Below are positions 1 to 64,000 of a stretch of DNA of 64,000 nt, piece by piece; the stretch's first letter is position 1; the number at the start of each line of letters is the position of its first letter. A program made the position numbers and the translations under genes. The notes beneath the pieces are model-generated. The model did no database searches, was not told the origin of the DNA, and was given only the letters and a program-made list of their open reading frames with translations. The stretch covers positions 186,001 through 250,000 of the forward strand of contig JAUIHI010000001.1 in the NCBI GenBank assembly GCA_030432295.1. Reading direction: 5' to 3'. This stretch comes from Anaerolineae bacterium (lineage in GTDB: Bacteria > Chloroflexota > Anaerolineae > Caldilineales > Caldilineaceae).

Positions 1-1955
1 GGCGTAAACGCGATGTCTGCGTCCAGGCGGATATCGGCGTAGGCATTGTCTTCTTGCAGCACCGAGCGATAGATGCCGGGGTCCACCGTAATCTGATAAG
101 TGCCGTCGACGTAGCCGTAGGTGCCATTCTCCTCGTCTGTGTCCCAGCCGCTGGCAGGGTCAGAGAAACCATCAAAGATTCGCGCCCTTAGTACCACCGT
201 TCCTCCGCTGGCGATGCTTCCCTGGTCCGTCTTGCCCGCATTGGGTTCACCCAGGAGTGTAGCCGGATCTTCCACCCGCACCAGCAGGCCGAAATCGCCT
301 CCCTCGCCGTAGGCTTTCACCCGCACTTCGAAGATACCCGCCTCGGCCCCGGCCTGGCTGACGATTTCGGAGGATCCCAGTGATGCGCTGGTGAGGTCGT
401 GAACCCGTGTACCGTTGTCCGCGAATTGAACGACGGACAGGTCCAGATCGGCCGCGTCTTCGCTGACAATCAGCACAGAGATAAGCTGGCCTGGATCGTC
501 CACCGCGAATCCATAGACGATAAAACCGTCATCGTCAATCGTTTGGGCGAACATCCGATTGACTTCCATTAGCCCAACACCGGCAATTTCGTCGGCCAGA
601 ATCGTGTAATCAGCCGCGCCGGTATAGCTGAGCACCTGAATGTAATAGTCACCGTCGCCAGGGGCCACCAGAATCACTTCCTCGTTGGGGCCGGTTGCCG
701 TGCTGGACCACTGGTCCAGGGGCTGGGCGACGCCCACATGCAGATCGATGTCCGTATCTTCCGCATCGGATGTGAGGGTGACACGCACGAACTGGCCTGC
801 TGCCACATCCTCCAGCCGGTAGTACTGCACGCCCCCATCTTCCACCGCTCCTTCGGTTGGCTCGCCCCATTCCAGGGAAAGGATGGGTGCGCCAGCCACA
901 CCTTCGGCGCTCAGTGTGTAGTCTGCGTCCAGGCCGTCGTAGCTGGTGACGATCACATAATAGTCCCCAGGCAGCAACGCGTCGGTCGTGGCAGAGAGTG
1001 AGCCGTCATCCTGGCTATCAGCATAGGTGGTGTAATTTCCATCCTCATACCGGTCGGAAATCACCATCGAAAGATCGGCTTCCGTGCCCTCTGCCGGGGT
1101 AAGGGTGACCGTCACATCGTCGTATACATCGTCCAGATGCAGGCGGAAGAGTTGGTTCTTGGCGTCGGAGGCCAGGGTTGCCTCGATAGTTCCGCCCAGT
1201 TCCAACTGCACAGGCGCGCCCGCCAGGAAGACGATCAATGTAAACTCGGATCGGCGTTCCCAGGCATCTACAGTCAGGCCATAGACGCCCCCTTCGCTGT
1301 AGAAGCGAACCATATCCGCGTCATCGCTGCTGACATATTCAGAGACGCTGTCGCCGTCGACCGATATGGAGAAGCTGTCACCCTCCCGGGCCTGGAAGAA
1401 GAGCAGCACCTCCTGGGGATAGCCTACATCCGGGATGTTGAGGGTGGCGTAGCGGGTGTCGCTGACATCCGTCTCGAAGTAGACGCTACCGGCATAGAGT
1501 CGGCCCGGCGAACGATCGTCGTCGCTCATTGTGCCGATCGTCCCCAGGAGAAAGAAGCTGAGATCCTCGTCGGCCAGTGCGGTCACTTCAATTGTATATT
1601 CGCCAGCGTCCAGGGCAATTGGGTCCATTGCCAGGGGGCCTTCGTAGACGGATTCGCCCTGCTCATCGAAGATAGCCGCGCTGAAGCTCGTCGCGGCCTC
1701 CACATCGTCCGGGCTGATCATATAGTCGCCATCTTCGGACAGATAGACGACATAGGCAAAGAGATCGCCTTCGGCTGCCTCCTGCTGGACATATTCGCCC
1801 AATGTAAGTGGGGTAGCCTCCTCCTGCGCTGTAACCGTCTCCATCTCTCTGGCCTGAATCGTGCCTGGAAGAGAGGAAAAGACGAGTGCCATCAGCATCA
1901 GCGCGGAAAGCCATCTTCGCATATTCAGTTGTTTGGTACTTGGGTCTGTCTGCAT
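1..1955 (-). CDS. Secreted protein with pre-peptidase C-terminal-like repeats, 3' end outside window
   Basis: The reading frame is open from an ATG at 1955 to the window edge (651 codons), so the C-terminus is missing. A GAGGTG ribosome binding site lies 5 bases before the start. The first 35 residues form a signal peptide: a basic MRRW stretch, then a hydrophobic run ending in IQA. The body has several repeats of about 110-120 residues with patterns such as GDYYVIVTSYDG and GDYYIQVLSYTG, rich in Asp, Glu and Gly. This is the look of bacterial pre-peptidase C-terminal (PPC) beta-sandwich domains. Near the edge, a segment with SDPASGWD followed by YVDGTYQI resembles the concanavalin-like modules common in Chloroflexi surface proteins. 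No catalytic domain is visible, so export is well supported and function is unknown. Confidence 0.8.
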   Translation of the reverse strand, partial: MQTDPSTKQLNMRRWLSALMLMALVFSSLPGTIQAREMETVTAQEEATPLTLGEYVQQEAAEGDLFAYVVYLSEDGDYMISPDDVEAATSFSAAIFDEQGESVYEGPLAMDPIALDAGEYTIEVTALADEDLSFFLLGTIGTMSDDDRSPGRLYAGSVYFETDVSDTRYATLNIPDVGYPQEVLLFFQAREGDSFSISVDGDSVSEYVSSDDADMVRFYSEGGVYGLTVDAWERRSEFTLIVFLAGAPVQLELGGTIEATLASDAKNQLFRLHLDDVYDDVTVTLTPAEGTEADLSMVISDRYEDGNYTTYADSQDDGSLSATTDALLPGDYYVIVTSYDGLDADYTLSAEGVAGAPILSLEWGEPTEGAVEDGGVQYYRLEDVAAGQFVRVTLTSDAEDTDIDLHVGVAQPLDQWSSTATGPNEEVILVAPGDGDYYIQVLSYTGAADYTILADEIAGVGLMEVNRMFAQTIDDDGFIVYGFAVDDPGQLISVLIVSEDAADLDLSVVQFADNGTRVHDLTSASLGSSEIVSQAGAEAGIFEVRVKAYGEGGDFGLLVRVEDPATLLGEPNAGKTDQGSIASGGTVVLRARIFDGFSDPASGWDTDEENGTYGYVDGTYQITVDPGIYRSVLQEDNAYADIRLDADIAFT

Positions 1956-1985
1956 AGATACACCTCGATGTGGGTAAAAAGGGAC

Positions 1986-2015
1986 AAGTGTAGATGCGCA
2001 TTCTTCTCTACACTT
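1986..2015. promoter_or_regulatory. 9-bp inverted repeat in the leader of the secreted-protein gene
   Basis: The arms AAGTGTAGA (1986-1994) and TCTACACTT (2007-2015) are a perfect inverted repeat with a 12-base loop. It starts just downstream of the predicted -10 box, so it could be an operator or a 5' mRNA hairpin. Only the symmetry is seen directly. Confidence 0.45.
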
Positions 2016-2017
2016 GG

Positions 2018-2045
2018 AGTATATCAGAGTTGCATAGGGCGTCAA
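2018..2045 (-). promoter_or_regulatory. Sigma70-type promoter for the secreted-protein gene
   Basis: On the minus strand TTGACG (2040-2045) is separated by 16 bases from TATACT (2018-2023), about 60 bases before the gene start at 1955. Both boxes match the consensus at five of six positions. A perfect 14-bp palindrome, GTGCGCTAGCGCAC (2069-2082), sits about 25 bp upstream of the -35 box and may be an activator or repressor site. Confidence 0.6.
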
Positions 2046-2201
2046 GCGTGACAGACTCCTTTGCAATTGTGCGCTAGCGCACATTACCTATAGGGCTATT
2101 TCAAAGAATAAAACACCCAGGCAAAGTCCCCGGCACTTTCTGTCCAAGCGGGTCGATACGCCACAATCACTCCGTTGTTGTGCGTGAAAACGTGAAATTT
2201 T

Positions 2202-2258
2202 TTGTATACACGGATAGGGTACAAAGCTATCCGTGTTCCTTTTAATCCGTGTATACAA
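2202..2258. repeat. Palindromic intergenic element, ACACGGAT family
   Basis: TTGTATACACGGAT (2202-2215) and its exact reverse complement (2245-2258) flank an inner copy of the CTATCCGTGT word. The same words recur at 21973-22000 and 53306-53391. Neither strand has a U-tract after the stem, so this is a repeat rather than an ordinary terminator, although it lies just downstream of the hisN-like gene. Confidence 0.75.
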
Positions 2259-2285
2259 TAATTCCTTGGTTCTGGCTGCGCCGCT

Positions 2286-3080
2286 TCAGGGATTCAGCAG
2301 CCCAATCACTTGGTCGTGGATCGTCCCGCAACTGGCGATAATCCCGCTGCCTGCCAGCGGATCCTCCCCCTGCCAGTTGGTGATGCGCCCGCCCGCGCCT
2401 TCGATCACCGGAATCAGTGCCATATAGTCCCACTCGTTCATCACCGGGTCGGTCATCAGATGCGCGCCGCCGTTGGCAACCAGCATATAGCCGTGACAGT
2501 CACCCCAGGTGCGGTAGCGCAGCACCCGCTTGCTCAGACTCTCAAAGGCCGGGCCGTTCTGATATTCGAAGACATTCCAGTGGTCGGAGGTGAGCAGCAC
2601 CGCATCCTCCACCCGCTGGCAGGGACTGACCCGCACGGCCTGGCCGTTGAGCCACGCACCCGATCCGTTGCCGATGAGCATATCCCGCACAATCGGCTGG
2701 TGGATGACCCCCAGAATCGGGCGTCCATTTTTGAGCAGCGCGATTAGTGTGCCAAAAAGATAGCTGTGGCTGATGAAGTTCTTCGTGCCGTCGATGGGGT
2801 CCAACACCCAGCGATAGTCGGCGTCGGGCTGATGCTCGCCGAATTCCTCGCCCAGAATGCCGTGGCTAGGAAAGGCGGCCTGGATACGCTGGCGCATCAA
2901 CTCCTCCGCGCCCCGGTCTGCAATCGTCACCGGCGATTCGTCGGCTTTCAGGTCCACCGCATAGCCCGTGCGAAAATAGCGACGGATCAACTCCCCGCTC
3001 TCCTCGGCGAGTTGGCGGGCAAAGTCCATCAGTTCTGGCAGGGCTGGTTCGTGGGCAGCCATAGATGCAAAGCCTTTCAT
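2286..3080 (-). CDS. hisN: Inositol-monophosphatase family phosphatase, probable histidinol-phosphatase
   Basis: This 264-residue protein has the full metal-binding set of the inositol monophosphatase superfamily: GEEFG at about 77-81, DPIDGT at 94-99 and EWD at 216-218. The stretch WGDCHGYMLVANG (about 192-204) is typical of the HisN branch, which removes phosphate from L-histidinol phosphate in histidine synthesis. No other his gene is nearby, so the substrate is inferred from family resemblance only; another sugar or inositol phosphate is possible. The start is uncertain. I chose the ATG at 3080. An ATG at 3062 (MAAHEP) would also keep the whole domain, and a TTG at 3122 opens the longest frame. 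The region upstream of 3080 reads cctcct, so no ribosome binding site settles the choice. Confidence 0.8.
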   Translation of the reverse strand: MKGFASMAAHEPALPELMDFARQLAEESGELIRRYFRTGYAVDLKADESPVTIADRGAEELMRQRIQAAFPSHGILGEEFGEHQPDADYRWVLDPIDGTKNFISHSYLFGTLIALLKNGRPILGVIHQPIVRDMLIGNGSGAWLNGQAVRVSPCQRVEDAVLLTSDHWNVFEYQNGPAFESLSKRVLRYRTWGDCHGYMLVANGGAHLMTDPVMNEWDYMALIPVIEGAGGRITNWQGEDPLAGSGIIASCGTIHDQVIGLLNP

Positions 3081-3129
3081 AGGAGGAAAAAGTTCTGTCG
3101 AAAAAAAATTGCAAAAGGCCAAAGTCTCC

Positions 3130-3225
3130 CGCAGAGGCGCGGGGGCGCAAAGAAAGTCAGGAGAGAAACCCGCTTTTATCAGAGTTCATCCGCGTTTATC
3201 AGTGGCGCAAAAGGCTTTTTACACT
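3130..3225. repeat. Intergenic repeat made of GCGCGGGGGCGC and TTTATCAG/CCGCGTTTATCAG words
   Basis: The sequence between the hisN-like gene and the next minus-strand gene is built from words that recur elsewhere in the window, such as the GAGACGCGGGGGC type at 22030 and the ctgataaaatctgcg type at 14080 and 43340. No open frame or terminator is evident. Confidence 0.5.
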
Positions 3226-3274
3226 GGATTCAAGAATGCCAGATTGGGTAGAGAAGGTCAAACAAGCGGGCGAC

Positions 3275-4840
3275 TCACTTGCCCGTAGGCAGACTCTCCA
3301 CCCGGACAATGCCTTTGCGGTTGAGGGTGAGCAGCGAAGATGTGTAGCGGGGTTTGGCATCTTTGCCACCCTCCATCACCGAGACCAGATGGACGTGATA
3401 GACTTTTTTGGCCCGCACCCACTGGATACGACCCTCCCGGAGCAGGGGCTTGCGCTGCACAGGATCAGCCATTTTGTGCAAGAAAGGGCGCACATCCAAA
3501 CGCAAAATATCGCTGACACCGGTCAGCGCCGGGCCCCCCGGAAAGATGCTCTCAAAGCGCTGGGAGAAAAGGGTGACGGATTTGGTGTAACAGATAATCG
3601 ATTCCTCCTGGCCGTTGCCGTCCAGCCCGGTGGCCTGCCCCTGGCGGCGCAGTTCCTGAGCGGCCAGGGGGACATCTGCCATCGGCACAAAATTGAACTT
3701 TTCGCGTAGATAGCCCAATTCGTTGCTGCGGTCGTAGGTTTCCAGGGTGGTACGTCTGTCGAACAGAAAATTGCGCAGCAGACGCACAGAGAGCAACCGG
3801 CCCACCTCTTTGATGCGGTCTTTGAACATATAGCCCACCACCAGCGCGATAAAGACGGGGAAAGTGAATGTGCCAAAGCGGGCCTGAAAATAGAAGGCAA
3901 CGACAGTGGCAAAGATCATCGAAACCCCGGCTGCCACGGCAAAAAGCAGTTGTTCCAGCGTGCGTCCCTCTGCTTCTACTGATGCCGAGAGGTAGAGGAC
4001 ATTGGATGTGAATTTTTTCAACGCCGACGAACGAAAGAGATACTCCTCGTTGTCCGAATCGGGCTGCAATTGGATCGAACAACCCAGCGCACTGCGATAG
4101 GCGGTTTCCTGTTCGATCAGCGCCTCCAACCTGGCCTGCAAGCGGCGCTTCTCGTCACCCGCGCTGTACTGCTCCACTAGCTGGTAGGCGGACAGATAGC
4201 TCTCTTCCAGCACCAGACTGATCGACTCTTCGGTCAGGCGATAGTCCTGGATCAGCCCAGGCGACGCATTGACCCGCTGTATCAACCCGACTACCCCCCG
4301 AAAGTAACTGGCGAAAGCCGAGACGTCCTCAATGTAGCGGTCCGCCTCGGTATTGACGTGGGCGGCGGGATCGGGCAAGGCGCGCCGGGAACGGGGATTC
4401 ATACGGCGCAGGCGACGGTCCAATCGACTGTTCAAAATCGCGCGCAGAAACTTCAGACTGGTGAGCACCCGTTTGCATTTCTGGGCATCCCGCTCCCATC
4501 CGTCCACACTCAGGATATTCTGCAACTGCACCAGCGGTGAGCGGGGCTGGGTGCGCAATGCTTGCAGGGAAAAGTCGGGCGTGCGCAAACGCACATAGTT
4601 TTGTGCCCGGCGGTAGAATTCCCGTTGGGAATAGACCCCGCTGTGGACTCCCAGACTTTGGGGCAGAAAAATATAGGTTGTGATCCGGTATTGACTCTTG
4701 CCAGATGGTTGCAAACGATAGAAATGCCTCATCTCCACCTGGAAGCGGTCATGCGCCAACATCCGTTGTTGGATAGTCTGTGCCACAAAACGCCTCTGCT
4801 TCCACAATTGACGGGCGCAGCCAGTGGCGTGCCCCTGCAT
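3275..4840 (-). CDS. Conserved-looking membrane protein of unknown family
   Basis: I do not recognise this 521-residue protein. The first 290 residues are soluble, rich in Arg and Gln, and predicted helical. Two hydrophobic segments follow, at about 298-320 (LLFAVAAGVSMIFATVVAFYF) and 326-340 (FPVFIALVVGYMF), joined by a very short loop. This makes a hairpin anchor with both large domains on the same side, probably the cytoplasm. The C-terminal 180 residues form a second soluble domain with scattered Arg and Asp and end in LPTGK. There is no signal peptide, no Walker motif and no protease motif. The gene stands alone between repeats. Reading-frame length and base use like those of its neighbours support a real gene. 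Confidence 0.7.
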   Translation of the reverse strand: MQGHATGCARQLWKQRRFVAQTIQQRMLAHDRFQVEMRHFYRLQPSGKSQYRITTYIFLPQSLGVHSGVYSQREFYRRAQNYVRLRTPDFSLQALRTQPRSPLVQLQNILSVDGWERDAQKCKRVLTSLKFLRAILNSRLDRRLRRMNPRSRRALPDPAAHVNTEADRYIEDVSAFASYFRGVVGLIQRVNASPGLIQDYRLTEESISLVLEESYLSAYQLVEQYSAGDEKRRLQARLEALIEQETAYRSALGCSIQLQPDSDNEEYLFRSSALKKFTSNVLYLSASVEAEGRTLEQLLFAVAAGVSMIFATVVAFYFQARFGTFTFPVFIALVVGYMFKDRIKEVGRLLSVRLLRNFLFDRRTTLETYDRSNELGYLREKFNFVPMADVPLAAQELRRQGQATGLDGNGQEESIICYTKSVTLFSQRFESIFPGGPALTGVSDILRLDVRPFLHKMADPVQRKPLLREGRIQWVRAKKVYHVHLVSVMEGGKDAKPRYTSSLLTLNRKGIVRVESLPTGK

Positions 4841-4945
4841 TCACAAGAACTCTAATGGATTCCACTATCCGCAAACTGGACAACTTCGGCCACTTTTGTT
4901 ACAAATACGCTGATTACCACCCACCACCTGACAGGAAGGCATTCG

Positions 4946-5629
4946 ATGACCCCACCCCAAACTCTTTGGCCCCAAACCCTTTGGCCCCAGACTCTTTGGA
5001 TCGTCCGCCACGGCAACCGGGAAGACTTTGGCAACCCCAGTTGGGCCAAAACTGCCGAGCGCCCCTACGATCCGGCCCTCTCTGCCGACGGGGAGCGCCA
5101 GGCCCAGGAAGCCGGTCTCAGTCTGATCGGCCAGAGCGTCCACCGTATCTTTGCCTCGCCCTTTTTGCGCACCATCCAGACCGCCCATCACATTGCCAGC
5201 GCTGTGCGGCTGTCGGTTGCCTTGGAGCCGGGCATTGGGGAGATTCTGCCTGCTGTGCAGGAAATGCCCGCACTGTTGGCTGAAGAAGAACGCACCCGGC
5301 TCTTTGCGCGTATCGATCAGAGCTATCGGCCCGCGGGCACCCTCGCCTATCCAGAAAACGAAGCCGACGGCCACCGGCGTTCCGGGACAATTGTGCAGCA
5401 ATTGGCCGACGCCCATCCCCAAGAGAACCTGCTCTTTGTCACCCACGCCTCCCCGGTCATCGGCATTGTGCGCCATCTGACCGGCATTCAAGAGCGCATC
5501 AGCGTGCCCCTCTGCGTCATCTTTACTCTGCAACGCAACGGCAGCGGCTGGCATCTGGTGGGCGACGGGGGCAGCGTTTCCCACCTGAGCGACAGCGCCA
5601 CCAGTCTGCGCTATGCCCATTCGGGGTAG
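4946..5629 (+). CDS. Histidine phosphatase (phosphoglycerate-mutase-like) superfamily protein
   Basis: The protein has 227 residues. VRHGNREDF (about 20-28) carries the phospho-accepting His of the RHG motif, SPFLRTIQTA (71-80) supplies the second Arg, and FVTHASP (164-170) supplies the C-terminal catalytic His. Family members remove phosphate from sugars, nucleotides or proteins, and the substrate cannot be read here. The N-terminus before the catalytic strand is odd: LWPQT is repeated in tandem because the DNA at about 4963-4999 is a direct repeat of a CTTTGGCCCCA unit. Those residues probably add little, and a start just ahead of LWIVRHG would give a normal domain, but the only ATG in frame is at 4946. 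Confidence 0.82.
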   Translation: MTPPQTLWPQTLWPQTLWIVRHGNREDFGNPSWAKTAERPYDPALSADGERQAQEAGLSLIGQSVHRIFASPFLRTIQTAHHIASAVRLSVALEPGIGEILPAVQEMPALLAEEERTRLFARIDQSYRPAGTLAYPENEADGHRRSGTIVQQLADAHPQENLLFVTHASPVIGIVRHLTGIQERISVPLCVIFTLQRNGSGWHLVGDGGSVSHLSDSATSLRYAHSG

Positions 5630-5634
5630 GCGTT

Positions 5635-5685
5635 TGGGGCAGGGAAATTGCCCATTCTCCGATCCCCTGCCCCCCTTCTTTTGTT
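5635..5685 (+). terminator. Hairpin terminator after the histidine phosphatase gene
   Basis: GGGGCAGGG just after the stop codon pairs with CCCCTGCCCC at about 5664-5673 and is followed by ccttcttttgttt. The T-rich tail is broken by Cs, so termination strength is uncertain. Confidence 0.55.
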
Positions 5686-5790
5686 TCCTTACGTCGCGTC
5701 TGTTATAATGAAATTCAACCGTCGTCCTTGCAGTGCATCGTTCTACTACATCGCAACCTGCTGCAAGGACGGCGGTCTCTTTATCCCCGC
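5681..5790 (+). ncRNA. Candidate small RNA: promoter followed by a 15-bp hairpin
   Basis: TTGTTT (5681-5686), a 17-base spacer and a consensus TATAAT (5704-5709) precede a hairpin. Its arms are CCGTCGTCCTTGCAG (5719-5733) and CTGCAAGGACGGCGG (5761-5775), complementary over 15 bp with one G-U pair, and a short T-rich run (gtctcttta) follows. No plus-strand gene follows: the next gene is on the minus strand and ends at 5806. Alternatively, the hairpin could act as the 3' end signal of that minus-strand gene. Confidence 0.35.
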
Positions 5791-5805
5791 AAATAACCGG
5801 GCTGT

Positions 5806-6774
5806 TCAGCCTTGCAGCACCCCATCCCGCCGCGCTTCGTAGAGATGGGCCGCGTGTTCGGCGGTGTGGCTGGCAAAGGTGTACAGCACACCCATCAGCG
5901 TATCCTTCTGTCCCCAGCCATACTCTGCCACAGTCTGAATCGCCTCGTCGGGCAATTTGTCATAGCAGCGCAAAATGCGCCGATGGACAGTCACCAACCC
6001 GTCGAGCAGGTCGATCATCCCCATCCCTGCCTTCTCCGCCATCAGCCGCTCGTTCAGATCGTCGAGGTTGCCCTCCACCCACGGGGCAAGCGTCGCCAAC
6101 TCTACAGTGGGCCATTGCTTTGCCAACGCATAGCAATACTCATCCCACACCAGCACGTGGGTAAGGGTGTCACGCACACTCCATTCGCCCACCACCGGCA
6201 CAGTCAGGCAGGTCTGCTCGGACAGGGCGGAGATTGTATCCAGAAAGTTCCAGCTTTGGCGGGCGTAGAACTGCCGGAAGCCTGCGCGTCCCCAGCGCTG
6301 CCAGGATCCGCAATAGCTGGCGATGGTCTGGCTGTGTTCCCGCGCGTGCCGGGACATCTGCTCCAGCAGAATTTGCAGCACAGGCCGCTCCTGGCCGCCC
6401 TCCCGATAGACGGTTGCGATCTGCTCCCGGGTCAGGCCGCGGGAAAAGTCCACCAATTTCTGCCGGTTGGCGTCGGCCTCGGCCAGCACATCTTCCCACG
6501 TCCGCGAGCCGTCCACCGCGGCCCGGGTGTCGTTGTCCTCGGCGGGGCGGGGCATCTGCTCGGCCCACGCGCCGGTGAGCGCTGCCTCCATCCGCCGCCG
6601 CTGGTAGTCGTCCCAGAAGGCGACGTGGGCCACAGTGGCAACCGGTGTCCAGCCGTCGGGCAAGCAGGGCGATGTGTACTCTTCGGGTTCCAGCAGGGCC
6701 AGGCTGTCGATGAAGCGCTGGTAGCTTTGGATCAGCCGGTCTGTATATTCTTCGGGTGTGCGCAGTTCACTCAT
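5806..6774 (-). CDS. Tandem DinB/YfiT-like domain protein
   Basis: This 322-residue protein contains two four-helix DinB-like domains. The first runs from about 12 to 165, with HVAFWDDYQ and a later HAREHSQTI. The second runs from about 175 to 315, with HVLVWDEYC and HTAEHAAHLYEAR. In DinB/YfiT proteins three spaced histidines hold a metal; members include bacillithiol or mycothiol transferases and maleylpyruvate isomerases. Both halves keep the first His and the later HxxxH pair, so both may bind metal. The fusion suggests an internal pseudo-dimer. The substrate is unknown. It lies 15 bp downstream of the PAP2 gene and may be cotranscribed with it. Confidence 0.75.
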   Translation of the reverse strand: MSELRTPEEYTDRLIQSYQRFIDSLALLEPEEYTSPCLPDGWTPVATVAHVAFWDDYQRRRMEAALTGAWAEQMPRPAEDNDTRAAVDGSRTWEDVLAEADANRQKLVDFSRGLTREQIATVYREGGQERPVLQILLEQMSRHAREHSQTIASYCGSWQRWGRAGFRQFYARQSWNFLDTISALSEQTCLTVPVVGEWSVRDTLTHVLVWDEYCYALAKQWPTVELATLAPWVEGNLDDLNERLMAEKAGMGMIDLLDGLVTVHRRILRCYDKLPDEAIQTVAEYGWGQKDTLMGVLYTFASHTAEHAAHLYEARRDGVLQG

Positions 6775-6789
6775 AAAAATATCTCCGAT

Positions 6790-7464
6790 TCAAGCGGGAT
6801 CGTCCTGCTTTTTGGATGGGGTCAGCCAGGGCAAACGGCTGTAGAGCATTGCCAGCCCCACCCCACTGATAGCGCCAGCCAGGGTGTCGCCGGGGAAGTG
6901 CGCGCCCAGGTAGAGCCGGTTGCAGGCCACCAGCAGCGCCACTGTCCAGTGCAGCCAGCGCCAGCGGGGAAAGCGCCGTTGCAGCAGCCAGGCACTGGCA
7001 AAAGAGGAGGCCGTGTGGCCGGATGGAAAGGAGAAATGGCGAGGCTGTGCGCCCACCAGTTGGGCGTGGGCCAACTGGGCAAAGGGCCGGGGACGGCGAA
7101 AGAGCAGCTTCAGGGGGTATTCCACCGTAAAAGTAACCAGCCAGACAATCAGCGCCATCCGCCGTAGAAAGCGGAAGGAAGAGTTCTCACCCGGTTTGCG
7201 GTGGACTATCTCAGCCAGCAGCACCCCCACCAGCCAGGCATCGCCCCGGTTCATCACAAGCGCCAGCCATTCCATCGATTGATTCAGTGCTGGGGGATGG
7301 GGCAGGGTATTGATCATTTCAAACAGACGAGTATCAATTCTGTTCAGAGCAGACAGGCGTGAAAGAAAAAAGTTGATGACGACGCTCCTTTGCAAGAGGA
7401 AATGGTTATGACGGATTTGCTGGACTCGCAGTGAAGCGGTAGCCCCGATGCTAGACTGGCACAA
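6790..7464 (-). CDS. PAP2-family membrane phosphatase
   Basis: The three phosphatase signatures are present: KLLFRRPRP (about 119-127), PSGH (147-150) and RLYLGAHFPGD (183-193). These supply the Lys, Arg, His and Asp residues of lipid phosphate phosphatases such as PgpB and undecaprenyl-diphosphate phosphatase. Several hydrophobic segments support a membrane location. It follows a diacylglycerol-kinase-like gene by 14 bp, so the pair could interconvert a lipid and its phosphate. The start is unclear. The frame opens with GTG at 7464, but a good AAAGGAG lies further in, near 7390, where no ATG, GTG or TTG is well spaced. The first 28 or so residues may not be translated. Confidence 0.82.
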   Translation of the reverse strand: MCQSSIGATASLRVQQIRHNHFLLQRSVVINFFLSRLSALNRIDTRLFEMINTLPHPPALNQSMEWLALVMNRGDAWLVGVLLAEIVHRKPGENSSFRFLRRMALIVWLVTFTVEYPLKLLFRRPRPFAQLAHAQLVGAQPRHFSFPSGHTASSFASAWLLQRRFPRWRWLHWTVALLVACNRLYLGAHFPGDTLAGAISGVGLAMLYSRLPWLTPSKKQDDPA

Positions 7465-7478
7465 CTATACCGGGACAA

Positions 7479-8414
7479 CTATACCGGCACAACCACACCC
7501 AACGCTTGCGGAATCACCGAAATTTCAAGGGGCATCTTCACCGATTTCATAATTTCACCGTCGTGCTGGATGACCTGAGATGGTTCCATCCACAGAGAAA
7601 TCTTCTTTGCCTGCCAATGGCGCAGGGAACTCTGAATTTGCTCCGAATAGTTCTGGTCGCTTGTTTCCTCAGGTTGGGCTGCAATCGCCTGCTTGTTGAA
7701 AATCTGCCCCAGCACTTCAGTCAGGGATCGGATACTGGCTTCCTCCACAACAATCACATCCAAAAGGCTGTCCCGCACCGAAATGGCAGTGCTCAGTTGC
7801 AGGCCGGGCAACCCTAGATTGCCGGAATTGGCAATGGTACAGGCAAAGCCGCTGCATTCCACCACCTCACCGTCCAGGAGAAGCCGGTAGTGGGCAATGG
7901 CCGGATCGCGCAGGTTCTGCAAAGCTGACCACAAATAGGCAAGCACCCCAAAGTTTTCTTTCAGCGTACGATCCGCCTGTTCCACCATCGCCGCCTCAAA
8001 ACCAATCCCCACCCGCAGGAGAAAGATGTGCTCGCCCATCTTGCCCAGATCGATCCGATCGATTTTGCTCTCCACGCCACAGGCTAGCCGTGCCGCATCC
8101 ATCAGGCGGAGCGGGATGGCCAACTCCCGGGCAAGCACATTGGCCGTGCCACCGGGCAGAATGGCAAGTGGCACTTCGCTTCCAAACAGGCCGCTGGCGA
8201 CTTCGGTTACTGTGCCATCACCGCCATAGGCAGCCACCACATCTGCTCCCTCCTGGACTGCTTGTCGAGCCGCTTGCCGGGCGTCGCCAGCTTTGTGCGT
8301 AATGGAAGCGTGCCACTCTACTTCGTTCTCCAGAAAAACGGTGTTAAGCACATTCAGGATAGGTGTGTCATTGCCAGCCGCTGGGTTGATAACCACATGA
8401 ATTTTCTTTGTCAT
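7479..8414 (-). CDS. Diacylglycerol/lipid kinase of the DagK-YegS family
   Basis: The protein has 311 residues. It begins with a Rossmann-like strand ending in NPAAG (10-14), then carries the nucleotide-binding GGDGTV (64-69) and PGGTAN (87-92), the order found in the DAGK catalytic domain. These cytosolic enzymes phosphorylate diacylglycerol, sphingoid bases or phosphatidylglycerol. The C-terminal half is the beta-sandwich lipid-binding part, with SLLDVIVVEEAS and IQHDGE motifs. The length is normal. It is the first gene of a probable three-gene operon with PAP2 and tandem DinB. A candidate promoter lies about 300 bp upstream. Confidence 0.87.
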   Translation of the reverse strand: MTKKIHVVINPAAGNDTPILNVLNTVFLENEVEWHASITHKAGDARQAARQAVQEGADVVAAYGGDGTVTEVASGLFGSEVPLAILPGGTANVLARELAIPLRLMDAARLACGVESKIDRIDLGKMGEHIFLLRVGIGFEAAMVEQADRTLKENFGVLAYLWSALQNLRDPAIAHYRLLLDGEVVECSGFACTIANSGNLGLPGLQLSTAISVRDSLLDVIVVEEASIRSLTEVLGQIFNKQAIAAQPEETSDQNYSEQIQSSLRHWQAKKISLWMEPSQVIQHDGEIMKSVKMPLEISVIPQALGVVVPV

Positions 8415-9001
8415 ATTCCAGAGTCCAGTGCAAAAAGCGCAAAAACCGAGTTTTCAAGACCGACTCACTCCTGGGATTCCAAGTCTCGTTCGCCACAAAC
8501 TTGGTTTTTACACAGGAGTCATTCCACTCAGTCCGAACGGAAAGCCCATTTTAGGCCCGCGTCCAACAGAATCACACATTTGCTATCTCACCTTTGGAAA
8601 AGCATCAGCAGACCGCAACAGATGCTCACAACCGGTGCGTGACCGGCGTGCGGGCCACGGATTCCTCCCCAAACTGGGGAGGGGTAGGGTGGGATGGCTG
8701 GATAGTTACAAGTATACGTATATTTCACCTGCCAGACAACAGAGCCAACGCCAGCGGGAGCAATTTGGTTTCAGCGCAATTGATTCGGGTGTGTTCAAGA
8801 TGGGTTGGACTGAGGAGTGGGCATGCCCACCGCTGGGCATTCACCACCGGGCTTGTGGAGTTGTTCCTGCCGACGAACATTCGGTAGGGGAGGTATTGCG
8901 CATTGCGTGGGCAGTGGCGATTGAGCTACTGGTGAGGGTTGTGTGGCAGAGGGGGTGGAACGAGAAACGGGAGATCGTCCTATGAGCACACATTTCCCGC
9001 T
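8415..9001. other. Intergenic region without a supported gene
   Basis: This 587-bp gap between two minus-strand genes has no frame with a recognisable protein. The longest plus-strand frame has no family features. It holds an imperfect inverted repeat near 8455-8515 (aaaaaccgag with acttggtttttac) and the predicted promoter at 8711-8739. No tRNA or other structured RNA was recognised. Confidence 0.5.
8711..8739 (-). promoter_or_regulatory. Candidate promoter for the lipid kinase-PAP2-DinB run
   Basis: On the minus strand TTGTCT (8734-8739), a 17-base spacer and TATACT (8711-8716) form a good sigma70 pair. It would give a leader of nearly 300 bases before the kinase start, which is long, so another promoter nearer the gene cannot be excluded. 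Confidence 0.4.
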
Positions 9002-10516
9002 TCACTGATAAAAGCGCGTGCTCGGCCAAATCTCCCCCAGTGGTCTCTTCGATCCCTTCGCTACTACCAGTGGGCGGTTGCCTTCCAGACACCAGTCACA
9101 GGCCGTGCGGCCCACTTCCTCGGCTGATGCAAAGAGTGCGGCAATATCCTCGGCGGGCACGCCCACGAAAATGACCACTGCGCCGCTGGCCTCGCCCGGT
9201 CCCCACAGCCAATAGTTGTTGTGACCGCTGATGACCGGCGGCAAGCCCAACGCCGCCGCGTAATATTCCAACGCGCCTGCTTGCCCGTAGTTGGCGGTGA
9301 AGATAACTGCCTGGGCCTGCTCCTCCGGCGTCAGCGTCCGATAGACCTCCGCCACCTGGCCGCTGATCTCCTCCCAGCCGAAGCGGTCGGCGAAAAACTG
9401 GGGCAACTCGGCGCTGATCCCGGCCTCGTACTCGGCCAGGCCAAAGTTGGCGGCGTAGGCAGAGGTGGTGGCTGGCGGCAGAATCGGAAAGCCCACCGGC
9501 GCGACAATCAGCCCGCCGATCACCACCAGCCCGGCCACAGCGCCTGTGATCCAACGACGGTTGGCGCGCAGGGCATAGCCTTCCACCGCCACCGCGCCCG
9601 CGGCCAGCAACGGAATATAGGCCGGGGCCAATCGATCCGGGCGGCTGGAACCCGCGATCAGCAGCAGCAGAAAGGGGAAGAGATAGCTCCAGGCCAGGGG
9701 GCGCAGTTCACGGCGGCGCAGGAGGTAGATGAGTCCAATCAGCCAGAGGGGGAAGAGGACGGGATTCACACTGAGAATCTGCTGGAGCAGAAAGTCAGCG
9801 GGCGCGCGGGCGATATTCTTGGCGAGGGTAGCATTGGCGTAGAAATCCACCGTCGGCCAGCCGTGGCGGATTTCCCAGAGCAGATTAGGCAGGAAGATCA
9901 GCAATGCCAGCAGGCCGCCCAGCCACAGTTCCCGGCGGGCGAAAGTGCTTCGCCGGTGGATCAGCAGCCCAACCACCAGCCCGCCGCCGAATAGCAGAAT
10001 CGTATGTTTGTTCTGCAGACCGATGCCCATCAGCAGGCCAAAGAGAATCCAGCCCTGGGGTCGATCTGCGGTGAAAATGCCTGTGGCCACATAAGCGGCC
10101 AGTGCCCAGAGCAGTACCTCGAAGGCGTTCATCGAATAGAAACCGAAGAGAACCATCAGCACGCCCACCGCGGCCACCGACAGCCCCGCAATAGCCTGGG
10201 CTGCCGTCCCGCCTCCCAATCGCCGCGCGGTCAAACCGGCCACCACAATTGTGCTCGCACCGGCCAGGGCGGGCAGAACGCGCAGGCTCAGCGCTGCGTT
10301 GCCAAAGAGCGCGGTCCACCCGGCCAGAATCAGCGGAGCCAGGGGCGGGTGGTCCACATATCCCCAGTCCAGGCGCGCTGCGTTCGCCAGGTAGTAGAAT
10401 TCATCCCGGAAGATGCCGTAGCCGCCGAGCAGCCCATTGAATAGGAGATGGAGGAGCAGATAGATGGCTGCAATCGTCAATATCTGCCAGGAAAACAGCT
10501 TTGTGGTGGAGGTCAT
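9002..10516 (-). CDS. Glycosyltransferase family 39 (PMT/ArnT-like) membrane protein
   Basis: This 504-residue protein has about ten hydrophobic segments. The first periplasmic loop contains FRDEFYY (36-42) and DHPPLAP (55-61), the Asp-Glu and DHPP signatures of PMT/ArnT glycosyltransferases, which use a polyprenyl-phosphate sugar to glycosylate proteins or lipids outside the cytoplasmic membrane. The last 160 residues are soluble, as in many ArnT-like proteins, and likely face outward. Acceptor and sugar are unknown. It is divergent from rpsF. A second PMT-type protein at 59793-61454 shares only the general fold. Confidence 0.82.
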   Translation of the reverse strand: MTSTTKLFSWQILTIAAIYLLLHLLFNGLLGGYGIFRDEFYYLANAARLDWGYVDHPPLAPLILAGWTALFGNAALSLRVLPALAGASTIVVAGLTARRLGGGTAAQAIAGLSVAAVGVLMVLFGFYSMNAFEVLLWALAAYVATGIFTADRPQGWILFGLLMGIGLQNKHTILLFGGGLVVGLLIHRRSTFARRELWLGGLLALLIFLPNLLWEIRHGWPTVDFYANATLAKNIARAPADFLLQQILSVNPVLFPLWLIGLIYLLRRRELRPLAWSYLFPFLLLLIAGSSRPDRLAPAYIPLLAAGAVAVEGYALRANRRWITGAVAGLVVIGGLIVAPVGFPILPPATTSAYAANFGLAEYEAGISAELPQFFADRFGWEEISGQVAEVYRTLTPEEQAQAVIFTANYGQAGALEYYAAALGLPPVISGHNNYWLWGPGEASGAVVIFVGVPAEDIAALFASAEEVGRTACDWCLEGNRPLVVAKGSKRPLGEIWPSTRFYQ

Positions 10517-10628
10517 CGGATGGGCCTATGCGTCAGGAATGGTTGTCCACAGTGCTGGCAACAGTGTACACTACACCTGCAGAAGCTCAAACGCGAGAAG
10601 TTTCTAACGTTTTTCTATACCTTCGTTT

Positions 10629-10704
10629 TTGCCCTGTTGCCTGCTCTGTGCTAAAATCGATCCGGCCTGCAGCGAGAGAGCACTGTAGAAAGTGGTCTCT
10701 CGCT
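10629..10704 (+). promoter_or_regulatory. rpsF promoter and leader hairpin
   Basis: TTGCCC (10629-10634), 17 bases and TAAAAT (10652-10657) form a plausible promoter, with transcription beginning near 10664. The leader then starts almost at once with a strong hairpin: AGCGAGAGA (10671-10679) pairs with TCTCTCGCT (10696-10704), and inner CACT pairs with AGTG. CTTTCTG follows. Such a hairpin could be an attenuator or an S6:S18 autoregulatory site; I could not match it to the known S6:S18 leader motif with confidence. Confidence 0.5.
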
Positions 10705-10774
10705 CTTTCTGTTCACAGCAAACGAGTTGTGGGCAATCCCAGGGAAAGCCGCGAAAGGAGAAATTGAGCGGGTT

Positions 10775-11113
10775 ATGAGTGAACAGGCAATGAATTCCTA
10801 CGAACTGATTTACATCATCCAGCCGAAACTGGACGAAGATGGGATCAATAGCGTCAACGAACGGGTGACGCAAGCGATTGCCGGGCAAGAAGGCCAGGTG
10901 GTCAGCACAGAAAAATGGGGGCAGCGCAAGTTGGCCTATCCCATCCAGAATCACTTTATGGGCAACTACATTCTTCACAATGTGGAGATGCCGCCCAACG
11001 GTGTAACGGAAGTTGAGCGGGTTATGCGTCTTCACGAGGATATTATTCGATTCCTGATGATACGCAAGGAAGACGAAGTACAGACAGAAACAGAAGAAGG
11101 CGGGGAGGAATAA
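10775..11113 (+). CDS. rpsF: 30S ribosomal protein S6
   Basis: This is a 112-residue S6 protein. The opening strand YELIYIIQPKLDE is typical, as are GQRKLAYPIQNHFMGNYILHN in the middle and the acidic Glu-rich tail. S6 sits on the platform of the small ribosomal subunit and binds S18 and helix 22-23 of 16S rRNA. I chose the ATG at 10775, although the AAAGGAG at 10754-10760 is 14 bases away; the ATG at 10790 (MNSYEL) is an alternative with a longer gap. It is followed 3 bp later by rpsR, with no ssb gene between them, unlike many bacteria. Confidence 0.95.
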   Translation: MSEQAMNSYELIYIIQPKLDEDGINSVNERVTQAIAGQEGQVVSTEKWGQRKLAYPIQNHFMGNYILHNVEMPPNGVTEVERVMRLHEDIIRFLMIRKEDEVQTETEEGGEE

Positions 11114-11116
11114 CCA

Positions 11117-11554
11117 ATGGCTGACCGAATTCGAGAAGAAGAAGAAGAAGACCGCCCTCTGAACCGTGGACCCCAGCGTCCCGGTCGACCGGCTGGCCGC
11201 CCCCAAATCGACGACGATGACGACGATATGGATGATGCGCCTGGCGCGGATGATTCCGATGACGATGATGGCTATACCGATGGCCCCGCAGTCTTCGCCC
11301 GCACCAAAGATGGCCGACGGCGCAATCCCCGGCACGTGGGCAACGAAGTCAAGCTGGAAGACATCGACTACAAAAAGGTGACGATTCTGAGCCGCTTTGT
11401 AGACAACCGGGGCCGCATCTATTCCCGGCGCAAGACTCGGGTCAGCGCCAAGATGCAGCGCAAGGTGACTACGGCCATCAAGCGTGCCCGCCACCTGGCC
11501 CTGATGCCCTACACCGGCGAGCACGTGCGTATTACACGCAAGCACGGCGGCTAG
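11117..11554 (+). CDS. rpsR: 30S ribosomal protein S18 with a long acidic N-terminal extension
   Basis: The conserved S18 core occupies about residues 80-135 ([17 protein letters not shown], then [14 protein letters not shown], then [11 protein letters not shown]). S18 is usually 70-80 residues long, whereas this protein has 145. The extra 78 residues begin with REEEEED, continue through a Pro/Arg-rich patch, and then hold a run of six Asp and more Asp-rich sequence, so they are probably disordered. The ATG at 11117 follows the rpsF stop by 3 bases, and no later start has a better ribosome binding site. The core binds S6 and 16S rRNA on the platform; the role of the acidic arm is unknown. Confidence 0.93.
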
Positions 11555-11587
11555 GCAGATGGTTCGGCGCAACTAGACGATGGATAG

Positions 11588-11630
11588 AATAGGGGCACGG
11601 ACTTGGTCCAGGCCCCTATTTTCCATTTTT
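11588..11630 (+). terminator. Intrinsic terminator of rpsF-rpsR
   Basis: AATAGGGGC (11588-11596) pairs with GCCCCTATT (11612-11620), extended by an inner GGAC/GTCC pairing. ttccattttt follows. It lies 33 bp after the rpsR stop. Confidence 0.85.
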
Positions 11631-11707
11631 GCCCCGCTTGCCCCAACTCTCCCAACTATTCTGGTGGCCCGTTGGCTGCCTGCACGTGAAGAAGGGTTCT
11701 GGTTTCT

Positions 11708-13153
11708 ATGGCGAAACGCAGGAAGAACATACCGCAAGAACCGAAGACCGAAACGCCCAAAGAGGTCCGTCTGCGCGCCCGGGATTGGGAGCGCAACAAG
11801 CAAATATTGATGTACGTCATCCCTGCGGTGGCGCTGGCCCTGCTTCTGGTCATCGGTGGCGCAGTCAACGAACTGCTCATCAAACCGGGCACTGTGCTGG
11901 CACGGGTAGAGGACGAAACCATCATCACCCGGGATTTCTGGAAACGGGCGCGTTTGCAAGAGATCAATCTGCAAGAACAGCTTTTTCAATACCAGTTGTT
12001 CTCCCAGCAATTTGGCGGGCAGGATTTCTTCGCAAGCCAGATTTCTCAACTCCAGGCCACCCTGGCCAGCCCCATCTCCCTGGGCACACAGGTCATCAAC
12101 GGGATGATCGAAGAGGATGTCATCGCGCTGCGTGCGGCGGAGATGGGTGTGAGCGTGAGCGATGAGGAAGTGGACGAGGCCCTGCGTGAAGAGATCGCGG
12201 CCCGTCAGGGCGCGGTCACTGTGCCCCAGGCCACTGCCACTGCAGAAGCAGGCGTCGAAGCCACAGCCACGGCTGCCTCCTTTACCCCGACGCCCACAGC
12301 CACTGCCGAGCCGACTGTGGCCGCCAGTGAAGGCGTGACAGATACAGCCAGCGCCGAGGCGATCCCGACTGTGGAGGCCCCCACACCTGAACCACCCACC
12401 ATTCTGGACGACACACTCTATCAAGAGGGATTGGCCACCCGCGCTGACCAGTTGAAAGAGGCTGGTATGAGCGTGGATGAATATCGGGAAGTGATACGGG
12501 CACAACTGCTGCGGGAGAAAATGGTGGATGTGATCGGTGATGAACAGGTAACATCCACCGAAGAGCAGGCCCACGCCCGCCACATTCTGATCAGCATCGA
12601 CCCGCCAGCGATTGACGAGACCTCATCGATCACCGGGACGGGGACACTGAGCGAAACGCTTGTCAACGCTGCACCGGAAGTAGCGGCAAGCGAAGGCTTG
12701 ACCGATACCGCTGTGTTGAGTGACACTACAGTGCTGGTTGACGACGGAATTATGACCGAAGCCGAGGCTCTGGCCCTGGCAACGGACATCCGCCAGCGCA
12801 TTCTGGCCGGGGAAGATTTTGCGGAACTGGCGGCTGAATACAGCGACGATACCGGCAGCGGGGCCAACGGCGGTGACCTGGGCTGGGCCAGCCCGGGCGC
12901 GTATGTCGTCGAATTTGACGAGGCTGTCTTCAGTCTGCCCATCGGCGAAACCAGTGAGCCGATCAAAACCCAGTTTGGCTATCACATCATTCAGGTGATC
13001 GAACGGGACGAGAACCGGCCCAAAGACGAGAATACCATCGCCCAGGAGAAATCCCAGGCTTTCGAAACCTGGCTGCAAGAGCAGGTGCTGGCGACGAATA
13101 TCGAGCGCCCGGATGACCTGGTGTCGAAGCTGCCGCCGGGGTTGGGCCAGTAG
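11708..13153 (+). CDS. Membrane-anchored peptidyl-prolyl isomerase, SurA/PrsA type
   Basis: The 481-residue protein has a basic cytoplasmic start, one transmembrane segment at about 33-52 and a large external part. A SurA-like chaperone region runs from about 60 to 175 and from 235 to 285. A parvulin rotamase domain then begins at AHARHILISID (about 288) and ends at GYHIIQVIERD (about 431). It contains FAELAAEYSDDTGSG and GGDLGW, the usual parvulin signatures. Two low-complexity Ala/Thr/Pro/Glu stretches interrupt it, one at about 176-235 and one inserted within the parvulin domain at about 300-345. It probably folds exported proteins at the outer face of the membrane. It stands between two terminators as a single gene. 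Confidence 0.88.
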   Translation: MAKRRKNIPQEPKTETPKEVRLRARDWERNKQILMYVIPAVALALLLVIGGAVNELLIKPGTVLARVEDETIITRDFWKRARLQEINLQEQLFQYQLFSQQFGGQDFFASQISQLQATLASPISLGTQVINGMIEEDVIALRAAEMGVSVSDEEVDEALREEIAARQGAVTVPQATATAEAGVEATATAASFTPTPTATAEPTVAASEGVTDTASAEAIPTVEAPTPEPPTILDDTLYQEGLATRADQLKEAGMSVDEYREVIRAQLLREKMVDVIGDEQVTSTEEQAHARHILISIDPPAIDETSSITGTGTLSETLVNAAPEVAASEGLTDTAVLSDTTVLVDDGIMTEAEALALATDIRQRILAGEDFAELAAEYSDDTGSGANGGDLGWASPGAYVVEFDEAVFSLPIGETSEPIKTQFGYHIIQVIERDENRPKDENTIAQEKSQAFETWLQEQVLATNIERPDDLVSKLPPGLGQ

Positions 13154-13160
13154 TATAACC

Positions 13161-13226
13161 AGCCGATAAACAAAAAGGGGGAGAAGACACATCGGTGTCT
13201 TCTCCCCCTTTTTTGTTTGTCGGCTA
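13161..13226. terminator. Bidirectional intrinsic terminator
   Basis: AAAAAGGGGGAGAAGACAC (13172-13190) and its exact complement (13195-13213) form a 19-bp stem with a 4-base loop and T-runs on both strands. The symmetry extends outward through AGCCGATAAAC and GTTTGTCGGCT. It separates the convergent isomerase and ABC ATPase genes. Confidence 0.93.
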
Positions 13227-13994
13227 TGTATCCACCAGCCCAATGTGCCGCCGAATTTCCGTGGCGAGTGCGCCGAATCGCTCGCTCCCCATCAGGGCCA
13301 GGGAGCGGGGACGGGGCAGGTCCACGCCAACTTCAGCCAGAATCCGCCCCGGCTGCTCGCCCAGCACCAGCACCCGATCCGCCAGAAAGACCGCCTCGTT
13401 GATGCTGTGGGTCACCATCACAACCGTCTGGTGCTGGCCGGTCTGGATGCGCAACAGTTCCAGATTCAGCCGCTCCCGTGTCAGTGCGTCCAGCGCACCG
13501 AAGGGTTCGTCCAGCAGCAGCAGACGGGGATGGCGAACCAGCGCCCGGGCCAGCACCAGCCGCTGGGCCATCCCGCCGGAGAGCTCGGCTGGGTAGACAT
13601 CGGCAAAGTCGGCCAGCCCCACCAGTTCCAGCAGGGAGCGCGCCTGGCTGCGTTGGGCTGGTCCGACAGCTCCGATCAATTCCAGGGGCAGCAGCACATT
13701 GTCCAGAGCCGTGCGCCAGGGCATCAGATTCGTCTTTTGAAAGACAAAGCCGATCTGCGGGTGCGGCTCTGTCGAACGCGCGCCGTCCAGCCAGACTTCG
13801 CCAGCGCTGGGCCGCACCAGCCCGCCGATAATGCGCAGGAGGGTACTCTTGCCGCTGCCGCTTGTGCCCACAATGCAGACAAACTCCCCCTCGGCCACCG
13901 CGAAAGTGACCGGGGCCAGGGCGGGCGTGGCGGGTGTATAGTCGTGGCTGACCTGTTCCACCCGCAGCAGAGGGTTGGCTGATTGTAGCGACAT
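13224..13994 (-). CDS. ABC transporter ATP-binding subunit, probable riboflavin importer
   Basis: The 256-residue protein has a Walker A GTSGSGKST (43-51), Q-loop Gln86, signature LSGGM (138-142), Walker B LLLLDEP (158-164) and switch His196. The sequence resembles the SsuB/TauB/ThiZ group that powers nitrate, sulfonate and thiamine-precursor importers. I chose the ATG at 13994 because the ABC domain starts right after it; the frame stays open to 14117, but that part is inside a repeat. It is the last gene of the run permease, lipoprotein, ATPase behind an FMN riboswitch, which points to flavin uptake. The final stop is 9 bp from the edge of a bidirectional terminator stem. Confidence 0.85.
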   Translation of the reverse strand: MSLQSANPLLRVEQVSHDYTPATPALAPVTFAVAEGEFVCIVGTSGSGKSTLLRIIGGLVRPSAGEVWLDGARSTEPHPQIGFVFQKTNLMPWRTALDNVLLPLELIGAVGPAQRSQARSLLELVGLADFADVYPAELSGGMAQRLVLARALVRHPRLLLLDEPFGALDALTRERLNLELLRIQTGQHQTVVMVTHSINEAVFLADRVLVLGEQPGRILAEVGVDLPRPRSLALMGSERFGALATEIRRHIGLVDT

Positions 13995-14020
13995 TCGGTT
14001 GATTCCAAACTGAAAGAAAG

Positions 14021-14127
14021 TAGGACGCAGATGGCGCTGAAAAGATTGATTGACGCTGCGGTGTCCTGAGCTTGTCGAAGGGATAAAATCTGCGTAAATC
14101 CGCTGTTTCTGCGCCATCTGCGTCCTA
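14021..14127. repeat. Palindromic intergenic element, GGACGCAGATG family
   Basis: TAGGACGCAGATGGCGC (14021-14037) and its exact complement (14111-14127) are 17-bp arms around words such as ctgataaaatctgcg-like sequence. A cctgagcttgtcgaaggg word is also included. It sits inside the transporter operon. Related copies are at 31691, 43301, 45981 and 55195. Confidence 0.8.
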
Positions 14128-14131
14128 TTGT

Positions 14132-15136
14132 TTAGGGCAAATAGTCGTTACTGAAAAGGGCGCTGCTATCCACCACCCGGTCCACCAGGCCGATGCGGGC
14201 CAGGAGTTCGGCGGCGGCCTGCCAGTCTGCGGGATCGGTTGCACCGGGCGTCTGGTCGGGTAGGGGTGTCCAATAGGCCAGGGAAGCGTCGTAGACAGCC
14301 CGGTTGGCTGCTCGATTCTCCCCACCCGCTTCCGGCACGGCTTTGAGCGAGCTTTCGAAGCCAGCGTCCGGGTTTTCCACAGTGTAGGCGATCGATTTCA
14401 GGGTAGCCCGAACCATTGCCCGCACCAGTTCCGGATCGTTCGCCAGGGTCTCTTCATTCGTCACAAGCCCGTTGGCGGGGATGCGGATGTATTTGTCCAG
14501 GGCAATTTGGGTCGTCTCGATCCCCTCGGCAGCCAGCACCACCGGCCCGTTGACCGCGTAGTCCGCGGCTGCGTCTACTAGTCCCTGGCTCACCGCCGCG
14601 GCCTGGGTAAAGCCGATGCTCTCCATCTGAATGTCGCTCTCGCTCAGACCGGCGATGTCGAGCAGGGCACGCAGGGCGATATACGTGGCCCCGAAAGGAC
14701 CGGGCACACCGATCTGCTTGCCTGCCAGGTCTGCGGGTTCGACGATTCCCGCCTCGGCTTTGGCGAAGATCGTCACCGGGTATTGGGTGTACCAGTTCAT
14801 CACATATTTGACGGGCAATCCCTGGGCCTGACCCAGCACCAGTTGGTCGCTGCTGCCGATCATAAATTGCAGGGAATTGGTCCCCACCAGCTTCAGATAG
14901 TCATTCTCAAAGCCGTAGTCCAGGCTCAAGTCGATGCCCTCCTCGGCGTAAAAACCTTTGTCAATGCCCACATAAAAGGGGGCAAACTGGACATTGGGCA
15001 CAAATCCCACGCCCAGTTTGACTGCACGTAGGCTCGGCTGGCTTTCTGTGGCAGCCCCAGGCACAATCCCCGGCGCGACAGGCGTGCAGGCTGCCAGGAG
15101 AAGGGAGAGGATGAGGACGAGTGAAAAGCGGTGCAT
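14132..15136 (-). CDS. ribY: Substrate-binding lipoprotein, NMT1/ThiY-like, probable riboflavin-binding RibY
   Basis: The 334-residue protein starts with a lipoprotein signal peptide ending LLLAAC, with the lipidated Cys at 17. The mature part has the NMT1/SsuA/ThiY-type fold: KLGVGFVPNVQFAPFYVG, then GFYAEEGIDLSL, then LAGKQIGVPGPFG. Proteins of this kind bind pyrimidines, sulfonates or related compounds. In Chloroflexi a ThiY-like protein called RibY, linked to FMN riboswitches, has been reported to bind riboflavin, and the riboswitch upstream of this operon fits that assignment. The start at 15136 has an AAAGGAA site. The frame stays open upstream but runs into a repeat. Confidence 0.8.
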   Translation of the reverse strand: MHRFSLVLILSLLLAACTPVAPGIVPGAATESQPSLRAVKLGVGFVPNVQFAPFYVGIDKGFYAEEGIDLSLDYGFENDYLKLVGTNSLQFMIGSSDQLVLGQAQGLPVKYVMNWYTQYPVTIFAKAEAGIVEPADLAGKQIGVPGPFGATYIALRALLDIAGLSESDIQMESIGFTQAAAVSQGLVDAAADYAVNGPVVLAAEGIETTQIALDKYIRIPANGLVTNEETLANDPELVRAMVRATLKSIAYTVENPDAGFESSLKAVPEAGGENRAANRAVYDASLAYWTPLPDQTPGATDPADWQAAAELLARIGLVDRVVDSSALFSNDYLP

Positions 15137-15154
15137 AGGGTTCCTTTGGGATTG

Positions 15155-15283
15155 GATAATAGATAGTGGATATTGGGTAGTGAAGTTCGGGGGGATTGGA
15201 ATATTGGATTTGTAGTCAAGCCCAAGTGCTACTTCGTAGCAACCAACGCGGCTCTGCAAATATCCAATACCCAATACCTCATT
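15155..15283. repeat. Palindromic intergenic element, GGATATTGGGTA family
   Basis: Words ggatattgggta and ggaatattggatttg on the left are mirrored by gcaaatatccaatacccaatacc on the right. It lies between the permease and lipoprotein genes and runs into the permease stop. Similar words occur at 19170-19195 and 16730-16773. Confidence 0.65.
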
Positions 15284-16121
15284 TCCGCCAACGCAGATAA
15301 TAGTTTTCCAGCGCGGATATGCCGAGATAGAGCGTTTGGGCGATAACGACAAGGGCAAGGACGGCCACAAAGATCATCGGTGTGTCCAGCACACCCCGGC
15401 CCAGATTGATGAGAAAGCCCAGCCCCACATCAGCGCCCACAAACTCGCCCACTACCGCGCCCACAATCGCCAGAATCACACTCAGCTTCAACCCGCCAAA
15501 GAGAACCGGCAGGGCTGCGGGCAATTCCAGTTTGAAAAAGAGTTGGCTGCGGCTGGCGCGCAGGGAGCGCATCAGGTCGTGCAGGTCCGGGTCCACGCCG
15601 CGGATGCCGACGATTGTGCTGACCAGTGTGGGGAAGAAGACGATTATCCCGGTGATCAGCACTTTGCTCAGCAGGCCGTTGCCAAACCAGATGATCAGCA
15701 GGGGCGCAATCGCCACCACCGGCACAGTCTGGCTGGCGACGATATAGGGCGAGAGCAGCCGGTCCAGCGTCTGGCTCTTGCCCAGCAGATAGCCCAGAAT
15801 CAGTGCCAGGGAAACGCCCAGCAGCAGGCCCAGCACAATTTCCAGCAGTGTCACCTGCGCGTGTTTCCAGAGGATTCCGTTGGACGCCAGTGTGAGCGTC
15901 TTGCCGGCGACTGCCAGCGGGCCGGGGAGGATAAAGGCCGGATAGTCCTGCCAGCGCACCAGCCCTTCCCACAGGAGCAGAATACTGGCGACGACGAAGG
16001 GAAAGGTGACAGGCGCGGGGTAGCTGGCAACCCCGCGCAGCAGACCGGACGCCGAACGCCTGTTTGAACCTCTCTCGTCCCTCTCCTTTTGTATTGTTGC
16101 CAGAATCGTACCCTCCGCCAT
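15279..16121 (-). CDS. ribX: ABC transporter permease, probable RibX
   Basis: The 280-residue protein has about six transmembrane segments. A binding-protein-dependent permease EAA loop lies at about 184-205 (MRSLRASRSQLFFKLELPAALP-like), which contacts the ATPase. It belongs to the SsuC/ThiX-type permeases that pair with NMT1/SsuA-like binding proteins. It is the first gene after an FMN riboswitch and two terminators, so flavin shortage should switch it on together with the two genes downstream. The name follows the RibXY system described in Chloroflexi; riboflavin as substrate is inferred, not shown. Confidence 0.8.
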   Translation of the reverse strand: MAEGTILATIQKERDERGSNRRSASGLLRGVASYPAPVTFPFVVASILLLWEGLVRWQDYPAFILPGPLAVAGKTLTLASNGILWKHAQVTLLEIVLGLLLGVSLALILGYLLGKSQTLDRLLSPYIVASQTVPVVAIAPLLIIWFGNGLLSKVLITGIIVFFPTLVSTIVGIRGVDPDLHDLMRSLRASRSQLFFKLELPAALPVLFGGLKLSVILAIVGAVVGEFVGADVGLGFLINLGRGVLDTPMIFVAVLALVVIAQTLYLGISALENYYLRWRK

Positions 16122-16162
16122 GCGGCTCTCCCTCTATTCTAAACAAAATGTAGTAGTCAAGA

Positions 16163-16281
16163 AGATGGTGGAATTTTCAACGCAATGACGCAAAGGAGCA
16201 GAGACGCAAAGAAATCGCTTTTCTCTCTGTGCCTTTGCCTCTTTGCATCTTTGCGTTAAGAATTAGCCATTCCACCATCCC
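16163..16281. repeat. Palindromic intergenic element, GACGCAAAG family
   Basis: GATGGTGGAAT near 16164 and ATTCCACCATC near 16270 are the outer arms. Inside, aacgcaatgacgcaaagg and agagacgcaaag are mirrored by ctctttgcatctttgcgtt. Related cacgaagacacaaag elements occur at 59719-59772 and 63181-63240. Confidence 0.7.
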
Positions 16282-16301
16282 GTTGACCAGTACACTATTC
16301 T

Positions 16302-16336
16302 AAACAAAAACCCCGAAACAGCGAACTGCTTCGGGG
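16302..16336 (-). terminator. Second intrinsic terminator in the riboswitch leader
   Basis: On the minus strand CCCCGAA and TTCGGGG arms (hairpin 16311-16336, with inner CAG/CTG pairing) are followed by TTTTTGTTT. It lies in the leader between the FMN aptamer and ribX. Confidence 0.8.
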
Positions 16337-16420
16337 CGTAGCGGGCATTGGCAAACTGCACAGAGCGCGTGGCGCGCCTGCGCGGACAACCCATCAGCTA
16401 TTGCTGCCACCTGCCACCAC

Positions 16421-16456
16421 AAAAAGAACCCCACAGAACGCTCGGTTCTCCGGGGT
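16421..16456 (-). terminator. FMN riboswitch expression-platform terminator
   Basis: On the minus strand ACCCC-GG-AGAAC pairs with GTTCT-GT-GGGGT (16428-16456), followed by TCTTTTT (16421-16427). It lies about 65 bases after the aptamer, where a transcription-attenuating platform is expected. Confidence 0.75.
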
Positions 16457-16523
16457 GTGGCGTGCAAAAATAGCCGTGCCGGGCGGACGCCAAAAGCGCG
16501 TGTTCACCCTGCACTGGATTGCA

Positions 16524-16657
16524 CCTTCTCTCATCCGGACTATACCGTCGGCGTCGGACTTGCACCGAACTCCTGCCTTGCGGCTCACGGGCTTTCCAGC
16601 AGCGCTGGATTACCGTCGATCGGGAATTGGGGTCGCCCCCTCACCCTGCCCCGAAGG
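16524..16657 (-). promoter_or_regulatory. FMN riboswitch (RFN element)
   Basis: Read on the minus strand, the conserved blocks appear in order: CCTTCGGGGCAGGGTGA, AATTCCCGATCGACGGTA, AAGCCCGTGAGC, GCAGGAGTTCGGTGCAAG, TCCGACGCCGACGGTA and AGTCCGGATGAGAGAAGG. Outer CCTTC and GAAGG close helix P1. This matches the RFN consensus, which binds FMN and normally shuts off flavin synthesis or uptake genes. The genes downstream form an ABC importer, so the switch most likely controls flavin uptake by attenuation at the terminators at 16421-16456 and 16302-16336. Confidence 0.95.
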
Positions 16658-16680
16658 TTCTTCTATTCAGTTGTGGGTAC

Positions 16681-16709
16681 ATTATGGCAAATGTGACGCG
16701 GGGGGTCAA
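16681..16709 (-). promoter_or_regulatory. Promoter of the riboswitch-transporter operon
   Basis: TTGACC (16704-16709), a 17-base spacer and CATAAT (16681-16686) on the minus strand place the transcript start near 16674, about 17 bases before the aptamer. Confidence 0.75.
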
Positions 16710-16729
16710 ATTGTGGGTGGAGGGGCGTT

Positions 16730-16773
16730 GGATATTTGGCAGTGATATATCGACACATCACTGCCAAATATCC
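16730..16773. repeat. 17-bp perfect hairpin just after lysS
   Basis: GGATATTTGGCAGTGAT (16730-16746) and its exact complement (16757-16773) enclose a 10-base loop, 6 bp beyond the lysS stop. There is no U-tract. It may protect the lysS mRNA 3' end or belong to the GGATATT repeat family. Confidence 0.6.
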
Positions 16774-16778
16774 ATCTC

Positions 16779-18302
16779 TTAAGCGGCTGTTTCCCCGTCA
16801 TCCTCTTTGACTGAGCGCAGATGGGGGAAAAGAATCACTTCCCGGATGGTGTCCCGGTCGGTGAAGAGCATTGTCAGGCGATCGATGCCCATACCAAAAC
16901 CGCCGGTGGGGGGCATCCCATAGCTGAGCGCTTCGATGTAGTCCACATCCACCGGATGGGCTTCGTCATCGCCGTGCGCGGCCCGGTAGTTCTCATCCAC
17001 AAAGCGCTGCAACTGGTCCTGGGGATCGTTGAGTTCTGAAAAGGCGTTGCAAAGTTCCATCCCCGCCGCGAAGCCCTCGAAGCGCTCCACTTGCAGCGGG
17101 TCGTGGGGGGCGGACTTTGCCAGGGGACTCACGTCCTTCGGATAGTCGGTCAGGAAAGTGGGCTGGAGCAGATTTGGCTCCACAAATTTTGAGAGCAATA
17201 CATCCACCAGTTTGCCCCAGGGCGTGCCCGGCTTGGCGTCGATGCCCAGCCGCTTCATCTCGTTGTAGAGACTTTCGTCGTCGGGGAACTCGGCGTAGTC
17301 GATGTCCGACGCATCCAGAATGGCCTGGCGCAGGGGAATGCGTTGCCAGGGCGGTGTGAAGTCGATGGTCTTGCCCTGCCAGGTAACGGTCGTGCTGCCG
17401 GTGACCTTCTCGGCTGCGTAGGCCACCATCTGCTCGGTCCGACGCATCACATCCGCGTAGTCGGCGTAGGCTTCGTAGAATTCCAGTTGGGTAAACTCTG
17501 GGTTGTGCTTGAAGCTGACCCCTTCGTTGCGGAAATCCCGCCCGATCTCGTAGACCGCGGGGAAGCCGCCCACAATCAGCCGCTTCAGGTACAACTCAAA
17601 GCTGATGCGCAGGTAGAGGTCCTGGTGCAGTTGGTTGTGATGGGTGACAAAGGGTTTGGCCGCTGCACCGCCATAGATGGGCTGGAGAATCGGCGTCTCC
17701 ACTTCCAGAAAGCCTTCATTGTCCAGATATTCGCGCAGGGCGCGGGTGATGGCGGCCCGGGTGCGGAAGAGTTCCCGCACTTCTTCGTTGGCCAGCAGGT
17801 CTATGTATCGACGCCGGTAACGCACCTCTTCGTCCCGCACCCCGTGCCACTTGTCGGGCATAGGTTTGAGCGTCTTGCTCAGGAATTGGATGGCGTGGAC
17901 TTCGATACTCAGTTCGCCGGTTTTGGTCACAGCCAGGGGGCCGGTGACGCTGATGAAGTCGCCCAAGTCGATGAGCTTCTTCCAGACTTCGTTGTACCAG
18001 CCGTCGGGCAGAAAATCCCGGCGCACCAGCAGTTGAATCTGGCCGGTTCCGTCGTCGATGTCGGCAAAGCTGGCCTTGCCCATCACCCGGATGCGCTTGA
18101 GCCGCCCAGCCACCGAGACCGTCGCCTGCTCGTCTGCGCCTTCGCTGTAGAGGGCACGGGCCGCGTCGATGGCGTGGGTGCGTGTGGTCTGGGCCGGGTA
18201 GGGGTCGATGCCAGCCGCGCGCAGGCCAGCCAGTTTGGCCAGCCTGCTCTGCTCCTGATCGGTCAACTGCTCTGGGTTGAAGAGGTCATAGCTTTCGGTC
18301 AC
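16779..18302 (-). CDS. lysS: Class II lysyl-tRNA synthetase
   Basis: The 507-residue enzyme charges tRNA-Lys in the cytosol. An N-terminal OB-fold anticodon-binding domain (about 60-160) includes VAGRLKRIRVMGKASFAD. The class II catalytic core follows, with motif 2 around RDFRNEGVSFKHNPEFTQ and motif 3 GMGIDRLTM (about 470-478). The length is normal. The start is GTG at 18302, 18 bp after the greA stop; greA-lysS is a frequent bacterial pairing. A shift from AUG to GUG with only a weak purine-rich site suggests modest initiation or coupling to greA. Confidence 0.96.
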   Translation of the reverse strand: MTESYDLFNPEQLTDQEQSRLAKLAGLRAAGIDPYPAQTTRTHAIDAARALYSEGADEQATVSVAGRLKRIRVMGKASFADIDDGTGQIQLLVRRDFLPDGWYNEVWKKLIDLGDFISVTGPLAVTKTGELSIEVHAIQFLSKTLKPMPDKWHGVRDEEVRYRRRYIDLLANEEVRELFRTRAAITRALREYLDNEGFLEVETPILQPIYGGAAAKPFVTHHNQLHQDLYLRISFELYLKRLIVGGFPAVYEIGRDFRNEGVSFKHNPEFTQLEFYEAYADYADVMRRTEQMVAYAAEKVTGSTTVTWQGKTIDFTPPWQRIPLRQAILDASDIDYAEFPDDESLYNEMKRLGIDAKPGTPWGKLVDVLLSKFVEPNLLQPTFLTDYPKDVSPLAKSAPHDPLQVERFEGFAAGMELCNAFSELNDPQDQLQRFVDENYRAAHGDDEAHPVDVDYIEALSYGMPPTGGFGMGIDRLTMLFTDRDTIREVILFPHLRSVKEDDGETAA

Positions 18303-18320
18303 AACATTCTCGCTTTACGA

Positions 18321-18794
18321 CTATTCGATGCGTATAATTTTGAAATTGATATCGCCGCCTGGGGTAGTGACCGTCACTTTTGCACCCTTGCGTTTGCCCA
18401 TCAGTGCTTTGCCGATCGGGCTTTCGTTGCTGATGCGCCCGTTGCGGGGGTCAGCTTCGGTGGAGCCAACGATGACGTAGCTCTCCTCGTCGTTTGTACC
18501 TTCTTCCTGCACCACCACTTTGCGGCCCAGGGCCACCAGGTTGGTGGGAGAGTTGGTGTCGTCGATGATCTGGGCGTTGCGTATTTTGACTTCTAACTCC
18601 CGGATGCGGCCCTCGACAAAAGCCTGGGCATTCTTGGCCTCGTCATAGCCCGCGTTCTCGCGCAGATCGCCTTCTGCCTTGGCTTCGGCGATCTGTTCGG
18701 CAATCTCTCGGCGGCGGACATTTAGCAGGTGATCCAACTCTTCCCGCAGTTTGTTGAAGCCCTCTTGTGTCAGATAGACTGGACTGTTGCTCAT
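18321..18794 (-). CDS. greA: Transcription elongation factor GreA
   Basis: The 157-residue protein has the N-terminal coiled-coil finger (LTQEGFNKLREELDHLL and the acidic tip GDLRENAGYDEAKNAQ) and the C-terminal FKBP-like domain (GRISNESPIGKALMGKRKG). GreA enters the secondary channel of RNA polymerase and stimulates cleavage of backtracked RNA; the tip acids DLREN and YDEAK are intact. The ATG at 18794 has an AAGGAAA site. The gene has its own promoter and a structured leader of nearly 200 bases. Confidence 0.96.
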   Translation of the reverse strand: MSNSPVYLTQEGFNKLREELDHLLNVRRREIAEQIAEAKAEGDLRENAGYDEAKNAQAFVEGRIRELEVKIRNAQIIDDTNSPTNLVALGRKVVVQEEGTNDEESYVIVGSTEADPRNGRISNESPIGKALMGKRKGAKVTVTTPGGDINFKIIRIE

Positions 18795-19025
18795 AGTTTC
18801 CTTCTTACAGTTCAAATGCAAATAAACGGAGGCTGTCTTTAGCTTTTAGAATGGGGCAAGCGGCCCAAGCCAATACGGGGGAAAACAGAACCTCACCCCC
18901 AAATGACCGGTTCCAACCTGCGCCCGGCGGGGTGAGGCAGCCTAACCAAACGAAGTGCCGACCCAAACGTGCAGGTCGGCCCTCTTCCTGCTCTCTATTA
19001 TAGCCAATCTTCCTGATTTTGTAAA
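18795..19025 (-). promoter_or_regulatory. greA promoter and long structured leader
   Basis: TTTACA (19020-19025), 17 bases and TATAAT (18997-19002) form a near-consensus minus-strand promoter. The transcribed leader (about 18990 to 18795) holds two possible hairpins. One is GCCGACC with GGGTCGGC, near 18957-18982. The other is a longer one with CCTCACCCC and GGGGGTGAGG arms, near 18890-18936. No known riboswitch was recognised. Confidence 0.65.
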
Positions 19026-19111
19026 GCACGGCAAAATGCGCATCGCATTGGGCGAATTTCCCTCTCTCTGGTAGAGTGGAGGGAGAATCGAGTCAACAGC
19101 CATCATTTACC

Positions 19112-19195
19112 AGTCGTCATCCGGGTCACCCACTGATTACTATTCACTGGTAACTGATAACTTACGTCAATATCCACTATCCAATACCAGTTTTT
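19112..19195. repeat. Intergenic repeat with ttaccagt/actggtaa and ggatattg words
   Basis: TTACCAGT and ACTGGTAA arms surround cactgattactattc, a word shared with the elements at 27856-27916 and 51640-51738. It is followed by atatccactatccaatacc, shared with the element at 15155. It ends right at the methyltransferase start. Confidence 0.6.
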
Positions 19196-19196
19196 T

Positions 19197-19970
19197 ATGC
19201 CCCTCACAAACTTTGACCGTTTCGCCCCTTTTTACGACAACGACTATCGCAACTACAGCGATGACATCCAACTGGTGGTCGATCTGGGCCAGGACGCAGG
19301 GGAGACGGCCCTGGAACTGGGCTGTGGAACCGGGCGGGTGCTGATCCCTCTGGCCGCCACCGGCTGCCGTGTGACCGGCGTGGACAACAGCCCGGCGCTG
19401 CTGGCCCTGGCCCAGGGCAAGGCCGAGCAGGCGGGCATCACAGCCCGGCTGGAATTGATCGAAGGCGATCTGCGCTCCTTTGTTCTGCCAGAAAAGGGCT
19501 TCGACTTTGCCTATTGCGTCAGCAATACCCTTATGCATCTGAACACCCAGGCCGATCAACTGGCGGCGCTGCGCGTCGCCCACACCCATCTGCGCCCCGA
19601 TGGACGGCTGCTGATCGATCTCTTCAATCCGGACATTCCCCACCTGACCGCCATTTCCGGCGTTCAGGAATTGGCCGACCGCTGGGAGGACGAGGAGCGG
19701 GGCGCAACCGTTCTCAAATGGGTGGTGCGCCGGGTGGATGTGGCCCAGCAGTTGCAGGAGACGACTTTCATCTACGAATCGGTCTTCACCGACGGACGGG
19801 TGGAGAAAGCTGTGCTGCCCTTTACCCTGCGTTTTCTCTGGCCCAGCGAAGGCGAATTGTTGCTGGAAAAGGCCGGGTTCCGGGTGGAGGAAATCTGGGG
19901 CGACTGTGACGGCAACCCCTATTCGTCCGAGAGTGAGCAACTGATTTTTCTGGCCCGCAAAGATTCTTAA
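19197..19970 (+). CDS. Class I SAM-dependent methyltransferase
   Basis: The 257-residue protein has the SAM-binding motif I ALELGCGTGRV (about 38-48), an acidic residue ending strand 2 (VTGVDNSP), and motif post-I region EGDLRSF. This is the Methyltransf_25-like fold of small-molecule methyltransferases. The C-terminal half carries FTLRFLWPSEGELLLEKAGF, seen in many members. The substrate is unknown. No clear ribosome binding site precedes the ATG at 19197, because the upstream sequence belongs to a repeat. Confidence 0.85.
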   Translation: MPLTNFDRFAPFYDNDYRNYSDDIQLVVDLGQDAGETALELGCGTGRVLIPLAATGCRVTGVDNSPALLALAQGKAEQAGITARLELIEGDLRSFVLPEKGFDFAYCVSNTLMHLNTQADQLAALRVAHTHLRPDGRLLIDLFNPDIPHLTAISGVQELADRWEDEERGATVLKWVVRRVDVAQQLQETTFIYESVFTDGRVEKAVLPFTLRFLWPSEGELLLEKAGFRVEEIWGDCDGNPYSSESEQLIFLARKDS

Positions 19971-20014
19971 GAGACCGCGGACGGCAGACCGCAGACCGCA
20001 AAGGATAGTCATTC

Positions 20015-21970
<1,956 letters not shown>

Positions 21971-21971
21971 C

Positions 21972-22215
21972 TTTGTATACACGGATCAAAAGAAACACGG
22001 ATTGACTCAACTGCAAAAAGCCTCCAAACTCACCGCTGAGACGCGGGGGCACCGAGACGCGGCGGCGCGGAGTCTCGCGGAGCTTTTCTCTTGAATCACT
22101 CCGCGTTTCCTCCGCGTTCTCTGCGCCTCCGCGGTGAAATTGACCTTTTTGCAGTGGACTCCGGATTGCTTCTGCGAAAATCGGCGCAATCTGTGAAATC
22201 TGCGTTCCAAAAGCG
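21972..22215. repeat. Compound palindromic intergenic element
   Basis: A half copy of the GTATACACGGAT family (21975-22000) is followed by a palindrome. Its arms are CTGCAAAAAG (22011-22020)/CTTTTTGCAG (22145-22154) and CACCGC (22031-22036)/GCGGTG (22131-22136), enclosing gagacgcggg and tccgcgttctctgcgc words. A tail of ctgcgaaaatcggcgcaatctg type completes it. Confidence 0.7.
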
Positions 22216-22218
22216 AAC

Positions 22219-22264
22219 AAAAAAGAGGGCGGGGATTCCAAAACGAATCCCCGCCCTCTTTTTG
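22219..22264. terminator. Bidirectional intrinsic terminator
   Basis: AAAAAGAGGGCGGGGATTC (22220-22238) and its exact complement (22245-22263) form a 19-bp stem with a 6-base loop and A/T runs on both sides. It lies between the convergent amylosucrase and RraA-like genes. Confidence 0.93.
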
Positions 22265-22282
22265 TCTACACTCTTTGCAATT

Positions 22283-23017
22283 CTATCCCTGGGCCTTGCG
22301 CCACTCTTCGTATTCGGCACGGGCTTCTTCCGAGAGCGGATAATACTTGCGCAGTTCGCCGCCCTGTTCCAGCCGCATCTTGGAAAATTCTTCCCATTCC
22401 ACGTGCTCGGTGGCCTTTTTGATCAGTTCCGGGGCCAGTGCAATCGGCACGCAGACAATGCCGTCGTCGTCGGCCACAATAATGTCGCCGGGCATGACCA
22501 GCACATTGTTACAGGCGATAGGCCCATTCACGGCGAAAGGCACGATATTGGTCTGGGTGTGGAAGTTGGGGGTCGTTCCCTTCAGCCACAGCCCCAGCCC
22601 CAAATCTTTGGCGTGGGGGAAGTCTCGGATGCAGCCGTCAATGACCACACCGATGCCGCCCTTGCCTTTGAAATAGGTCAGCATCATTTCGCCAAAGATG
22701 CCCGCGCTCAGTTCGCCCCGGGCATCCACAACCACAATGTCGCCGGGCTGGGTGTGGTAGAGGACGTGGCGGTGAAGCTGCGTGTCCGGGTCGGAATATT
22801 CGTCCACTTTGTAGAGGTCTTCCCGCTTGGGCATCATTTGCAGGGTCAGCGCGGGGCCGACAACCGTTGCGCCGGGGGTGCGAGGGAGCGGGCCGCGGAT
22901 GTTGGCGTCCCGGATGCCCAGACGGGCCAGCTCGCCGCTGGCTGTGGCGCTGCCGATGTTGCGCAGGGCTTCGATGAGGTCTTTCGGCGGGCGTTGAATG
23001 TCAGGTGTCGTTACCAT
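22283..23017 (-). CDS. RraA-like / 4-hydroxy-4-methyl-2-oxoglutarate aldolase family protein
   Basis: The 244-residue protein contains the RraA fold signatures VVIDGCIRDFPHAKDLGLGLW and GDIIVADDDGIVCVP, with DGCIRD holding the residues that bind metal and pyruvate in class II aldolases. Family members are either HMG/CHA aldolases or RraA regulators of RNase E. The extended C-terminus (EWEEFSKMRLEQGGELRKY) is more like the aldolase-type proteins than RraA itself. The substrate is unknown. The ATG at 23017 has a TTGGAGAA site. The frame stays open upstream to 23203, but only through repeat DNA. Confidence 0.85.
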   Translation of the reverse strand: MVTTPDIQRPPKDLIEALRNIGSATASGELARLGIRDANIRGPLPRTPGATVVGPALTLQMMPKREDLYKVDEYSDPDTQLHRHVLYHTQPGDIVVVDARGELSAGIFGEMMLTYFKGKGGIGVVIDGCIRDFPHAKDLGLGLWLKGTTPNFHTQTNIVPFAVNGPIACNNVLVMPGDIIVADDDGIVCVPIALAPELIKKATEHVEWEEFSKMRLEQGGELRKYYPLSEEARAEYEEWRKAQG

Positions 23018-23142
23018 TTTGTTCTCCAATGGGGAAGGTGAAATGAGGAATGCAGAAGTTCGAATGCGGAACTTTCTACGTCGTCTGGCGACGATTGATG
23101 GGTATGGTACACCATTTCGCTGAAAATGGGTAGCGGAATTGC

Positions 23143-23199
23143 GGAAGTTAGAATGCGGAATGCGGTATCGCTCGTTCCGCATTCCGCATTCCAACTTCC
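23143..23199. repeat. 23-bp hairpin, TGCGGAATGCGG family
   Basis: The arms at 23143-23165 and 23177-23199 differ by one G-U-type mismatch and enclose 11 bases. The words gaatgcgg and ccgcattc repeat within each arm. It lies 10 bp beyond the nrdJ stop. Confidence 0.8.
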
Positions 23200-23208
23200 C
23201 CATTCAAA

Positions 23209-26200
23209 TCAGCATTCGCTATAGCCGCAGATGTAACACTTCTTGCAGCCTTCCACATTCAAAAAGGCTGCCTCGCCGCAGTCCGGGCAGAGGTCGCCGA
23301 TGGGACGATCGGCCAGGGGCAGGGCCATCTGTTCACCGCTCACCGGCTCCGGGTGGGCCGGTTGGGTGCTTAGATGCTCGGCGATGACCTGGGCCACGCC
23401 ATCGGGCAAGCTGCGCACCCGGTTGGCCCCAAAGCCCAGGGCTCGCCCGCCGCCGATACCGGCCATCTCGTCCATCACCCAGCGCAGCCGCTCGGACGGG
23501 GGCAGGGAAGCGGGCATCCGCAGGGACAGGCTGATCAGCCGACCCATTGCCTCGCTGACTGCGCTCACATCGCTGCCTGCCTTGCCAATGTTCAGGAAGA
23601 CCTCGAAAGGCTCGCCCTCCTCGTCGTTGTTGACTGTGATGTAGGCCGTGCCCAGAGGCGTATCCTTGCGATAGGTGCTGCCCTGCAACAGTTTGGGCCG
23701 GGGGCGTTTGGTAAAGACCGCCGGTGCTTCGCTGGGGTGATAGCCGTTGGTTCCATTGCTGCCGTTGACATACCCATTCGGGCTGCTTTCGACCGCGGCC
23801 TCCCCGTCGCTCTTCTTCTCTTTGGTCGCTTTTGTTTCCAGCACCACTTCCTGGCGGCTGCCCGTCACATAGACTGTCAAGCCTTTGCAGCCCAACTCCC
23901 AGGCCAGCAGATAGGCCTTCGCCACATCTTCTTCGGTCGCCCCTTCAGAGAAGTTGCAGGTCTTGGAAATGCTGTTGTCCACAAACGCCTGAATCGCGGC
24001 CTGCATGCGCACGTGCTCATCCGCGCTGATGTCGCTGCTGACCACAAAGGCGTGGCGTAACTCTTCGGGCAGACTGTCCAAGTCCTGGCACGAACCGTAG
24101 GTCGCCACGTGCTGTTTGATGCGCTGCTTCTGGGCCTCGGGCAGATCGGTCCGTTCCAGGGCTTCGTCAAAGAGGGGGCTGGTATAGGCCAGTTCCACAT
24201 CTTTGTCGCCGTCTTTGAAGTGACGGATGTAGCCCAGGGCAAAGACCGGCTCACAGCCGTAGCCCTCACAGCCGCTGACGGTGGCAATTGTGCCCGTGGG
24301 TGCAACCGTCGTCTGGGCCGCGTTGCGGATGCCGTGGCGCTGGATGCCCCCGACGATTTCAGCCCAATCGACCGACGGGCGTTTCCAATCCCGGCTGTAG
24401 GGGGCAATGGGTGTGGGGGGCTGCCAGGCCATCCCGCCCGCCTTCTCCGGGTCGTAGATGCTGCCCTGGAAAGCCAGGAACGGCCCCCGCTCCTCAGAGA
24501 GTTCGATGCTCTTTGCCATGCAGTGATAGCGCACAAACTCCATCACCTGTCCGGCAAACTCCTGGCCCTCTTCGCTGCCGTAGCGGATGCCCAATTTGTA
24601 CATCAGATCGCCCAGGCCCATAATGCCCAGGCCGATGCGCCGGGCACGGAAAGCCGCTTCCGCCACTTCCGGGATAGCAGGCACATAGGCGTTGGCGCTC
24701 ACCACATCGTCCAGAAAGTGGGTGCTCTCCCGCACCGTACGTTCCAGCGCGGGCCAATCCACAATCGTTTCGCCCTCCGCGTCTTCCGCTACATGCACGC
24801 CCAGATTGATCGACCCCAGGCAGCAGTTCTCGTAGGGACCAAGCCACTGTTCACCGCAGTTGTGGACAACAATGCCGTTGGCAATAAATGAGTGTGTCGT
24901 CGGCTGGGTCAGGTCGTAGACCATCTCCTTGCCTTCGTGGACCAGCCGCGTCACCCGGGCCGTAAAGCTTTCCTGATAGGGTCCCCGCTGCATTCGTTCC
25001 AGATAGGCCAGCAAAGCACTCTGCTTGGCCTGGCTCAGAAAACCAATCTGCTCTGCAAAGCGAATGAGATTGTTTTTGGAAACAGCCAATTCGTGATAAG
25101 CCTGGCAGAAATACTCCTGATACCCGCCTTTGCCGTCTGGTAGTCGCCGCATACCGGCTGGACGCCGCTCCTGATAAATGCGACTAAAGATGCCAAAATT
25201 GAGCAAAACCCGCTGAACGTCTTGCAGTAGACCTTCACTTACAGATGTCAGGCGTACTGTACAGCCTTTGTTGCCGCCATCGTTGACTGTGCCATCCGCG
25301 GTAAATAGCGCCTGGAGGAACGCCTGCTGGGTTTGCTGCGTGCCGCGCAGGATTACATCGGGCACCTGCAACTTCTCCAAATCCAGACCGTACTCTTCTG
25401 CCAGCAAACGCAGCCGATCCGATTGGACCCGTACTTCATCCCGTTCGAGGATCTCCGTAATACCTACTGGATAACTGCGGCTGTGCTCGGCGCTGTATCG
25501 GCGATCTGTATCCACCACAGCCGTTACTGCCTCGGCAAAGAGCGGCGCCAATTCTGTCTTTTCTTCGCCAAAGAAGGAGAGAACAGCACGAATCTGATTG
25601 ACAGTACCATCGCCCACCAGCCAGCCGAGAACCAGCCCCAAATCCCGCGTTCCAGCTGTCCCAAATGCGCCAGGCTGGTTGAGGATATGTACCCGTTCGC
25701 CCGGCTGAAGATGTTGGGCTTCCACCCACCCCCGGGCTGTCATTACCCGATGATTTCCAGTCAGTCGCAGAGAATAACCTTCTTTTGTTTCCAACCGATA
25801 GACATCTTTGACACCGGTCTCGAAAACCTCGCTGGCTGGCTGGATGGACTCCACACCAAAACGCCCATCAACAACTATATCTTGCCTTTGTCCTGAACGG
25901 GCCAGAACATCTGCCCTTTGCAGACCATCAGCGGTGTAAATTAACGTTTCGCCTGTCACGCATGGGTTTGTCGCTTCCAGATCATACAGATGGGGTACGG
26001 GATTCGAGCGGTTGGCCGCGTCGATGAAGAGCGCGCCCGGCTCGCCGTTGCGGTGCGCGTAGTGAATGATTTTGTCGAAGAGTTCCCGCGCCCGCACGCT
26101 CTTCCAGACTTTGCCATCTCGTGGGCTGCGCAGGTCAAAGTCGGCGTCGTTCTTCACCGCCTGCATGAACTCATCGGTGATGGCGACGGAAATGTTGAAG

Positions 26201-26904
26201 TTCGTGACTGTCCCCTCTTCCGCTTTGCAGGTGATGAACTGCTCGATGTCCGGGTGGTCCACCCGCAGCACGCCCATATTGGCCCCACGCCTGGTTCCGC
26301 CCTGGGCAATCTCCCCAAAGGCCTGATCGTAGACCCGCAGAAAGCCCACTGGCCCGGTCGCCCGCCCGGAGGAAGTATGCACCACATCGCCTTTGGGGCG
26401 CAGACGGCTGAAGCTGAAGCCGTTGCCGCCGCCGGTCTGTTGAATCAGCGCGGCCACGCGTAGGGTGCTGAAGATACCGTCCGAGTCCCGCCCCATATCG
26501 TCGGCGATGGGCAGGACAAAGCAGGCTGCCAACTGGCCCAGTGGCGTACCCGCGCCGGTGAAGGTGGGGCTGTTGGGGAAGAAGCGCAGTTCGGTGAGCA
26601 GATCGTAGAATGTCTGGGTCGTGGCCTCCACATCCCCGCCGTGGGCTGCCTCTGCGCTGGCAATGTGGTTTGCCACACGATAGAACATCCCCGCCGACGT
26701 TTCCAGCAGGGTGCCGTCAATGTCCCGGCGCAGGTAACGGCGTTCCAGCACTTTCAGACTGTTTTCGCTCAGGTTAATAATTTCATCGTCTACATAACTC
26801 GGTGGAACGATATGCTCCTTTTCACCCTTGACGATCTCTCGGGTCGTGAACGTTTTGGACGGGGTAGAGGCCAGGGTGGTGGGGGAATCAGCCAAAGGTG
26901 ACAT
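23209..26904 (-). CDS. nrdJ: Class II (adenosylcobalamin-dependent) ribonucleotide reductase with an intein
   Basis: The 1231-residue precursor makes dNTPs from ribonucleotides. Extein 1 (1-314) holds [11 protein letters not shown] and [19 protein letters not shown], typical of the NrdJ barrel. Residues 315-682 are an intein. Extein 2 (683-1231) opens with [12 protein letters not shown]: the thiyl-radical Cys and a redox Cys 11 residues later, as in Thermotoga NrdJ (C322/C333). The C-terminus ends in a four-Cys zinc-ribbon-like tail (CPDCG through CYICGYSEC) that likely re-reduces the active site. Spliced length is 863 residues, normal for NrdJ. I chose the ATG at 26904 with GAGAGGAGC upstream; the frame opens earlier at TTG 26979. 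nrdR precedes it by 219 bp. Confidence 0.95.
24859..25962 (-). other. Intein with LAGLIDADG homing endonuclease inside NrdJ
   Basis: This 368-residue in-frame insertion begins with Cys (CVTGETLIY) and ends VVHN before a Cys +1 residue, so all splice-junction residues are present. Block B is TGNHRVMT and the late block F/G region is [12 protein letters not shown] to VVHN. Two LAGLIDADG motifs, [12 protein letters not shown] and [12 protein letters not shown], both keep the acidic residue, so the endonuclease may be active. The insertion point is exactly before the catalytic thiyl-radical Cys, which also serves as the +1 nucleophile of splicing. Unspliced protein would therefore be inactive. 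Confidence 0.93.
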
Positions 26905-27123
26905 CGTAGCGTGCTCCTCTCGCAAAAGAAGGTGAAAATGGGTACAAGACGCGTGACGGCGTACGAGGCTGGCGTCCAAGCGCCTTGCTGGGGCGCGCCA
27001 CGTAGTATCAATCGTCAGTTATAGATCGCAGACTTTAAGCGAAGCGATGGACGAACGAACCGAACGTTTTAAGAGGAAAATCCTGGTTGAACAGAGTCAA
27101 TTTCCAGATTGGAGGCGTACGCT

Positions 27124-27582
27124 TCAAACTCCTCCGGACTGTCTTCCAATCAACCGATCAATTTCGGAGCGTATTTCGATGGCGTCATTCAACTCCAGAT
27201 AGACACTGGCAAAACGGACATAGGAAACCTGGTCTATCTGGGCAAGCTGGTCCAGCACAAGATTGCCGACGACTTCGCTTTTTACTTCGGCTTTGCCCAT
27301 GCCCGAAACCGTATCTTCCACATTGTGAACAATCTGTTCGATGACTGTGCTGCTGATGGGTCGCTTGACTGTGGCGATACGGATCCCTGCCATCAGCTTT
27401 TGTCGATCAAAAGATTCCCGCCGCCCGTCCCGTTTGATGACCAGCAGGCTGGGCGCGACGTTTTCATACGACGTGAAGCGCTGCTTACACTTCTGACATT
27501 CCCGGCGGCGACGGATGGCTTCTCCCGTGTCACGGGTGTCGATCACTTTATGATTTTCGTGTCCACAATGAGGACAGTTCAT
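27124..27582 (-). CDS. nrdR: Transcriptional repressor NrdR
   Basis: The 152-residue protein starts with a zinc ribbon using Cys3, Cys6, Cys29 and Cys32 (MNCPHCGHEN and ECQKCKQRF). An ATP-cone domain (about 48-138) follows, beginning LVIKRDGRRESFDRQKL. NrdR senses ATP/dATP through the cone and represses ribonucleotide reductase genes by binding pairs of 16-bp NrdR boxes. It lies directly upstream of nrdJ on the same strand, and a box pair sits in front of it, so it very likely represses itself and nrdJ together. Confidence 0.97.
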   Translation of the reverse strand: MNCPHCGHENHKVIDTRDTGEAIRRRRECQKCKQRFTSYENVAPSLLVIKRDGRRESFDRQKLMAGIRIATVKRPISSTVIEQIVHNVEDTVSGMGKAEVKSEVVGNLVLDQLAQIDQVSYVRFASVYLELNDAIEIRSEIDRLIGRQSGGV

Positions 27583-27626
27583 AGGTCAGACTGCGCATTC
27601 AGAAGGATTGCATGAAAGCGATGGGT

Positions 27627-27642
27627 ATACCGTATATTGCGT
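27627..27642. promoter_or_regulatory. NrdR box 1
   Basis: ATACCGTATATTGCGT matches the NrdR palindrome consensus ACACWATATATWGTGT at 12 of 16 positions. It lies 45-60 bp before the nrdR start. Confidence 0.7.
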
Positions 27643-27657
27643 CGAACGTTAGTGCTT

Positions 27658-27673
27658 GTACGATATGTAGTGT
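27658..27673. promoter_or_regulatory. NrdR box 2
   Basis: GTACGATATGTAGTGT matches the same consensus at 12 of 16 positions. It is exactly 31 bp from box 1, that is, three helical turns with a 15-bp gap, the arrangement known for NrdR operators. Confidence 0.75.
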
Positions 27674-27855
27674 GTAGCAAGGCAAGGAGTATATCACAGG
27701 TCAGCGGGTCTGGCAAGTCCAAAAGGCCATGACTACAGCCAAATTTGCCTGATCTGTGAAAATTTAATGTGGCTCTCGATTATTTCGTGATCCAAGCAAT
27801 GCCGTACAGGAGTGGGGTGTAGGCGGCCACTTTTCGGACGAACAGAAAATCAAAC

Positions 27856-27916
27856 AGTAATCAGTGAACAGTCATCAGTCGGCGTATCTCCCACTGATGA
27901 CTGTTCACTGATTACT
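27856..27916. repeat. 24-bp perfect hairpin, AATCAGTGAACAGT family
   Basis: The arms 27856-27879 and 27893-27916 are perfectly complementary over 24 bp with a 13-base loop, 6 bp beyond the ftsZ stop. Together with the NrdR boxes it accounts for the 339-bp gap between ftsZ and nrdR. No U-tract follows on the minus strand, so termination is possible but unproven. Similar words occur at 19118 and 51640. Confidence 0.8.
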
Positions 27917-27921
27917 ATCTT

Positions 27922-29094
27922 CTATTGTCCGTTATTGGCCCGGGGGCGGCGCAAAAAGGCGGGAATGTCCAGGTCGTCCCGGTTGAAGGTGCGCACCGGG
28001 AAATCTACCGGCTCTTCAGCCCGCGGCGGGGTGGGCTGCGATTGGGGAGCGGGAGCGGGTGTGTTCGAAGGCGTATTGGATGCCTCGCGTGCTGCCGGGC
28101 GGGAATAGCCGACCGGGGCTTCCTGCGGAGGATTTTTGTCAAAGCCAGTGGCAATGACAGTAATGTGCAATTCGTCTTTCATTTCGTCGTCCACCACTGC
28201 GCCAAAAATAATGTTGGCTTCGGGGTGGGCATTGGCCCGAATCAGTTCGGCGGCTTCGTTCACCTCAAATAGGCTCAGGTCCCGGCCACCCTTCACGTTG
28301 AAGAGAATGCCCTGCGCGCCCTCAATCGAGACATCCAGCAGCGCGCTGTGAATGGCTTTTTGCGCGGCTTCCTGCGCCCGGTTCTCGCCGTTGGCGCTGC
28401 CAATCGCCATCAACGCCGCGCCGCCGTCCTGCATAATTGAGCGCACGTCCGCGAAGTCCAGATTGATCAGCCCAGGCACAGTAATCAATTCGCTGATGCC
28501 CTGAATACCCTGGCGCAATACATCGTCGGCCACGGAAAAGGCTTCGCTGATTCCGGTCTTTTTGTCCAGAATGTGCAGGAGCCGGTCGTTGGGGATAGCA
28601 ATCAGTGTGTCCACATTTTCGCGTAGACGGGTCATGGCGGCCTCGGCCACACGGCGGCGCTGGTTGCCCTCAAACCCAAAGGGACGGGTGACAACCCCAA
28701 TCGTCAGCGCGCCCATCTCTTTGGCGACCCCGGCGATGACGGACGAAGCACCCGAACCTGTGCCGCCGCCCATACCCGCGGTGACAAAGACCATATCCGC
28801 GCCTTCCAGCATTGCTTCGATCTCTTCCCGGCTCTCCTCAGCTGCGCGTAGTCCCACTTCCGGGTTGCCGCCGGAGCCGAGTCCTTTGGTCAGCTTGTCA
28901 CCGATCCGCAAGCGCTGGGGCGCATTGGCCAGCATCAGCGCCTGGGCATCTGTGTTCACCGAGATGAACTCGACGCCCTGGATGCCCGATTCGATCATCC
29001 GGTTGACCGCATTCTGGCCCGCACCGCCCACACCGATCACTTTGATCTGGGCAAAACTATCCACAAACTGGGAATGTCCGGTTCTTCGTGTCAT
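27922..29094 (-). CDS. ftsZ: Cell division protein FtsZ
   Basis: The 390-residue tubulin homologue forms the cytokinetic ring. The GTP-binding signature GGGTGSG is at 109-115, with [12 protein letters not shown] at 20-31, and the T7 synergy loop contains [12 protein letters not shown] Pro/Gln/Ala-rich linker leads to the conserved C-terminal peptide [11 protein letters not shown] (373-383), which binds FtsA and other partners. The ATG at 29094 has an AGGAG site; a TTG one codon earlier would also fit. It is the last gene of the dcw cluster. Confidence 0.98.
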
Positions 29095-29345
29095 CAAGAA
29101 ACTCCTGTATAGAGACTACCAGCCAGCTGGGGAAAGCTTGGGCGACGGCATGGGTGGCTGCAAGTGGAATGCCGCTTTCGATACTCCGAATCGTTTTCGG
29201 ATAGTTAAATGTGTATTGTGGGTCAGGACAACCAGCCCTTTGATTGGCGACGGTCCATCGGCTAGACTGGCTATCCGATAACCGAAATCGTACTATAAAG
29301 TAGGCTGGATTGCAAACCTTCTGTTTGTCTTGGGCCGCTTCGTTG

Positions 29346-30605
29346 TTATCCTGGCAGCAGACTGCGCAGCCAACCCTGTAAACGGCCCAGCATTGGGCTT
29401 TCTTCCCGGTCTGCCGTGTTGATGGGGAAATGGATCGCTCTGGCGTCTTCGTGTAGCCCCCATAGGAGCAGACCCACGCTGGTGGCAAAGGCCGGAGATT
29501 GCAGTTCCCGGCTAAGTTGCTGGATAGGCACGTGTTCACCGGGGCGACCCACCCGCACGGGCATCCCCAACAGGCGGCGGCTCAACTCCACCGCGCCGGG
29601 AAGCTGGCTCGATCCACCAGTCAGCACCAGACCGGCTGGAACCATCTGGCCGTATCCGCTCTCTTCGATCCGTTCCTGGATCATCTCGCAGATCTCTTCG
29701 GCCCTGGCTTCCAGAATCTGGCTGATGAAGCGTCGGCCAAAGGTGCGCTCTGGGCGATCGCCAAAGACCGTCGCCCAGACCTGCTCGTCCTCGGCCACCC
29801 GTTCCGGCTGTAAATGGCCGTAGCGCAGTTTCATCTCTTCGGCCACTTCAAAGGGAGCACGCAGCCCCAGGGCCACGTCGTTGGTCAGATGGTTCCCACC
29901 CACATCCAGCACTTCCGTATGCCACAGCCCGTTGCCCCGGAAGAGGGCCAGGTCGGTGGTTCCACCGCCCCAATCGGCCATCGCCACCCCCATATGGCGC
30001 TCCTCCGGCGTCAGCACAGCTTCGCCGCTGGCCAGGGGTTCCAGCACCAGTTCGTCGATGTCGATGCCGTGTTCCAGCACACACTGGGCCAGATTGTTGA
30101 TGGCTGTAGTCGTCCCGGAAACGATGTGGGCGTCCACTTCCAGCCGGTGGCCGCTCATGCCCAGGGGCTGGCGGATGTCTTCGTGGTCGTCCACTTTCCA
30201 GCGCCGGGCGATGACGTGGATCACCTCCCGGCTGGCGGGCAGGGGGACAGCCTGGGCCGCTTCCAGCGCCCGCTGCATATCCGCGCCGGTTACGCCGTGG
30301 CGGCTGTCGATAGGGCTGATGCCTGTGCTGTTGGTGGTGGAAATGTGGCTGCCCGCTATGCCCACATAGGCGCTGGTGATGCGCAGGCCCGCGGCTTTCT
30401 CCGCTCCCTCCAACACCTGGCCGATAGCGGTCGTGACTTCGGGCACATCCATCACCACACCCCGGCGGATGCCCCGGCTGGGGGTGACGCTGCTGCCCAG
30501 CATCCGAATGCCCAATTCGCCCAGGCTGTCGTGGACAACGGCCCCGACCAGACAGCAGATTTTGGTGGTTCCCACATCAATGGCGGCGATAATTTCTTTG
30601 GACAC
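29346..30605 (-). CDS. ftsA: Cell division protein FtsA
   Basis: The 419-residue actin-like ATPase tethers FtsZ to the membrane. The opening [17 protein letters not shown] is phosphate loop 1; [14 protein letters not shown] is loop 2; [16 protein letters not shown] is the adenosine motif. The C-terminus [16 protein letters not shown] is the membrane-targeting amphipathic helix. I chose GTG 30605 because the protein core begins right after it and AGGAA precedes it by 8 bases. An upstream start at 30686 would add 27 residues encoded by repeat DNA. A 251-bp gap separates it from ftsZ; no convincing promoter was found there. Confidence 0.95.
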
Positions 30606-30619
30606 TGGTTGTATTCCTG

Positions 30620-30718
30620 GGGTGGTTTGCTGGTTGATTCGTTGATTGATTGAGTAGGTGATTGGTTGGCCGTCGATGCCAGTCAACCAATTATCCGATC
30701 AACCAATCAACCAATTTA
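30620..30718. repeat. Palindromic element with GGTTGATT/AATCAACC words
   Basis: ggttgattcgttgattgattgag and tgattggttg on the left are mirrored by caaccaattatccgatcaaccaatcaacc on the right. It fills the gap between ftsQ and ftsA and reaches the ftsQ stop codon. A half copy occurs at 40694-40733. Confidence 0.7.
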
Positions 30719-31663
30719 CCTCTGGGCCGGATATTCTCGGAAATAGGGCCGGTTGGGTGCGATCAAACTGAGCGTGCGTGCTTCGTCCGGGTTGCGCTCA
30801 ATCTCCGACTTGGCCGCGTTCAGGGCAAGCTGCTTGGCTTCAAACTCCGAGCCATCGCCCCAATAGACCCACGTGTTGGTGGCGGGCAGGGAAAAATTCA
30901 GTCCGGTACTGCTGTTGAACCAGAATTCGTCCAGGCCCAGTTTCTCCTGCAAATGGAACGCTGCGGCCAACAGTTCCGGGGAAATCCGATCGCTGCGGCC
31001 CGGCACACGGGCCTCCCGTTGCGGGTCCACCAGACGCAGAGTAGGCGTTACACCCCCAGCGCGCACGGGCAGTGCCCGCCCGTCTGCCAGCACCCAATAC
31101 TCCGCGCCTTCGGTAGACCAGATAGCAATGGGCGTGATTTCTGCGATTGCCACACGCACCTGGGCCGGCCAGTGGATCGATACGCTGGCGTCGGCCACGT
31201 AAGGGTGCTTAAGCACTTGCTGGCGGATCAGGCTCGGCTCCAGCCAGAGAATACTCCACGCCTCCACATCGGTCAGGGGGTAGAGTTCCTGGGCATCCAG
31301 AAAAGTTGTGCCGCCAAAATCTACATTTTCCCGGTAGACAAAAAAGCTGTCGTCGTCGAAAAACCAGGCGAAGAGGGTGACTACCCCAATCAGCAGGGCC
31401 AGGCTGATGATTTTGGCCAGGCGAAAGCCGCTGAAACCGGGCAACTCCAGACGCAATTTCCATCCCGGCCACTGGACGCGCGGCCAGCGAACCCATCCCT
31501 CAACCGCACCCGTCACCGCGCCCGCCATCGCGTCCCACTGCTGGGCAAAGCGTTGGGTGCGCTGGGCGCGGCGACGTTTGCGGGCCTGGGGCTGGGATAC
31601 AGCCCGGCCCGCAGCAGCCGAACGGGTTTCGTATGTGCGGCGACCAGAGGAGCCGAGTTTCAT
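30716..31663 (-). CDS. ftsQ: Cell division protein FtsQ/DivIB
   Basis: The 315-residue bitopic protein has a basic cytoplasmic region (1-80, with QARKRRRAQR), one membrane segment at about 84-101, then an external POTRA domain (VYRENVDFGGTTFLDAQEL to IAEITPIAIW, about 109-190) and an FtsQ beta domain ending NRPYFREYPAQR. It recruits other division proteins to the septum. The cytoplasmic part is longer than in Escherichia. I chose the ATG at 31663; the longer frame to 31732 would read repeat DNA. Its place between ddl and ftsA is the classic one. Confidence 0.9.
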   Translation of the reverse strand: MKLGSSGRRTYETRSAAAGRAVSQPQARKRRRAQRTQRFAQQWDAMAGAVTGAVEGWVRWPRVQWPGWKLRLELPGFSGFRLAKIISLALLIGVVTLFAWFFDDDSFFVYRENVDFGGTTFLDAQELYPLTDVEAWSILWLEPSLIRQQVLKHPYVADASVSIHWPAQVRVAIAEITPIAIWSTEGAEYWVLADGRALPVRAGGVTPTLRLVDPQREARVPGRSDRISPELLAAAFHLQEKLGLDEFWFNSSTGLNFSLPATNTWVYWGDGSEFEAKQLALNAAKSEIERNPDEARTLSLIAPNRPYFREYPAQR

Positions 31664-31690
31664 GCTCGTTCCATTCTGCTGAGAAGAAAG

Positions 31691-31759
31691 GGGACGCAAA
31701 TAAAAACTGAAACAAAGATCAGTGCAGATCAATTCAAATCAGGAGAATCTGCGTCCCTC
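31691..31759. repeat. Palindromic element, GGACGCAGATG family
   Basis: gggacgcaaataaaaactga on the left is mirrored loosely by tcaggagaatctgcgtccc on the right. It separates ddl from ftsQ. Confidence 0.6.
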
Positions 31760-31765
31760 ATTTTT

Positions 31766-32881
31766 TTACGACGGCAGGGCACGGCTGATGCGGTTGCGCT
31801 GTTTGTCAGCGTGGCGTTCCAGGGCCAGTTCGACCAACCGGTGGACCAATTCTGCCAGAGGAAGACCGCTGGCCTCCCACAATTTGGGATACATACTGTG
31901 GCGGGTGAAGCCGGGCATTGTGTTCAATTCGTTCAAATAGAGCGAACCATCTCCGGCCAGCAGAAAGTCGACGCGCGCCAACCCAGCGCAGTCCAGCACC
32001 CGAAAGGCCCGGATCGCCAGGCTGCGTACCTGCTCGATCTGCTCCTGGCTCAGGTCCGCCGGGATGAGCAGTTGGCTGCGGCCATCCGTATATTTGGCCT
32101 CGTAATCGTAAAATTCATTGCCCGACACAATCTCGCCGGGGATACTAGCCCGGGGTTCGTCGTTGCCCAGTACACTGACTTCAATCTCCCGGGCCTGGGC
32201 CACACCGGCTTCCACCAGCACCCGCCGATCATAGGCACAGGCCAGTTCCAGTGCGTCGGCCAATTGGCTCCGATTGCGCACTTTGCTGATGCCCACACTG
32301 CTGCCCAGATTGGCCGGTTTGGCGAAGAGCGGATAGGCCAGTGTGGATTCGATCTCATCCAGCAGGACCTCCCGGCGATTCTGCCACTCCCCGCGGGTCA
32401 GCGCCCGGTAGGCCACCTGGGGGATCCCCGCCGCGCCAAAGAGCAGTTTGCTGGTGATTTTGTCCATACCCGTCGCGCTGGCCAGCACGCCATCGCCCAC
32501 ATAGGGCAACCCGGCCATCTCCAGCAGGCCCTGCACAGTGCCGTCCTCGCCAAAGGGTCCGTGGAGCACAGGGAAGATCACATCTACGGCGGGCAGCCGT
32601 TCCTCCGCTGGAATAAAGGCGGTGACGCTGTATCCCGCACTAGCATTTTCTGCGCCGTTGACATTGGCTTCCCCGCCGGTCAATCGGGCGTGGGGATCGC
32701 CGCTGGTGAGCCAGCGTCCTTCGGGCGAAATGCCGATGGGCACTGTTGCATAGCCCGCCTCGGCCAGGGCATCCATCACCGTGCGGGCGCTGGCCAGAGA
32801 GACTTCGTGCTCGCCGCTCCTGCCGCCAAAAAGCACGCCGACCCGCGTTCCGTTTCTTGTGCTGTTCCTTGTACCACTCAT
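31766..32881 (-). CDS. ddl: D-alanine--D-alanine ligase
   Basis: The 371-residue ATP-grasp enzyme makes the D-Ala-D-Ala end of the peptidoglycan stem peptide. It shows [18 protein letters not shown] at the start, [15 protein letters not shown], the ATP-binding [13 protein letters not shown], and ARVDFLL plus [11 protein letters not shown] near the C-terminus. The ATG at 32881 overlaps the murB stop (ATGA), which indicates translational coupling; a GTG three codons earlier is the alternative. Confidence 0.96.
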
Positions 32882-33849
32882 TGCGCCCACTCCCCTACCC
32901 GCTGAATCTCCGGCTCCAAAGTAACGCCGAAGTGCTGGTGTACCGTCTCTTGAATGAGCGCCATCATCGCCAACACATCTGCGGCAGTTGCTCCGCCCAC
33001 ACCCCCGGCGTTGACCAGAAAATTGGCGTGGGTCTGACTAACTTCAATGCCGCCGATTCGCTGGCCTCGCAACCCCGCGGCCTCGATCATCCGCCCTGCG
33101 TAATCGCCGGGCGGGTTGGTAAATGTGCTGCCCAAACTTGGCTCGACGGGCTGGGTACGCCGCCGGTGTTCCAGGAAGCCCTGAGCTGTGGAGCGGGCCT
33201 GTTCGTTGTCGCCGGGCGAAAGGCGGAAATTGGCGCTCAACACCACCGGTCCAAAACCGCCCTGGATGCTCTCGCCCCGTTTCAGATTGCTGTGACGGTA
33301 GCGATAGTCCAGCGCCTCGGCCCCCACAATCTGAACCTCATCCGCCTCGTCCAGAAGCATCACATCCCACAGGTTGTCCTTGACTTCGCCGCCGTGCGCA
33401 CCCGCGTTGTTGATGACCGCGCCGCCCACTGTCCCCGGCACACTGACCGCCCATTCCAGCCCGGTTAGCCCTTCGTTGATGCTGGTGCGGGCGGCCCCGG
33501 CCAGCAGCGCACCGCTCTCGGCAAAGAGAAATGGACGCTCGTCCAAGGGGAAGACGCAGCAGGGGGCCGGGTCGATGCGAATGGCCCGACAGCGGTTGTG
33601 GATGACTAGCCCCCGCACGCCCGCGTCGCTAATCAGCACATTGCTGCCGCCGCCCAGAATCAGATAGGGCAGATCGACTGTCCGCGCCCAGCGCACCAGA
33701 CGCAATAGCTGGTGTGGATGGCTGACAGTGGCGAAATAGTCGGCGGGTCCACCGATTTTGATGGAGGTCAATCCGGCCAGGCTTTTGTCGGTTTCCAGTG
33801 ACACGCCGACACTGGCAGGTATTTGTAGAGCAGGTGGTGCAATAATCAT
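32878..33849 (-). CDS. murB: UDP-N-acetylenolpyruvoylglucosamine reductase
   Basis: The 323-residue flavoenzyme reduces the enolpyruvyl group to give UDP-MurNAc. FAD-binding signatures are [12 protein letters not shown] and [33 protein letters not shown] forms the substrate site, and [13 protein letters not shown] carries the Ser that acts as acid, in a context like that of type IIa Mur[10 protein letters not shown] at the end supplies the final Glu. It overlaps ddl by four bases and is 121 bp after murC. Confidence 0.96.
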
Positions 33850-33970
33850 ATATCCGCCAAATAGCGTAGCCGAGAAATATTACAGAAAACGTTACAGCCG
33901 TTCCCACAGCCGAAGACGCCGGGCCGGGTTGATGGCGTGCCGGCGATGATAAGTGCAAAGGGAAGCGCCC

Positions 33971-35410
33971 TCATTCTGTCAGACGCGCCAGCAGCATCTC
34001 CCCGATTTGGTAGCTCGTCCCCGCGCCCAGAGTAATCACTACATCGCCCGCGGTCACATTTTCTGCCAGATAATCGGCAATTGCTTCCAACCCGCCGATG
34101 TGCTGGATGGCCGGATGGTCGCTGGCCGCGACCAGTTCGCTGGCCTTGAGGCTTCCGTCGTCGTTCTCCCGTGCAGCGTAGATGTCGGTGACGATCACTC
34201 GGTCGGCGTGGGCGAAACTGGCCGCCATTTCGTGTAGCATTTGGCGGGTGCGGCTGAATGTGTGGGGCTGAAAGATGGCCCAGATGCGTCGTGTGCCAAA
34301 ACGGGCGCGGGCTGCGGCGAGGGTCGCCATCACTTCCGTGGGGTGATGCGCGTAGTCATCGATGACAGTGACGCCCTTTGCCTCGCCTTTCCACTCAAAA
34401 CGCCGGGAAATGCCTGCGTAGCGGCCCAGGGCAGCCGCGGCATCTGTCACCGCAAGCCCGCAGTAGCGGGCCACCGCCAGGGCTGCCATCCCATTCCACA
34501 CATTGTGGATCCCCGGCACAGAGAGCGAAAGAGTGACAAGCGGTGCACCCCACCACAGAATTTCGGTGGTGTAGCAGCCATTGGGGGCAACGATCGGTGC
34601 CACTGCCCGAAGCTCGGCATCTTCGTCCAGGCCATAGCTGATCCACCAGCCCCGGGAAGGGGAGAAGGCCCGTAGCTCCTCTGCGCCATCGTCATCCCCG
34701 CAGGCGATCACCAGCCCGTCGTGCCGGGTCTGGTCCACAAATTGGGCAAAGGCCCGCTGAAAACTGGCCGGGGTCGGATAGCAATCCGGGTGGTCCCACT
34801 CCACATTGGTGAGGACCGACACCTGGGGTGACAGCCCCAGAAACATCCGGTCGTACTCGTCGGCCTCGATCACAAACCACTCTGCGCTGCCGTTGTGGGC
34901 GTTGCCATAGCCGGGCAGGTCGGAGCCGATAATATAGCCGGCGTCGATGCCATTTTCGTGTAGCGTATGGACGATCATTGCGGTCGTTGTGCTTTTGCCG
35001 TGGGTTCCCGCCACGGCAATCACAGACCTCTCTGCCAACAGCACAGCCAGGAATTCCCGCCGTTTGACCACGGGAATTCCCAACGCCTCCGCGGCCTGAC
35101 GTTCCGGGTTTTCCGCATTCACCGCGCTGCTGATCAACACCACATCAGGCCGCTGATCAGCCGGCAGGCTGGTGAGATTCTCTGCGATCTGCGAGGGATA
35201 GACCTGAATTCCCCGCTGCTGCAAACTTTCGGTGCGGGCGCTGGATTGGGCATCGCTGCCGCTGACAATTACGCCACTCTCGTGGAGGACAGTGGCGATG
35301 GGGGTAAGCCCGGCCCCGCCAATGCCCAGCAGGTGAACCCGCAGGGTTGGGTCGGCTTTGCTCAGCCGTTCCTGCCAGCTCGTCGTATTCCCGACTGATA
35401 AAGAAGTCAT
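33971..35410 (-). CDS. murC: UDP-N-acetylmuramate--L-alanine ligase
   Basis: The 479-residue Mur ligase adds L-Ala to UDP-MurNAc. The N-terminal UDP-binding motif [14 protein letters not shown] is followed by the P-loop [37 protein letters not shown] and [11 protein letters not shown] are the MurC-type catalytic and C-domain signatures. The length is normal. Confidence 0.97.
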
Positions 35411-35429
35411 TGGGTTCTCTATTTTCCTT

Positions 35430-35984
35430 CTATCCCTTGGCCCGCAACAGCAGAATCAGCGCGATGGGAATCATTAAATAGCCGGTGTTTGTGGCGAGCT
35501 TCTGGGGTAATAGTTCCACCATCACCTGCGCGGTGGCCGACAGGGGCTGCTCGATTCCCTGTCCAAAGAATCGGAAGGGGTAGTCGTACAATGCCTGATA
35601 GAACCAGAGTGTGCCCGCGAAAAAGTATCCATTCATCAGGCCGACGGCAATGCTGATGTATGTGCCAACCGGCGGCCCGGCCTGTTTACCCCCCAGGTTG
35701 AGCGTGTTGCCCGAATAATTGGCAAAGACTGCGCCGATAAACAGAACGCTATAAACGGAACAGAGGAGCAGATTGGAAGCTTCTGTGGCTGTGCTGAAAT
35801 CGGGAAAGACCGTCTGGACCAGCGTAAGTAGCAGCGGGTTGAGTCTGCCATCGATTACATCCAACAAAAAGATGGCGACAAGAATGATTACCGTTGTACT
35901 TAATTCTTTGGCATAGCCTCTGGCTATGCTGATAAATACAAAGACGAGCGCAATGGTGGTGAAATAGCTTTCAATCGATCCCAT
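35430..35984 (-). CDS. Unrecognised multi-pass membrane protein within the dcw cluster
   Basis: I do not recognise this 184-residue protein with confidence. It has about five hydrophobic segments, near 6-22, 27-45, 75-92, 105-128 and 168-184, with short loops. The overall look is CvpA-like. It is separated by 7 bp from another membrane protein upstream and lies between murG and murC, so it is almost certainly made with the cell-wall enzymes. The gene has dcw-like base composition and ends just before murC. A role in envelope assembly or as a small partner of the divisome is a guess from position. Confidence 0.65.
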
Positions 35985-35991
35985 GGCGTCT

Positions 35992-36645
35992 CTACTTTTT
36001 CTGGGCCTGAGATTTACGCCCGCCAAATAGTGTGTAGGCTGCGATCCCGATGATCAGAATGATTGTAATAATCAGCAATGTGCGCTGCTCACTCAACGAG
36101 ATGCCCCCAAAAAAGGCCCGTAGCTGAACATCCAGAAAGTCCTGCAAGCGATTGACGACCTGCTGTAGCTGCGTGCCAGGGGGCGCCTCGGCCAGATTTT
36201 CTTCGGATGTGAAAATCGGGAACAGCCGGGTTGCAATCAGGCTTAAGTAGAGAATCCCATTGGCGACCCCGACCAGAAAGCCCAGAGACTGGGATTTCCC
36301 CGCATCCTTCTTGAAAATCCGATCGCCCAGGAAATAGAGGCCGACCAGTATCAGCGCCCACAGCAGAAAGATGAAAGTCTCCTGGTTGTCCCCGCTGATG
36401 ATGGGGGGCGCTTCAAAAACAGAGAGCAGCCCTTCCTGATCCGACGGGAAACCGGTCAGCGCGTAGTTACCACCGGTGTTGATCAGAAAGGCCAGCCGTC
36501 CCTGAGATTGCAGCAGGCCCAGATAGGTGGCAAACCCCAACACAAAGACCAGTGCTTCTTTCTTCCAGCCCCGGCGCGCACCGATCAGCCCGAAGAAGAC
36601 GAAATAGATTAGGAGTGCAATGAAACTTTCTGGTTGGCTAAGCAT
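35992..36645 (-). CDS. Unrecognised CvpA-like membrane protein within the dcw cluster
   Basis: The 217-residue protein has hydrophobic segments near 8-22, 29-45, 89-108, 120-140 and 188-210. The opening, a helix followed by GARRGWKKEALVFVLGF, is reminiscent of CvpA/colicin V production proteins, in which a short basic loop links the first two helices. It begins 25 bp downstream of murG and ends in a basic tail (GGRKSQAQKK). The paired gene follows after 7 bp. No function can be assigned, but the tight spacing implies cotranscription with murG and murC. Confidence 0.65.
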   Translation of the reverse strand: MLSQPESFIALLIYFVFFGLIGARRGWKKEALVFVLGFATYLGLLQSQGRLAFLINTGGNYALTGFPSDQEGLLSVFEAPPIISGDNQETFIFLLWALILVGLYFLGDRIFKKDAGKSQSLGFLVGVANGILYLSLIATRLFPIFTSEENLAEAPPGTQLQQVVNRLQDFLDVQLRAFFGGISLSEQRTLLIITIILIIGIAAYTLFGGRKSQAQKK

Positions 36646-36670
36646 AGGCTGTGCCTTTGGAACCAATAAT

Positions 36671-37867
36671 CTATGCCGGACTGCCCAGGCGGACAATGGC
36701 TTGGGCGATATTCAACCCCGCCTGGGGGACCGCAAGTGTCGCTGCGTCCGCGCCCATTTGCAGGCGACGGTTTTCGTCGGCCAGCAACTCGTTCAGAGTG
36801 GGCAGCAACTTTTCCGACAACGCTTCGTCCCGAATAATCACCGCGCCCCCGCAATCGGCCAGTTTCTGGGCATTGGGAAACTGGTGGCCGCCGGAGATGG
36901 GCAGGGGGACCAGTACGGACGGCAGCCGGGCAATCGGGAATTCTGCCAGTGTGCTGGCTCCCGCACGGGCCACGGCCAAATCCGCCGCGGCCAGGGCCAG
37001 GGCCATCTCGTCGTGCAGATAGTCCACTGGATGATACCGCCTGGACAGGCTCTCTGGCAAGACGGGCATGTGCTCAGCCAGCAAAGGCCAATCCCGCACG
37101 CCCACCACATGCACAATGTGGGCCTGGGGCAAAAGGTGGGGCAGGGCCGACCAGATGGCCTGGTTGATGCTGCGAGACCCCTGGCTTCCCCCAAAAACGA
37201 GCAGCAGGGGCAACCGATCTTCCCCTTCTTCCCAATCAAACTGCAATGCTGCCGCCAGCTTTTGCCGGGCTTCCTCCCGATTGTTGACCGCATCCAGCAG
37301 AGCCTGGCGCACGGGATAGCCGGTGACGACGGCCTTTGCGCCAAAGTACGCGGCGGTTTCGGGAAAGCTGACCGCCACCTGCTGGGCGATAGTGCTGAGC
37401 ATCCGAATCGCCAGTCCCGGTGTCAGGTCGGGCAGATAGACCAGCACAGGAATCCGGCGCAGGCGACAGGCGATGGCGACAGGTGTGCAGACATAGCCGC
37501 CGGTGACAAAGCAGACATCCGGGCGAAAATCGGCCAGCAGCGCCAGCGATTGCCGTATGCCCACCACCATTTTGCCTGCATTTGCCAGCGCCGTCAAAGG
37601 GTTCATCCCCCGCAGTTGCCCGGTCTGGATGGACGCAAAGGGGACGCCCTCGGCCTCTACCAGCGAGCGCTCTACCCCATTCGGGCTGCCCGCCCACAAC
37701 AGCGCGATCTCATTTTCGGACGCCGCCCCGTGTGCTGCTGCGAGTGCCGCTTTTGGATCGGGCTGGCCGTTTACTCTTTGTGGCAGTGGCTTTGCGAGAT
37801 GGGGCAGAACTGCCAGCGCCGGGTAGACGTGTCCGCCGGTTCCCCCACCGGAGATCAAAAGTCGCAT
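36671..37867 (-). CDS. murG: Undecaprenyldiphospho-muramoylpentapeptide beta-N-acetylglucosaminyltransferase
   Basis: The 398-residue enzyme converts lipid I to lipid II at the inner membrane face. The N-terminal glycine loop [14 protein letters not shown] is at 7-20, and VFGGSQGSRSIN plus ARAGASTLAEFPIARLPSVLVPLP mark the C-terminal UDP-GlcNAc site. About 25 extra residues (26-54, Pro/Ala-rich) separate the first helix from the second strand, compared with Escherichia MurG. The ATG start is fixed by the glycine loop, so the first 52 codons overlap the end of ftsW by 158 bp in a different frame. No strong ribosome binding site precedes it, consistent with coupling to ftsW translation. Confidence 0.96.
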   Translation of the reverse strand: MRLLISGGGTGGHVYPALAVLPHLAKPLPQRVNGQPDPKAALAAAHGAASENEIALLWAGSPNGVERSLVEAEGVPFASIQTGQLRGMNPLTALANAGKMVVGIRQSLALLADFRPDVCFVTGGYVCTPVAIACRLRRIPVLVYLPDLTPGLAIRMLSTIAQQVAVSFPETAAYFGAKAVVTGYPVRQALLDAVNNREEARQKLAAALQFDWEEGEDRLPLLLVFGGSQGSRSINQAIWSALPHLLPQAHIVHVVGVRDWPLLAEHMPVLPESLSRRYHPVDYLHDEMALALAAADLAVARAGASTLAEFPIARLPSVLVPLPISGGHQFPNAQKLADCGGAVIIRDEALSEKLLPTLNELLADENRRLQMGADAATLAVPQAGLNIAQAIVRLGSPA

Positions 37868-39023
37868 TGTTGGTAATCTTTCTGCTTGGCCCGCTGGATG
37901 TTTGCCAGCCCTGAAAACGGCTGATGCTTAGCAAAATGCCCGTGGCCCCCAGCACTGTAATCATCGAACTGCCGCCAAAGCTGATAAAGGGCAGGGTGAT
38001 GCCCGTAGGCGGGGCCACCGCCACCACCACCGCAATGTGCAGCAGGGCCTGGAGTGTGATCAGACAGGTGATGCCCACGGCCAGTAGGGAACCGAACATA
38101 TCCGGCGTGCGGCTGGCGATGCGCAGTCCCCGGTAGGCAAAGAGAGCAAAGAGCAGAATAACCAGCAGCGTGCCGATCAGTCCCAGTTCCTCGCCCACAA
38201 TCGCAAAAATGTTGTCGGACCAGCTAAGCGGCAAATTGCCGGGGAACTTCTCCAGACTGTTGCCCAGCCCGGTCCCTAAAGGACCGCCCGTCACCAGCGC
38301 CTCGGATGCCTGGGCGATCTGATGTTCTGTGCTGGCCAATGGATTTTGAATGCCCTGCATCAGCGCGTCCACCCGGTTTTGGGCATAGCCGCTGCGGGTG
38401 ATCACCAGCCAGAAAGTGGCAACCGCAATCACACCCCCAAAGAGAATCTGCCGGGTCTCTGCACCAGCCAGAAAAAAGATGATAGAGGCGGTCGTCACAA
38501 TCAGAATCGTCGTGCTGATGTCGGGCTGGGCCACAATCAAACCGGCCACAATCCCCATCAGAATTCCAAAGGGGATCAGCCCGTAGTTCATATCCCGGAT
38601 GCGGCTCCCTTTGCTGGCCAGCCAGGTGCTGATGTAGATGAGCACAACAATTTTGAACGGCTCGCTGGGCTGTACGCTGCCGCCCAGGAGTGTGCGCTTG
38701 GCCCCAAAGCGGTCGTCGCCCAGAAAGATAACCGCCATCAGTGTCAGCAGCCCAACCGCCAGCATCGGTACGCTCCACCGCTCCCAGAAGGTGTAGGGGA
38801 TGGATGCGGCGGCGAACAGCGCCACCAATCCCACGGCCATCCATTGCAGGTGGCGCAGAATGTAGAAAAAGGGCGTAGTCTGGTAGGTCATTGCCCAGGG
38901 GTAGCTGGCGCTGAAAACCATCACCCCGCCAAAGAGCAGCAGCGCTGTGATGACTGTGATCAGCCCCCAGTCGTAGTGGCTGGCTCCGGGGCGGCTGGAA
39001 AGGGTCTGGTTTTTGGTGGTCAT
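37710..39023 (-). CDS. ftsW: Lipid II polymerase FtsW (SEDS family)
   Basis: The 437-residue protein has about ten membrane segments and SEDS signatures: [28 protein letters not shown] and the late [17 protein letters not shown]. FtsW polymerises septal glycan strands together with FtsI. The membrane core ends near residue 375. The remaining tail is very basic and Ser/Thr/Gly-rich. The last 52 residues (386-437) are encoded within the 5' part of murG, in another frame. It overlaps the murD stop by four bases (ATGA). Confidence 0.96.
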
Positions 39024-40525
39024 CGCATCACTTCCATCTGCATTTGGGCGACCAGACGGCGGAAATGCTCGCCCCGTTCTTCAAAATTGCGATAGGCGTC
39101 GTAGCTGGTGCCGCCGGGAGAGAGCAGCACGACTGTCCCCGGCCGCACAATCTGGCTGGCCAGTTGCACGGCCTCGTCCAATCGGGTGACGATAGCCGAC
39201 TCCGGGCCAGACACCCGACGAAAGGCGGCCCATTCCCGCACTTTTTGCACAATCATTGGCCCGGCCTGGCCAAAGCCAATCAGAAAGTTTACCCGACGCA
39301 GGGCCTCGTCTGCAAAGGCTTCCCAGGGCAAATTCTTGTCTTTGCCCCCGGCCAGCAGAATGAGGGTCTGTTCCCCCGGCGCAAAGACCCGCAGTCCGGC
39401 GATGGCCCGCTCCGGTGCGGTGGCGATGCTGTCGTTGATCCACGTGACACCCCCAGCCCGGGAGACCTCTTCCAGCCGGTGGGGCACGCCGGTAAAGCTG
39501 GTGGCGACCTCGCCCATTGCGGTCAGCGTAGCCCCAGCCGCACCGCTGATAGCCGCGGCTGCCAGCAGATTGCTGATGTTGTGTTCCCCGCGCAGACGCA
39601 CATCTTGCCGGTTGCAGAAGGGCTGACCCGCATAGACCAGCGAATCGCCTTCCAGCCACGCGCCCTCGCCGGATGTCTGTTGGCGGCTGAAGAAGTGGGG
39701 CGGATTGGGTGCAGCCGTCAGCCGGGATCGTTCATCTGCCAGCAGATCGTCCAGCGCCCATTCGGCGGGTAACTTCTCCCAGCGGCCTGTGTCTGTGCCC
39801 AGCCGCTGGGTCACCGGGTCGTCGCCGCTCACCACCACCTGGCTGGACGGTTTCAGGTGGCGCAGCAGATTCAGCTTGGCGTCGGCATAGGCCCGCATGG
39901 ACGGGTGGCGGTCCAGGTGGTTGGGCGTGATATTCAGCACAGCCGCCACATCCGGCCCGATTCCTTCTAGCGAGCCGTAGGCAATCGTCGGATCGAAAAT
40001 CTCCAATTGGAAACTGCTCAGTTCCAGCACAATCAGATCGTCTTCGCCTACGCCAGCCAGCCGGTCCAGCAGGGGCGTGCCGATGTTGCCGCCCACGTGA
40101 ACTGTGCAGTCTGTCCCCGCAAAGGTGCGGCGCAGCATCTCGCCTACCAGCGTCGTCGTCGTTGTTTTGCCACTGCTGCCGGTGATGGCGACGACCGGGC
40201 AGGGGGCCAGTTGCAGGGTGAGCAGGCTGTCGTTGCTCAGGCGGATACCCCGGCGGATAGCCTCCTGCACAATCGGCAATTGGGCTGGCACGCCTCCGCT
40301 CAGGCAGAGCAGATCGCAGCCATCCAGCAGGGATTCCGGGTGGCCGCCCAGGGCCAGGTTGACGGTCAGGCCATTGAGCGCGGCCAACTCTGCGCCCAGC
40401 TTTTCCGCAGGCGCGGCGTCGCTGACTGTGACGTTGGCCCCCTCTGCCACGAAATAGCGGCAGAGGGCCAACCCCTGTCGGGCCAGCCCCAGAATCAGTA
40501 CATTGCGGTTTTGGAAGTTGAACAT
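39020..40525 (-). CDS. murD: UDP-N-acetylmuramoylalanine--D-glutamate ligase
   Basis: The 501-residue Mur ligase adds D-Glu. The start carries [18 protein letters not shown] and the P-loop [33 protein letters not shown] and [16 protein letters not shown] are MurD signatures. A segment at about 260-300 ([19 protein letters not shown]) is slightly longer than usual. The ATG at 40525 has a GAGG site. Upstream lies a 207-bp repeat-filled gap before mraY. Confidence 0.95.
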
Positions 40526-40550
40526 ATCTGCCTCATCCTGCGATATTGAC

Positions 40551-40735
40551 CAGCGCCGGTTGAGTAGGCGGGTGCTTTTCCCCGCCGTATCGAAACCAAG
40601 CGAGTCTACAAGCAATTTCGTATCGACCCGTTCGCTTGGTTTCGATACGCCTCGAAGACTCGGCACTCAACCAGCGCTCACTCACTTGTCTCGACCAACA
40701 AACCAATGAACTAATCAACCAGCCAACCAATCCTA
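40551..40735. repeat. Palindromic element, CGAAACCAAGCG family
   Basis: GTATCGAAACCAAGCG (40587-40602) and its exact complement (40633-40648) are nested within AGCGCCGGTTGAGT and ACTCAACCAGCGCT outer arms (about 40552-40678). A half copy of the aatcaacc family follows. A second, single-arm copy of the family lies at 56443-56501. It interrupts the dcw cluster between mraY and murD. Confidence 0.8.
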
Positions 40736-41737
40736 CAACAACGCCAGCGCCACACCCAGCATCCCACACAGCACACTGACAAGCCAGAAGCGCTCTTTGA
40801 CCTGCGTCTCGCTCCAGCCGATCAGCTCGAAATGGTGGTGAAGTGGCGTCAATTTGAAGATGCGAATATCCCGGCCCAGATAGCGGCGGCTGAGTTTGGC
40901 TGAGGCCACCTGCAACATCACCGAGGCTGTTTCGGCCACAAAGACAAATCCCACTACGGGCAGCAGCAGCCATTGGCCGGTCATCAGCGCTACCAATGCC
41001 AGGGTTGCACCCAGCGGCAGACTGCCCGCATCCCCCATAAACAATTCGGCGGGATGGGCGTTGAACCAGAGAAAGGCCAGCAGTGCGCCCACAATCGTAA
41101 AGCAGAAGGCGGCCAGATAGCTCTGCTTCTGTAGAAAAGCGATGACGCCGTAGGAGGCGAAGGCCACAGCCGCGGTGCTGCCTGCCAGACTGTCCACGCC
41201 GTCGGTCAGGTTGACCGCATTGCTAAAGCCGACAATCAGCAGAATGGCGATGGGAATGAAAAAGATGCCCAGAGAGAAAAACTCTGGCTGACCTGGGATG
41301 CCCACATAGTCCAAGTCCGGTGGCCCAAAATAGAGCACAGCCGTGAGTATGGCAGCAAAGGCAAACTGGAAAGCGCTCTTTGCCCGGGCGCTCATCCCCT
41401 CGCCCTTTCCCCGAATGCCTTTGATTCCCTGCCAATCGTCCACCGCGCCGAGCAGCGCGTGGGTTGCTACACAAAAGAAAAGTAACAGTGTACTCTGGCC
41501 GATGAAGCTGAAGCCGGCCAGCTCGGCCAGATTGAGCACACCGGTAATCAGCAGTACAGGCAGCACAAAGAGAATCCCCCCCATTGTGGGCGTGCCTGTC
41601 TTTACCTGGTGGCTGCTTGGCCCCTCGATGCGAATCTGCTTGCCGATCTTCCAGCGCTTGAGCAGGCTGATCAGTGGCCGCCCCCACACCACCGAAATGA
41701 AGAAGCTGATTGTGCCCAACGTCAGTGCAAAATCCAT
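40733..41737 (-). CDS. mraY: Phospho-N-acetylmuramoyl-pentapeptide transferase
   Basis: The 334-residue, ten-helix membrane enzyme makes lipid I from UDP-MurNAc-pentapeptide and undecaprenyl phosphate. Conserved loops are [23 protein letters not shown] with the Mg-binding Asp pair, [26 protein letters not shown] and TPLHHHFE. The length is slightly below the Escherichia enzyme (360). It starts 3 bp after murF with an AGGA site 7 bases upstream. Confidence 0.97.
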
Positions 41738-41740
41738 GAA

Positions 41741-43273
41741 TTATTCCTGTCCTGTCTGCGTCGGGTTACTGATTTCGGTGACGATTCGATCCATGCCTAC
41801 GGCCCGGCTGCCTTTGATCAGCACGAGATCATCGGTTTGGATCAGGACCCGCAAGCGTTCAATCGCTTCGGTGGCAGTCTCGAACATATAGAGATTGTGG
41901 GCCGGGTAGCCTGCGGCCAGGGCATCTTTGCCGATAATGCCGCCGAGATCGCCCACTGTGACCAGAACTTCGGTGGTGGCCGCTGCCCGGATGCCCACCT
42001 GTTGGTGGCCTTCTTCTGTAAAGTCACCCAACTCCCGCATATCCCCCAGCACGGCCACCCGCCGCCGCCCGCTGCCGTTGCGCAGGTCTTCCAGCAGGTT
42101 GAGCGCGGCCATTGTGCTGGCCGGGCTGGCGTTGTAGGTGTCGTCGATGAGTGTGCTGCCGTTGATGCCGCTGACCAGCACCAGCCGCAGTTGACCTGTG
42201 CTGCGCTGCAAACCCGTGGCAATCTCCTGCCAGGTTAGTCCCTCCACCAGGCCGACCGCGGCCGCGCGCAGGGCTGTGTGTACGCTGTGGCGCCCCAGCA
42301 GGGGGACTCTGACGTAGAGGTTTTCCGTCTTGCCCTGTTGGGTCTTGTGATGAAAGCGAAAGCGGATGCCTTCCATCCCTGCGCTCTCAATTTCGTCGGC
42401 CCAGAGGTCGGCTTCGGGGGTCAATCCATAACGGAAGATGCGTGCATCGGTCATCTCTGCCATCGGGCGCACCCGTTCGTCATCCCAATTCAGAATGGCG
42501 ACGCCTCCCTCTTCTGCACTGGGCAGGGATTGAACCAGCTCGGATTTGGCCTGGGCGATGCGTTCGATCGTCCCCAGCCGTTCCAGATGGCTTTGCCCCA
42601 CATTCGTCACAACCCCTACGCTGGGCCGGGCCAGTTGGCAGAGGCGACGGATTTCGCCGATGTCATACATCCCCATTTCCAGCACCGACCGTTCGCTGTC
42701 CGCACCCAACCCAAGCAGGGCCAGGGGCAGGCCCTGTTCGCTGTTTAGATTGCCGGGGTTTTTGTAGGTGGCGTAGTGCTGGGCCAGTACAGACGCGGCC
42801 AATTCTTTGGTGCTGGTCTTGCCCACGCTGCCAGTGATGCCAATCACCCGCAGGTCTGTCTGGGTGCGATGCAGCCGCTGAAACGCGCCCAGCCGCTGGA
42901 TCGATTCCAGCGCGCTCTCCACCACATAGACCAGCGGCAAAGGATTCTCCGCGCTGCCGGGGGCCAGGTCAACCGAGCCGCCTGGACCGCAGCGGATCAC
43001 CTGCACGCTCTGGTCGTCCAGATGTTCCAGCCCCCGCTCTTCGCAGATGATAACCGCCGCGCCGTTGCCCAGAGCCTGGCCGATAAAGCGGTGGCCGTCG
43101 GTCTGTTCACCGGGGAAAGCGACAAAAAGGCTGCCGGGCCGGGCATCTCGGCTGTCCAGCACCGCGGGCGAGACCGGGTCGGGGTCCAGGGCCAGGGGGG
43201 GCACATTGCCCACCAGTGCCTGCCAGATGGTGTGATGGGTGATGACTGTCTCAACTACTGGGCGTTCGGCCAT
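41741..43273 (-). CDS. murF: UDP-N-acetylmuramoyl-tripeptide--D-alanyl-D-alanine ligase
   Basis: The 510-residue Mur ligase attaches D-Ala-D-Ala to the UDP-tripeptide. The P-loop is [35 protein letters not shown] and [11 protein letters not shown] are MurF signatures, and [17 protein letters not shown] lies in the C-terminal part. The N-terminal domain ([19 protein letters not shown]) is normal. Its usual neighbour murE is absent: ftsI precedes it directly, across a repeat. Confidence 0.96.
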
Positions 43274-43300
43274 AATTCATCCGATTTCGCTGCGAATAGA

Positions 43301-43389
43301 GGACGCAGATGACGCTGAAAAAGATGATTGCCGCTGATAAAATCTGCGTAATCTGTGGTTTCTGCGCCGCTTGCGACCTCTGCGTCCCG
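43301..43389. repeat. Palindromic element, GGACGCAGATG family
   Basis: ggacgcagatgacgctgaaaa on the left is mirrored by tttctgcgccgcttgcgacctctgcgtcc on the right, with gctgataaaatctgcgtaatctg in the middle. It separates ftsI from murF. It is nearly identical in wording to the copy at 14021. Confidence 0.75.
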
Positions 43390-43393
43390 CTCT

Positions 43394-45277
43394 TTATTTG
43401 CCACTCGCCAGACGCACATCATCCGGCGGCACATTCAAATGGTCCAGCAGCCGCTTGCTGATGCGGCTGAAGATCGGCCCGGCAGAATTGGAGGCCCAAC
43501 GGCTGATCTCCGGGTCTGGTTTGTCCAGCTTGACAAGCATCACAAAACGGGGCGCATCGGCAGGCGCAAAGCCCACAAAGCTGGCAATCGTCCGATCCAA
43601 CACATAACCCTCGGCAGTGGCAATGTCGGCTGTGCCGCTCTTGCCGCCCACCGAATAGCCGGAGACTTTGGCGGCCCGGTTGCCCGTCTCCACCACATGC
43701 ACCATCATTTCCACCATCTCCTCGGCACTGGCCGGGCTGATCACCTGCTGGGCCAGTGTCGGCTGGGTGAGCAGCACCGAGTCCCCGTGCACACGGGCCT
43801 GGACCACATAGGGGCGCATCAGCTTGCCCTGGTTGGCAATTGCACCCACCGCACTCACCATTTGGATTGGCGTCACAGCGATGCCCTGACCGAAGCTGTT
43901 TGTGCCCAAATCGGAGAGACTCCAGGCCAGGCTGCCGGGCACATTGACCAGACCGGAAACTTCACCGGCCAGATCGATGTTCGTGTCTGCGCCGAAGCCA
44001 AAACGGGCCACATATTCGTAGAATTTCTCAGACCCCAGCGCCTCGGCCACCTGTACTGTGACCACATTGTTGGATTGGGCCAGGGCGTCGGCCACCATCA
44101 ATTGGCCCATCGCGTTGCGCCCGCTGTTCTGAATCGTACGCTGGCCGATCACAATCGTACCCGTATCCGTAAAGATTGTGGTGGATTCCACTGCACCCGC
44201 ATCCACCGCCCCGGCCACTGTAATCACTTTGAAGATCGAGCCTGGCTCGTACTGGGCACTGACCGTCGAATTGGTAAAGGACGCGGGATCCGCGTCCTCG
44301 TATTGGTTGGCGTCGAAAGTTGGATAATTCGCCATGCCCAGAATGGCTCCGGTCGTCGGCTCCATCACAATCACCGAGCCGGACTCGGCCCCATAGAACT
44401 GTACGCCATCCGCCAACTCCTCTTCGATAATCCACTGGATGGTGCGGTCGATGGTGAGCACCAGCCCCTTTTCGCTGCCGGAAGGCAGAAACTTGCGCTG
44501 CTGTGGGCTGAGCACTGTGCGGGGCGAGATGTTTCCTCTGGGCAGCCCGACGCCGTTGCTGGGCAAGAAGCTGGTGTAGTAACGTTCCAAACCCAGTACG
44601 GGTTTCCTTTCCGCGTTGAGAAAGCCCAATACCTGGCTGGCCAGGCTGGCCTGGGGGTAGAAGCGGCGGGGCTGGGCGTGGACAAATACATTGCCCAGGG
44701 GCAGCAGGCTCAAATCCTGGCTGCTGTCCGCGTTGTCGATCTCCTCCTGTTTGGCGTCGATCAGCGCCCGGCCCATCGGGAAAGAGACATTCGAGGCCAG
44801 CACCACATAGGCCGCGTCTGGATTGGCGGCCAGCCGGTTCCACACCTGCTCCGCGGGGATGCCCGCCAGCCGGGCCAGTTGCTCCGACAGGGCCGCCCAA
44901 TTTTCCCGCTCGATGTGTTTGGGCGTAGCCGTCACCCGATAGGTGAAGCGGTCTCCGGCCAGCAGCACCCCGTCCCGGTCCACAATCACACCCCAGGGAG
45001 TCGAATCGTCCACTGTGTAACGGGCGTCAATACTGTTGGCGTTTGGGTCATATTCGCTCCAGGTGCGCAACTGCATATCGAGCAGGCGCAGCACCAGCAG
45101 TCCCCCCAGCAGCACGATGACAGCGATCACTACTTGCAGCCGTATGGAGCGAGCCAGGGAAAAGCCCGGTCCGCTCTGCTCCGTCTTGGGATCCGTGGCT
45201 GGCGTTCCAATAGACGACGCAGCCGGAGGTTTCCCACCGGCCGCGCTGGATTGATTCATCATTGGCGAAGGAGTCAT
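43394..45277 (-). CDS. ftsI: Division-specific penicillin-binding protein (FtsI/PBP2-type transpeptidase)
   Basis: The 627-residue bitopic protein has a cytoplasmic start, one membrane segment near 45-65, a PBP dimerisation domain and a transpeptidase domain. Active-site motifs are the SxxK in EPGSIFK, the SxN in AQSNNVVTVQ and the KTG-type box GGKSGTADIA. It cross-links septal peptidoglycan with FtsW. No PASTA domain follows. I chose the ATG at 45277 with AGGA upstream; the frame opens at a TTG (45307) that would overlap the preceding gene by 20 bp. Confidence 0.93.
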   Translation of the reverse strand: MTPSPMMNQSSAAGGKPPAASSIGTPATDPKTEQSGPGFSLARSIRLQVVIAVIVLLGGLLVLRLLDMQLRTWSEYDPNANSIDARYTVDDSTPWGVIVDRDGVLLAGDRFTYRVTATPKHIERENWAALSEQLARLAGIPAEQVWNRLAANPDAAYVVLASNVSFPMGRALIDAKQEEIDNADSSQDLSLLPLGNVFVHAQPRRFYPQASLASQVLGFLNAERKPVLGLERYYTSFLPSNGVGLPRGNISPRTVLSPQQRKFLPSGSEKGLVLTIDRTIQWIIEEELADGVQFYGAESGSVIVMEPTTGAILGMANYPTFDANQYEDADPASFTNSTVSAQYEPGSIFKVITVAGAVDAGAVESTTIFTDTGTIVIGQRTIQNSGRNAMGQLMVADALAQSNNVVTVQVAEALGSEKFYEYVARFGFGADTNIDLAGEVSGLVNVPGSLAWSLSDLGTNSFGQGIAVTPIQMVSAVGAIANQGKLMRPYVVQARVHGDSVLLTQPTLAQQVISPASAEEMVEMMVHVVETGNRAAKVSGYSVGGKSGTADIATAEGYVLDRTIASFVGFAPADAPRFVMLVKLDKPDPEISRWASNSAGPIFSRISKRLLDHLNVPPDDVRLASGK

Positions 45278-45287
45278 GGCTGCTGTC

Positions 45288-45950
45288 CTATTGCGGTGGG
45301 TTGCCAATCCAGAGATAACGGGAAAGATCGATCTTGAGCCACTGCTGGCTCAGGCTGTCGCGAAGTTGCTGGGTCTGGTTGCGCAAGGCCTGGGTTTTCT
45401 CCGCCCATACCAGGGCCAAATCATCCCACAGGTCGGGGAGAAAACTGGCATTCAGCGCGCCCATCTCTGGCCCATCAGCCACTGGCAAAGCCTGGCTCTC
45501 TGGCTGGTTGCTGGTTGCCAGGGCTGTGTCTGGGCCGACCGCCGGAACGAAAGCTGTGGACGAATCGGCGGGTACATAGCGGCGGTTGAGGGTAGGCACA
45601 AAGCCAGCCGCCACAGCTTCTGACTGCACGCGCTCCAGGGTGGTAAAGTGACTGATCTCCCACAGAAGCTGGGCGTTCTCCTGCTCCAGCAGCCTATACT
45701 GCCGCTGCAACAGATTGGCTTCGGCCTGGGTTTGGCTGATTTGCAGGGTGACTGAAATCTGGAGCAAAGCCAGAGCCGTGACGCCCGCCATCATCAGCAG
45801 CCACACGAAGTATTCCCGAAAGGTGCGGGGCAGGGGCAGCATCTGATCCAACCGGGCCAGTCCCTCCCAGGCGCGCAGCCGGGGCAGAGAACCGGTGATG
45901 GTCTGGGTGATATCGACGGAGACGGACGGGAGTGCGCTGTTCTGGAACAT
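45288..45950 (-). CDS. FtsL-like bitopic coiled-coil protein
   Basis: The 220-residue protein has a cytoplasmic region of about 45 residues, one membrane segment near 48-68 (WLLMMAGVTALALLQISVTL), then a Gln/Glu-rich coiled coil (TQAEANLLQRQYRLLEQENAQ-like, about 73-105). Size, order and position between rsmH and ftsI match FtsL, which bridges FtsQ and the FtsW-FtsI complex. It is longer than typical FtsL (about 110-120 residues): an extra 110 residues after the coil include a Pro/Ala/Ser part and a second helical segment. Assigned by architecture and context, since FtsL sequences diverge widely. Confidence 0.75.
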   Translation of the reverse strand: MFQNSALPSVSVDITQTITGSLPRLRAWEGLARLDQMLPLPRTFREYFVWLLMMAGVTALALLQISVTLQISQTQAEANLLQRQYRLLEQENAQLLWEISHFTTLERVQSEAVAAGFVPTLNRRYVPADSSTAFVPAVGPDTALATSNQPESQALPVADGPEMGALNASFLPDLWDDLALVWAEKTQALRNQTQQLRDSLSQQWLKIDLSRYLWIGNPPQ

Positions 45951-45980
45951 CTACGCTTTCCTCTGCTGAAGAAATGGGAG

Positions 45981-46072
45981 ACTGATAAAAACTGAAAGAG
46001 TTGATCTGCGCTGATAAAAATCGGCGTCAATCATTTGTTTCTGCGTAATCTGCGTCCGCTGTTTGCGTCCGC
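45981..46072. repeat. Palindromic element, CTGATAAAAACTGA / CTGCGTCCGC family
   Basis: actgataaaaactgaaagagttgatctgcgctgataaaaatcggcg is followed by tttctgcgtaatctgcgtccgc. It shares words with the elements at 14021, 31691 and 43301, and lies between rsmH and the ftsL-like gene. Confidence 0.6.
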
Positions 46073-46074
46073 TC

Positions 46075-47040
46075 TTACTTCTTCTCGGCGATGCGCAGTT
46101 TGGCCGAACGACTGCGGGGATTGCGGGCCGCTTCTTCCGGGCTGGCCACCAGCGGACCTTTGGTGAGAAGCGCCAGAGTCGGTTCCCGGTCGTGCCCGCC
46201 GTAGATGCTGGTGGGATCAGGCACGTAATCCCGGCTCTCCTCTCGCATCCACACTTTGACAATGCGGTCTTCCAGGCTGTGGAAACTGATGACAGCCAAT
46301 CGCCCGCCCGGTTTCAGCAGGGCCAGGGCCTGGACCAGCACCCGCTCCAATTGGCCCAATTCGTCGTTGACTGCAATGCGCAGAGCCTGAAAAGTGCGGG
46401 TGGCCGGATGGATGCGCTGGCCTTTGCGTCCGCCCACGGCCCGCTCGACCAGTGCGGCCAGTTGGCCGGTGGTGGCGATGGGCCGCTGCTCCACAATCGC
46501 TTTGGCAATGCGGCGGCTCATCCGTTCCTCGCCATAGCGGTAGATAATGTCGGCGATGGCAACTTCGTCCATCCAGTTGAGCAGTTCGCTGGCACTCTCC
46601 CCGCTGGTGGGGTCGAAGCGCATATCCAGCGGGCCGTCGTGGGTGAAGGCAAAGCCCCGTTCCGGTGTCTCCAACTGAAAGCTGCTCAGGCCCAGATCGA
46701 GCAAAATGCCGTCCACCGGGGCAAAATTGTGCTGGGCTGCCACCTCGGCCATCCGTTCAAAGGCCGTATGTGCCAGCAGCAGTCGGCCCTGGGCAATCGG
46801 CTCGGCCAATCGTTCCCCCACTCGGCGCAGAGCTGCCGGGTCCGCATCTAGCCCCAACACCTGTCCGTCCGGGGCACTCTTCTGCAAAATCGTCTCGGTG
46901 TGTCCGCCGCCACCCAATGTGCCGTCGATGTAGCGTCCGCCGGGACCCACGGCCAGCCCTTCCAGGCACTCGGCCAGCAGCACGGGTACGTGGGACGCGC
47001 CTGCCGGGTCGGCGGGTGTCGGCGTGGGAGGGACGGTCAT
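46075..47040 (-). CDS. rsmH: 16S rRNA (cytosine(1402)-N(4))-methyltransferase RsmH
   Basis: The 321-residue enzyme methylates N4 of C1402 in 16S rRNA. HVPVLLAECLEGL opens the protein, followed by the SAM motif IDGTLGGGGHTETIL, LDLGLSSFQLETPERGFAF, and the late FHSLEDRIVK and ARNPRSRSAKLR. All are standard for RsmH (MraW). The ATG shares one base with the mraZ stop (TGATG), so translation is probably coupled. Confidence 0.97.
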   Translation of the reverse strand: MTVPPTPTPADPAGASHVPVLLAECLEGLAVGPGGRYIDGTLGGGGHTETILQKSAPDGQVLGLDADPAALRRVGERLAEPIAQGRLLLAHTAFERMAEVAAQHNFAPVDGILLDLGLSSFQLETPERGFAFTHDGPLDMRFDPTSGESASELLNWMDEVAIADIIYRYGEERMSRRIAKAIVEQRPIATTGQLAALVERAVGGRKGQRIHPATRTFQALRIAVNDELGQLERVLVQALALLKPGGRLAVISFHSLEDRIVKVWMREESRDYVPDPTSIYGGHDREPTLALLTKGPLVASPEEAARNPRSRSAKLRIAEKK

Positions 47041-47474
47041 CAGACCCCCAATGCCTCGAAAATAGCCCCGTCCAGTTCGTCACCGGCCAAGGGAGCCAAG
47101 ACCTGCTCTTCCCACAGGGCCGGTGTCCACAGTTCGATGTGGGTGTTCATCCCGGCCACCACCACTTCGCCTTCGATGTGGGCAAAATCCCGCAGCCGCT
47201 GGCTGATGAGAATGCGCCCCTGCTTGTCCTGGGTCAAGTCTTCGGCGGCGCTGAAAAGTGCCCGACGCAGCAGAGCCGATCTGCTGTCCGTCAGAGGCAG
47301 CGCACTGACCCGAGCCGAGACCCGCTCCCATTCGTCCAGAGGCATCAACAGCAGGCAACTGCCCGTGGGATTGCGCGTCACCACCATACCCGGCTCCAAC
47401 TGCTCCCGGTATTTGGCGGGGATGGTCAGTCGCCCTTTGCTGTCCAGATTGTGGCTATATTCTCCAAGAAACAC
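47040..47474 (-). CDS. mraZ: Transcriptional regulator MraZ
   Basis: The 144-residue AbrB-fold regulator of the dcw cluster has two repeats: FLGEYSHNLDSKGRLTIPAKYR and the second one around ALFSAAEDLTQDKQGRILISQRLR. The GTG at 47474 has a GAGG site 6 bases away and gives the family's usual length (about 143-152). A longer frame from a GTG at 47537 would add 21 unconserved residues. MraZ oligomers bind direct TGGGN repeats, three of which lie 150-175 bp upstream. Confidence 0.95.
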   Translation of the reverse strand: MFLGEYSHNLDSKGRLTIPAKYREQLEPGMVVTRNPTGSCLLLMPLDEWERVSARVSALPLTDSRSALLRRALFSAAEDLTQDKQGRILISQRLRDFAHIEGEVVVAGMNTHIELWTPALWEEQVLAPLAGDELDGAIFEALGV

Positions 47475-47627
47475 GGAGAGCCTCGGATGGGTGGATGTGG
47501 TTTGGATGCTGGCAGGGAAATGGCGGGAAGTATTCACCTATTTTTTGACAATTGTGCCCAAAGGAATAGAACAAACGTTCTTTTCTCCCACTTTTGGGTG
47601 TCAAACTGGGCAATAATAGGGAGCGTG

Positions 47628-47652
47628 CCCCACTTTCTCCCACATTGTCCCA
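47628..47652 (-). promoter_or_regulatory. MraZ operator: three TGGGN boxes with 10-bp spacing
   Basis: Minus-strand TGGGA (47648-47652), TGGGA (47638-47642) and TGGGG (47628-47632) have exactly 10 bp between equivalent bases, the known MraZ box layout. A weak candidate promoter, TTGCAA then 17 bases then GACAAT, overlaps the first box. A fourth TGGGA at 47586-47590 is out of register. Confidence 0.85.
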
Positions 47653-47754
47653 TAACTTACTCGAAATTGCAACCCCTGATTTGGGTTAATTTTGGGATAC
47701 AATGAAATTCATTTGGGAATTCAGGTGTGGGGAAGGTCAGTGTGGGTGGGGAGA

Positions 47755-47794
47755 CTAAAAAGAGCGGATCAGCCACCTGGCTGATCCGCTCTTT
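47755..47794 (-). terminator. Intrinsic terminator of the phasin-like gene
   Basis: AAAGAGCGGATCAGCCA (47759-47775) and its exact complement (47778-47794) form a long stem followed on the minus strand by TTTTTAG. A second inverted repeat with AGAAG/CTTCT and ACTTTTT/AAAAAGT arms lies at 47803-47836. The region 47475-47858 otherwise holds only the mraZ regulatory sites. Confidence 0.9.
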
Positions 47795-47858
47795 AGGGGA
47801 TTAGAAGCTCGACTTTTTCCAAAAAGTTGAACTTCTGGTTTGCGTTCTGTCCAAAAGT

Positions 47859-48566
47859 CTATGCGATGGCGACTTCGGCCTCTTCGACCGGAACTTCCAG
47901 CCGCCGGTCGATCTCCCGTGTGACTGTCACTCGGTTGTCGTGGGCCATTTCGTAGGCTTTCACTTCGGCCATTTGTTCAGGCGTCATCTCGTCCAGCAGG
48001 GCGACAATCTCCCGGGCGGTCATAGAGTCGTAGGCGGGCAGGGGGGCGACCTGTGTCTCTACCACTGCTGCGGGAACTTCGACTACCTGCACAACTTCCT
48101 GGTCGATCTTGCGGCTCAGGGCTTCAATTTCGGCGCTGAGCTTGACGATGCGATCCCGGCTGGGGATGCCCATCCGTTCCAGCACCCGCTCCACCTGGGC
48201 GTCGATGCTATTCTCAGCTTGGGTCTCGGAGCGGCGCACCTGCTTGACAACCCGCTTCTGCACCTTCTCCACTTCCTTCTCGGCCATCTTCACCTGCTTC
48301 TTGACCTGCTTTTCCACATCTTTGCGAACGTTCTTCACCTGCTTTAGGGTGGCGGCTTCCATCTTCTCGCCCCGGTTTTCCGCATCGTCCACCAGCTTGC
48401 GGCCCCGCTTCAGGATGGCACGGGCTTCGTCATAGGCGATTCCTAGCAGACCGGCATAGGCCCGGGCTACCTTGCGGCCTGTCTTCTGCACGAACTTCAC
48501 ATTGTCTTCCACGGCTTCCTGGGCATTGCGCAGGTCGATGTTGCGTACATCCAGCTTGACTTCCAT
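47859..48566 (-). CDS. Phasin-like / PHA-granule-associated coiled-coil protein
   Basis: The 235-residue protein begins with about 60 residues resembling PhaF/PhaI-type phasins (NVKFVQKTGRKVARAYAG). A long charged coiled coil follows (Lys/Glu/Val heptads, about 70-150, with VRKDVEKQVKKQVK). The C-terminal segment AYDSMTAREIVALLDEMTPE and MAHDNRVTVTREIDRRL (about 180-225) looks like a small helical module found at the end of such proteins. Phasins coat polyhydroxyalkanoate granules, but no PHA synthase gene is in the window. Alternatively it is an envelope- or nucleoid-associated coiled-coil protein. The ATG at 48566 has an AGGAGAA site. Confidence 0.65.
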   Translation of the reverse strand: MEVKLDVRNIDLRNAQEAVEDNVKFVQKTGRKVARAYAGLLGIAYDEARAILKRGRKLVDDAENRGEKMEAATLKQVKNVRKDVEKQVKKQVKMAEKEVEKVQKRVVKQVRRSETQAENSIDAQVERVLERMGIPSRDRIVKLSAEIEALSRKIDQEVVQVVEVPAAVVETQVAPLPAYDSMTAREIVALLDEMTPEQMAEVKAYEMAHDNRVTVTREIDRRLEVPVEEAEVAIA

Positions 48567-48621
48567 TCTGTTTCTCCTATTGACTATCCGGCCTGTACCG
48601 GTGTTCGGTCTCATAAATAAA

Positions 48622-48672
48622 TGACGCATCGCGTTATGGATAAATCATAACACAGTGCGTCATGGGTGTCAA
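48622..48672 (-). promoter_or_regulatory. Promoter with dyad operator for the phasin-like gene
   Basis: TTGACA (48667-48672), 17 bases and TATGAT (48644-48649) form a near-consensus minus-strand promoter. Overlapping it is a nested dyad: TGACGCA (48622-48628)/TGCGTCA (48656-48662) outside and GTTATG (48633-48638)/CATAAC (48646-48651) inside. A repressor bound there would block the -10 box. Confidence 0.8.
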
Positions 48673-48710
48673 GAGGGAAAATGTTTGCGAAGTATTGGTG
48701 CTGTGGCAGG

Positions 48711-48929
48711 TCACTTTTGCCGCTGATTGCGGCGTTCGTTGCCCCGTTTGAAGTTGCCCGTGGCCCGCTGCAACAATGCCTGGACTTCCTCCTCCAACTC
48801 GGCGGCGTCCAGTTGATCGATCAACTTCTGGCCCCGACTTCCTCCCAGAGTCATCACACAGCGCCCTTCCCAGAAGATGCGCAGCACACCGTCTTTGTGG
48901 CTTTGGTAGGTAAAGGTCTCGTGTCCCAT
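48711..48929 (-). CDS. Small conserved hypothetical protein
   Basis: The 72-residue protein starts YQSHKDGVLRIFWEGRCVMTL, a compact beta-rich stretch, and then becomes a Glu/Gln-rich helix ending in a basic, Arg/Asn-rich tail (ATGNFKRGNERRNQRQK). The ATG at 48929 has an AGGAAAA site, and the gene abuts the Dabb gene with no gap, so they are cotranscribed. The basic tail suggests RNA or DNA binding, but no domain was recognised. Confidence 0.7.
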   Translation of the reverse strand: MGHETFTYQSHKDGVLRIFWEGRCVMTLGGSRGQKLIDQLDAAELEEEVQALLQRATGNFKRGNERRNQRQK

Positions 48930-49253
48930 TCAGTTTTCCTGGGCTGGTGATGGCAAGCCATTTTCCATCTCCACGAAATCGGCCTCCAGAAAATCCGCCA
49001 CCTCTGGAAGCCAGACGTTTTGCACAAAATTCTGGTGGTCGGGGTGCTGATTGTAGTGGTCATAGGCGGACTGATCCGCAAATTGCATAGAAAAATTGAA
49101 GTCGTAGGGATTCTTCTGGCTGATCTGGCGCAGGCAGCGGAAGTTCTCCACGCCGTCGATCTCGGCCAGGCGGCAGCCTTTGGCTAGAAATTCCCGCTCG
49201 GCAGCAGACCCCGCGGGGTGTTTCAGTTTGAAGGCAACGGTGTGGGTGATCAT
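48930..49253 (-). CDS. Stress-responsive A/B barrel (Dabb) domain protein
   Basis: The 107-residue protein matches the Dabb ferredoxin-like fold: ITHTVAFKLK at the start, then FNFSMQFADQSAYDHYNQHPDHQNFV, the usual helix and His-rich stretch, and WLPEVADFLEADF. Dabb proteins form beta-barrel dimers, some with roles in stress tolerance or polyketide cyclisation; the bacterial function is mostly unknown. It is divergent from selA across a gap of about 165 bp. Confidence 0.85.
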   Translation of the reverse strand: MITHTVAFKLKHPAGSAAEREFLAKGCRLAEIDGVENFRCLRQISQKNPYDFNFSMQFADQSAYDHYNQHPDHQNFVQNVWLPEVADFLEADFVEMENGLPSPAQEN

Positions 49254-49420
49254 TGGAATGCTCCTCAGTTGAGATCAGATGCTGTGGTCGGATGGGGGTC
49301 AATTTTACCACGCATCTCCAATTTCATTGGCAGATTTCTGTTGCGGTGTAGTAATGTTAGAATTCTTCACACGATTTGAACAGGATTTTGAGACGTAATA
49401 CAGTGAGCGGGAGACAGCCA

Positions 49421-50812
49421 GTGGCCGATACCCAAGCCGAATACCGTAAATTGCCCAGTGTGGATGCCCTTTTGCGCCGGGCGGAAGTGGCGGCACTCCT
49501 CGCCGATTTCGGCCCGGAACAGGTGGCGGACGCGCTGCGCGCTCTGCTGGACGAAAGCCGGGCCGCCATTCAAAAAGGCGGGGACGCACCCGACGAAGCC
49601 GCGCTGATTGCCCGATTGGTCGAATATCTGCAACAGCGCAGCCAGCCATCTCTGCGCGGGGTCATCAATGCCACCGGCGTCATCATCCACACAAATTTGG
49701 GGCGTGCCCCGCTGAGCACGGCGGCGCGCCAGGCCATCCAAAGCGCGGCCACGGGCTACAACAATCTGGAATACGACATCGACGGGGGGGAGCGGGGCAG
49801 CCGCCACACCCACGCCCGGGAACTCCTGCGCCAATTGACCGGCGCGGAAGACGCGCTGGTTGTCAACAACAACGCGGGTGCGGTCTTTCTTGTCCTCTCC
49901 GCTCTCTGCGTTGGCAAGGAAGTCATCATCAGCCGGGGCGAGTTAGTGGAGATCGGCGGCGGCTTTCGCATCCCCGATGTGCTGCGCCAGAGCGGGGCGA
50001 AACTGGTAGAGGTGGGCACGACTAACCGAACCCATCCCCGGGACTTTGCCCAGGCGATTGGCGAGGAGACCGGCGCGCTGATGCGGGTCCACGCCAGCAA
50101 TTTTCAGCAGATCGGCTTTGTCACAAAACCGTCCCTGGCCGAACTGGTGCAGATCGCCCAGTCTGTGGAGTGGCCTGGCCCGCCACCGGTCATCGACGAT
50201 TTGGGCAGCGGCACACTGCTCGACACTGCGCCCTTTGGCCTCTCGCCCGAACCGACGGTGCAGCAGAGCATCGCCGCCGGCGCGGATATTGTGACCTTCA
50301 GCGGTGACAAACTACTGGGCGCTCCCCAGGCCGGGCTGATTGTGGGCAAGGCAGAACTGATCGACAGCATCCGCCGCCATCCGCTCACTCGTGCCCTGCG
50401 TGTGGACAAGCTGATATTGGCCGGGCTGGAAGCGACACTGCAAGCCTATCGCCGAGGCAAGGCTGTGGAAGAGATTCCCGTCTGGCAGATGATCGCCGCC
50501 AGCCCGGAGAGTCTGCGGGCGCGGGCCGAAAACTGGCGAGAGCGATTGGCCGGGGCCGGCCTGTCTGCGGAGGTGCTCTCCGGCCAGAGCACCGTCGGCG
50601 GGGGCAGTCTGCCCGGCGAGACCCTGCCCACCTTTCTCCTGGCCCTGACCCCACCCCATCCCGACGCGACTGCGGCCCGCCTGCGCCAGGCCAACCCGCC
50701 GGTGGTAGGGCGCATTCAGCAGGAGCGGCTGCTCTTTGATCCGCGTACAGTTTTGCCAGAGCAGGAGGAGGCGCTGTTGTCCGCGTTGATCGCCGCAGTG
50801 GGTCAGCCATGA
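49421..50812 (+). CDS. selA: L-seryl-tRNA(Sec) selenium transferase
   Basis: The 463-residue PLP enzyme converts Ser-tRNA(Sec) to Sec-tRNA(Sec). LRGVINATGVIIHTNLGRAPLS, YNNLEYDIDGGERGSRH and NNNAGAVFLVLSAL are SelA signatures. The PLP lysine is Lys297 in FSGDKLLGAPQAG (Lys295 in Escherichia). The GTG at 49421 has a GGGAG site 7 bases upstream; an earlier TTG at 49376 would add 15 residues. No selB, selD or tRNA(Sec) gene lies in the window. The stop overlaps the next start (ATGA). Confidence 0.95.
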   Translation: MADTQAEYRKLPSVDALLRRAEVAALLADFGPEQVADALRALLDESRAAIQKGGDAPDEAALIARLVEYLQQRSQPSLRGVINATGVIIHTNLGRAPLSTAARQAIQSAATGYNNLEYDIDGGERGSRHTHARELLRQLTGAEDALVVNNNAGAVFLVLSALCVGKEVIISRGELVEIGGGFRIPDVLRQSGAKLVEVGTTNRTHPRDFAQAIGEETGALMRVHASNFQQIGFVTKPSLAELVQIAQSVEWPGPPPVIDDLGSGTLLDTAPFGLSPEPTVQQSIAAGADIVTFSGDKLLGAPQAGLIVGKAELIDSIRRHPLTRALRVDKLILAGLEATLQAYRRGKAVEEIPVWQMIAASPESLRARAENWRERLAGAGLSAEVLSGQSTVGGGSLPGETLPTFLLALTPPHPDATAARLRQANPPVVGRIQQERLLFDPRTVLPEQEEALLSALIAAVGQP

Positions 50813-51657
50813 CTATCACTCCTGAAGCATCCCTCATCTTCCTCAAACTGGGCGGCTCGCTCATCACCGACAAACGCCAGGCCGAGTCGCCCCGGCTGGA
50901 TGTGCTGGCGCGGCTGGCCCAGGAGATTGCGGATGCCCGCCGCCATAACCCGTCTCTGCAATTGGTCATCGGCCACGGCTCCGGCAGCTTCGGCCACATA
51001 ACCGCCCGCCGTTACGGAACCCGGGACGGCGTACACTCGTCGGAGGAATGGCAGGGCTTTGCCATCACCGCTGACGCCGCGGCCCGACTCAACCGGATTG
51101 TGACCGCCAGTTTATTGAGCGCTGACCTGCCTGTCTGGTCAATCCAGCCCGGCGCTACATTGCGTTGCGAAGATGGCCGGGTGGTGGCTGGCCCGGAGGA
51201 AACAGTGGGTCTGGCATTGGCGCGGGGGCTGATTCCGCTGGTCCACGGGGATGTGGCCCTGGACAGTGTGCGGGGTGGCACAATTGCCAGCACCGAAGAG
51301 ATCTTCGACTGGTTGGCCCGGACCCTTTCGCCCCAGCGTATCGTTTTAGCCGGGGAGGTGGATGGGGTTTTCAGCGCGGATCCCCTGCGCTTTCCCGATG
51401 CCAAGCCTATCCGGAAAATTACACCGGCCAGCCTGGCCAGCCTGAAAGCGGGTCTGGGTGGCAGTCACGGCACAGATGTAACCGGCGGGATGGCTGCCAA
51501 AATTGACCAGGCAATGGCGATGGCTGGTCGTGCGCCAGGGCTGGAAGTGATTATCTGCGGCGGGCTGCAAGCCGGGAATGTGGCCCGCTCCTTGCTGGGG
51601 GCGGCGGATTGGCCGGGGGCGGATTGGCCGGGGACGCGTGTGAGCAGTCAGCGGTAA
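50809..51657 (+). CDS. Isopentenyl phosphate kinase
   Basis: The 282-residue amino-acid-kinase-fold protein has LKLGGSLITDK (12-22), GHGSGSFGH with the catalytic His (55-63), and GGSHGTDVTGGMAAKI near the C-terminus. The pattern matches isopentenyl phosphate kinase, which makes isopentenyl diphosphate in the alternative mevalonate route of Archaea, and is also reported in Chloroflexi (Roseiflexus). The last residues include a tandem ADWPGADWPG caused by a DNA direct repeat and are unlikely to matter. Its start overlaps the selA stop, so the two are translated together, although their functions look unrelated. Confidence 0.88.
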   Translation: MTITPEASLIFLKLGGSLITDKRQAESPRLDVLARLAQEIADARRHNPSLQLVIGHGSGSFGHITARRYGTRDGVHSSEEWQGFAITADAAARLNRIVTASLLSADLPVWSIQPGATLRCEDGRVVAGPEETVGLALARGLIPLVHGDVALDSVRGGTIASTEEIFDWLARTLSPQRIVLAGEVDGVFSADPLRFPDAKPIRKITPASLASLKAGLGGSHGTDVTGGMAAKIDQAMAMAGRAPGLEVIICGGLQAGNVARSLLGAADWPGADWPGTRVSSQR

Positions 51658-51738
51658 TCAGTTGCCAGCAAACAGTTGGCAGTGGGATAGCGACGGCGCT
51701 ATTGTTCACTTTTCACTGGTGACTGTTGACTCCCTATA
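51640..51738. repeat. Imperfect palindromic element, AGTGAACAGT family
   Basis: gagcagtcagcggtaatcag and ttgccagcaaacagttggcagtggg on the left are mirrored loosely by ttgttcacttttcactggtgactgttgactc on the right. It relates to the element at 27856 and runs into the stop region of the kinase gene. Confidence 0.6.
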
Positions 51739-51804
51739 GGCTGGAAACATTACAGATTGCCCGGCCCAACTGTGCTACACTTCAGGCTTGTAAACTGACC
51801 CCAT

Positions 51805-51834
51805 TTGCCTACGGGGAAAGGCCAACTGTATAAT
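51805..51834 (+). promoter_or_regulatory. Promoter of the site-2 protease gene
   Basis: TTGCCT (51805-51810), 18 bases and consensus TATAAT (51829-51834) lie about 78 bp before the protease start. Confidence 0.65.
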
Positions 51835-51911
51835 GCACTGCGGTTTTGGACTGCTGATACGCCCGGTCAATTGCTGTTGACGGGTGGCAGGCAGGCGACA
51901 AAGGAAAAATA

Positions 51912-53276
51912 ATGTTACTTACAATTGTTTCGTTTCTGCTCCTGCTGGGCGCGTTGATGTTCTTTCACGAGTTGGGCCACTATCTGGCCGCGCGGCGCAA
52001 CGGGATTGAAGTGGAAGAGTTTGGTGTTTTCGGCTTCCCCCCGCGTATTGTCAAACTCTTCACCTACGACGGCACTGTCTTCTCGCTCAATGCCATCCCT
52101 CTGGGCGCGTTTGTGCGCATGAAAGGGGAGGACGCCGCGGATATGTCCCCAGGCTCGTTCAATGCGGCCAGCGCAGGGGCCAGGGCGGTGACGCTGGTGG
52201 CCGGACCGGCCATGAATTTTCTCATCGCGATCATCTTTTCTGTGGCCAGTGTACTCTCCGGTTTTCCGGCCAGTGTGGCCCACCCATTGCTGAATGATGT
52301 CCCCGCGGCCAGTGCGGCCGCCGCGGCCGGGCTGGAAAGCGGCGATATTCTGCTCAGCCAGAACGGCGAACCCCTGCTTGTGGCTGCCACCACCGGCGAA
52401 CTGTTGGCGGTGGATCGGTCAATGACTCTGGCTGACGGCACGACAGCCCCGGCAGAGGGGCTGTTTGTCCTGCGCGACGGCGTGCGGATGAGCCTGGTTG
52501 GGACCCCCGATTCCTCCGCTGAATTGTTGGCCGGTGCGGAGTACGCCCCAGTGCTGAGCACACAGATCACTGCTGTGGTGGAAGATAGCCCCGCGGCCCA
52601 GGCCGCCTTGGCTCCGGGCGATATTATCTTCTCTGTGGATGGCACACCGGTCACGCCCGGCAATTCGTTGAGCCAACAGGTCAACGCGCTGGCAGGCAAC
52701 GAAGTCACACTGGCCGTTGTGCGGGGCGCAAGCTGGCTGGAGATTCCTGTGCTGGCCCGCCAGGACCCGCCTCCGGGCCAGGGGTCGATGGGGATTGGGA
52801 TTGACGGCGTGCAGCGGATGGTTTCCATGCCCTTTGGCCAGGCTGTGGTGGAAGGGGTGCGCAATATCGTCGGCTACGTGGGGATGGTTCTCTCCCTGCC
52901 GGTGATGCTGATCGCCGGCCAGTTGGCCCCCAGCGATGCGGGCTTCTCCGGGCCGGTGGGTATCGCCCAGTTGGTGGGCGGTGCGGTCGACGCTACGGTT
53001 GACACCGGATTCTGGTTTCCCATCTGGCAGTTGGCCGCTATCATCAGCGCGGGCCTGGCTGTGGCCAATCTCTTTCCCATCCCCGCTCTGGATGGGGGGC
53101 GGCTGCTCTTTATCGCCTTTGAAAAATTGCGCGGACGGCGGATGGACCCGGAAAAAGAGGGGGTGATCCATCTGGTCGGCTTTGCTCTGCTGCTCGGCCT
53201 GATGGTCGTGATTACCGTCAGCGATATTCGTTCCGGCCCCCAGTCGATTGATTGGCTGCGCATTCTGGGCCAATAA
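51912..53276 (+). CDS. rseP: Site-2 intramembrane zinc metalloprotease (RseP/RasP type)
   Basis: The 454-residue protein has HELGH at 19-23 in the first membrane helix and the second zinc-ligand region NLFPIPALDGGRL near 388-400. Two PDZ-like domains lie between about 115 and 300 (AAAAGLESGDILLSQNGEP and AAQAALAPGDIIFSVDGTPV). The enzyme cuts membrane-spanning anti-sigma factors or signal peptides. The ATG at 51912 has an AAAGGAA site 6 bases away. In many bacteria the neighbours are dxr, cdsA and bamA; none is here. Confidence 0.93.
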   Translation: MLLTIVSFLLLLGALMFFHELGHYLAARRNGIEVEEFGVFGFPPRIVKLFTYDGTVFSLNAIPLGAFVRMKGEDAADMSPGSFNAASAGARAVTLVAGPAMNFLIAIIFSVASVLSGFPASVAHPLLNDVPAASAAAAAGLESGDILLSQNGEPLLVAATTGELLAVDRSMTLADGTTAPAEGLFVLRDGVRMSLVGTPDSSAELLAGAEYAPVLSTQITAVVEDSPAAQAALAPGDIIFSVDGTPVTPGNSLSQQVNALAGNEVTLAVVRGASWLEIPVLARQDPPPGQGSMGIGIDGVQRMVSMPFGQAVVEGVRNIVGYVGMVLSLPVMLIAGQLAPSDAGFSGPVGIAQLVGGAVDATVDTGFWFPIWQLAAIISAGLAVANLFPIPALDGGRLLFIAFEKLRGRRMDPEKEGVIHLVGFALLLGLMVVITVSDIRSGPQSIDWLRILGQ

Positions 53277-53305
53277 GGCCCTGATGTGGCGTAGCCAAAA
53301 CCAGA

Positions 53306-53391
53306 GAATTCTTTTTGTAAACACGGATGAGAAGAAACACGGATACACAGCTATCCGTGTTCTTTCCTATCTGCGTTTACAAAAAGAATTC
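53306..53391. repeat. 86-bp palindromic element, ACACGGAT family
   Basis: GAATTCTTTTTGTAAAC (53306-53322) and its exact complement (53375-53391) enclose a second dyad (aagaaacacggata and tatccgtgttcttt). It is the best-preserved copy of the family also seen at 2202 and 21975. Confidence 0.85.
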
Positions 53392-53438
53392 CCCGAAGTT
53401 TTTCGACAACGAAATTTCAATGAGGAAAGTCTGGTCTG

Positions 53439-55196
53439 ATGTCCATTCAGTCACAGGACCGTTCCGGCGGACAACCCACATCTTTGCCGCCTGCCCAACA
53501 ATTCACATCTTCCCCCGCCCATCCCCCAACTACCAGCCGCCGCCATTCTGATGAATGCCCGGCTTGCCGCGGCCCTGTGCAGCCCGGCCAGGCGGTCTGT
53601 GTTCGCTGTGGCACGGTGCTGCACTCGGAATCAAAAGAGATTCGTTGCCGACACTGTGGAAAGAAGGGTTCCTCGGCCTATGCCCTTTGCCCCCACTGTG
53701 GACGGACACTGGCGGCGGCTCCGCCGATATGGCTCAGTTGGGGACTGCCTGGCGCGCTGGTCTTGCTCTTTGTGCTGGTGCTGGTCAGCCGGATGGAGAG
53801 TGGCCCTCTCGGGTGGCTGGGCCAGGGCGCGAGCGCTGGCGAGATAGCCGTCGAGAATCCTGTGTTGACCCCTGTGCGGAGCGAAGCCGATACGGCGAAC
53901 TCTCTGGAGATTGGGTTGGCGGATGTGGGATCGCCGCCCCCACCAGAAGGCGTCAGCGCGACCGGGGCCGAGGCCAATTTGGTCCTGGGGGTGGATGCTG
54001 CCACAGAGACTCCGACGTCCACATCCACATCCCAGCCCACAGAGACAGCCGAATCGACCGGGACGCCCACGGCCACTCCCCAGCCTACGGGCACGTCTAC
54101 GCCGTCGATGACCCCGACAGCCAGACTCACCTCCACAGTGGCCAGCCGCGTCTATACTGTGCAGGAAGGCGACACCGCCTTTTCGATCGCCAACCGTTTT
54201 CAGGTTACCGTCGCGGCGTTATTGCAAATCAATCAGCTTGCCCCCGTGCAGGCCCTGCAACTGGAACCGGGCACGAGTCTGGAAATCCCCGGCACAGGAC
54301 CGTTGGAGATTGAAGCGTCTGCGACCGTTACGTCCTCGCTCCAGATTGCCAATACGTCCAGCCTGACCGGGACGGCTACCCTCACGCCCACTGCCCAGGC
54401 CCTGCTGCCCGGCCAGCAGCTTTACACAGTTGCCGGTGGCGATACTTTTGTGGCCATTGCCCTGCGCTACAACGTCAGCACAGACGCGCTGATGGCCGCC
54501 AATGGGCTAACAATCGCCGATGCCAGGGAGCTGCAATTGGGCCAGCAGTTGATTATTCCTGCCACGGGCCAGCCAGCCTCCTCAACAGCGACAGCCACCC
54601 CAACCGCTGGCCTGCGCAAGTACACAGTGCAGGCGGGAGATACAATTGTGGAGATTGCGGCCCGCAACGGCATTTCGGCTAATCAGCTATTGGCAGCCAA
54701 CGGGATGACCGCGGCCCAGGCGCTCTCCATTCGTCCAGGGGATGAGTTGATCATTCCTCCCCCCGGCTATGTGCCGCCTACTGCTACCCCCCGGCCTACG
54801 GCCCGCCCCACAGCCACCCCTACGCCTACGCCCACACCCACCGCTTCGATTCGCCTGGACGCGCCCAGTCAGATCGACCCGGCCCAGGGCATCAATGTGT
54901 CGTGCAGTGGCGAGCAATTTGTGCGCTGGAATCCGGTCAATGGCCTGGCCCCAGACGACGAGTATGTGCTCTTTCTGGGCTATGTCAACTCTGCCCCGGA
55001 TGCGGCAGGCAATGTGCAGGTGGTGCCCCTGCTGGAACAGCGCACAGGGCAGCGCACCAACTGGCAGATGGACAACGGCTACTGCGGTGTAGCACCTCAG
55101 GCATTTGGCCGCCGCTGGCGCTGGTATGTGCAGGTATTTGCTGGCGACACGCCGGTCAGCCCGCCCAGCGCAACCTGGGAATTCACCTGGCGCTAG
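53439..55196 (+). CDS. Membrane-anchored zinc-ribbon protein with three external LysM domains
   Basis: The 585-residue protein starts with a cytoplasmic double zinc ribbon at about 39-90, with four CxxC pairs (ECPACRG, CVRCG, CRHCG and CPHCG). One membrane segment follows (about 96-115). The outer part has Thr/Pro/Ser-rich linkers and three LysM repeats, each starting with a YTV.GD.. motif, at about 238-286, 328-376 and 394-446. The C-terminal domain (468-585) is beta-rich with two Cys that could pair. LysM binds peptidoglycan, so the protein ties a cytoplasmic zinc module to the cell wall; partners are unknown. Confidence 0.85.
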   Translation: MSIQSQDRSGGQPTSLPPAQQFTSSPAHPPTTSRRHSDECPACRGPVQPGQAVCVRCGTVLHSESKEIRCRHCGKKGSSAYALCPHCGRTLAAAPPIWLSWGLPGALVLLFVLVLVSRMESGPLGWLGQGASAGEIAVENPVLTPVRSEADTANSLEIGLADVGSPPPPEGVSATGAEANLVLGVDAATETPTSTSTSQPTETAESTGTPTATPQPTGTSTPSMTPTARLTSTVASRVYTVQEGDTAFSIANRFQVTVAALLQINQLAPVQALQLEPGTSLEIPGTGPLEIEASATVTSSLQIANTSSLTGTATLTPTAQALLPGQQLYTVAGGDTFVAIALRYNVSTDALMAANGLTIADARELQLGQQLIIPATGQPASSTATATPTAGLRKYTVQAGDTIVEIAARNGISANQLLAANGMTAAQALSIRPGDELIIPPPGYVPPTATPRPTARPTATPTPTPTPTASIRLDAPSQIDPAQGINVSCSGEQFVRWNPVNGLAPDDEYVLFLGYVNSAPDAAGNVQVVPLLEQRTGQRTNWQMDNGYCGVAPQAFGRRWRWYVQVFAGDTPVSPPSATWEFTWR

Positions 55197-55285
55197 GACG
55201 CTGATGACGCTGAAAGCTGAAAGAAGTGATTGCCGCGGATAGAATCTGTGCAAATCATTTGTTTCTGCGTGAGTCTGTGTCCCGC
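55195..55285. repeat. Palindromic element, GGACGCTGATGACGCTGAAA family
   Basis: ggacgctgatgacgctgaaagctg is followed by ttgccgcggatagaatctgtg and tttctgcgtgagtctgtgtccc, the same order of words as at 43301. An extended -10 box TGcTACAAT near 55358 lies downstream and may serve the HEAT gene. Confidence 0.6.
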
Positions 55286-55416
55286 CTTCTTTGCTGATTG
55301 TCTTCGCAACGGCGTGGACGCGATTTGAATCTCCTGGCCGCGTACTTTTGTGGTATGCTACAATGGGTGACGCGTGCAACGGCGTATAGTTATCTTTGCT
55401 TTTTGAGGAATTGATT

Positions 55417-56394
55417 GTGACTACCAAAACGACTTTGACTGTTGGCCAGTTGTTGGAAAGATTGGCAACGGATCCCAATTTTCCAGCCATGCCCGAACTT
55501 TCCGCTCTCTCGGACCTGACTCTCGCTGAGCAGGCGCAAGTGCGACGGGAATGGATGACCATCCCGGAAGAGCGGCGCAATCTGGCCGTGCAAGAATTGA
55601 CAATAGCCAGCGAAACAGAACTCTCCCTGCATCTGGGACGCTTTTTGCGTGTGGTGTTGGAGGACGAAAGCAGCCGCAACCGGGCATTGGCCGTGGCTGG
55701 CCTGTGGGAAGAGATCGACGAGGCGCTCATCGGCCCGCTGGTAGATATGCTCTACAACGACCTCAGCGAGGATGTGCGGGCCGCGGCTGCCGAGGCCCTG
55801 GGCGCGTATGTGCTGGCGGGGGAACTGGACGAGATCGACCCGGCCCAGGCCATGCGTGTGGAAGAGGCTCTGTTGTCGATTCTGCACAGCGATGTGGAAC
55901 CCCTGACTGTCCAAAGCCGGGCGCTGGAAAGCATCGCCTATTCGGGTGAGACTGGCGTGCGCCAACTGATCGAAGATGGCTACTATTCGGCCTACGAAGA
56001 GATGCGGGTGGCCGCGCTCAACGCAATGGCCCGCAGCGCTGACATCCGCTGGCGGGACGCTGCACAGGCCGAACTGGTCAGCCCGGATGTGCCTATGCGT
56101 GTGGCCGCGGCCCGGGCCTGTGGCGAGCTGGAACACAAAGATGCTTTGCCCGATATTTTCGAGCTTCTGTCGGACGAGGAGAAAGAGGTGCGGCTGGCCG
56201 CGCTCTTTGCCCTGGGGCGCATCGGCGGCAAGGATGCGGTGGAGATTCTGACCGCGGCCGCCACCAGCGAGGACGAAGACGAGGCCGCCGCGGCAGAGGA
56301 AGCCCTGGAAGATACCCTTTTTGCCAGCAGCGAAATCCCCCTCCTGGACGAGTCGGACAACGAATGGGATGAAGAGAGCGACGACGACTGGTAG
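55417..56394 (+). CDS. HEAT-repeat protein with acidic tail
   Basis: The 325-residue protein is made of helical pairs with HEAT/armadillo-like wording, such as EDVRAAAAEALGAYVL, EMRVAALNAMARSADI and KEVRLAALFALGRIGG. These form a curved scaffold for protein binding. The C-terminus is strongly acidic (DESDNEWDEESDDDW). There is no signal peptide, so it is cytoplasmic. The GTG at 55417 has a GAGGAA site 6 bases away; the frame opens 7 codons earlier at a TTG. Partners are unknown. Confidence 0.8.
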   Translation: MTTKTTLTVGQLLERLATDPNFPAMPELSALSDLTLAEQAQVRREWMTIPEERRNLAVQELTIASETELSLHLGRFLRVVLEDESSRNRALAVAGLWEEIDEALIGPLVDMLYNDLSEDVRAAAAEALGAYVLAGELDEIDPAQAMRVEEALLSILHSDVEPLTVQSRALESIAYSGETGVRQLIEDGYYSAYEEMRVAALNAMARSADIRWRDAAQAELVSPDVPMRVAAARACGELEHKDALPDIFELLSDEEKEVRLAALFALGRIGGKDAVEILTAAATSEDEDEAAAAEEALEDTLFASSEIPLLDESDNEWDEESDDDW

Positions 56395-56442
56395 AAAAAA
56401 CCGAGTTTTTGGTTCCTTGGAATTCGGGGGGCATGAAACCTT

Positions 56443-56501
56443 CGGAGCAGCGCCGGTTGAGCAGGCTGGGGCTGTTTTCCAGCCGTGTCGAAACCAAGCG
56501 G
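56443..56501. repeat. CGAAACCAAGCG family element, single arm
   Basis: agcgccggttgagcaggctgggg and gccgtgtcgaaaccaagcg match the left arm of the element at 40551. The preceding aaaaaaccgagtttttgg resembles sequence at about 8455. Confidence 0.6.
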
Positions 56502-56549
56502 GTCCCCTCTGAATTCCTGTTGAGCCGTTTTTTGTAGCGGAGTTATCCG

Positions 56550-56927
56550 GTGAATCTGAAACTGAAGCGTCTGGTGCGTACCCAAAACTCAGAGCAGTAT
56601 GCCCTCTTCGATCTGGACCAGACCGACGGCAACCGCCAGCCCATCACTATCGGCAAACTGGACCTGCACTACACCGGCGAAGGCACATACGGCACGATTC
56701 TGCTCTGGGATAGCGCCTCGCGTAAGCTCAAAGCAGCCCAGCGCCGGGCTTTCATTCAGTCTCTGCTGCGGGAACTGGTGTTGCCAATGGGCGTGCCCAA
56801 CGAATATGTGGTCGAGTTTTTTGCGCCCCATCTGGACGAATACGAGGTCTATCACAACCTGGACGATGAGGGGGGCGAGGGCACAGACGCCCCAATGCCA
56901 TCCGGCCCAGGACCAGCCGAAGGATAA
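56550..56927 (+). CDS. Small conserved hypothetical protein
   Basis: I do not recognise this 125-residue protein. It begins with a strand-rich half (NSEQYALFDLDQ, then ITIGKLDLHYTGEGTYGTILLW) and continues with a helix (RRAFIQSLLRELVLP) and an acidic, Gly/Pro-rich tail. Its GTG start has a GGAG site 9 bases upstream. It lies 14 bp before the transporter gene and follows the HEAT gene across a repeat. A cytoplasmic location is likely. Confidence 0.65.
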   Translation: MNLKLKRLVRTQNSEQYALFDLDQTDGNRQPITIGKLDLHYTGEGTYGTILLWDSASRKLKAAQRRAFIQSLLRELVLPMGVPNEYVVEFFAPHLDEYEVYHNLDDEGGEGTDAPMPSGPGPAEG

Positions 56928-56941
56928 CCATCGCATCCCCT

Positions 56942-57853
56942 ATGGCGATTCTGGATACCCTCGCCCTGATTCTGGGCCAGACGATTCTGCCCATTTCTCT
57001 GGTCGTCTTTGTCGGCTTTGTGCTGGCCCGGCATATGTCCCTGAACACCCAGACTATCGGGCGGGTGACTTTCTATCTCTTTTCGCCAGCGCTGATCTTT
57101 CGGGGACTCTACCAGACCGATCTGGACTACAGTACAGTCGGGCGGACGGCACTGCTGGCCGCGTTGCTCTTTCTCGCCAGTGGTCTGCTCGGCTGGCTCA
57201 ACAGCGTCAAAGAGGATCGACGGCGGCGGGCCGCGATTTCCCTGACCAGTGCCCTCTCCAACAACGGCAATATGGGGCTGTCGGTCTCGCTCTTTGCCTT
57301 TGGCGAGGCCGGGATGGCCCTGGCGATGATCTACTTCGTCACCACCGCCTTTCTGGGCAATACTGTCGGGGTTTTTGTGGCTTCGTCGGGTAAGGCCGAA
57401 CCCCTGCAAGCTCTGCGCCGCACAGCCCAGGTCCCGATGCTCTATGGCGCAATTCTGGGGCTGTTGCTGGGCTATTTTCAGGTGGAACTGCCCGTGGGCC
57501 TGATGCGTTCGGTGGATACCCTGGCCAGCGCGGCTGTGCCTACCCTGCTCGTGCTGTTGGGCGCACAACTCAGCCACGCACCCATCCAGGGGCGCCAGGC
57601 CGTGCTGGCCCGCACCGCCCTCATTCGTCTGGTGGGCGGGCCGATTTTGGCCGTTCTGCTCTGCACACTTTTCGGCTTGCAGGGCTTGGAGCGCACGATT
57701 GTGATTTTGCAGTCGGCCATGCCCACCGCGGTCACGGCGACGGTGCTGGCCACAGAATACGACGCCGCTCCCAGTCTGGTGGCGACGATTGTGGCAGCCA
57801 CAACCGTCCTCAGTCTGGTTACGGTGTCGGGCGTGCTGTGGATGCTTTCTTAA
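56942..57853 (+). CDS. AEC (auxin efflux carrier) family transporter
   Basis: The 303-residue protein has about ten membrane helices with AEC signatures: a first helix pair ending in FVLARHMSLNTQTIGRVTFYLFSPALIF, then SLTSALSNNGNMGLSVSLFAFG, with the Asn-rich crossover NNGNMG, and a late LQSAMPTAVTATVLATEYD. Bacterial members export malate, amino acids or other organic acids. The substrate here is unknown. Confidence 0.87.
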   Translation: MAILDTLALILGQTILPISLVVFVGFVLARHMSLNTQTIGRVTFYLFSPALIFRGLYQTDLDYSTVGRTALLAALLFLASGLLGWLNSVKEDRRRRAAISLTSALSNNGNMGLSVSLFAFGEAGMALAMIYFVTTAFLGNTVGVFVASSGKAEPLQALRRTAQVPMLYGAILGLLLGYFQVELPVGLMRSVDTLASAAVPTLLVLLGAQLSHAPIQGRQAVLARTALIRLVGGPILAVLLCTLFGLQGLERTIVILQSAMPTAVTATVLATEYDAAPSLVATIVAATTVLSLVTVSGVLWMLS

Positions 57854-57890
57854 AAACCACTAAGGCACGAAGACACAAAGAAGAGCGGAA

Positions 57891-58454
57891 ATGATGGCCG
57901 AACGAAACGAAGTTGAAAACGACGACTATCGACAGGCGCTTAATGCCAGCGCCCGTCTCCTGCGCGCCAACCGTCCCGGCGAAGCCGTGGAGGTGTTGGA
58001 ACCCCTGCACACCCAGCATCCCCACGACCCGGACATCGCCATCAATTTGGGCGGCGCGCTGATTATGCAGCGCAAATGGGATAGGGCTGTACGGGTGTTG
58101 CTGCCCGCGGCCAGGCAGCACATGAAAAACGCGATGCTCTGGACCAATCTGGCCGCGGCCTATTTGGGCAGCCTGGAAACGGCTGGTCCCAAGCAGCAGC
58201 AGCAGGCCATCACCGCCTATGAACAGGCGTTGCGCGCCGACCCCAAAGCGCCCAATGTCCATTACCATCTGGGACTGATCTACAAAGAGCAGGGCAACTT
58301 GACTCAGGCTTCCGCTCTCTTTCAACGGGCGCTGGAGGTCAACCCCAAAGACAAAGACGCCCGGCGCTGGCTGGACCGTCTGAGTGAACTGATTGTAGCC
58401 GCGGCCCAGGAGCGTACACCTGATGCGCCGCCTTCTGCGGATGAATCCGAGTAA
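57891..58454 (+). CDS. TPR-repeat protein
   Basis: The 187-residue protein holds about four tetratricopeptide repeats, for example ASARLLRANRPGEAVEVLEP, AAAYLGSLETAGP, ITAYEQALRADPKAPNVHYHL and ALFQRALEVNPKDKDARRWL. There is no signal peptide or membrane segment. It is 6 bp before the FecR-like gene, so it is probably cotranscribed. Two ATGs in tandem (57891, 57894) are both possible starts. The 37-bp gap upstream holds a single cacgaagacacaaag word. Confidence 0.82.
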   Translation: MMAERNEVENDDYRQALNASARLLRANRPGEAVEVLEPLHTQHPHDPDIAINLGGALIMQRKWDRAVRVLLPAARQHMKNAMLWTNLAAAYLGSLETAGPKQQQQAITAYEQALRADPKAPNVHYHLGLIYKEQGNLTQASALFQRALEVNPKDKDARRWLDRLSELIVAAAQERTPDAPPSADESE

Positions 58455-58460
58455 CCCGGT

Positions 58461-59711
58461 TTGCGCATACAAATCGCCTCCCCCCAAAGTTTGTGGCAGA
58501 GCAATCCAGAGCGAATGGCCTGGATGCTTTTGCTTGCCGCTTTTGGGGCTTTTGTTTTTCTGGCGGTCAGCATCCCCTGGGCGACCAACTACATTTTGAA
58601 CCACGCCACCACCCCGCTTGTGGCCCAGTTGGAGCCGACCGTCGGCACTGTGCTGCTCTACACATCCAGCGGGGCCGAACCCATCGCCGTCACCAGCGCC
58701 CGGGACGACATCCCCCAGGGCAGCCAACTGGTCACAACCGGCGATGCCACCCAGGGCGTGCTGGGGCTGACCACCGGTTCCAACAGCACAGAATCCATCG
58801 GCACAGTGCATCTCTACCCCGGCACGACACTCACTGTGGAGCGCATCCAGCAGCCCCGCTTCCGCACCAGCAAAGAACCCTATTCCGTGCGCCTGGGCCT
58901 GAGCGAAGGCCGTTTACGCATCTTCACCAACAGTCGGGACGAACGGGCGCTGGTGGTTCGGGTAGACCTGCCCCACGGCTATGTGGTCCTGAGCGAGGGC
59001 AGCTATAACTTCAGTGTGAAGGATGAACGTACCGAACTCTCGGTGAGTCAGGGCACGGCCCAGCTTTTCCACGAGAGCGGCACAGCGTTGACCCTCGGCC
59101 CGGCCCTGCGCACGTGGATGGATGGCATTGAACCGCCCAGCGAACCGGTCTCTGCCGAGCGCAATCTGATTCAGTCCGGGGACTTCAGCCAGCCCCTGCT
59201 GGAAAACTGGGAGGTCTACGCCGAAGCGCCCTACGTGGCCGCTGGCACAGTAGAGGTGGGGGATCAGGACGGGCGGCGGGTGGCCCATTTTGTGCGTCTG
59301 GGCGAAGATGGCATCCACACGGAAGTGGGGATGCGCCAGCCCATCGACCAGGACGTCAACGGCTACGATCTGCTGCTCTTCCGGGTCGATGTGCGCCTGC
59401 TGCGTCAGACTCTGCGCGGCGCGGGCGAGAAAAGTTCCGAGTTTCCTCTGCGGGTCGAAGTGGCCTATACGGACATCTATGGCAAGGACCTGACCTGGGG
59501 GCACGGCTTCTACTACCGGGACCCGCCCACCGAATGGCCTGTCAACGGCGGCGAGAAGATCGCCCCCTTTACCTGGTATACCTACGAATCCCCCAACCTG
59601 ATGGAACTGCTGCGGGACACCCGCCCCGCCCGTATCAACAGCGTGCGGGTCTACGCCAGCGGCTGGAACTACGAAGCGATGATCAGCGAAATCGGCCTCT
59701 TTGTGGAATGA
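58461..59711 (+). CDS. Membrane-anchored FecR-like protein with C-terminal ligand-binding domain
   Basis: The 416-residue protein has one membrane segment at about 19-41. The first external domain (about 55-215) resembles FecR-type domains: GEPIAVTSARDDIPQGSQLVTT-like openings, then LYPGTTLTVERI, then SVRLGLSEGRLRIF. The C-terminal part (about 230-416) reads like a jelly-roll carbohydrate-binding-like domain, with LIQSGDFSQPLLENWEVY and INSVRVYASGWNYEAMISEIGLFVE. Start TTG 58461 overlaps no neighbour and is 6 bp after the TPR gene. It may sense or bind a polysaccharide made or modified by the glycosyltransferase that follows; that link is positional only. Confidence 0.75.
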   Translation: MRIQIASPQSLWQSNPERMAWMLLLAAFGAFVFLAVSIPWATNYILNHATTPLVAQLEPTVGTVLLYTSSGAEPIAVTSARDDIPQGSQLVTTGDATQGVLGLTTGSNSTESIGTVHLYPGTTLTVERIQQPRFRTSKEPYSVRLGLSEGRLRIFTNSRDERALVVRVDLPHGYVVLSEGSYNFSVKDERTELSVSQGTAQLFHESGTALTLGPALRTWMDGIEPPSEPVSAERNLIQSGDFSQPLLENWEVYAEAPYVAAGTVEVGDQDGRRVAHFVRLGEDGIHTEVGMRQPIDQDVNGYDLLLFRVDVRLLRQTLRGAGEKSSEFPLRVEVAYTDIYGKDLTWGHGFYYRDPPTEWPVNGGEKIAPFTWYTYESPNLMELLRDTRPARINSVRVYASGWNYEAMISEIGLFVE

Positions 59712-59718
59712 ACTCAAT

Positions 59719-59772
59719 CACAAAGGCACGAAGACACAAAGCTGTTTTTCTTTGTGTCTTCGTGCCTTTGTG
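59719..59772. repeat. 23-bp perfect hairpin, CACGAAGACACAAAG family
   Basis: CACAAAGGCACGAAGACACAAAG (59719-59741) is mirrored exactly at 59750-59772 with an 8-base loop containing five Ts. It lies between the FecR-like and glycosyltransferase genes. Related copies are at 16163 and 63181, and half a copy at 57858. Confidence 0.9.
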
Positions 59773-59792
59773 GTTCAAATGGAAAAGCACAA

Positions 59793-61454
59793 ATGAAACG
59801 ATCTTTTCGCTACTGGCGTGTCGGATGGTTGGGGCTGGCATTGCTTCTCTTTCTGCTTCTGGCCGGCTACCAGTTGGGCTTGCCCGGTCTCCACTACGAC
59901 GAGGCCAAAGAGGCCGGCGTCAACGCGATGGAATTGCTGACCGGCGCGCCGGTCACCGCCTTTCGCGGGGCCACAGTCACCCTCTTTGGCACAGACCTGC
60001 CGTTGATGGTGCAGGACTACATCGGCGCACTCAACGTCTATCTGGCCCTGCCCTTTCTGGCCGTCACTGGCATCGGCGTCCCCAACCTGCGCTTTCTCGC
60101 CCTCGCGCTCGGCTTGCTCGCACTTCTCGCCCTGGAACGTTCCATCTCCGAATGGCTGGCCCTGGCACGAAACCAGACCGGCCCCGTGCCCATTTCCCTG
60201 GCCGGACTCTTTGCCGCCACCCTTTTGGCTGCCTCGCCCAGCTTTGTCTTCTGGCAGCGCCAGGGCATCTTCGTCACCAACGCCACCCTGCCCGCCACCT
60301 TTGCCGCGCTCTGGCTGACCCTGCGCTGGCTGCGCACAGGCTCGCCCCGCGCCCTTTGGGCAGCAGCCTTTGCCGCGGGTCTCGCCCTCTATGCCAAACT
60401 GCTGGCGGTCTGGGTCATCGGCCCTTTGGCCCTGCTGGTGGCGGGCTGGTGGCTGTGGCGGCGCTGGGGAAAAGGGGTGACGATCAGCCCCACCGTCATC
60501 CCCCATCCCCAAGTCACGCTGCCTCTCCTGCTGGGCGCAGCGGTGGCGGGGACGATCCCTCTGCTTCCCTTCCTGCTCTTTAACCTGCAAACTGGCGGTA
60601 CACTCGCCAGCGTCGGCGGCAACCTGGGCCAAAGCTACTACGGCGTGGACAACAGCGCCATCCTCGCCAACCTGCCCGTGCGCCTGGGGCAGATCGGCAC
60701 AGTCCTGCGCGGGGATCAGTTCTGGTATCTGGGCGGGCTGCACGCCAATGGCCTGGCTCCCTGGCTGGCTGGGGTGGCACTGTTGGTTGGTCTGCTCAGC
60801 CGGGCCGGGCGACGAGAACTGCTGCCGCCACTGCTGCTGGTTGCCCTGGCCGTCAGCGCCAGCCTCTTTACCGTCAGCGATCTTTTCGTCACCCACTACG
60901 CCCTGCTCCAGCCGTTGCTAGTCGGCCTCGTCGGAATTGCTCTGGCCCATCTCTACGAGCAGACGCGTAGCTGGCGCGGCCCGGTTCTGCTTCTGCCTGT
61001 CGCCCTTCTCGTGCTCTGGCTGGGCGGCGATCTGAGCGCGTCTCTGGCCTATCACCAGGACCTCACCCGTAGCGGCGGCCTGGCCGACCACTCGGACGCC
61101 ACCTATCACCTGGCCTATCACCTGCGCTACAACGGGCTGGGCGCACCCATCGCCCTGGATTGGGGGCTGGATGCGCCGATCCGTTATCTGAGCGAGGGCA
61201 CTGTCACGCCCATCGAACTCTTTGGCTACGATTCCCTGGTTGCGCCGGACAGCGACTTTGCCGAACGTCTCGCCCCTTTTCTCGACAACCCGGACAACGT
61301 CTACCTGCTCCACGCGCCCGGCCAGGAAATCTTCGCGGGGCGGCGAGAGGCTTTCTTTGCCCAGGCGCGACAGCGCGGGCGGGAGGCAACGCTGGAGGCC
61401 ACCTTTGCCCAGCGCGACGGGCAGGCGCTGGTCGAATTGTGGCGGTTGCGTTAG
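59793..61454 (+). CDS. Glycosyltransferase family 39 (PMT/ArnT-like) membrane protein
   Basis: The 553-residue protein has about eleven membrane segments. The first outer loop has GLHYDEAKEAGVN (about 30-42), where the Asp-Glu pair matches the catalytic acids of PMT-type enzymes that use polyprenyl-phosphate sugars. A later loop, around QDYIGALNVYLALPF, also fits. A soluble C-terminal domain of about 130 residues ends the protein (DWGLDAPIRYLSEG, then AERLAPFLDNPDN). The ATG at 59793 follows GGAAAAG; an earlier start at 59754 lies inside the hairpin repeat and was rejected. Confidence 0.82.
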   Translation: MKRSFRYWRVGWLGLALLLFLLLAGYQLGLPGLHYDEAKEAGVNAMELLTGAPVTAFRGATVTLFGTDLPLMVQDYIGALNVYLALPFLAVTGIGVPNLRFLALALGLLALLALERSISEWLALARNQTGPVPISLAGLFAATLLAASPSFVFWQRQGIFVTNATLPATFAALWLTLRWLRTGSPRALWAAAFAAGLALYAKLLAVWVIGPLALLVAGWWLWRRWGKGVTISPTVIPHPQVTLPLLLGAAVAGTIPLLPFLLFNLQTGGTLASVGGNLGQSYYGVDNSAILANLPVRLGQIGTVLRGDQFWYLGGLHANGLAPWLAGVALLVGLLSRAGRRELLPPLLLVALAVSASLFTVSDLFVTHYALLQPLLVGLVGIALAHLYEQTRSWRGPVLLLPVALLVLWLGGDLSASLAYHQDLTRSGGLADHSDATYHLAYHLRYNGLGAPIALDWGLDAPIRYLSEGTVTPIELFGYDSLVAPDSDFAERLAPFLDNPDNVYLLHAPGQEIFAGRREAFFAQARQRGREATLEATFAQRDGQALVELWRLR

Positions 61455-61496
61455 GCTATTGACGCTCTGGCGGGCAGGTGCTAGAATGAAGGCAAG

Positions 61497-62567
61497 ATGA
61501 GTGAAAAACAGGAAGTAACCACACCGAAACTTCTCGGCGAGAGTGTCCCCAAAGGCAGCGCAGAGCAGACTGTCGCCGCGGCCACAAGCCAGGCGGAAAC
61601 CGGCCCTGCGCTGAAGGCCTATGGCCTCTTTGCTATCTTTGCCCGACTCCTGCGCCCGGCTCTCACCGCGGCCATGGCCCTGCCCATTCTGTGGGGGCTG
61701 GCCCTGGCCCACTGGCACGGCGCGGAGTTGAACGGCTGGTCGATTGCCCTGCTGCTGATCGCCAACAGTGCCTTTTGTGTGGGACTGAGCCTGGCGGGCC
61801 AGTACGTAGATTTCCGGCGCTCCATCAAAAACGACCAGGCCGCCCTGGGCAGCGAACATTCTGTCGGGGCCGAGAGGCAATCCCATCCGCCCTTGCAGGA
61901 TGTTTTTCAGTTGTTGCATAGCCAACGGGTGCGGCCTGGGGCTGTGCGCAGCCTGATCTTTCTCTGCCTCTGGATCGCTATGCTGGCTTATGTTTGGCTC
62001 AGCCTATTGGTGGGCTGGCCTCTGCTCTTCTTTGGGGTCCTGAGTGTGCTGCTGGCTGTGGTTTCCCTGCTGCCTGTCATCCGCTATTCCCGCTGGCAGT
62101 GGCTGTTAGGCGATGCGGCGATTCTGGTGGCAGTGGGTCTGTTGCCCGGCCTCAGCGCCTATTACGCCCACCGGGAAGTCATCGACCGCTGGGTGCTGCT
62201 GGCGTCTGCTGCTCCTGCCGTGCTGGCCTGGCTTACTTTTATGGCCTACAATCTGCTCAGTTGGCGGCGGGATTGGCGTCTGCGCCGGGGCACGGCCATT
62301 ACTGTCTTTGGGCCGGAGCGCGCCCTGGACGGCGCGGCGGTGATGGGTGTGGCCTCCTTTACATCAGTGCTGCTGTTGATGGCTCTGGATGCGCTGCCCC
62401 TTTCCTCCCTGTTGGTGCTGGGTAGCCTGCCCATATTTCTGCGCGCCTTTACGCACATCAACCAAAAACCCCTGACCCACGCCGACGCTACGTATGTCAT
62501 CGACCGTTCCACCCAGGCTGCGATTTTGGCGGGACTGCTCTGGATGCTGGCTCTGTGGAATGGATAA
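61497..62567 (+). CDS. UbiA-like membrane protein with degenerate prenyltransferase motifs
   Basis: The 356-residue protein has a 40-residue soluble start and then about eight membrane segments spaced as in UbiA/MenA prenyltransferases. At the first Asp-rich loop, where NDxxD is expected, it reads LAGQYVDFRRSIKNDQ. At the second, where NNxRDxxxD is expected, it reads AYNLLSWRRDWRLRRGTAITVFG. Most Mg-binding acids are lost. It is therefore probably not a standard prenyltransferase; an altered activity or a transporter-like role is possible. It follows the glycosyltransferase by 42 bp. Confidence 0.65.
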   Translation: MSEKQEVTTPKLLGESVPKGSAEQTVAAATSQAETGPALKAYGLFAIFARLLRPALTAAMALPILWGLALAHWHGAELNGWSIALLLIANSAFCVGLSLAGQYVDFRRSIKNDQAALGSEHSVGAERQSHPPLQDVFQLLHSQRVRPGAVRSLIFLCLWIAMLAYVWLSLLVGWPLLFFGVLSVLLAVVSLLPVIRYSRWQWLLGDAAILVAVGLLPGLSAYYAHREVIDRWVLLASAAPAVLAWLTFMAYNLLSWRRDWRLRRGTAITVFGPERALDGAAVMGVASFTSVLLLMALDALPLSSLLVLGSLPIFLRAFTHINQKPLTHADATYVIDRSTQAAILAGLLWMLALWNG

Positions 62568-62649
62568 GAGGGGATTGGGGACTGGGGATCGGGGATCGGA
62601 ATTGCCTCTTCCCAGTCCCCGATTCCCAATCCCCAGTTCCTAATCCCTT
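62567..62649. repeat. Palindromic element, GGGGATTGGGGACTGGG family
   Basis: ggggattggggactgggg on the left is mirrored by cccagtccccgattcccaatcccc on the right, with ggggatcggggatcgg inside. It fills the gap between two plus-strand genes, so no terminator for the first is needed or apparent. Confidence 0.75.
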
Positions 62650-63168
62650 ATGTCCGAATTGACCCGCAAAGAATTCTATCAGTTGGCGATTGAGTGCCGG
62701 GAACGGGCGCTGGATTTGGCGCGCCACGACCAGCACCGGGTAGTCCCGGCTCAATGCGCTCTTTTCAACAGTTGGCTGGCCGAACTGATGCGCTATGAGC
62801 GGCTGGTTCTGAGCCTGGGGAAACTGGAGAGGGCAAGGCCCATCACCCGTTGGCATGTGATGGGGGCCACTTTTCTGCTCTGGCTGCTTTTTGTCTTTAT
62901 CTTTGGAAGTCAGATACCAACTACAGGCCAGCGGGTTCTCAGCTTCGCTCTGGCTGGTCTGCTGATTCTGATCTATTTTGTGCCCGAACGGCTCTACGGC
63001 ACGACGGTGGAATTGCTGGAGGGGAAGATGCTGCGGGTGGTGGAGACGCTGGAAAAGATTCTGCTATCCCAGGAGATGGGGTTCAGCGAAGCTGCCTTTT
63101 TCCAGGTGAAAGAGAATCTCCAGATCGCCCACGAGGAGTTGCGCCAGCAGATTCATCTGGCCCATTGA
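62650..63168 (+). CDS. Two-TM membrane protein of unknown family
   Basis: I do not recognise this 172-residue protein. A soluble helical start (1-65, Arg/Glu-rich) precedes two membrane segments, about 70-90 (FLLWLLFVFIFGSQI) and 97-112 (LSFALAGLLILIYFV). A cytoplasmic helical tail of 55 residues follows, with LLEGKMLRVVETLEKILLS and EELRQQIHLAH. The long amphipathic helices suggest a coiled-coil partner. Confidence 0.65.
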   Translation: MSELTRKEFYQLAIECRERALDLARHDQHRVVPAQCALFNSWLAELMRYERLVLSLGKLERARPITRWHVMGATFLLWLLFVFIFGSQIPTTGQRVLSFALAGLLILIYFVPERLYGTTVELLEGKMLRVVETLEKILLSQEMGFSEAAFFQVKENLQIAHEELRQQIHLAH

Positions 63169-63180
63169 CGGGGGCCACAA

Positions 63181-63240
63181 CCACGAAGGCACAAAGACAC
63201 GAAGAACAGCCTTTCTCTTTGTCTCTTTGTGCCTTCGTGG
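63181..63240. repeat. Hairpin element, CCACGAAGGCACAAAG family
   Basis: CCACGAAGGCACAAAGACACGAAG on the left and ctttgtctctttgtgccttcgtgg on the right are nearly perfect arms. It lies between the convergent two-TM and enoyl-CoA hydratase genes, where a bidirectional end signal would be expected. There is no U-tract. Confidence 0.85.
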
Positions 63241-63258
63241 TTTTTTGATGCAGATAGA

Positions 63259-64000
63259 TCAGCCCATCTTCGAAAAATCCGGCTTCCGCTTCTCAAAGAA
63301 TGCCTGTAACGCCTCTGCTGCCTCTGGCCCTTGCAACTGTGCCCCAAAGACTGCCAACTCAGCGTCCATCGTCTTCGCCATCAATTCGGCCTGGGCCGCT
63401 TTCATCAGCCGCTTTGTCTCGCGCAGGGCTGTGGGCGCTTTGGCTGCCAGCAACAGCGCTTTGCTGCGCGCCACCTCCTCCACTTCCTCCGGCTCGAAGA
63501 CGCCATTGACAAAACCCATCGCCAGCGCCTGCTCTGGGCCGAAGGGTTCGGCCAGCATCAGTAGCTCCGCGGCCCGACGCTGACCCAGCATTTGGGGCAG
63601 CAGCAGACTCGACCCCGCCTCGGGAACCAGCCCCAAATCCACAAAGGGTAGATGAAAACGGGCATTCGTCCCGGCATAGGCCAGGTCGCAGTGGAGCAGG
63701 AGGGTTGTGCCAATGCCGATGGCAACCCCACAGACCGCGGCCACCAACGGCTTGGTAAAGGCGCGCAGTGTAGGCAAAAATTGCACTACTGGGCTGTCAG
63801 CGCTGGTGGGTGGCGCGTTGAGAAAATCCATCAGATCGTTGCCTGCGGTAAAGCAGGCCGGGCCGCCGGTGATCAACACGGCCCGCACTTCGTCGTCGGC
63901 GCCGGCCCGGTTCAGGGCTGCGGTCAAACCCTCGTACATCGCCAGGGTCAGCGCGTTCTTCTTGGCGGGCCGGTTGATGCGGATGGTCAGAACCCGATCC
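63259..64000 (-). CDS. Enoyl-CoA hydratase/isomerase family protein, 5' end outside window
   Basis: The frame is open to the right edge (247 codons seen), so the start is missing. The oxyanion-hole segments are ACFTAGNDLMDFL and CGVAIGIGTTLLLHCDLAYAG. At the active site it reads LPFVDLGLVPEAGSSLLLPQ: the Glu in VPEAGS is kept, but the first catalytic Glu of true hydratases is replaced. One-Glu members are usually delta3-delta2 enoyl-CoA isomerases or PaaG-like enzymes, so isomerase is the better guess. It acts in fatty acid or aromatic degradation in the cytosol. The residues just beyond the edge (DRVLTIRINRPAKKNALT) are the normal N-terminal strand of the family. Confidence 0.88.
   Translation of the reverse strand, partial: DRVLTIRINRPAKKNALTLAMYEGLTAALNRAGADDEVRAVLITGGPACFTAGNDLMDFLNAPPTSADSPVVQFLPTLRAFTKPLVAAVCGVAIGIGTTLLLHCDLAYAGTNARFHLPFVDLGLVPEAGSSLLLPQMLGQRRAAELLMLAEPFGPEQALAMGFVNGVFEPEEVEEVARSKALLLAAKAPTALRETKRLMKAAQAELMAKTMDAELAVFGAQLQGPEAAEALQAFFEKRKPDFSKMG

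What the first reader, a model, noticed from the sequence alone, without database searches (positions are those of the whole stretch)
2202..63240. About 20 intergenic palindromic elements in several word families
Perfect or near-perfect arms of 14-24 bp recur between unrelated genes. The families are ACACGGAT (2202, 21975, 53306), GGACGCAGATG (14021, 31691, 43301, 45981, 55195), CACGAAGACACAAAG (16163, 57858, 59719, 63181), AATCAGTGAACAGT (19118, 27856, 51640), CGAAACCAAGCG (40551, 56443), GGTTGATT (30620, 40694) and single types at 23143 and 62567. Most have no U-tract, several sit inside operons, and some copies are compound, with one family nested in another. They look like mobile or amplified hairpins with an unknown mover, perhaps RAYT-like, or a system of mRNA end or stability signals.
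Basis: seen in the sequence. Interest (0 to 1): 0.7.

Follow-up and report, generated by a model that had tools for sequence, protein, structure and literature searches.

The report
Interchangeable repeat-word hairpins at gene ends
Gene ends in this bacterium carry snap-back DNA hairpins, many built from short 7-8 letter words; at least one such hairpin also occurs in bacteria of many phyla, and related species can have different hairpins at the same gene end, so they look like swappable gene-end signals spread by an unknown route.

Summary
The hairpins are real and genome-wide. In 848 kb of the host genome (a Caldilineaceae relative) a blind search finds 222 long palindromes against 14 in one resampled copy. 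They sit at gene 3' ends: 52 of 60 convergent spacers hold one, 43 exactly one, against 16 of 75 divergent spacers. By a strict test 33 of 192 arms are 7-8-nt (rarely 6, 9 or 10) tandem arrays. Two results are surprising. First, orthologous slots in same-genus species can hold different families: 5 of 7 convergent and 9 of 14 codirectional spacers with two or more hairpin-bearing genomes show at least one 'different' pair, though some of these are nested elements or drifted arrays. Second, the CACRAAGR hairpin occurs in at least 14 phyla among 80 listed loci. No target-site duplication and no REP tag were found; a link to Y1 transposases is undecided. Best reading: bidirectional, terminator-like 3'-end hairpins drawn from shared word families and replaced quickly; function is inferred from position, the mover is unknown. 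Mismatches show no G-U preference, which counts against strong RNA-level constraint on single pairs.

The parts
2199..2261 (.). ACACGGAT-family hairpin with further complementary words in the loop
   Evidence: (I14)
13172..13213 (.). canonical-type bidirectional terminator hairpin AAAAAGGGGGAGAAGACAC in a convergent spacer, for contrast
14021..14127 (.). GGACGCAGATG-family hairpin, arms 21 of 22
16172..16264 (.). GCAAAG-family hairpin, arms 20 of 24
19118..19190 (.). CACTGATTACT-type single arm, no palindrome found (ends approximate)
21975..22002 (.). single-arm ACACGGAT element, no palindrome found
22220..22263 (.). canonical-type terminator hairpin AAAAAGAGGGCGGGGATTC in a convergent spacer
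23140..23202 (.). GCGGAAT heptamer hairpin
27856..27916 (.). CAGTCATCAGT-family hairpin, arms 24 of 24
30631..30713 (.). GGTTGATT octamer hairpin, arms 15 of 16
31691..31757 (.). GGACGCA-family gapped hairpin (ends approximate)
   Evidence: z -3.8, no ungapped arms
40586..40649 (.). REP-like hairpin CGTATCGAAACCAAGCGA
40694..40733 (.). single-arm AACCAATC array, no palindrome found
43301..43390 (.). GGACGCAGATG-family element, fold not beyond background (ends approximate)
   Evidence: z -2.0
45981..46074 (.). GACGCTGATAAAA-family element; similar in G405, other words in G403, 13-nt spacer in G400 (ends approximate)
   Evidence: z -2.0
47759..47794 (.). canonical-type terminator AAAGAGCGGATCAGCCA; same hairpin type in G405, G403 and G400, not detected at the cut-off in G404
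51640..51730 (.). CAGTCAGC-type gapped hairpin (ends approximate)
   Evidence: z -3.0
53306..53391 (.). ACACGGAT-family hairpin, arms 34 of 40
55194..55301 (.). GGACGCTGATG-family element with many copies at about 80% in sister genomes
   Evidence: z -3.2
56449..56503. REP-like CGGTTGAG...CGAAACC element with many copies in sister genomes; does not fold
57858..57880 (.). single-arm CACRAAG array
59716..59775 (.). CACRAAG hairpin, core arms 23 of 23; absent at the orthologous site in G405 and G404, present in G403
62571..62647 (.). GGGGAYY heptamer hairpin; G405 has longer arrays on both sides that the detector does not score as a palindrome
63179..63242 (.). CACRAAG hairpin in a convergent spacer; three other species have hairpins of three other word families there, one has none

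Best explanation
The elements are gene-3'-end hairpins that do the job of bidirectional transcription terminators or mRNA 3'-end signals. Each is made of two head-to-head arms, many of them recurring words in imperfect 7-8-nt tandem; tandem arrays tend to be purine-rich on the 5' side of a spacer and pyrimidine-rich on the 3' side, whichever strand is read. When transcribed, the 5' arm folds back on the pyrimidine-rich 3' arm, whose RNA:DNA hybrid is weak (recalled hybrid thermodynamics), so a hairpin without a U-tract could still release RNA. Which family fills a slot matters little: the slot is under selection, while word hairpins arrive, expand, decay and are replaced faster than the flanking genes diverge. 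At least one word is shared across many phyla. Shown: positions, one-per-slot statistics, array periods and polarity, different families at orthologous slots, empty sites, cross-phylum words. Inferred: termination, selection on the slot, and the route of spread.
For: Position: 199 palindromes lie 126 codirectional, 50 convergent, 12 divergent, 10 in genes, 1 at an edge, whereas random positions are 86.5% in genes; median distance to the stop codon 20 and 15 nt. One slot per convergent spacer: 52 of 60 occupied, 43 singly (length-weighted Poisson 17.3), empty 8 against 28.2; divergent 16 of 75 as Poisson; Fisher p 1e-14. The 60 slots by first hairpin: 24 named word or REP families, 10 canonical T-rich, 18 other (several with A-runs, possibly canonical), 8 none. 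Different families at orthologous slots: convergent 17 different, 6 same pairs; at window 63169-63258 four species carry four families. Empty sites with both flanks conserved. Periods 7 and 8 make 74 of 77 spacer arrays; purine-rich 26 of 39 in the left half, 5 of 38 in the right half, p 2e-6. Words across phyla.
Against: No transcript data. In codirectional spacers, mismatches turned to the transcript are A-C 39, G-U 35, other 32 in the host and G-U 26, A-C 23, other 3 in the cross-phylum set; RNA-level selection should favour G-U. Only 26 of 226 ends have a U-tract. Outside the host the position bias is weaker: of 108 CACRAAG hairpins 45 codirectional, 17 convergent, 6 divergent, 25 inside crude ORFs, 15 at edges. 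The slot is not always kept: 12 of 36 convergent pairs are present/absent. The switching count is clustered: 12 of the 17 different convergent pairs come from two spacers, 2 from a nested element inside a loop whose outer hairpin is of the same family, and 2 may be diverged canonical terminators. Gene calls came from a simple script.
Confidence: 0.52

Rival explanations
1. REP elements moved by RAYT (TnpA-REP, Y1) transposases: the hairpins are non-autonomous single-strand transposons.
For: Some host families look like REPs (GTAGGGGCGCTGCTTGCTGCGCCC starts with GTAG). Y1_Tnp gives 7 matches in the host and is in 13 of 14 distinct word-carrying genomes against 6 of 12 CACRAAG-free ones, p 0.026. 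No target duplication fits single-strand transposition. Published REPs also lie 3' of genes (PMC3733652, abstract).
Against: CACRAAG hairpins show no unpaired tag (at most 0.20 bits at any position of 214 flanks) and have variable ends. Outside the host's genus the Y1 difference is 8 of 9 against 6 of 12, p 0.16; G129 has 59 CACRAAG matches and no Y1, though it is 82% complete; Y1_Tnp also covers IS200/IS605 (recalled). Arrays can grow unequally on the two sides (G405 at 62568).
Confidence: 0.15
2. Neutral microsatellite-like arrays: 7-8-mer arrays grow by slippage in spacers, palindromes arise by template switching, and position reflects only where insertions are tolerated.
For: Single-arm arrays with the same periods exist outside palindromes (39 of 3670 24-mers against 3.8 shuffled). 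Mismatch spectrum looks neutral. Array lengths vary between species. Arm covariation is weak.
Against: Single occupancy of convergent spacers, while divergent spacers, mostly over 200 nt, are at the Poisson level. Slippage alone cannot give the same word in 14 phyla. Polarity by spacer half.
Confidence: 0.2
3. mRNA 3'-end stabilisers or attenuators rather than terminators, as proposed for REPs.
For: Many sit between codirectional genes, 156 of 383 spacers, close to the next start, median 70 nt; most lack a U-tract.
Against: Convergent ends are the most strongly filled, and canonical T-rich hairpins share that slot, which points to termination.
Confidence: 0.18
4. DNA uptake words: inverted uptake sequences act as terminators, as in Neisseria, and uptake specificity spreads them between species.
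For: Inverted word pairs at gene ends and sharing between species fit this scheme (recalled; Neisseria papers seen only in the listing).
Against: Many unrelated words per genome. The test for single copies inside genes was inconclusive.
Confidence: 0.05

Closest known systems
G-rich heptamer repeats GGGNATC / GGGGA(C/T)T of Xanthomonas and Nostoc (PMC4692102, abstract and passages)
   Same: Heptamer arrays in spacers; [quoted passage not shown] underrepresented between divergent ORFs; 70 to 75 inverted pairs in two xanthomonads. The GGGGAYY family here has the same unit.
   Different: Here other, non-G-tract words (CACRAAGR, ACACGGAT, GTGAAAC, CAGTGATC) occur at gene ends too, at least one word spans many phyla, and the family at a slot can differ between species; between the two Xanthomonas species the repeat type was usually preserved.
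TAACTGA direct repeats of Beggiatoaceae, Cyanobacteria, Bacteroidetes (PMC4679880, abstract and passages)
   Same: Intergenic heptamer arrays shared between phyla; horizontal transfer suspected, 'no mechanism is evident'.
   Different: In the Beggiatoaceae genome mostly just upstream of start codons and with one inverted repeat; here 3' ends and hairpins.
REP elements, GTAG and CGTC super-families (PMC3733652, abstract)
   Same: Small extragenic palindromes, high copy, 3' of genes, between codirectional and convergent ORFs, in 8 phyla.
   Different: REPs have a tag, and GTAG REPs a proposed RAYT mover; CACRAAG hairpins have no such tag, and their arms are tandem word arrays.
Cyanobacterial STRR heptamers (Mazel and colleagues, recalled, not read)
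   Same: Recalled units CCCCRRT and CAACAGT resemble two families here.
   Different: Recalled as tandem repeats of heterocystous cyanobacteria, not as a multi-family hairpin system; from memory.

Membership tests
REP element | short extragenic palindrome in high copy | tested here: met
REP element | unpaired GTAG or CGTC tag at one end | tested here: not met
   CACRAAG family only: 214 flanks, at most 0.20 bits per position; a separate host family GTAGGGGCG does begin with GTAG; other word families not tested
REP element | association with a RAYT (Y1) gene | tested here: inconclusive
   PF01797 in 21 of 28 handles, which are 26 distinct genomes (19 with a match); 13 of 14 word-carrying against 6 of 12 CACRAAG-free, p 0.026, p 0.16 outside the host's genus
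MITE with DDE transposase | target-site duplication | tested here: not met
   direct flank repeats near chance, 199 host and 104 cross-phylum hairpins; in the host 4-nt repeats 3 against 0.9 and 5-nt 1 against 0.2
Intrinsic terminator | long stable hairpin soon after the stop codon | tested here: met
   fold energies for window sites
Intrinsic terminator | U-tract after the hairpin | tested here: not met
   26 of 226 oriented ends with >=6 T in 10 nt
Intrinsic terminator | terminates transcription | not testable with these tools
   no RNA data
G-rich heptamer repeats (PMC4692102) | 7-nt unit in tandem, intergenic, at gene ends | tested here: met
   GGGGAYY family at 62571-62647 and elsewhere
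G-rich heptamer repeats (PMC4692102) | G-tracts able to form G4 | tested here: not met
   CACRAAGR, ACACGGAT and GTGAAAC words hold no run of three G (sequence); the GGGGAYY family does
DNA uptake sequence | single words enriched inside genes | tested here: inconclusive
   the reversed-word control is distorted by codon usage
Rfam RNA family | match above gathering score | tested here: not met
   window only; the one match is an FMN riboswitch

The most novel reading that the evidence does not exclude
A phylum-spanning class of mobile hairpins assembled from a small vocabulary of 7-8-nt words, moved by an undescribed machine (no target duplication, no REP tag, few viral copies seen) that places them at gene 3' ends, where cells use them as interchangeable bidirectional terminators; the same word has spread through at least 14 phyla.
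Probability: 0.25. Interest if true: 0.9.

Novelty: new variant of a known kind. Interest (0 to 1): 0.7.

Why it matters
If the slots are real, a genome can end many of its genes with signals that are swapped between species of one genus while the function stays, which would make terminators a fast-evolving, exchangeable part of the genome. A word shared across phyla calls for a mover or an exchange route that is not known. Isolated reports on heptamers in Xanthomonas, Nostoc and Beggiatoaceae could become cases of one phenomenon.

Tried and rejected
Target-site duplications: none clearly above chance. No match of one 60-base hairpin in plasmid or phage records, but the low-complexity filter weakens this. 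Common flanking DNA: 55 of 6328 pairs of the 113 loci share DNA at E <= 1e-10, several of the longest between same-named relatives; titles of L140-L172 were not listed. Strong arm covariation: a first count of 339 of 433 was inflated by the 85% identity filter; later tests gave 121 of 213 against 112.8 and 264 of 449 against 225, so only weak covariation remains; in the host 29 of 46 against 23.8 is not significant. Y1 transposases: I first read as no association; recounting distinct genomes gave 13 of 14 against 6 of 12, so I now call it undecided and raised that rival from 0.12 to 0.15 and lowered my own reading from 0.55 to 0.52. Two-word co-occurrence in Chloroflexota: 19 of 40 CACRAAG-positive against 9 of 40 negative genomes that I picked by hand, p 0.034, confounded by kinship; G309 has 101 CACRAAG and no second word. 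Coding-region enrichment as a test of uptake words: inconclusive. Literature: 0 papers hold any of six exact words; the listings show no title on cross-phylum word hairpins or family switching, but only six papers were opened, five at abstract or passage level for comparison; subscription journals are mostly not held.
Full report
WHERE IT IS. The window is G000:C16:186001-250000 of a 6.72 Mb genome in 61 contigs. Two genomes named in another collection, Caldilineaceae bacterium ACE_CHL8 (behind L106) and the record titled Litorilinea aerophila TH-08apr19-264 (behind L109), give the same places as the anonymous same-genus genomes G404 and G403, so the host lies, by depositors' names, in or near Caldilineaceae, Chloroflexota.

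THE OBSERVATION. A blind search of 848,382 bp (all of contig C16, parts of C45 and C39) finds 222 palindromes with arms of 15 or more at 85% or more, against 14 in one resampled copy. CACRAAGRCACRAAGR occurs 131 times in the genome with 0 for the reversed pattern; TTTGTATACACGGAT 88 times with 0.

ANATOMY. Among 192 arms of 16 or more, 33 match themselves at 75% or more at some shift, against 2.9 for shuffled arms (maximum 8), mostly at 7 (16) and 8 (12); none of 21 canonical arms that start AAAA does. So strict tandem arms are a sixth of the palindromes; the rest are recurring words without strict periodicity, REP-like or canonical. In the 848 kb, 77 tandem arrays of period 6 to 9 lie in spacers: 42 of period 7, 32 of period 8, 2 of 9, 1 of 6. 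Arrays in the left half of a spacer are purine-rich in 26 of 39 cases, in the right half in 5 of 38; outside palindromes 15 of 21 and 3 of 23. Arms thus behave as polar modules that also occur singly, as in G403 at window 62568-62649, where a (GGCGACT)n array has no partner, while G405 has long arrays on both sides with different unit variants.

POSITION. With a simple dicodon gene caller (650 genes, about 86.5% coding), 199 palindromes fall 126 codirectional, 50 convergent, 12 divergent, 10 in genes, 1 edge. With a slightly lower threshold, 52 of 60 convergent spacers of 30 nt or more hold a hairpin, 43 exactly one; a length-weighted Poisson expects 28.2 empty and 17.3 single. Divergent spacers, 16 of 75, match Poisson; codirectional spacers 156 of 383. 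By first hairpin the 60 slots hold 24 named word or REP families, 10 canonical T-rich, 18 other and 8 none; some 'other' and one GGGGAYT case start with A-runs and may be canonical. Among the eight empty spacers several show single arrays or folds missed by the cut-off (sequences printed). E. coli K-12, 50 kb, same scripts: 0 palindromes of 15 or more; at the lower cut-off 2 of 5 convergent, 0 of 14 codirectional and 0 of 7 divergent spacers.

DIFFERENT FAMILIES AT THE SAME SLOT. Orthologous spacers were cut out of four same-genus species between conserved gene ends (69-92% identity in the first region; 51 spacers in five regions). Convergent, 36 pairs from 9 spacers: 17 both present and different, 6 both present and same, 12 present/absent, 1 none. 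Codirectional, 159 pairs from 32 spacers: 17 different, 16 same, 49 present/absent, 77 none. Divergent, 29 pairs from 10 spacers: 4 different, 0 same, 8 present/absent, 17 none. Pairs within a spacer are not independent. By spacer, among those with hairpins in two or more genomes, at least one different pair occurs in 5 of 7 convergent, 9 of 14 codirectional and 2 of 2 divergent. The automatic rule errs both ways: C45:165401 (both CACRAAG) scores as different; C16:394938 is different only because G404 has another element inside the loop of a GTGAAAC-type hairpin; at C45:31349 diverged canonical hairpins may count as different; TATTGGG and GGGGATT words may be one drifting array. Clear cases remain: window 63169-63258 has CACRAAG in G000, a CAGTGAACAGTCATCAGT hairpin in G405, GGTGATTGGGTGAT in G403, GTGAAACGTGAG in G400 and none detected in G404; C45:234323 has a canonical terminator in G000 and three unrelated hairpins in G405, G404 and G403; C45:169863 and C45:37880 are codirectional examples. 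By contrast the canonical hairpin at 47759 is of the same type in G405, G403 and G400. Empty sites: window 59712-59828 is 117 nt with the hairpin in G000 and 60 nt without in G405; G405 carries a hairpin just after the stop codon at C45:168773 where G000 has none.

ACROSS PHYLA. From the titles of the 80 listed, with phylum placement from my own knowledge of the names, I count 14 phyla (Pseudomonadota, Nitrospirota, Chloroflexota, Acidobacteriota, Sumerlaeota, Planctomycetota, Verrucomicrobiota, Desulfobacterota, Bacteroidota, Chlamydiota, Latescibacterota, Elusimicrobiota, Armatimonadota, Cyanobacteriota); three loci bear no phylum name and five are of the host's own genus. Most are MAGs, but titles without a MAG mark include Kouleothrix aurantiaca, Desulfonema magnum (complete chromosome), Methylobacter tundripaludum, Sphingomonas changbaiensis, Azospirillum and an Oscillatoriales, four phyla, so binning errors cannot explain all of the spread. 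By hand arithmetic with equal base frequencies (no call) about 1e-4 matches are expected by chance in 257 Gb. Lineages add their own palindromic ends (TTCAC...GTGAA, AATGC...GCATT). Within Chloroflexota the word is patchy: 40 of 400 genomes including the host, against 7 reversed-pattern matches in 6 genomes. A second word, RCRGATGAACRCRGAT, is in 10 of 20 CACRAAG genomes, 8 of 18 without the host's genus, with 0 control hits; three of the eight have one or two matches only, while an Acidobacteria MAG has 203 and Desulfococcaceae HSG8 67. Blind searches of 20 stretches from eight of these genomes find further word hairpins: (TTGAAAC)n in Desulfonema magnum, (AAATGAC)n, (GATTGNG)n and (GAAGGCA)n in an Acidobacteria MAG, TAACTGC in Oscillatoriales; other stretches hold few. 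Of 63 arms there 15 are tandem against 0.7 shuffled; six of the 63 are from two genomes of the host's genus, and none of those six reaches 0.75 in the table.

RESULTS THAT CUT THE OTHER WAY. If each pair were held by RNA folding, G-U should outnumber A-C. It does not: 35 against 39 in the host, 26 against 23 across phyla. Covariation at the degenerate R/Y sites is weak (264 of 449 against 225) or absent (121 of 213 against 112.8). The word itself seems kept, each arm on its own, but the cross-phylum set was found by the word, so this is partly by construction. In other phyla the 3'-end bias is milder and 25 of 108 hairpins fall inside crude ORFs. These facts suit young, fast-replaced elements whose folding is robust to single mismatches, and they would also suit neutral arrays.

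MECHANISM. I take the slot statistics and the sharing of slots with canonical terminators as the best evidence for a role at transcript ends in both directions. The polarity, purine-rich then pyrimidine-rich on either strand, is what a hairpin without a U-tract would need, because a pyrimidine RNA:purine DNA hybrid is weak; this step is inference from recalled physics. How the words move is not known: no duplication, tag or common flank was found, and the viral scan gave 7 stretches. Y1 transposases are commoner in the word-carrying genomes examined (13 of 14 against 6 of 12), which is confounded by kinship and includes all Y1 types; it leaves a RAYT-like mover possible. Natural transformation with recombination between like hairpins is possible and untested.

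KNOWN WORK. See Closest known systems. Heptamer arrays at gene ends are published for G-rich units (PMC4692102), and a cross-phylum heptamer with suspected transfer for TAACTGA (PMC4679880). A 2026 survey of perfect inverted repeats in 118,019 genomes reports strong enrichment after transcription ends in bacteria (PMC13155455, passages); a stem-loop survey of 40 genomes found clusters in 29 and 92 families (PMC2267715, abstract). None of the abstracts and passages seen describes one word shared over many phyla as hairpins or different families at orthologous slots.

Noticed in passing
window 16519-16662 (-): FMN riboswitch (RF00050, 86.9 bits); the GCAAAG word hairpin at 16172-16264 lies between it and the called start of the minus-strand gene 15279-16121, so a word hairpin may sit in a riboswitch leader.
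   Followed up: no
window 51603-51633: About two perfect copies of a 15-nt unit GGCGGATTGGCCGGG near the 3' end of an ORF, just upstream of a word element.
   Followed up: no
G404 orthologue of G000:C16:394938-395088: An element with inverted ends AGTAACTGTCCG sits inside the loop of a GTGAAACG-type hairpin in G404, an apparent insertion into a word hairpin.
   Followed up: partly
G000:C16:409004-409085 and orthologues: Pyrimidine-rich heptamer arrays (CGCAAYT)n directly upstream of a start codon are kept in G000, G404 and G400 while the element upstream of them differs.
   Followed up: partly
G000:C45:233122-233220: A GTAG-type REP lies between two genes whose orthologues in G404 and G400 have a spacer of -1 nt, so the REP seems to have split a coupled gene pair.
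   Followed up: partly
G000:C16:336723-337224: Three copies of a 17-nt-armed palindrome CCCCCRCCTCTCCCAGC spaced 218 bp apart.
   Followed up: no
G403/G432 and G404/G431: Anonymous same-genus genomes and genomes behind named loci L109 and L106 give identical places, so they are the same assemblies and must not be counted twice.
   Followed up: yes

What the first reader, a model, noticed from the sequence alone, without database searches (positions are those of the whole stretch)
35430..36645. Two uncharacterised multi-pass membrane proteins inserted between murG and murC
Two adjacent genes, 7 bp apart, encode proteins of about 217 and 184 residues with about five hydrophobic segments each. 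They share operon spacing with the Mur enzymes and resemble CvpA-type proteins in layout. I know of no standard dcw gene at this position. They are candidates for unstudied division or envelope factors of this lineage.
Basis: inference. Interest (0 to 1): 0.62.

Follow-up and report, generated by a model that had tools for sequence, protein, structure and literature searches.

The report
Paired CvpA-type genes in division cluster
Two small membrane-protein genes sitting among the cell-wall and cell-division genes of this Chloroflexota bacterium are an anciently duplicated pair related to the poorly understood CvpA family, kept at this spot across most of their class, so they are probably a regular but unstudied part of its wall-building machinery.

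Summary
Genes X1 (36645-35992, 217 aa) and X2 (35984-35430, 184 aa) lie 7 bp apart between murG and murC, with no room for a promoter. Both look like N-out, C-in proteins with five hydrophobic segments and are under purifying selection.

They are not family-less. Profile comparisons show X1 and X2 are homologous to each other and to CvpA (Pfam PF02674): 97% for X1-X2, against about 15% at most for decoys. The window's own copies score below Pfam's cut-off, but most relatives match and several exceed it. No canonical CvpA was found elsewhere in the genome.

The pair is a standing feature of the class. 29 Caldilineaceae genomes carry it between murG and murC. In 150 class genomes, 120 have at least one type, and all 57 pairs on one contig are X1 then X2, same strand. 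Some lineages keep one type; two genomes keep none. A single CvpA-like gene fills the slot in four genomes of other Chloroflexota groups.

Most likely these are CvpA-type membrane partners, probably a heteromer, working with lipid II or septal synthesis. Homology and linkage are shown; function is inferred. MurJ is present, so they are not a substitute flippase. I found no earlier report.

The parts
35992..36645 (-). X1: 217-aa membrane protein (five hydrophobic segments), X1-type CvpA-superfamily paralogue
35430..35984 (-). X2: 184-aa membrane protein (five hydrophobic segments), X2-type CvpA-superfamily paralogue
36556..36576 (-). X1 first cytoplasmic loop, RRGWKKE: the R-G-x3-E signature (R25 94%, G26 97%, E30 89% in 39 X1-type rows)
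36256..36270 (-). X1 hydrophobic segment 4, G-x2-N-G signature (G126, N129, G130; 92-100%)
35904..35921 (-). X2 first cytoplasmic loop, RGYAKE: the R-G-x3-E signature (E27 100% in 39 X2-type rows)
35628..35642 (-). X2 hydrophobic segment 4, G-x2-N-G signature (G115, N118, G119; 97-100%)
35985..35991 (-). 7-nt spacer between X1 stop and X2 start, no room for a promoter
36671..37867 (-). murG, upstream flank
   Evidence: TIGR01133 best hit
33971..35410 (-). murC, downstream flank
   Evidence: TIGR01082

Best explanation
X1 and X2 are anciently duplicated, divergent members of the CvpA (Colicin_V, PF02674) superfamily, fixed between murG and murC in the dcw cluster of Anaerolineae. Shown: homology to each other and to CvpA, fixed order and strand, purifying selection, and shared R-G-x3-E and G-x2-N-G motifs; the N-out/C-in five-segment layout is predicted. 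Inferred: they are translated together from the dcw message and assemble in the cytoplasmic membrane as an X1-X2 complex, or a homomer where only one type remains. Their conserved cytoplasmic loop docks on or tunes the membrane-bound lipid II and septal-synthesis machinery (MurG, FtsW, PBP). They would act as an envelope-homeostasis partner, not as an enzyme or a lipid II flippase. I hold the homology and linkage part at about 0.93 and the specific mechanistic part at about 0.35.
For: hhalign of profiles: X1-X2 97% (E 1e-10), X1-CvpA 94%, X2-CvpA 79%; reversed-profile decoys at most 15.2% and FtsW/MraY decoys at most 1.4%. E. coli CvpA matches the single-gene profile at 94%, X2 at 71% and X1 at 57%, decoys at most 2.5%, and it carries the same R-G-x3-E. 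PF02674 matches 11 of 13 X2-type and 9 of 14 X1-type members, and several murG-murC genes pass the Pfam cut-off. The trees separate canonical CvpA from the dcw-located genes, and X2-type from X1-type. Linkage. dN/dS. Topology. Literature links cvpA to the envelope: it is synthetically lethal with L,D-transpeptidase loss in Agrobacterium (PMC11527210) and needed for deoxycholate resistance in enteric bacteria (PMC6705877). E. coli cvpA sits next to the division gene dedD.
Against: No experiment, localisation or interaction data exist here. Gene position in an old operon need not mean shared function. Two class genomes (G047, G344) have murG and murC adjacent with nothing between and no match to the dcw-type profile elsewhere, so the genes are not universally needed. 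The window's own X1 and X2 score below Pfam's cut-off. Structure models were too poor to use (pLDDT 47.6 and 41.6). The CvpA family itself has no agreed biochemical function.
Confidence: 0.5

Rival explanations
1. Passenger genes: CvpA-type proteins with a general envelope role (stress, secretion or small-molecule export) that simply share the dcw transcript for expression reasons and do not touch the Mur or Fts proteins.
For: Canonical CvpA is linked to colicin V production, biofilm and bile-salt resistance, not to division enzymes (PMC6705877). Single-type loss and two empty slots occur. Other classes carry related CvpA-like genes away from dcw.
Against: The murG-murC slot is kept across most of a class, in fixed order and strand (57 of 57 pairs), with at least one type usually retained.
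Confidence: 0.35
2. A lineage-specific transporter or flippase for lipid II or another wall precursor, replacing MurJ.
For: Polytopic proteins encoded next to the last lipid II synthesis step, murG.
Against: MurJ (TIGR01695) is found in 60 of 61 relatives, including the window genome. The proteins have only about five segments and resemble CvpA, not a MOP-type flippase.
Confidence: 0.04
3. Two unrelated orphan membrane proteins, whose resemblance to CvpA is only shared hydrophobicity.
For: The window's own sequences do not reach the Pfam cut-off; identity between the two types is about 17%.
Against: Reversed and FtsW/MraY decoys, equally hydrophobic, score near zero. Conserved non-hydrophobic motifs line up in both types. 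No other Pfam family recurs among members.
Confidence: 0.04

Closest known systems
CvpA / Colicin_V family (Pfam PF02674), e.g. E. coli CvpA
   Same: Collinear over the first four hydrophobic segments; R-G-x3-E in the first loop is shared with E. coli CvpA; members of both X types match PF02674.
   Different: Encoded inside dcw as a tandem pair; G-x2-N-G in segment 4 where E. coli has G-x2-R-G; a fifth hydrophobic segment with a basic C-tail; separate clade from canonical CvpA of the same class.
Canonical CvpA copies elsewhere in Anaerolineae genomes (e.g. L103-L132)
   Same: Same superfamily by profile comparison.
   Different: Located elsewhere, usually with Q in place of the E of R-G-x3-E; not found in the window genome, whose only PF02674 hit (L001) is a CNNM-like protein by my reading.
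Standard dcw membrane genes (ftsW, mraY, ftsL, ftsQ)
   Same: Same cluster, same strand, close spacing.
   Different: No profile similarity to FtsW or MraY; not one of the 17 genes of the longest dcw version listed in PMC8871954.

Membership tests
CvpA superfamily (PF02674) | Passes the Pfam gathering cut-off | tested here: inconclusive
   Window X1 gives no PF02674 match; X2 scores 9.8 bits against a cut-off of 29.3. Orthologues at the same locus pass it, e.g. G060, G037, G058, G055, G052.
CvpA superfamily (PF02674) | Profile-level homology above matched decoys | tested here: met
CvpA superfamily (PF02674) | R-G-x3-E motif in the first loop, as in E. coli CvpA | tested here: met
CvpA superfamily (PF02674) | Same three-dimensional fold | tested here: inconclusive
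   Models of too low confidence; no relative with a solved structure found by sequence
CvpA superfamily (PF02674) | Phenotype of CvpA (colicin V production, deoxycholate resistance) | not testable with these tools
   Needs mutants
Lipid II flippase (MurJ-type) | MurJ absent from the genome, so that a substitute is needed | tested here: not met
Conserved dcw component of Anaerolineae | Same slot, order and strand across the class | tested here: met
   exceptions G047 and G344

The most novel reading that the evidence does not exclude
The X1-X2 pair is an unrecognised core subunit of the Anaerolineae divisome or lipid II machinery: a CvpA-type heteromer that physically couples MurG to FtsW/PBP, which would give the first known molecular partner of a CvpA protein.
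Probability: 0.25. Interest if true: 0.7.

Novelty: new variant of a known kind. Interest (0 to 1): 0.47.

Why it matters
CvpA proteins are widespread and matter for gut colonisation and envelope integrity, yet their molecular task is unknown. A duplicated, class-wide version locked between murG and murC gives a concrete lead: look for a partner among the lipid II and septal-synthesis proteins. It also adds a lineage-specific gene set to a cluster that has been described as showing gene loss or relocation but likely no gain (PMC8871954).

Tried and rejected
Flippase replacement: rejected, MurJ present. Own-genome CvpA hit L001: rejected, the ORF reads as a CNNM/DUF21-like protein (my reading). 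X1-X2 fusion in G007: rejected, the long ORF is a stop-free frame and X1 lies in another frame. Weak Pfam and NCBIfam hits of X1 and X2 (NnrS, SseB, KdpB): rejected, below cut-off and not shared by relatives.

Full report
Observation. The minus strand carries murG (36671-37867), X1 (35992-36645, 217 aa), X2 (35430-35984, 184 aa) and murC (33971-35410), with spacers of 25, 7 and 19 nt. NCBIfam identifies the surrounding cluster: FtsL-like, PBP, MurF, MraY, MurD, FtsW, MurG, MurC, MurB and Ddl; FtsQ, FtsA and FtsZ follow by my reading of the ORFs. No promoter-like site lies between the genes. The window is from a Caldilineaceae genome: its nearest named relatives are Litorilinea and Caldilineaceae assemblies. 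I take the class to be Anaerolineae from that name; the tool does not state it.

The genes are real. Four same-genus genomes keep both with the same start; dN/dS (NG86) is 0.10-0.15 for X1 and 0.05-0.11 for X2, lower than MurG. Hydrophobic segments and the family-wide distribution of K/R against D/E predict five segments, N outside and C inside, for both. This is a prediction, not a measured topology.

Family. The window's own sequences have no Pfam match over cut-off. Their relatives do: 11 of 13 X2-type and 9 of 14 X1-type members match PF02674 at E 0.1 or better, and no other family recurs. In a PF02674 search of 150 class genomes several matches over the cut-off fall on the murG-murC genes (positions compared). 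Profile-profile comparison gives X1-X2 97%, X1-canonical CvpA 94%, X2-canonical CvpA 79%; reversed profiles give at most 15.2% and FtsW/MraY decoys at most 1.4%. E. coli K-12 CvpA, fetched as an anchor, matches the single-gene profile at 94%, X2 at 71% and X1 at 57%, with decoys at most 2.5%. Both types share R-G-x3-E in loop 1, a Tyr near the end of segment 3, and G-x2-N-G in segment 4.

Evolution. A 99-row tree separates canonical CvpA from the dcw-located genes (100/99) and X2-type from X1-type genes, apart from the G055 pair. X2-type is a well-supported clade; X1-type is not resolved as one clade, so which type is ancestral stays open. Single-gene lineages are of X2-type or of X1-type, which reads as loss of one or the other. 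G055 carries two X2-type copies, a separate duplication. Deep branches are long and the bootstrap of the larger tree had not settled, so finer points are unsure.

Distribution. 29 Caldilineaceae genomes have the pair between murG and murC; one genus (g16, four genomes) has a single divergent ORF there, and four genomes could not be read at this place, mostly because contigs end there. In the class sample of 150 genomes, strong matches give X2-type in 103, X1-type in 75 and either in 120; all 57 pairs on one contig are X1 then X2 on the same strand, median spacing 29 nt by model edges. The murG-murC position itself was checked in about 80 genomes of the class, not in all 150. G047 and G344 have nothing between murG and murC. 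In other Chloroflexota groups, G191, G202, G219 and G277 have one CvpA-like gene there, while most others sampled have murG and murC adjacent. Myxococcota and Bryobacteraceae comparators lack the insert.

Function. CvpA has no agreed biochemical role. It is synthetically lethal with loss of L,D-transpeptidases in Agrobacterium (PMC11527210) and needed for deoxycholate resistance in enteric bacteria (PMC6705877); in E. coli it neighbours dedD. From my own knowledge, the mycobacterial protease MarP, which processes the wall hydrolase RipA (PMC7554673), has a CvpA-like membrane domain; I did not test this here. Together with the murG-murC linkage, this favours a membrane partner of wall synthesis, most likely a heteromer. 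That step is inference. A substitute flippase is unlikely because MurJ is present in 60 of 61 relatives.

Prior reports. Searches for CvpA with murG, and for Chloroflexota or Chloroflexi with dcw terms, found no earlier description; the library holds open-access papers only, so this is weak evidence of novelty.

Verdict. Observation confirmed; interpretation partly supported; a new variant of a known kind, of moderate interest.

Noticed in passing
window 37710-37867: The 3' end of ftsW overlaps the start of murG on the same strand by about 158 nt. Overlaps of roughly 75-210 nt recur in most class loci checked; a few much larger values may just be stop-free frames.
   Followed up: partly
window 23209-26979: A B12-dependent ribonucleotide reductase (NrdJ type) carries an intein; its C-terminal splicing region matches TIGR01443 at residues 687-708.
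   Followed up: partly
G000:C57:8672-10174 (outside the window): murE is not in this dcw cluster but on another contig.
   Followed up: yes
L084 (G055); also G159 and G177: Two X2-type CvpA-like genes in tandem. In G055 they fill the murG-murC slot and look like a separate duplication; G159 and G177 were seen only as two nearby matches.
   Followed up: partly
L163-L177 (other Chloroflexota groups): CvpA-like genes related to the dcw type but away from murG and murC; their neighbourhoods were not studied.
   Followed up: no
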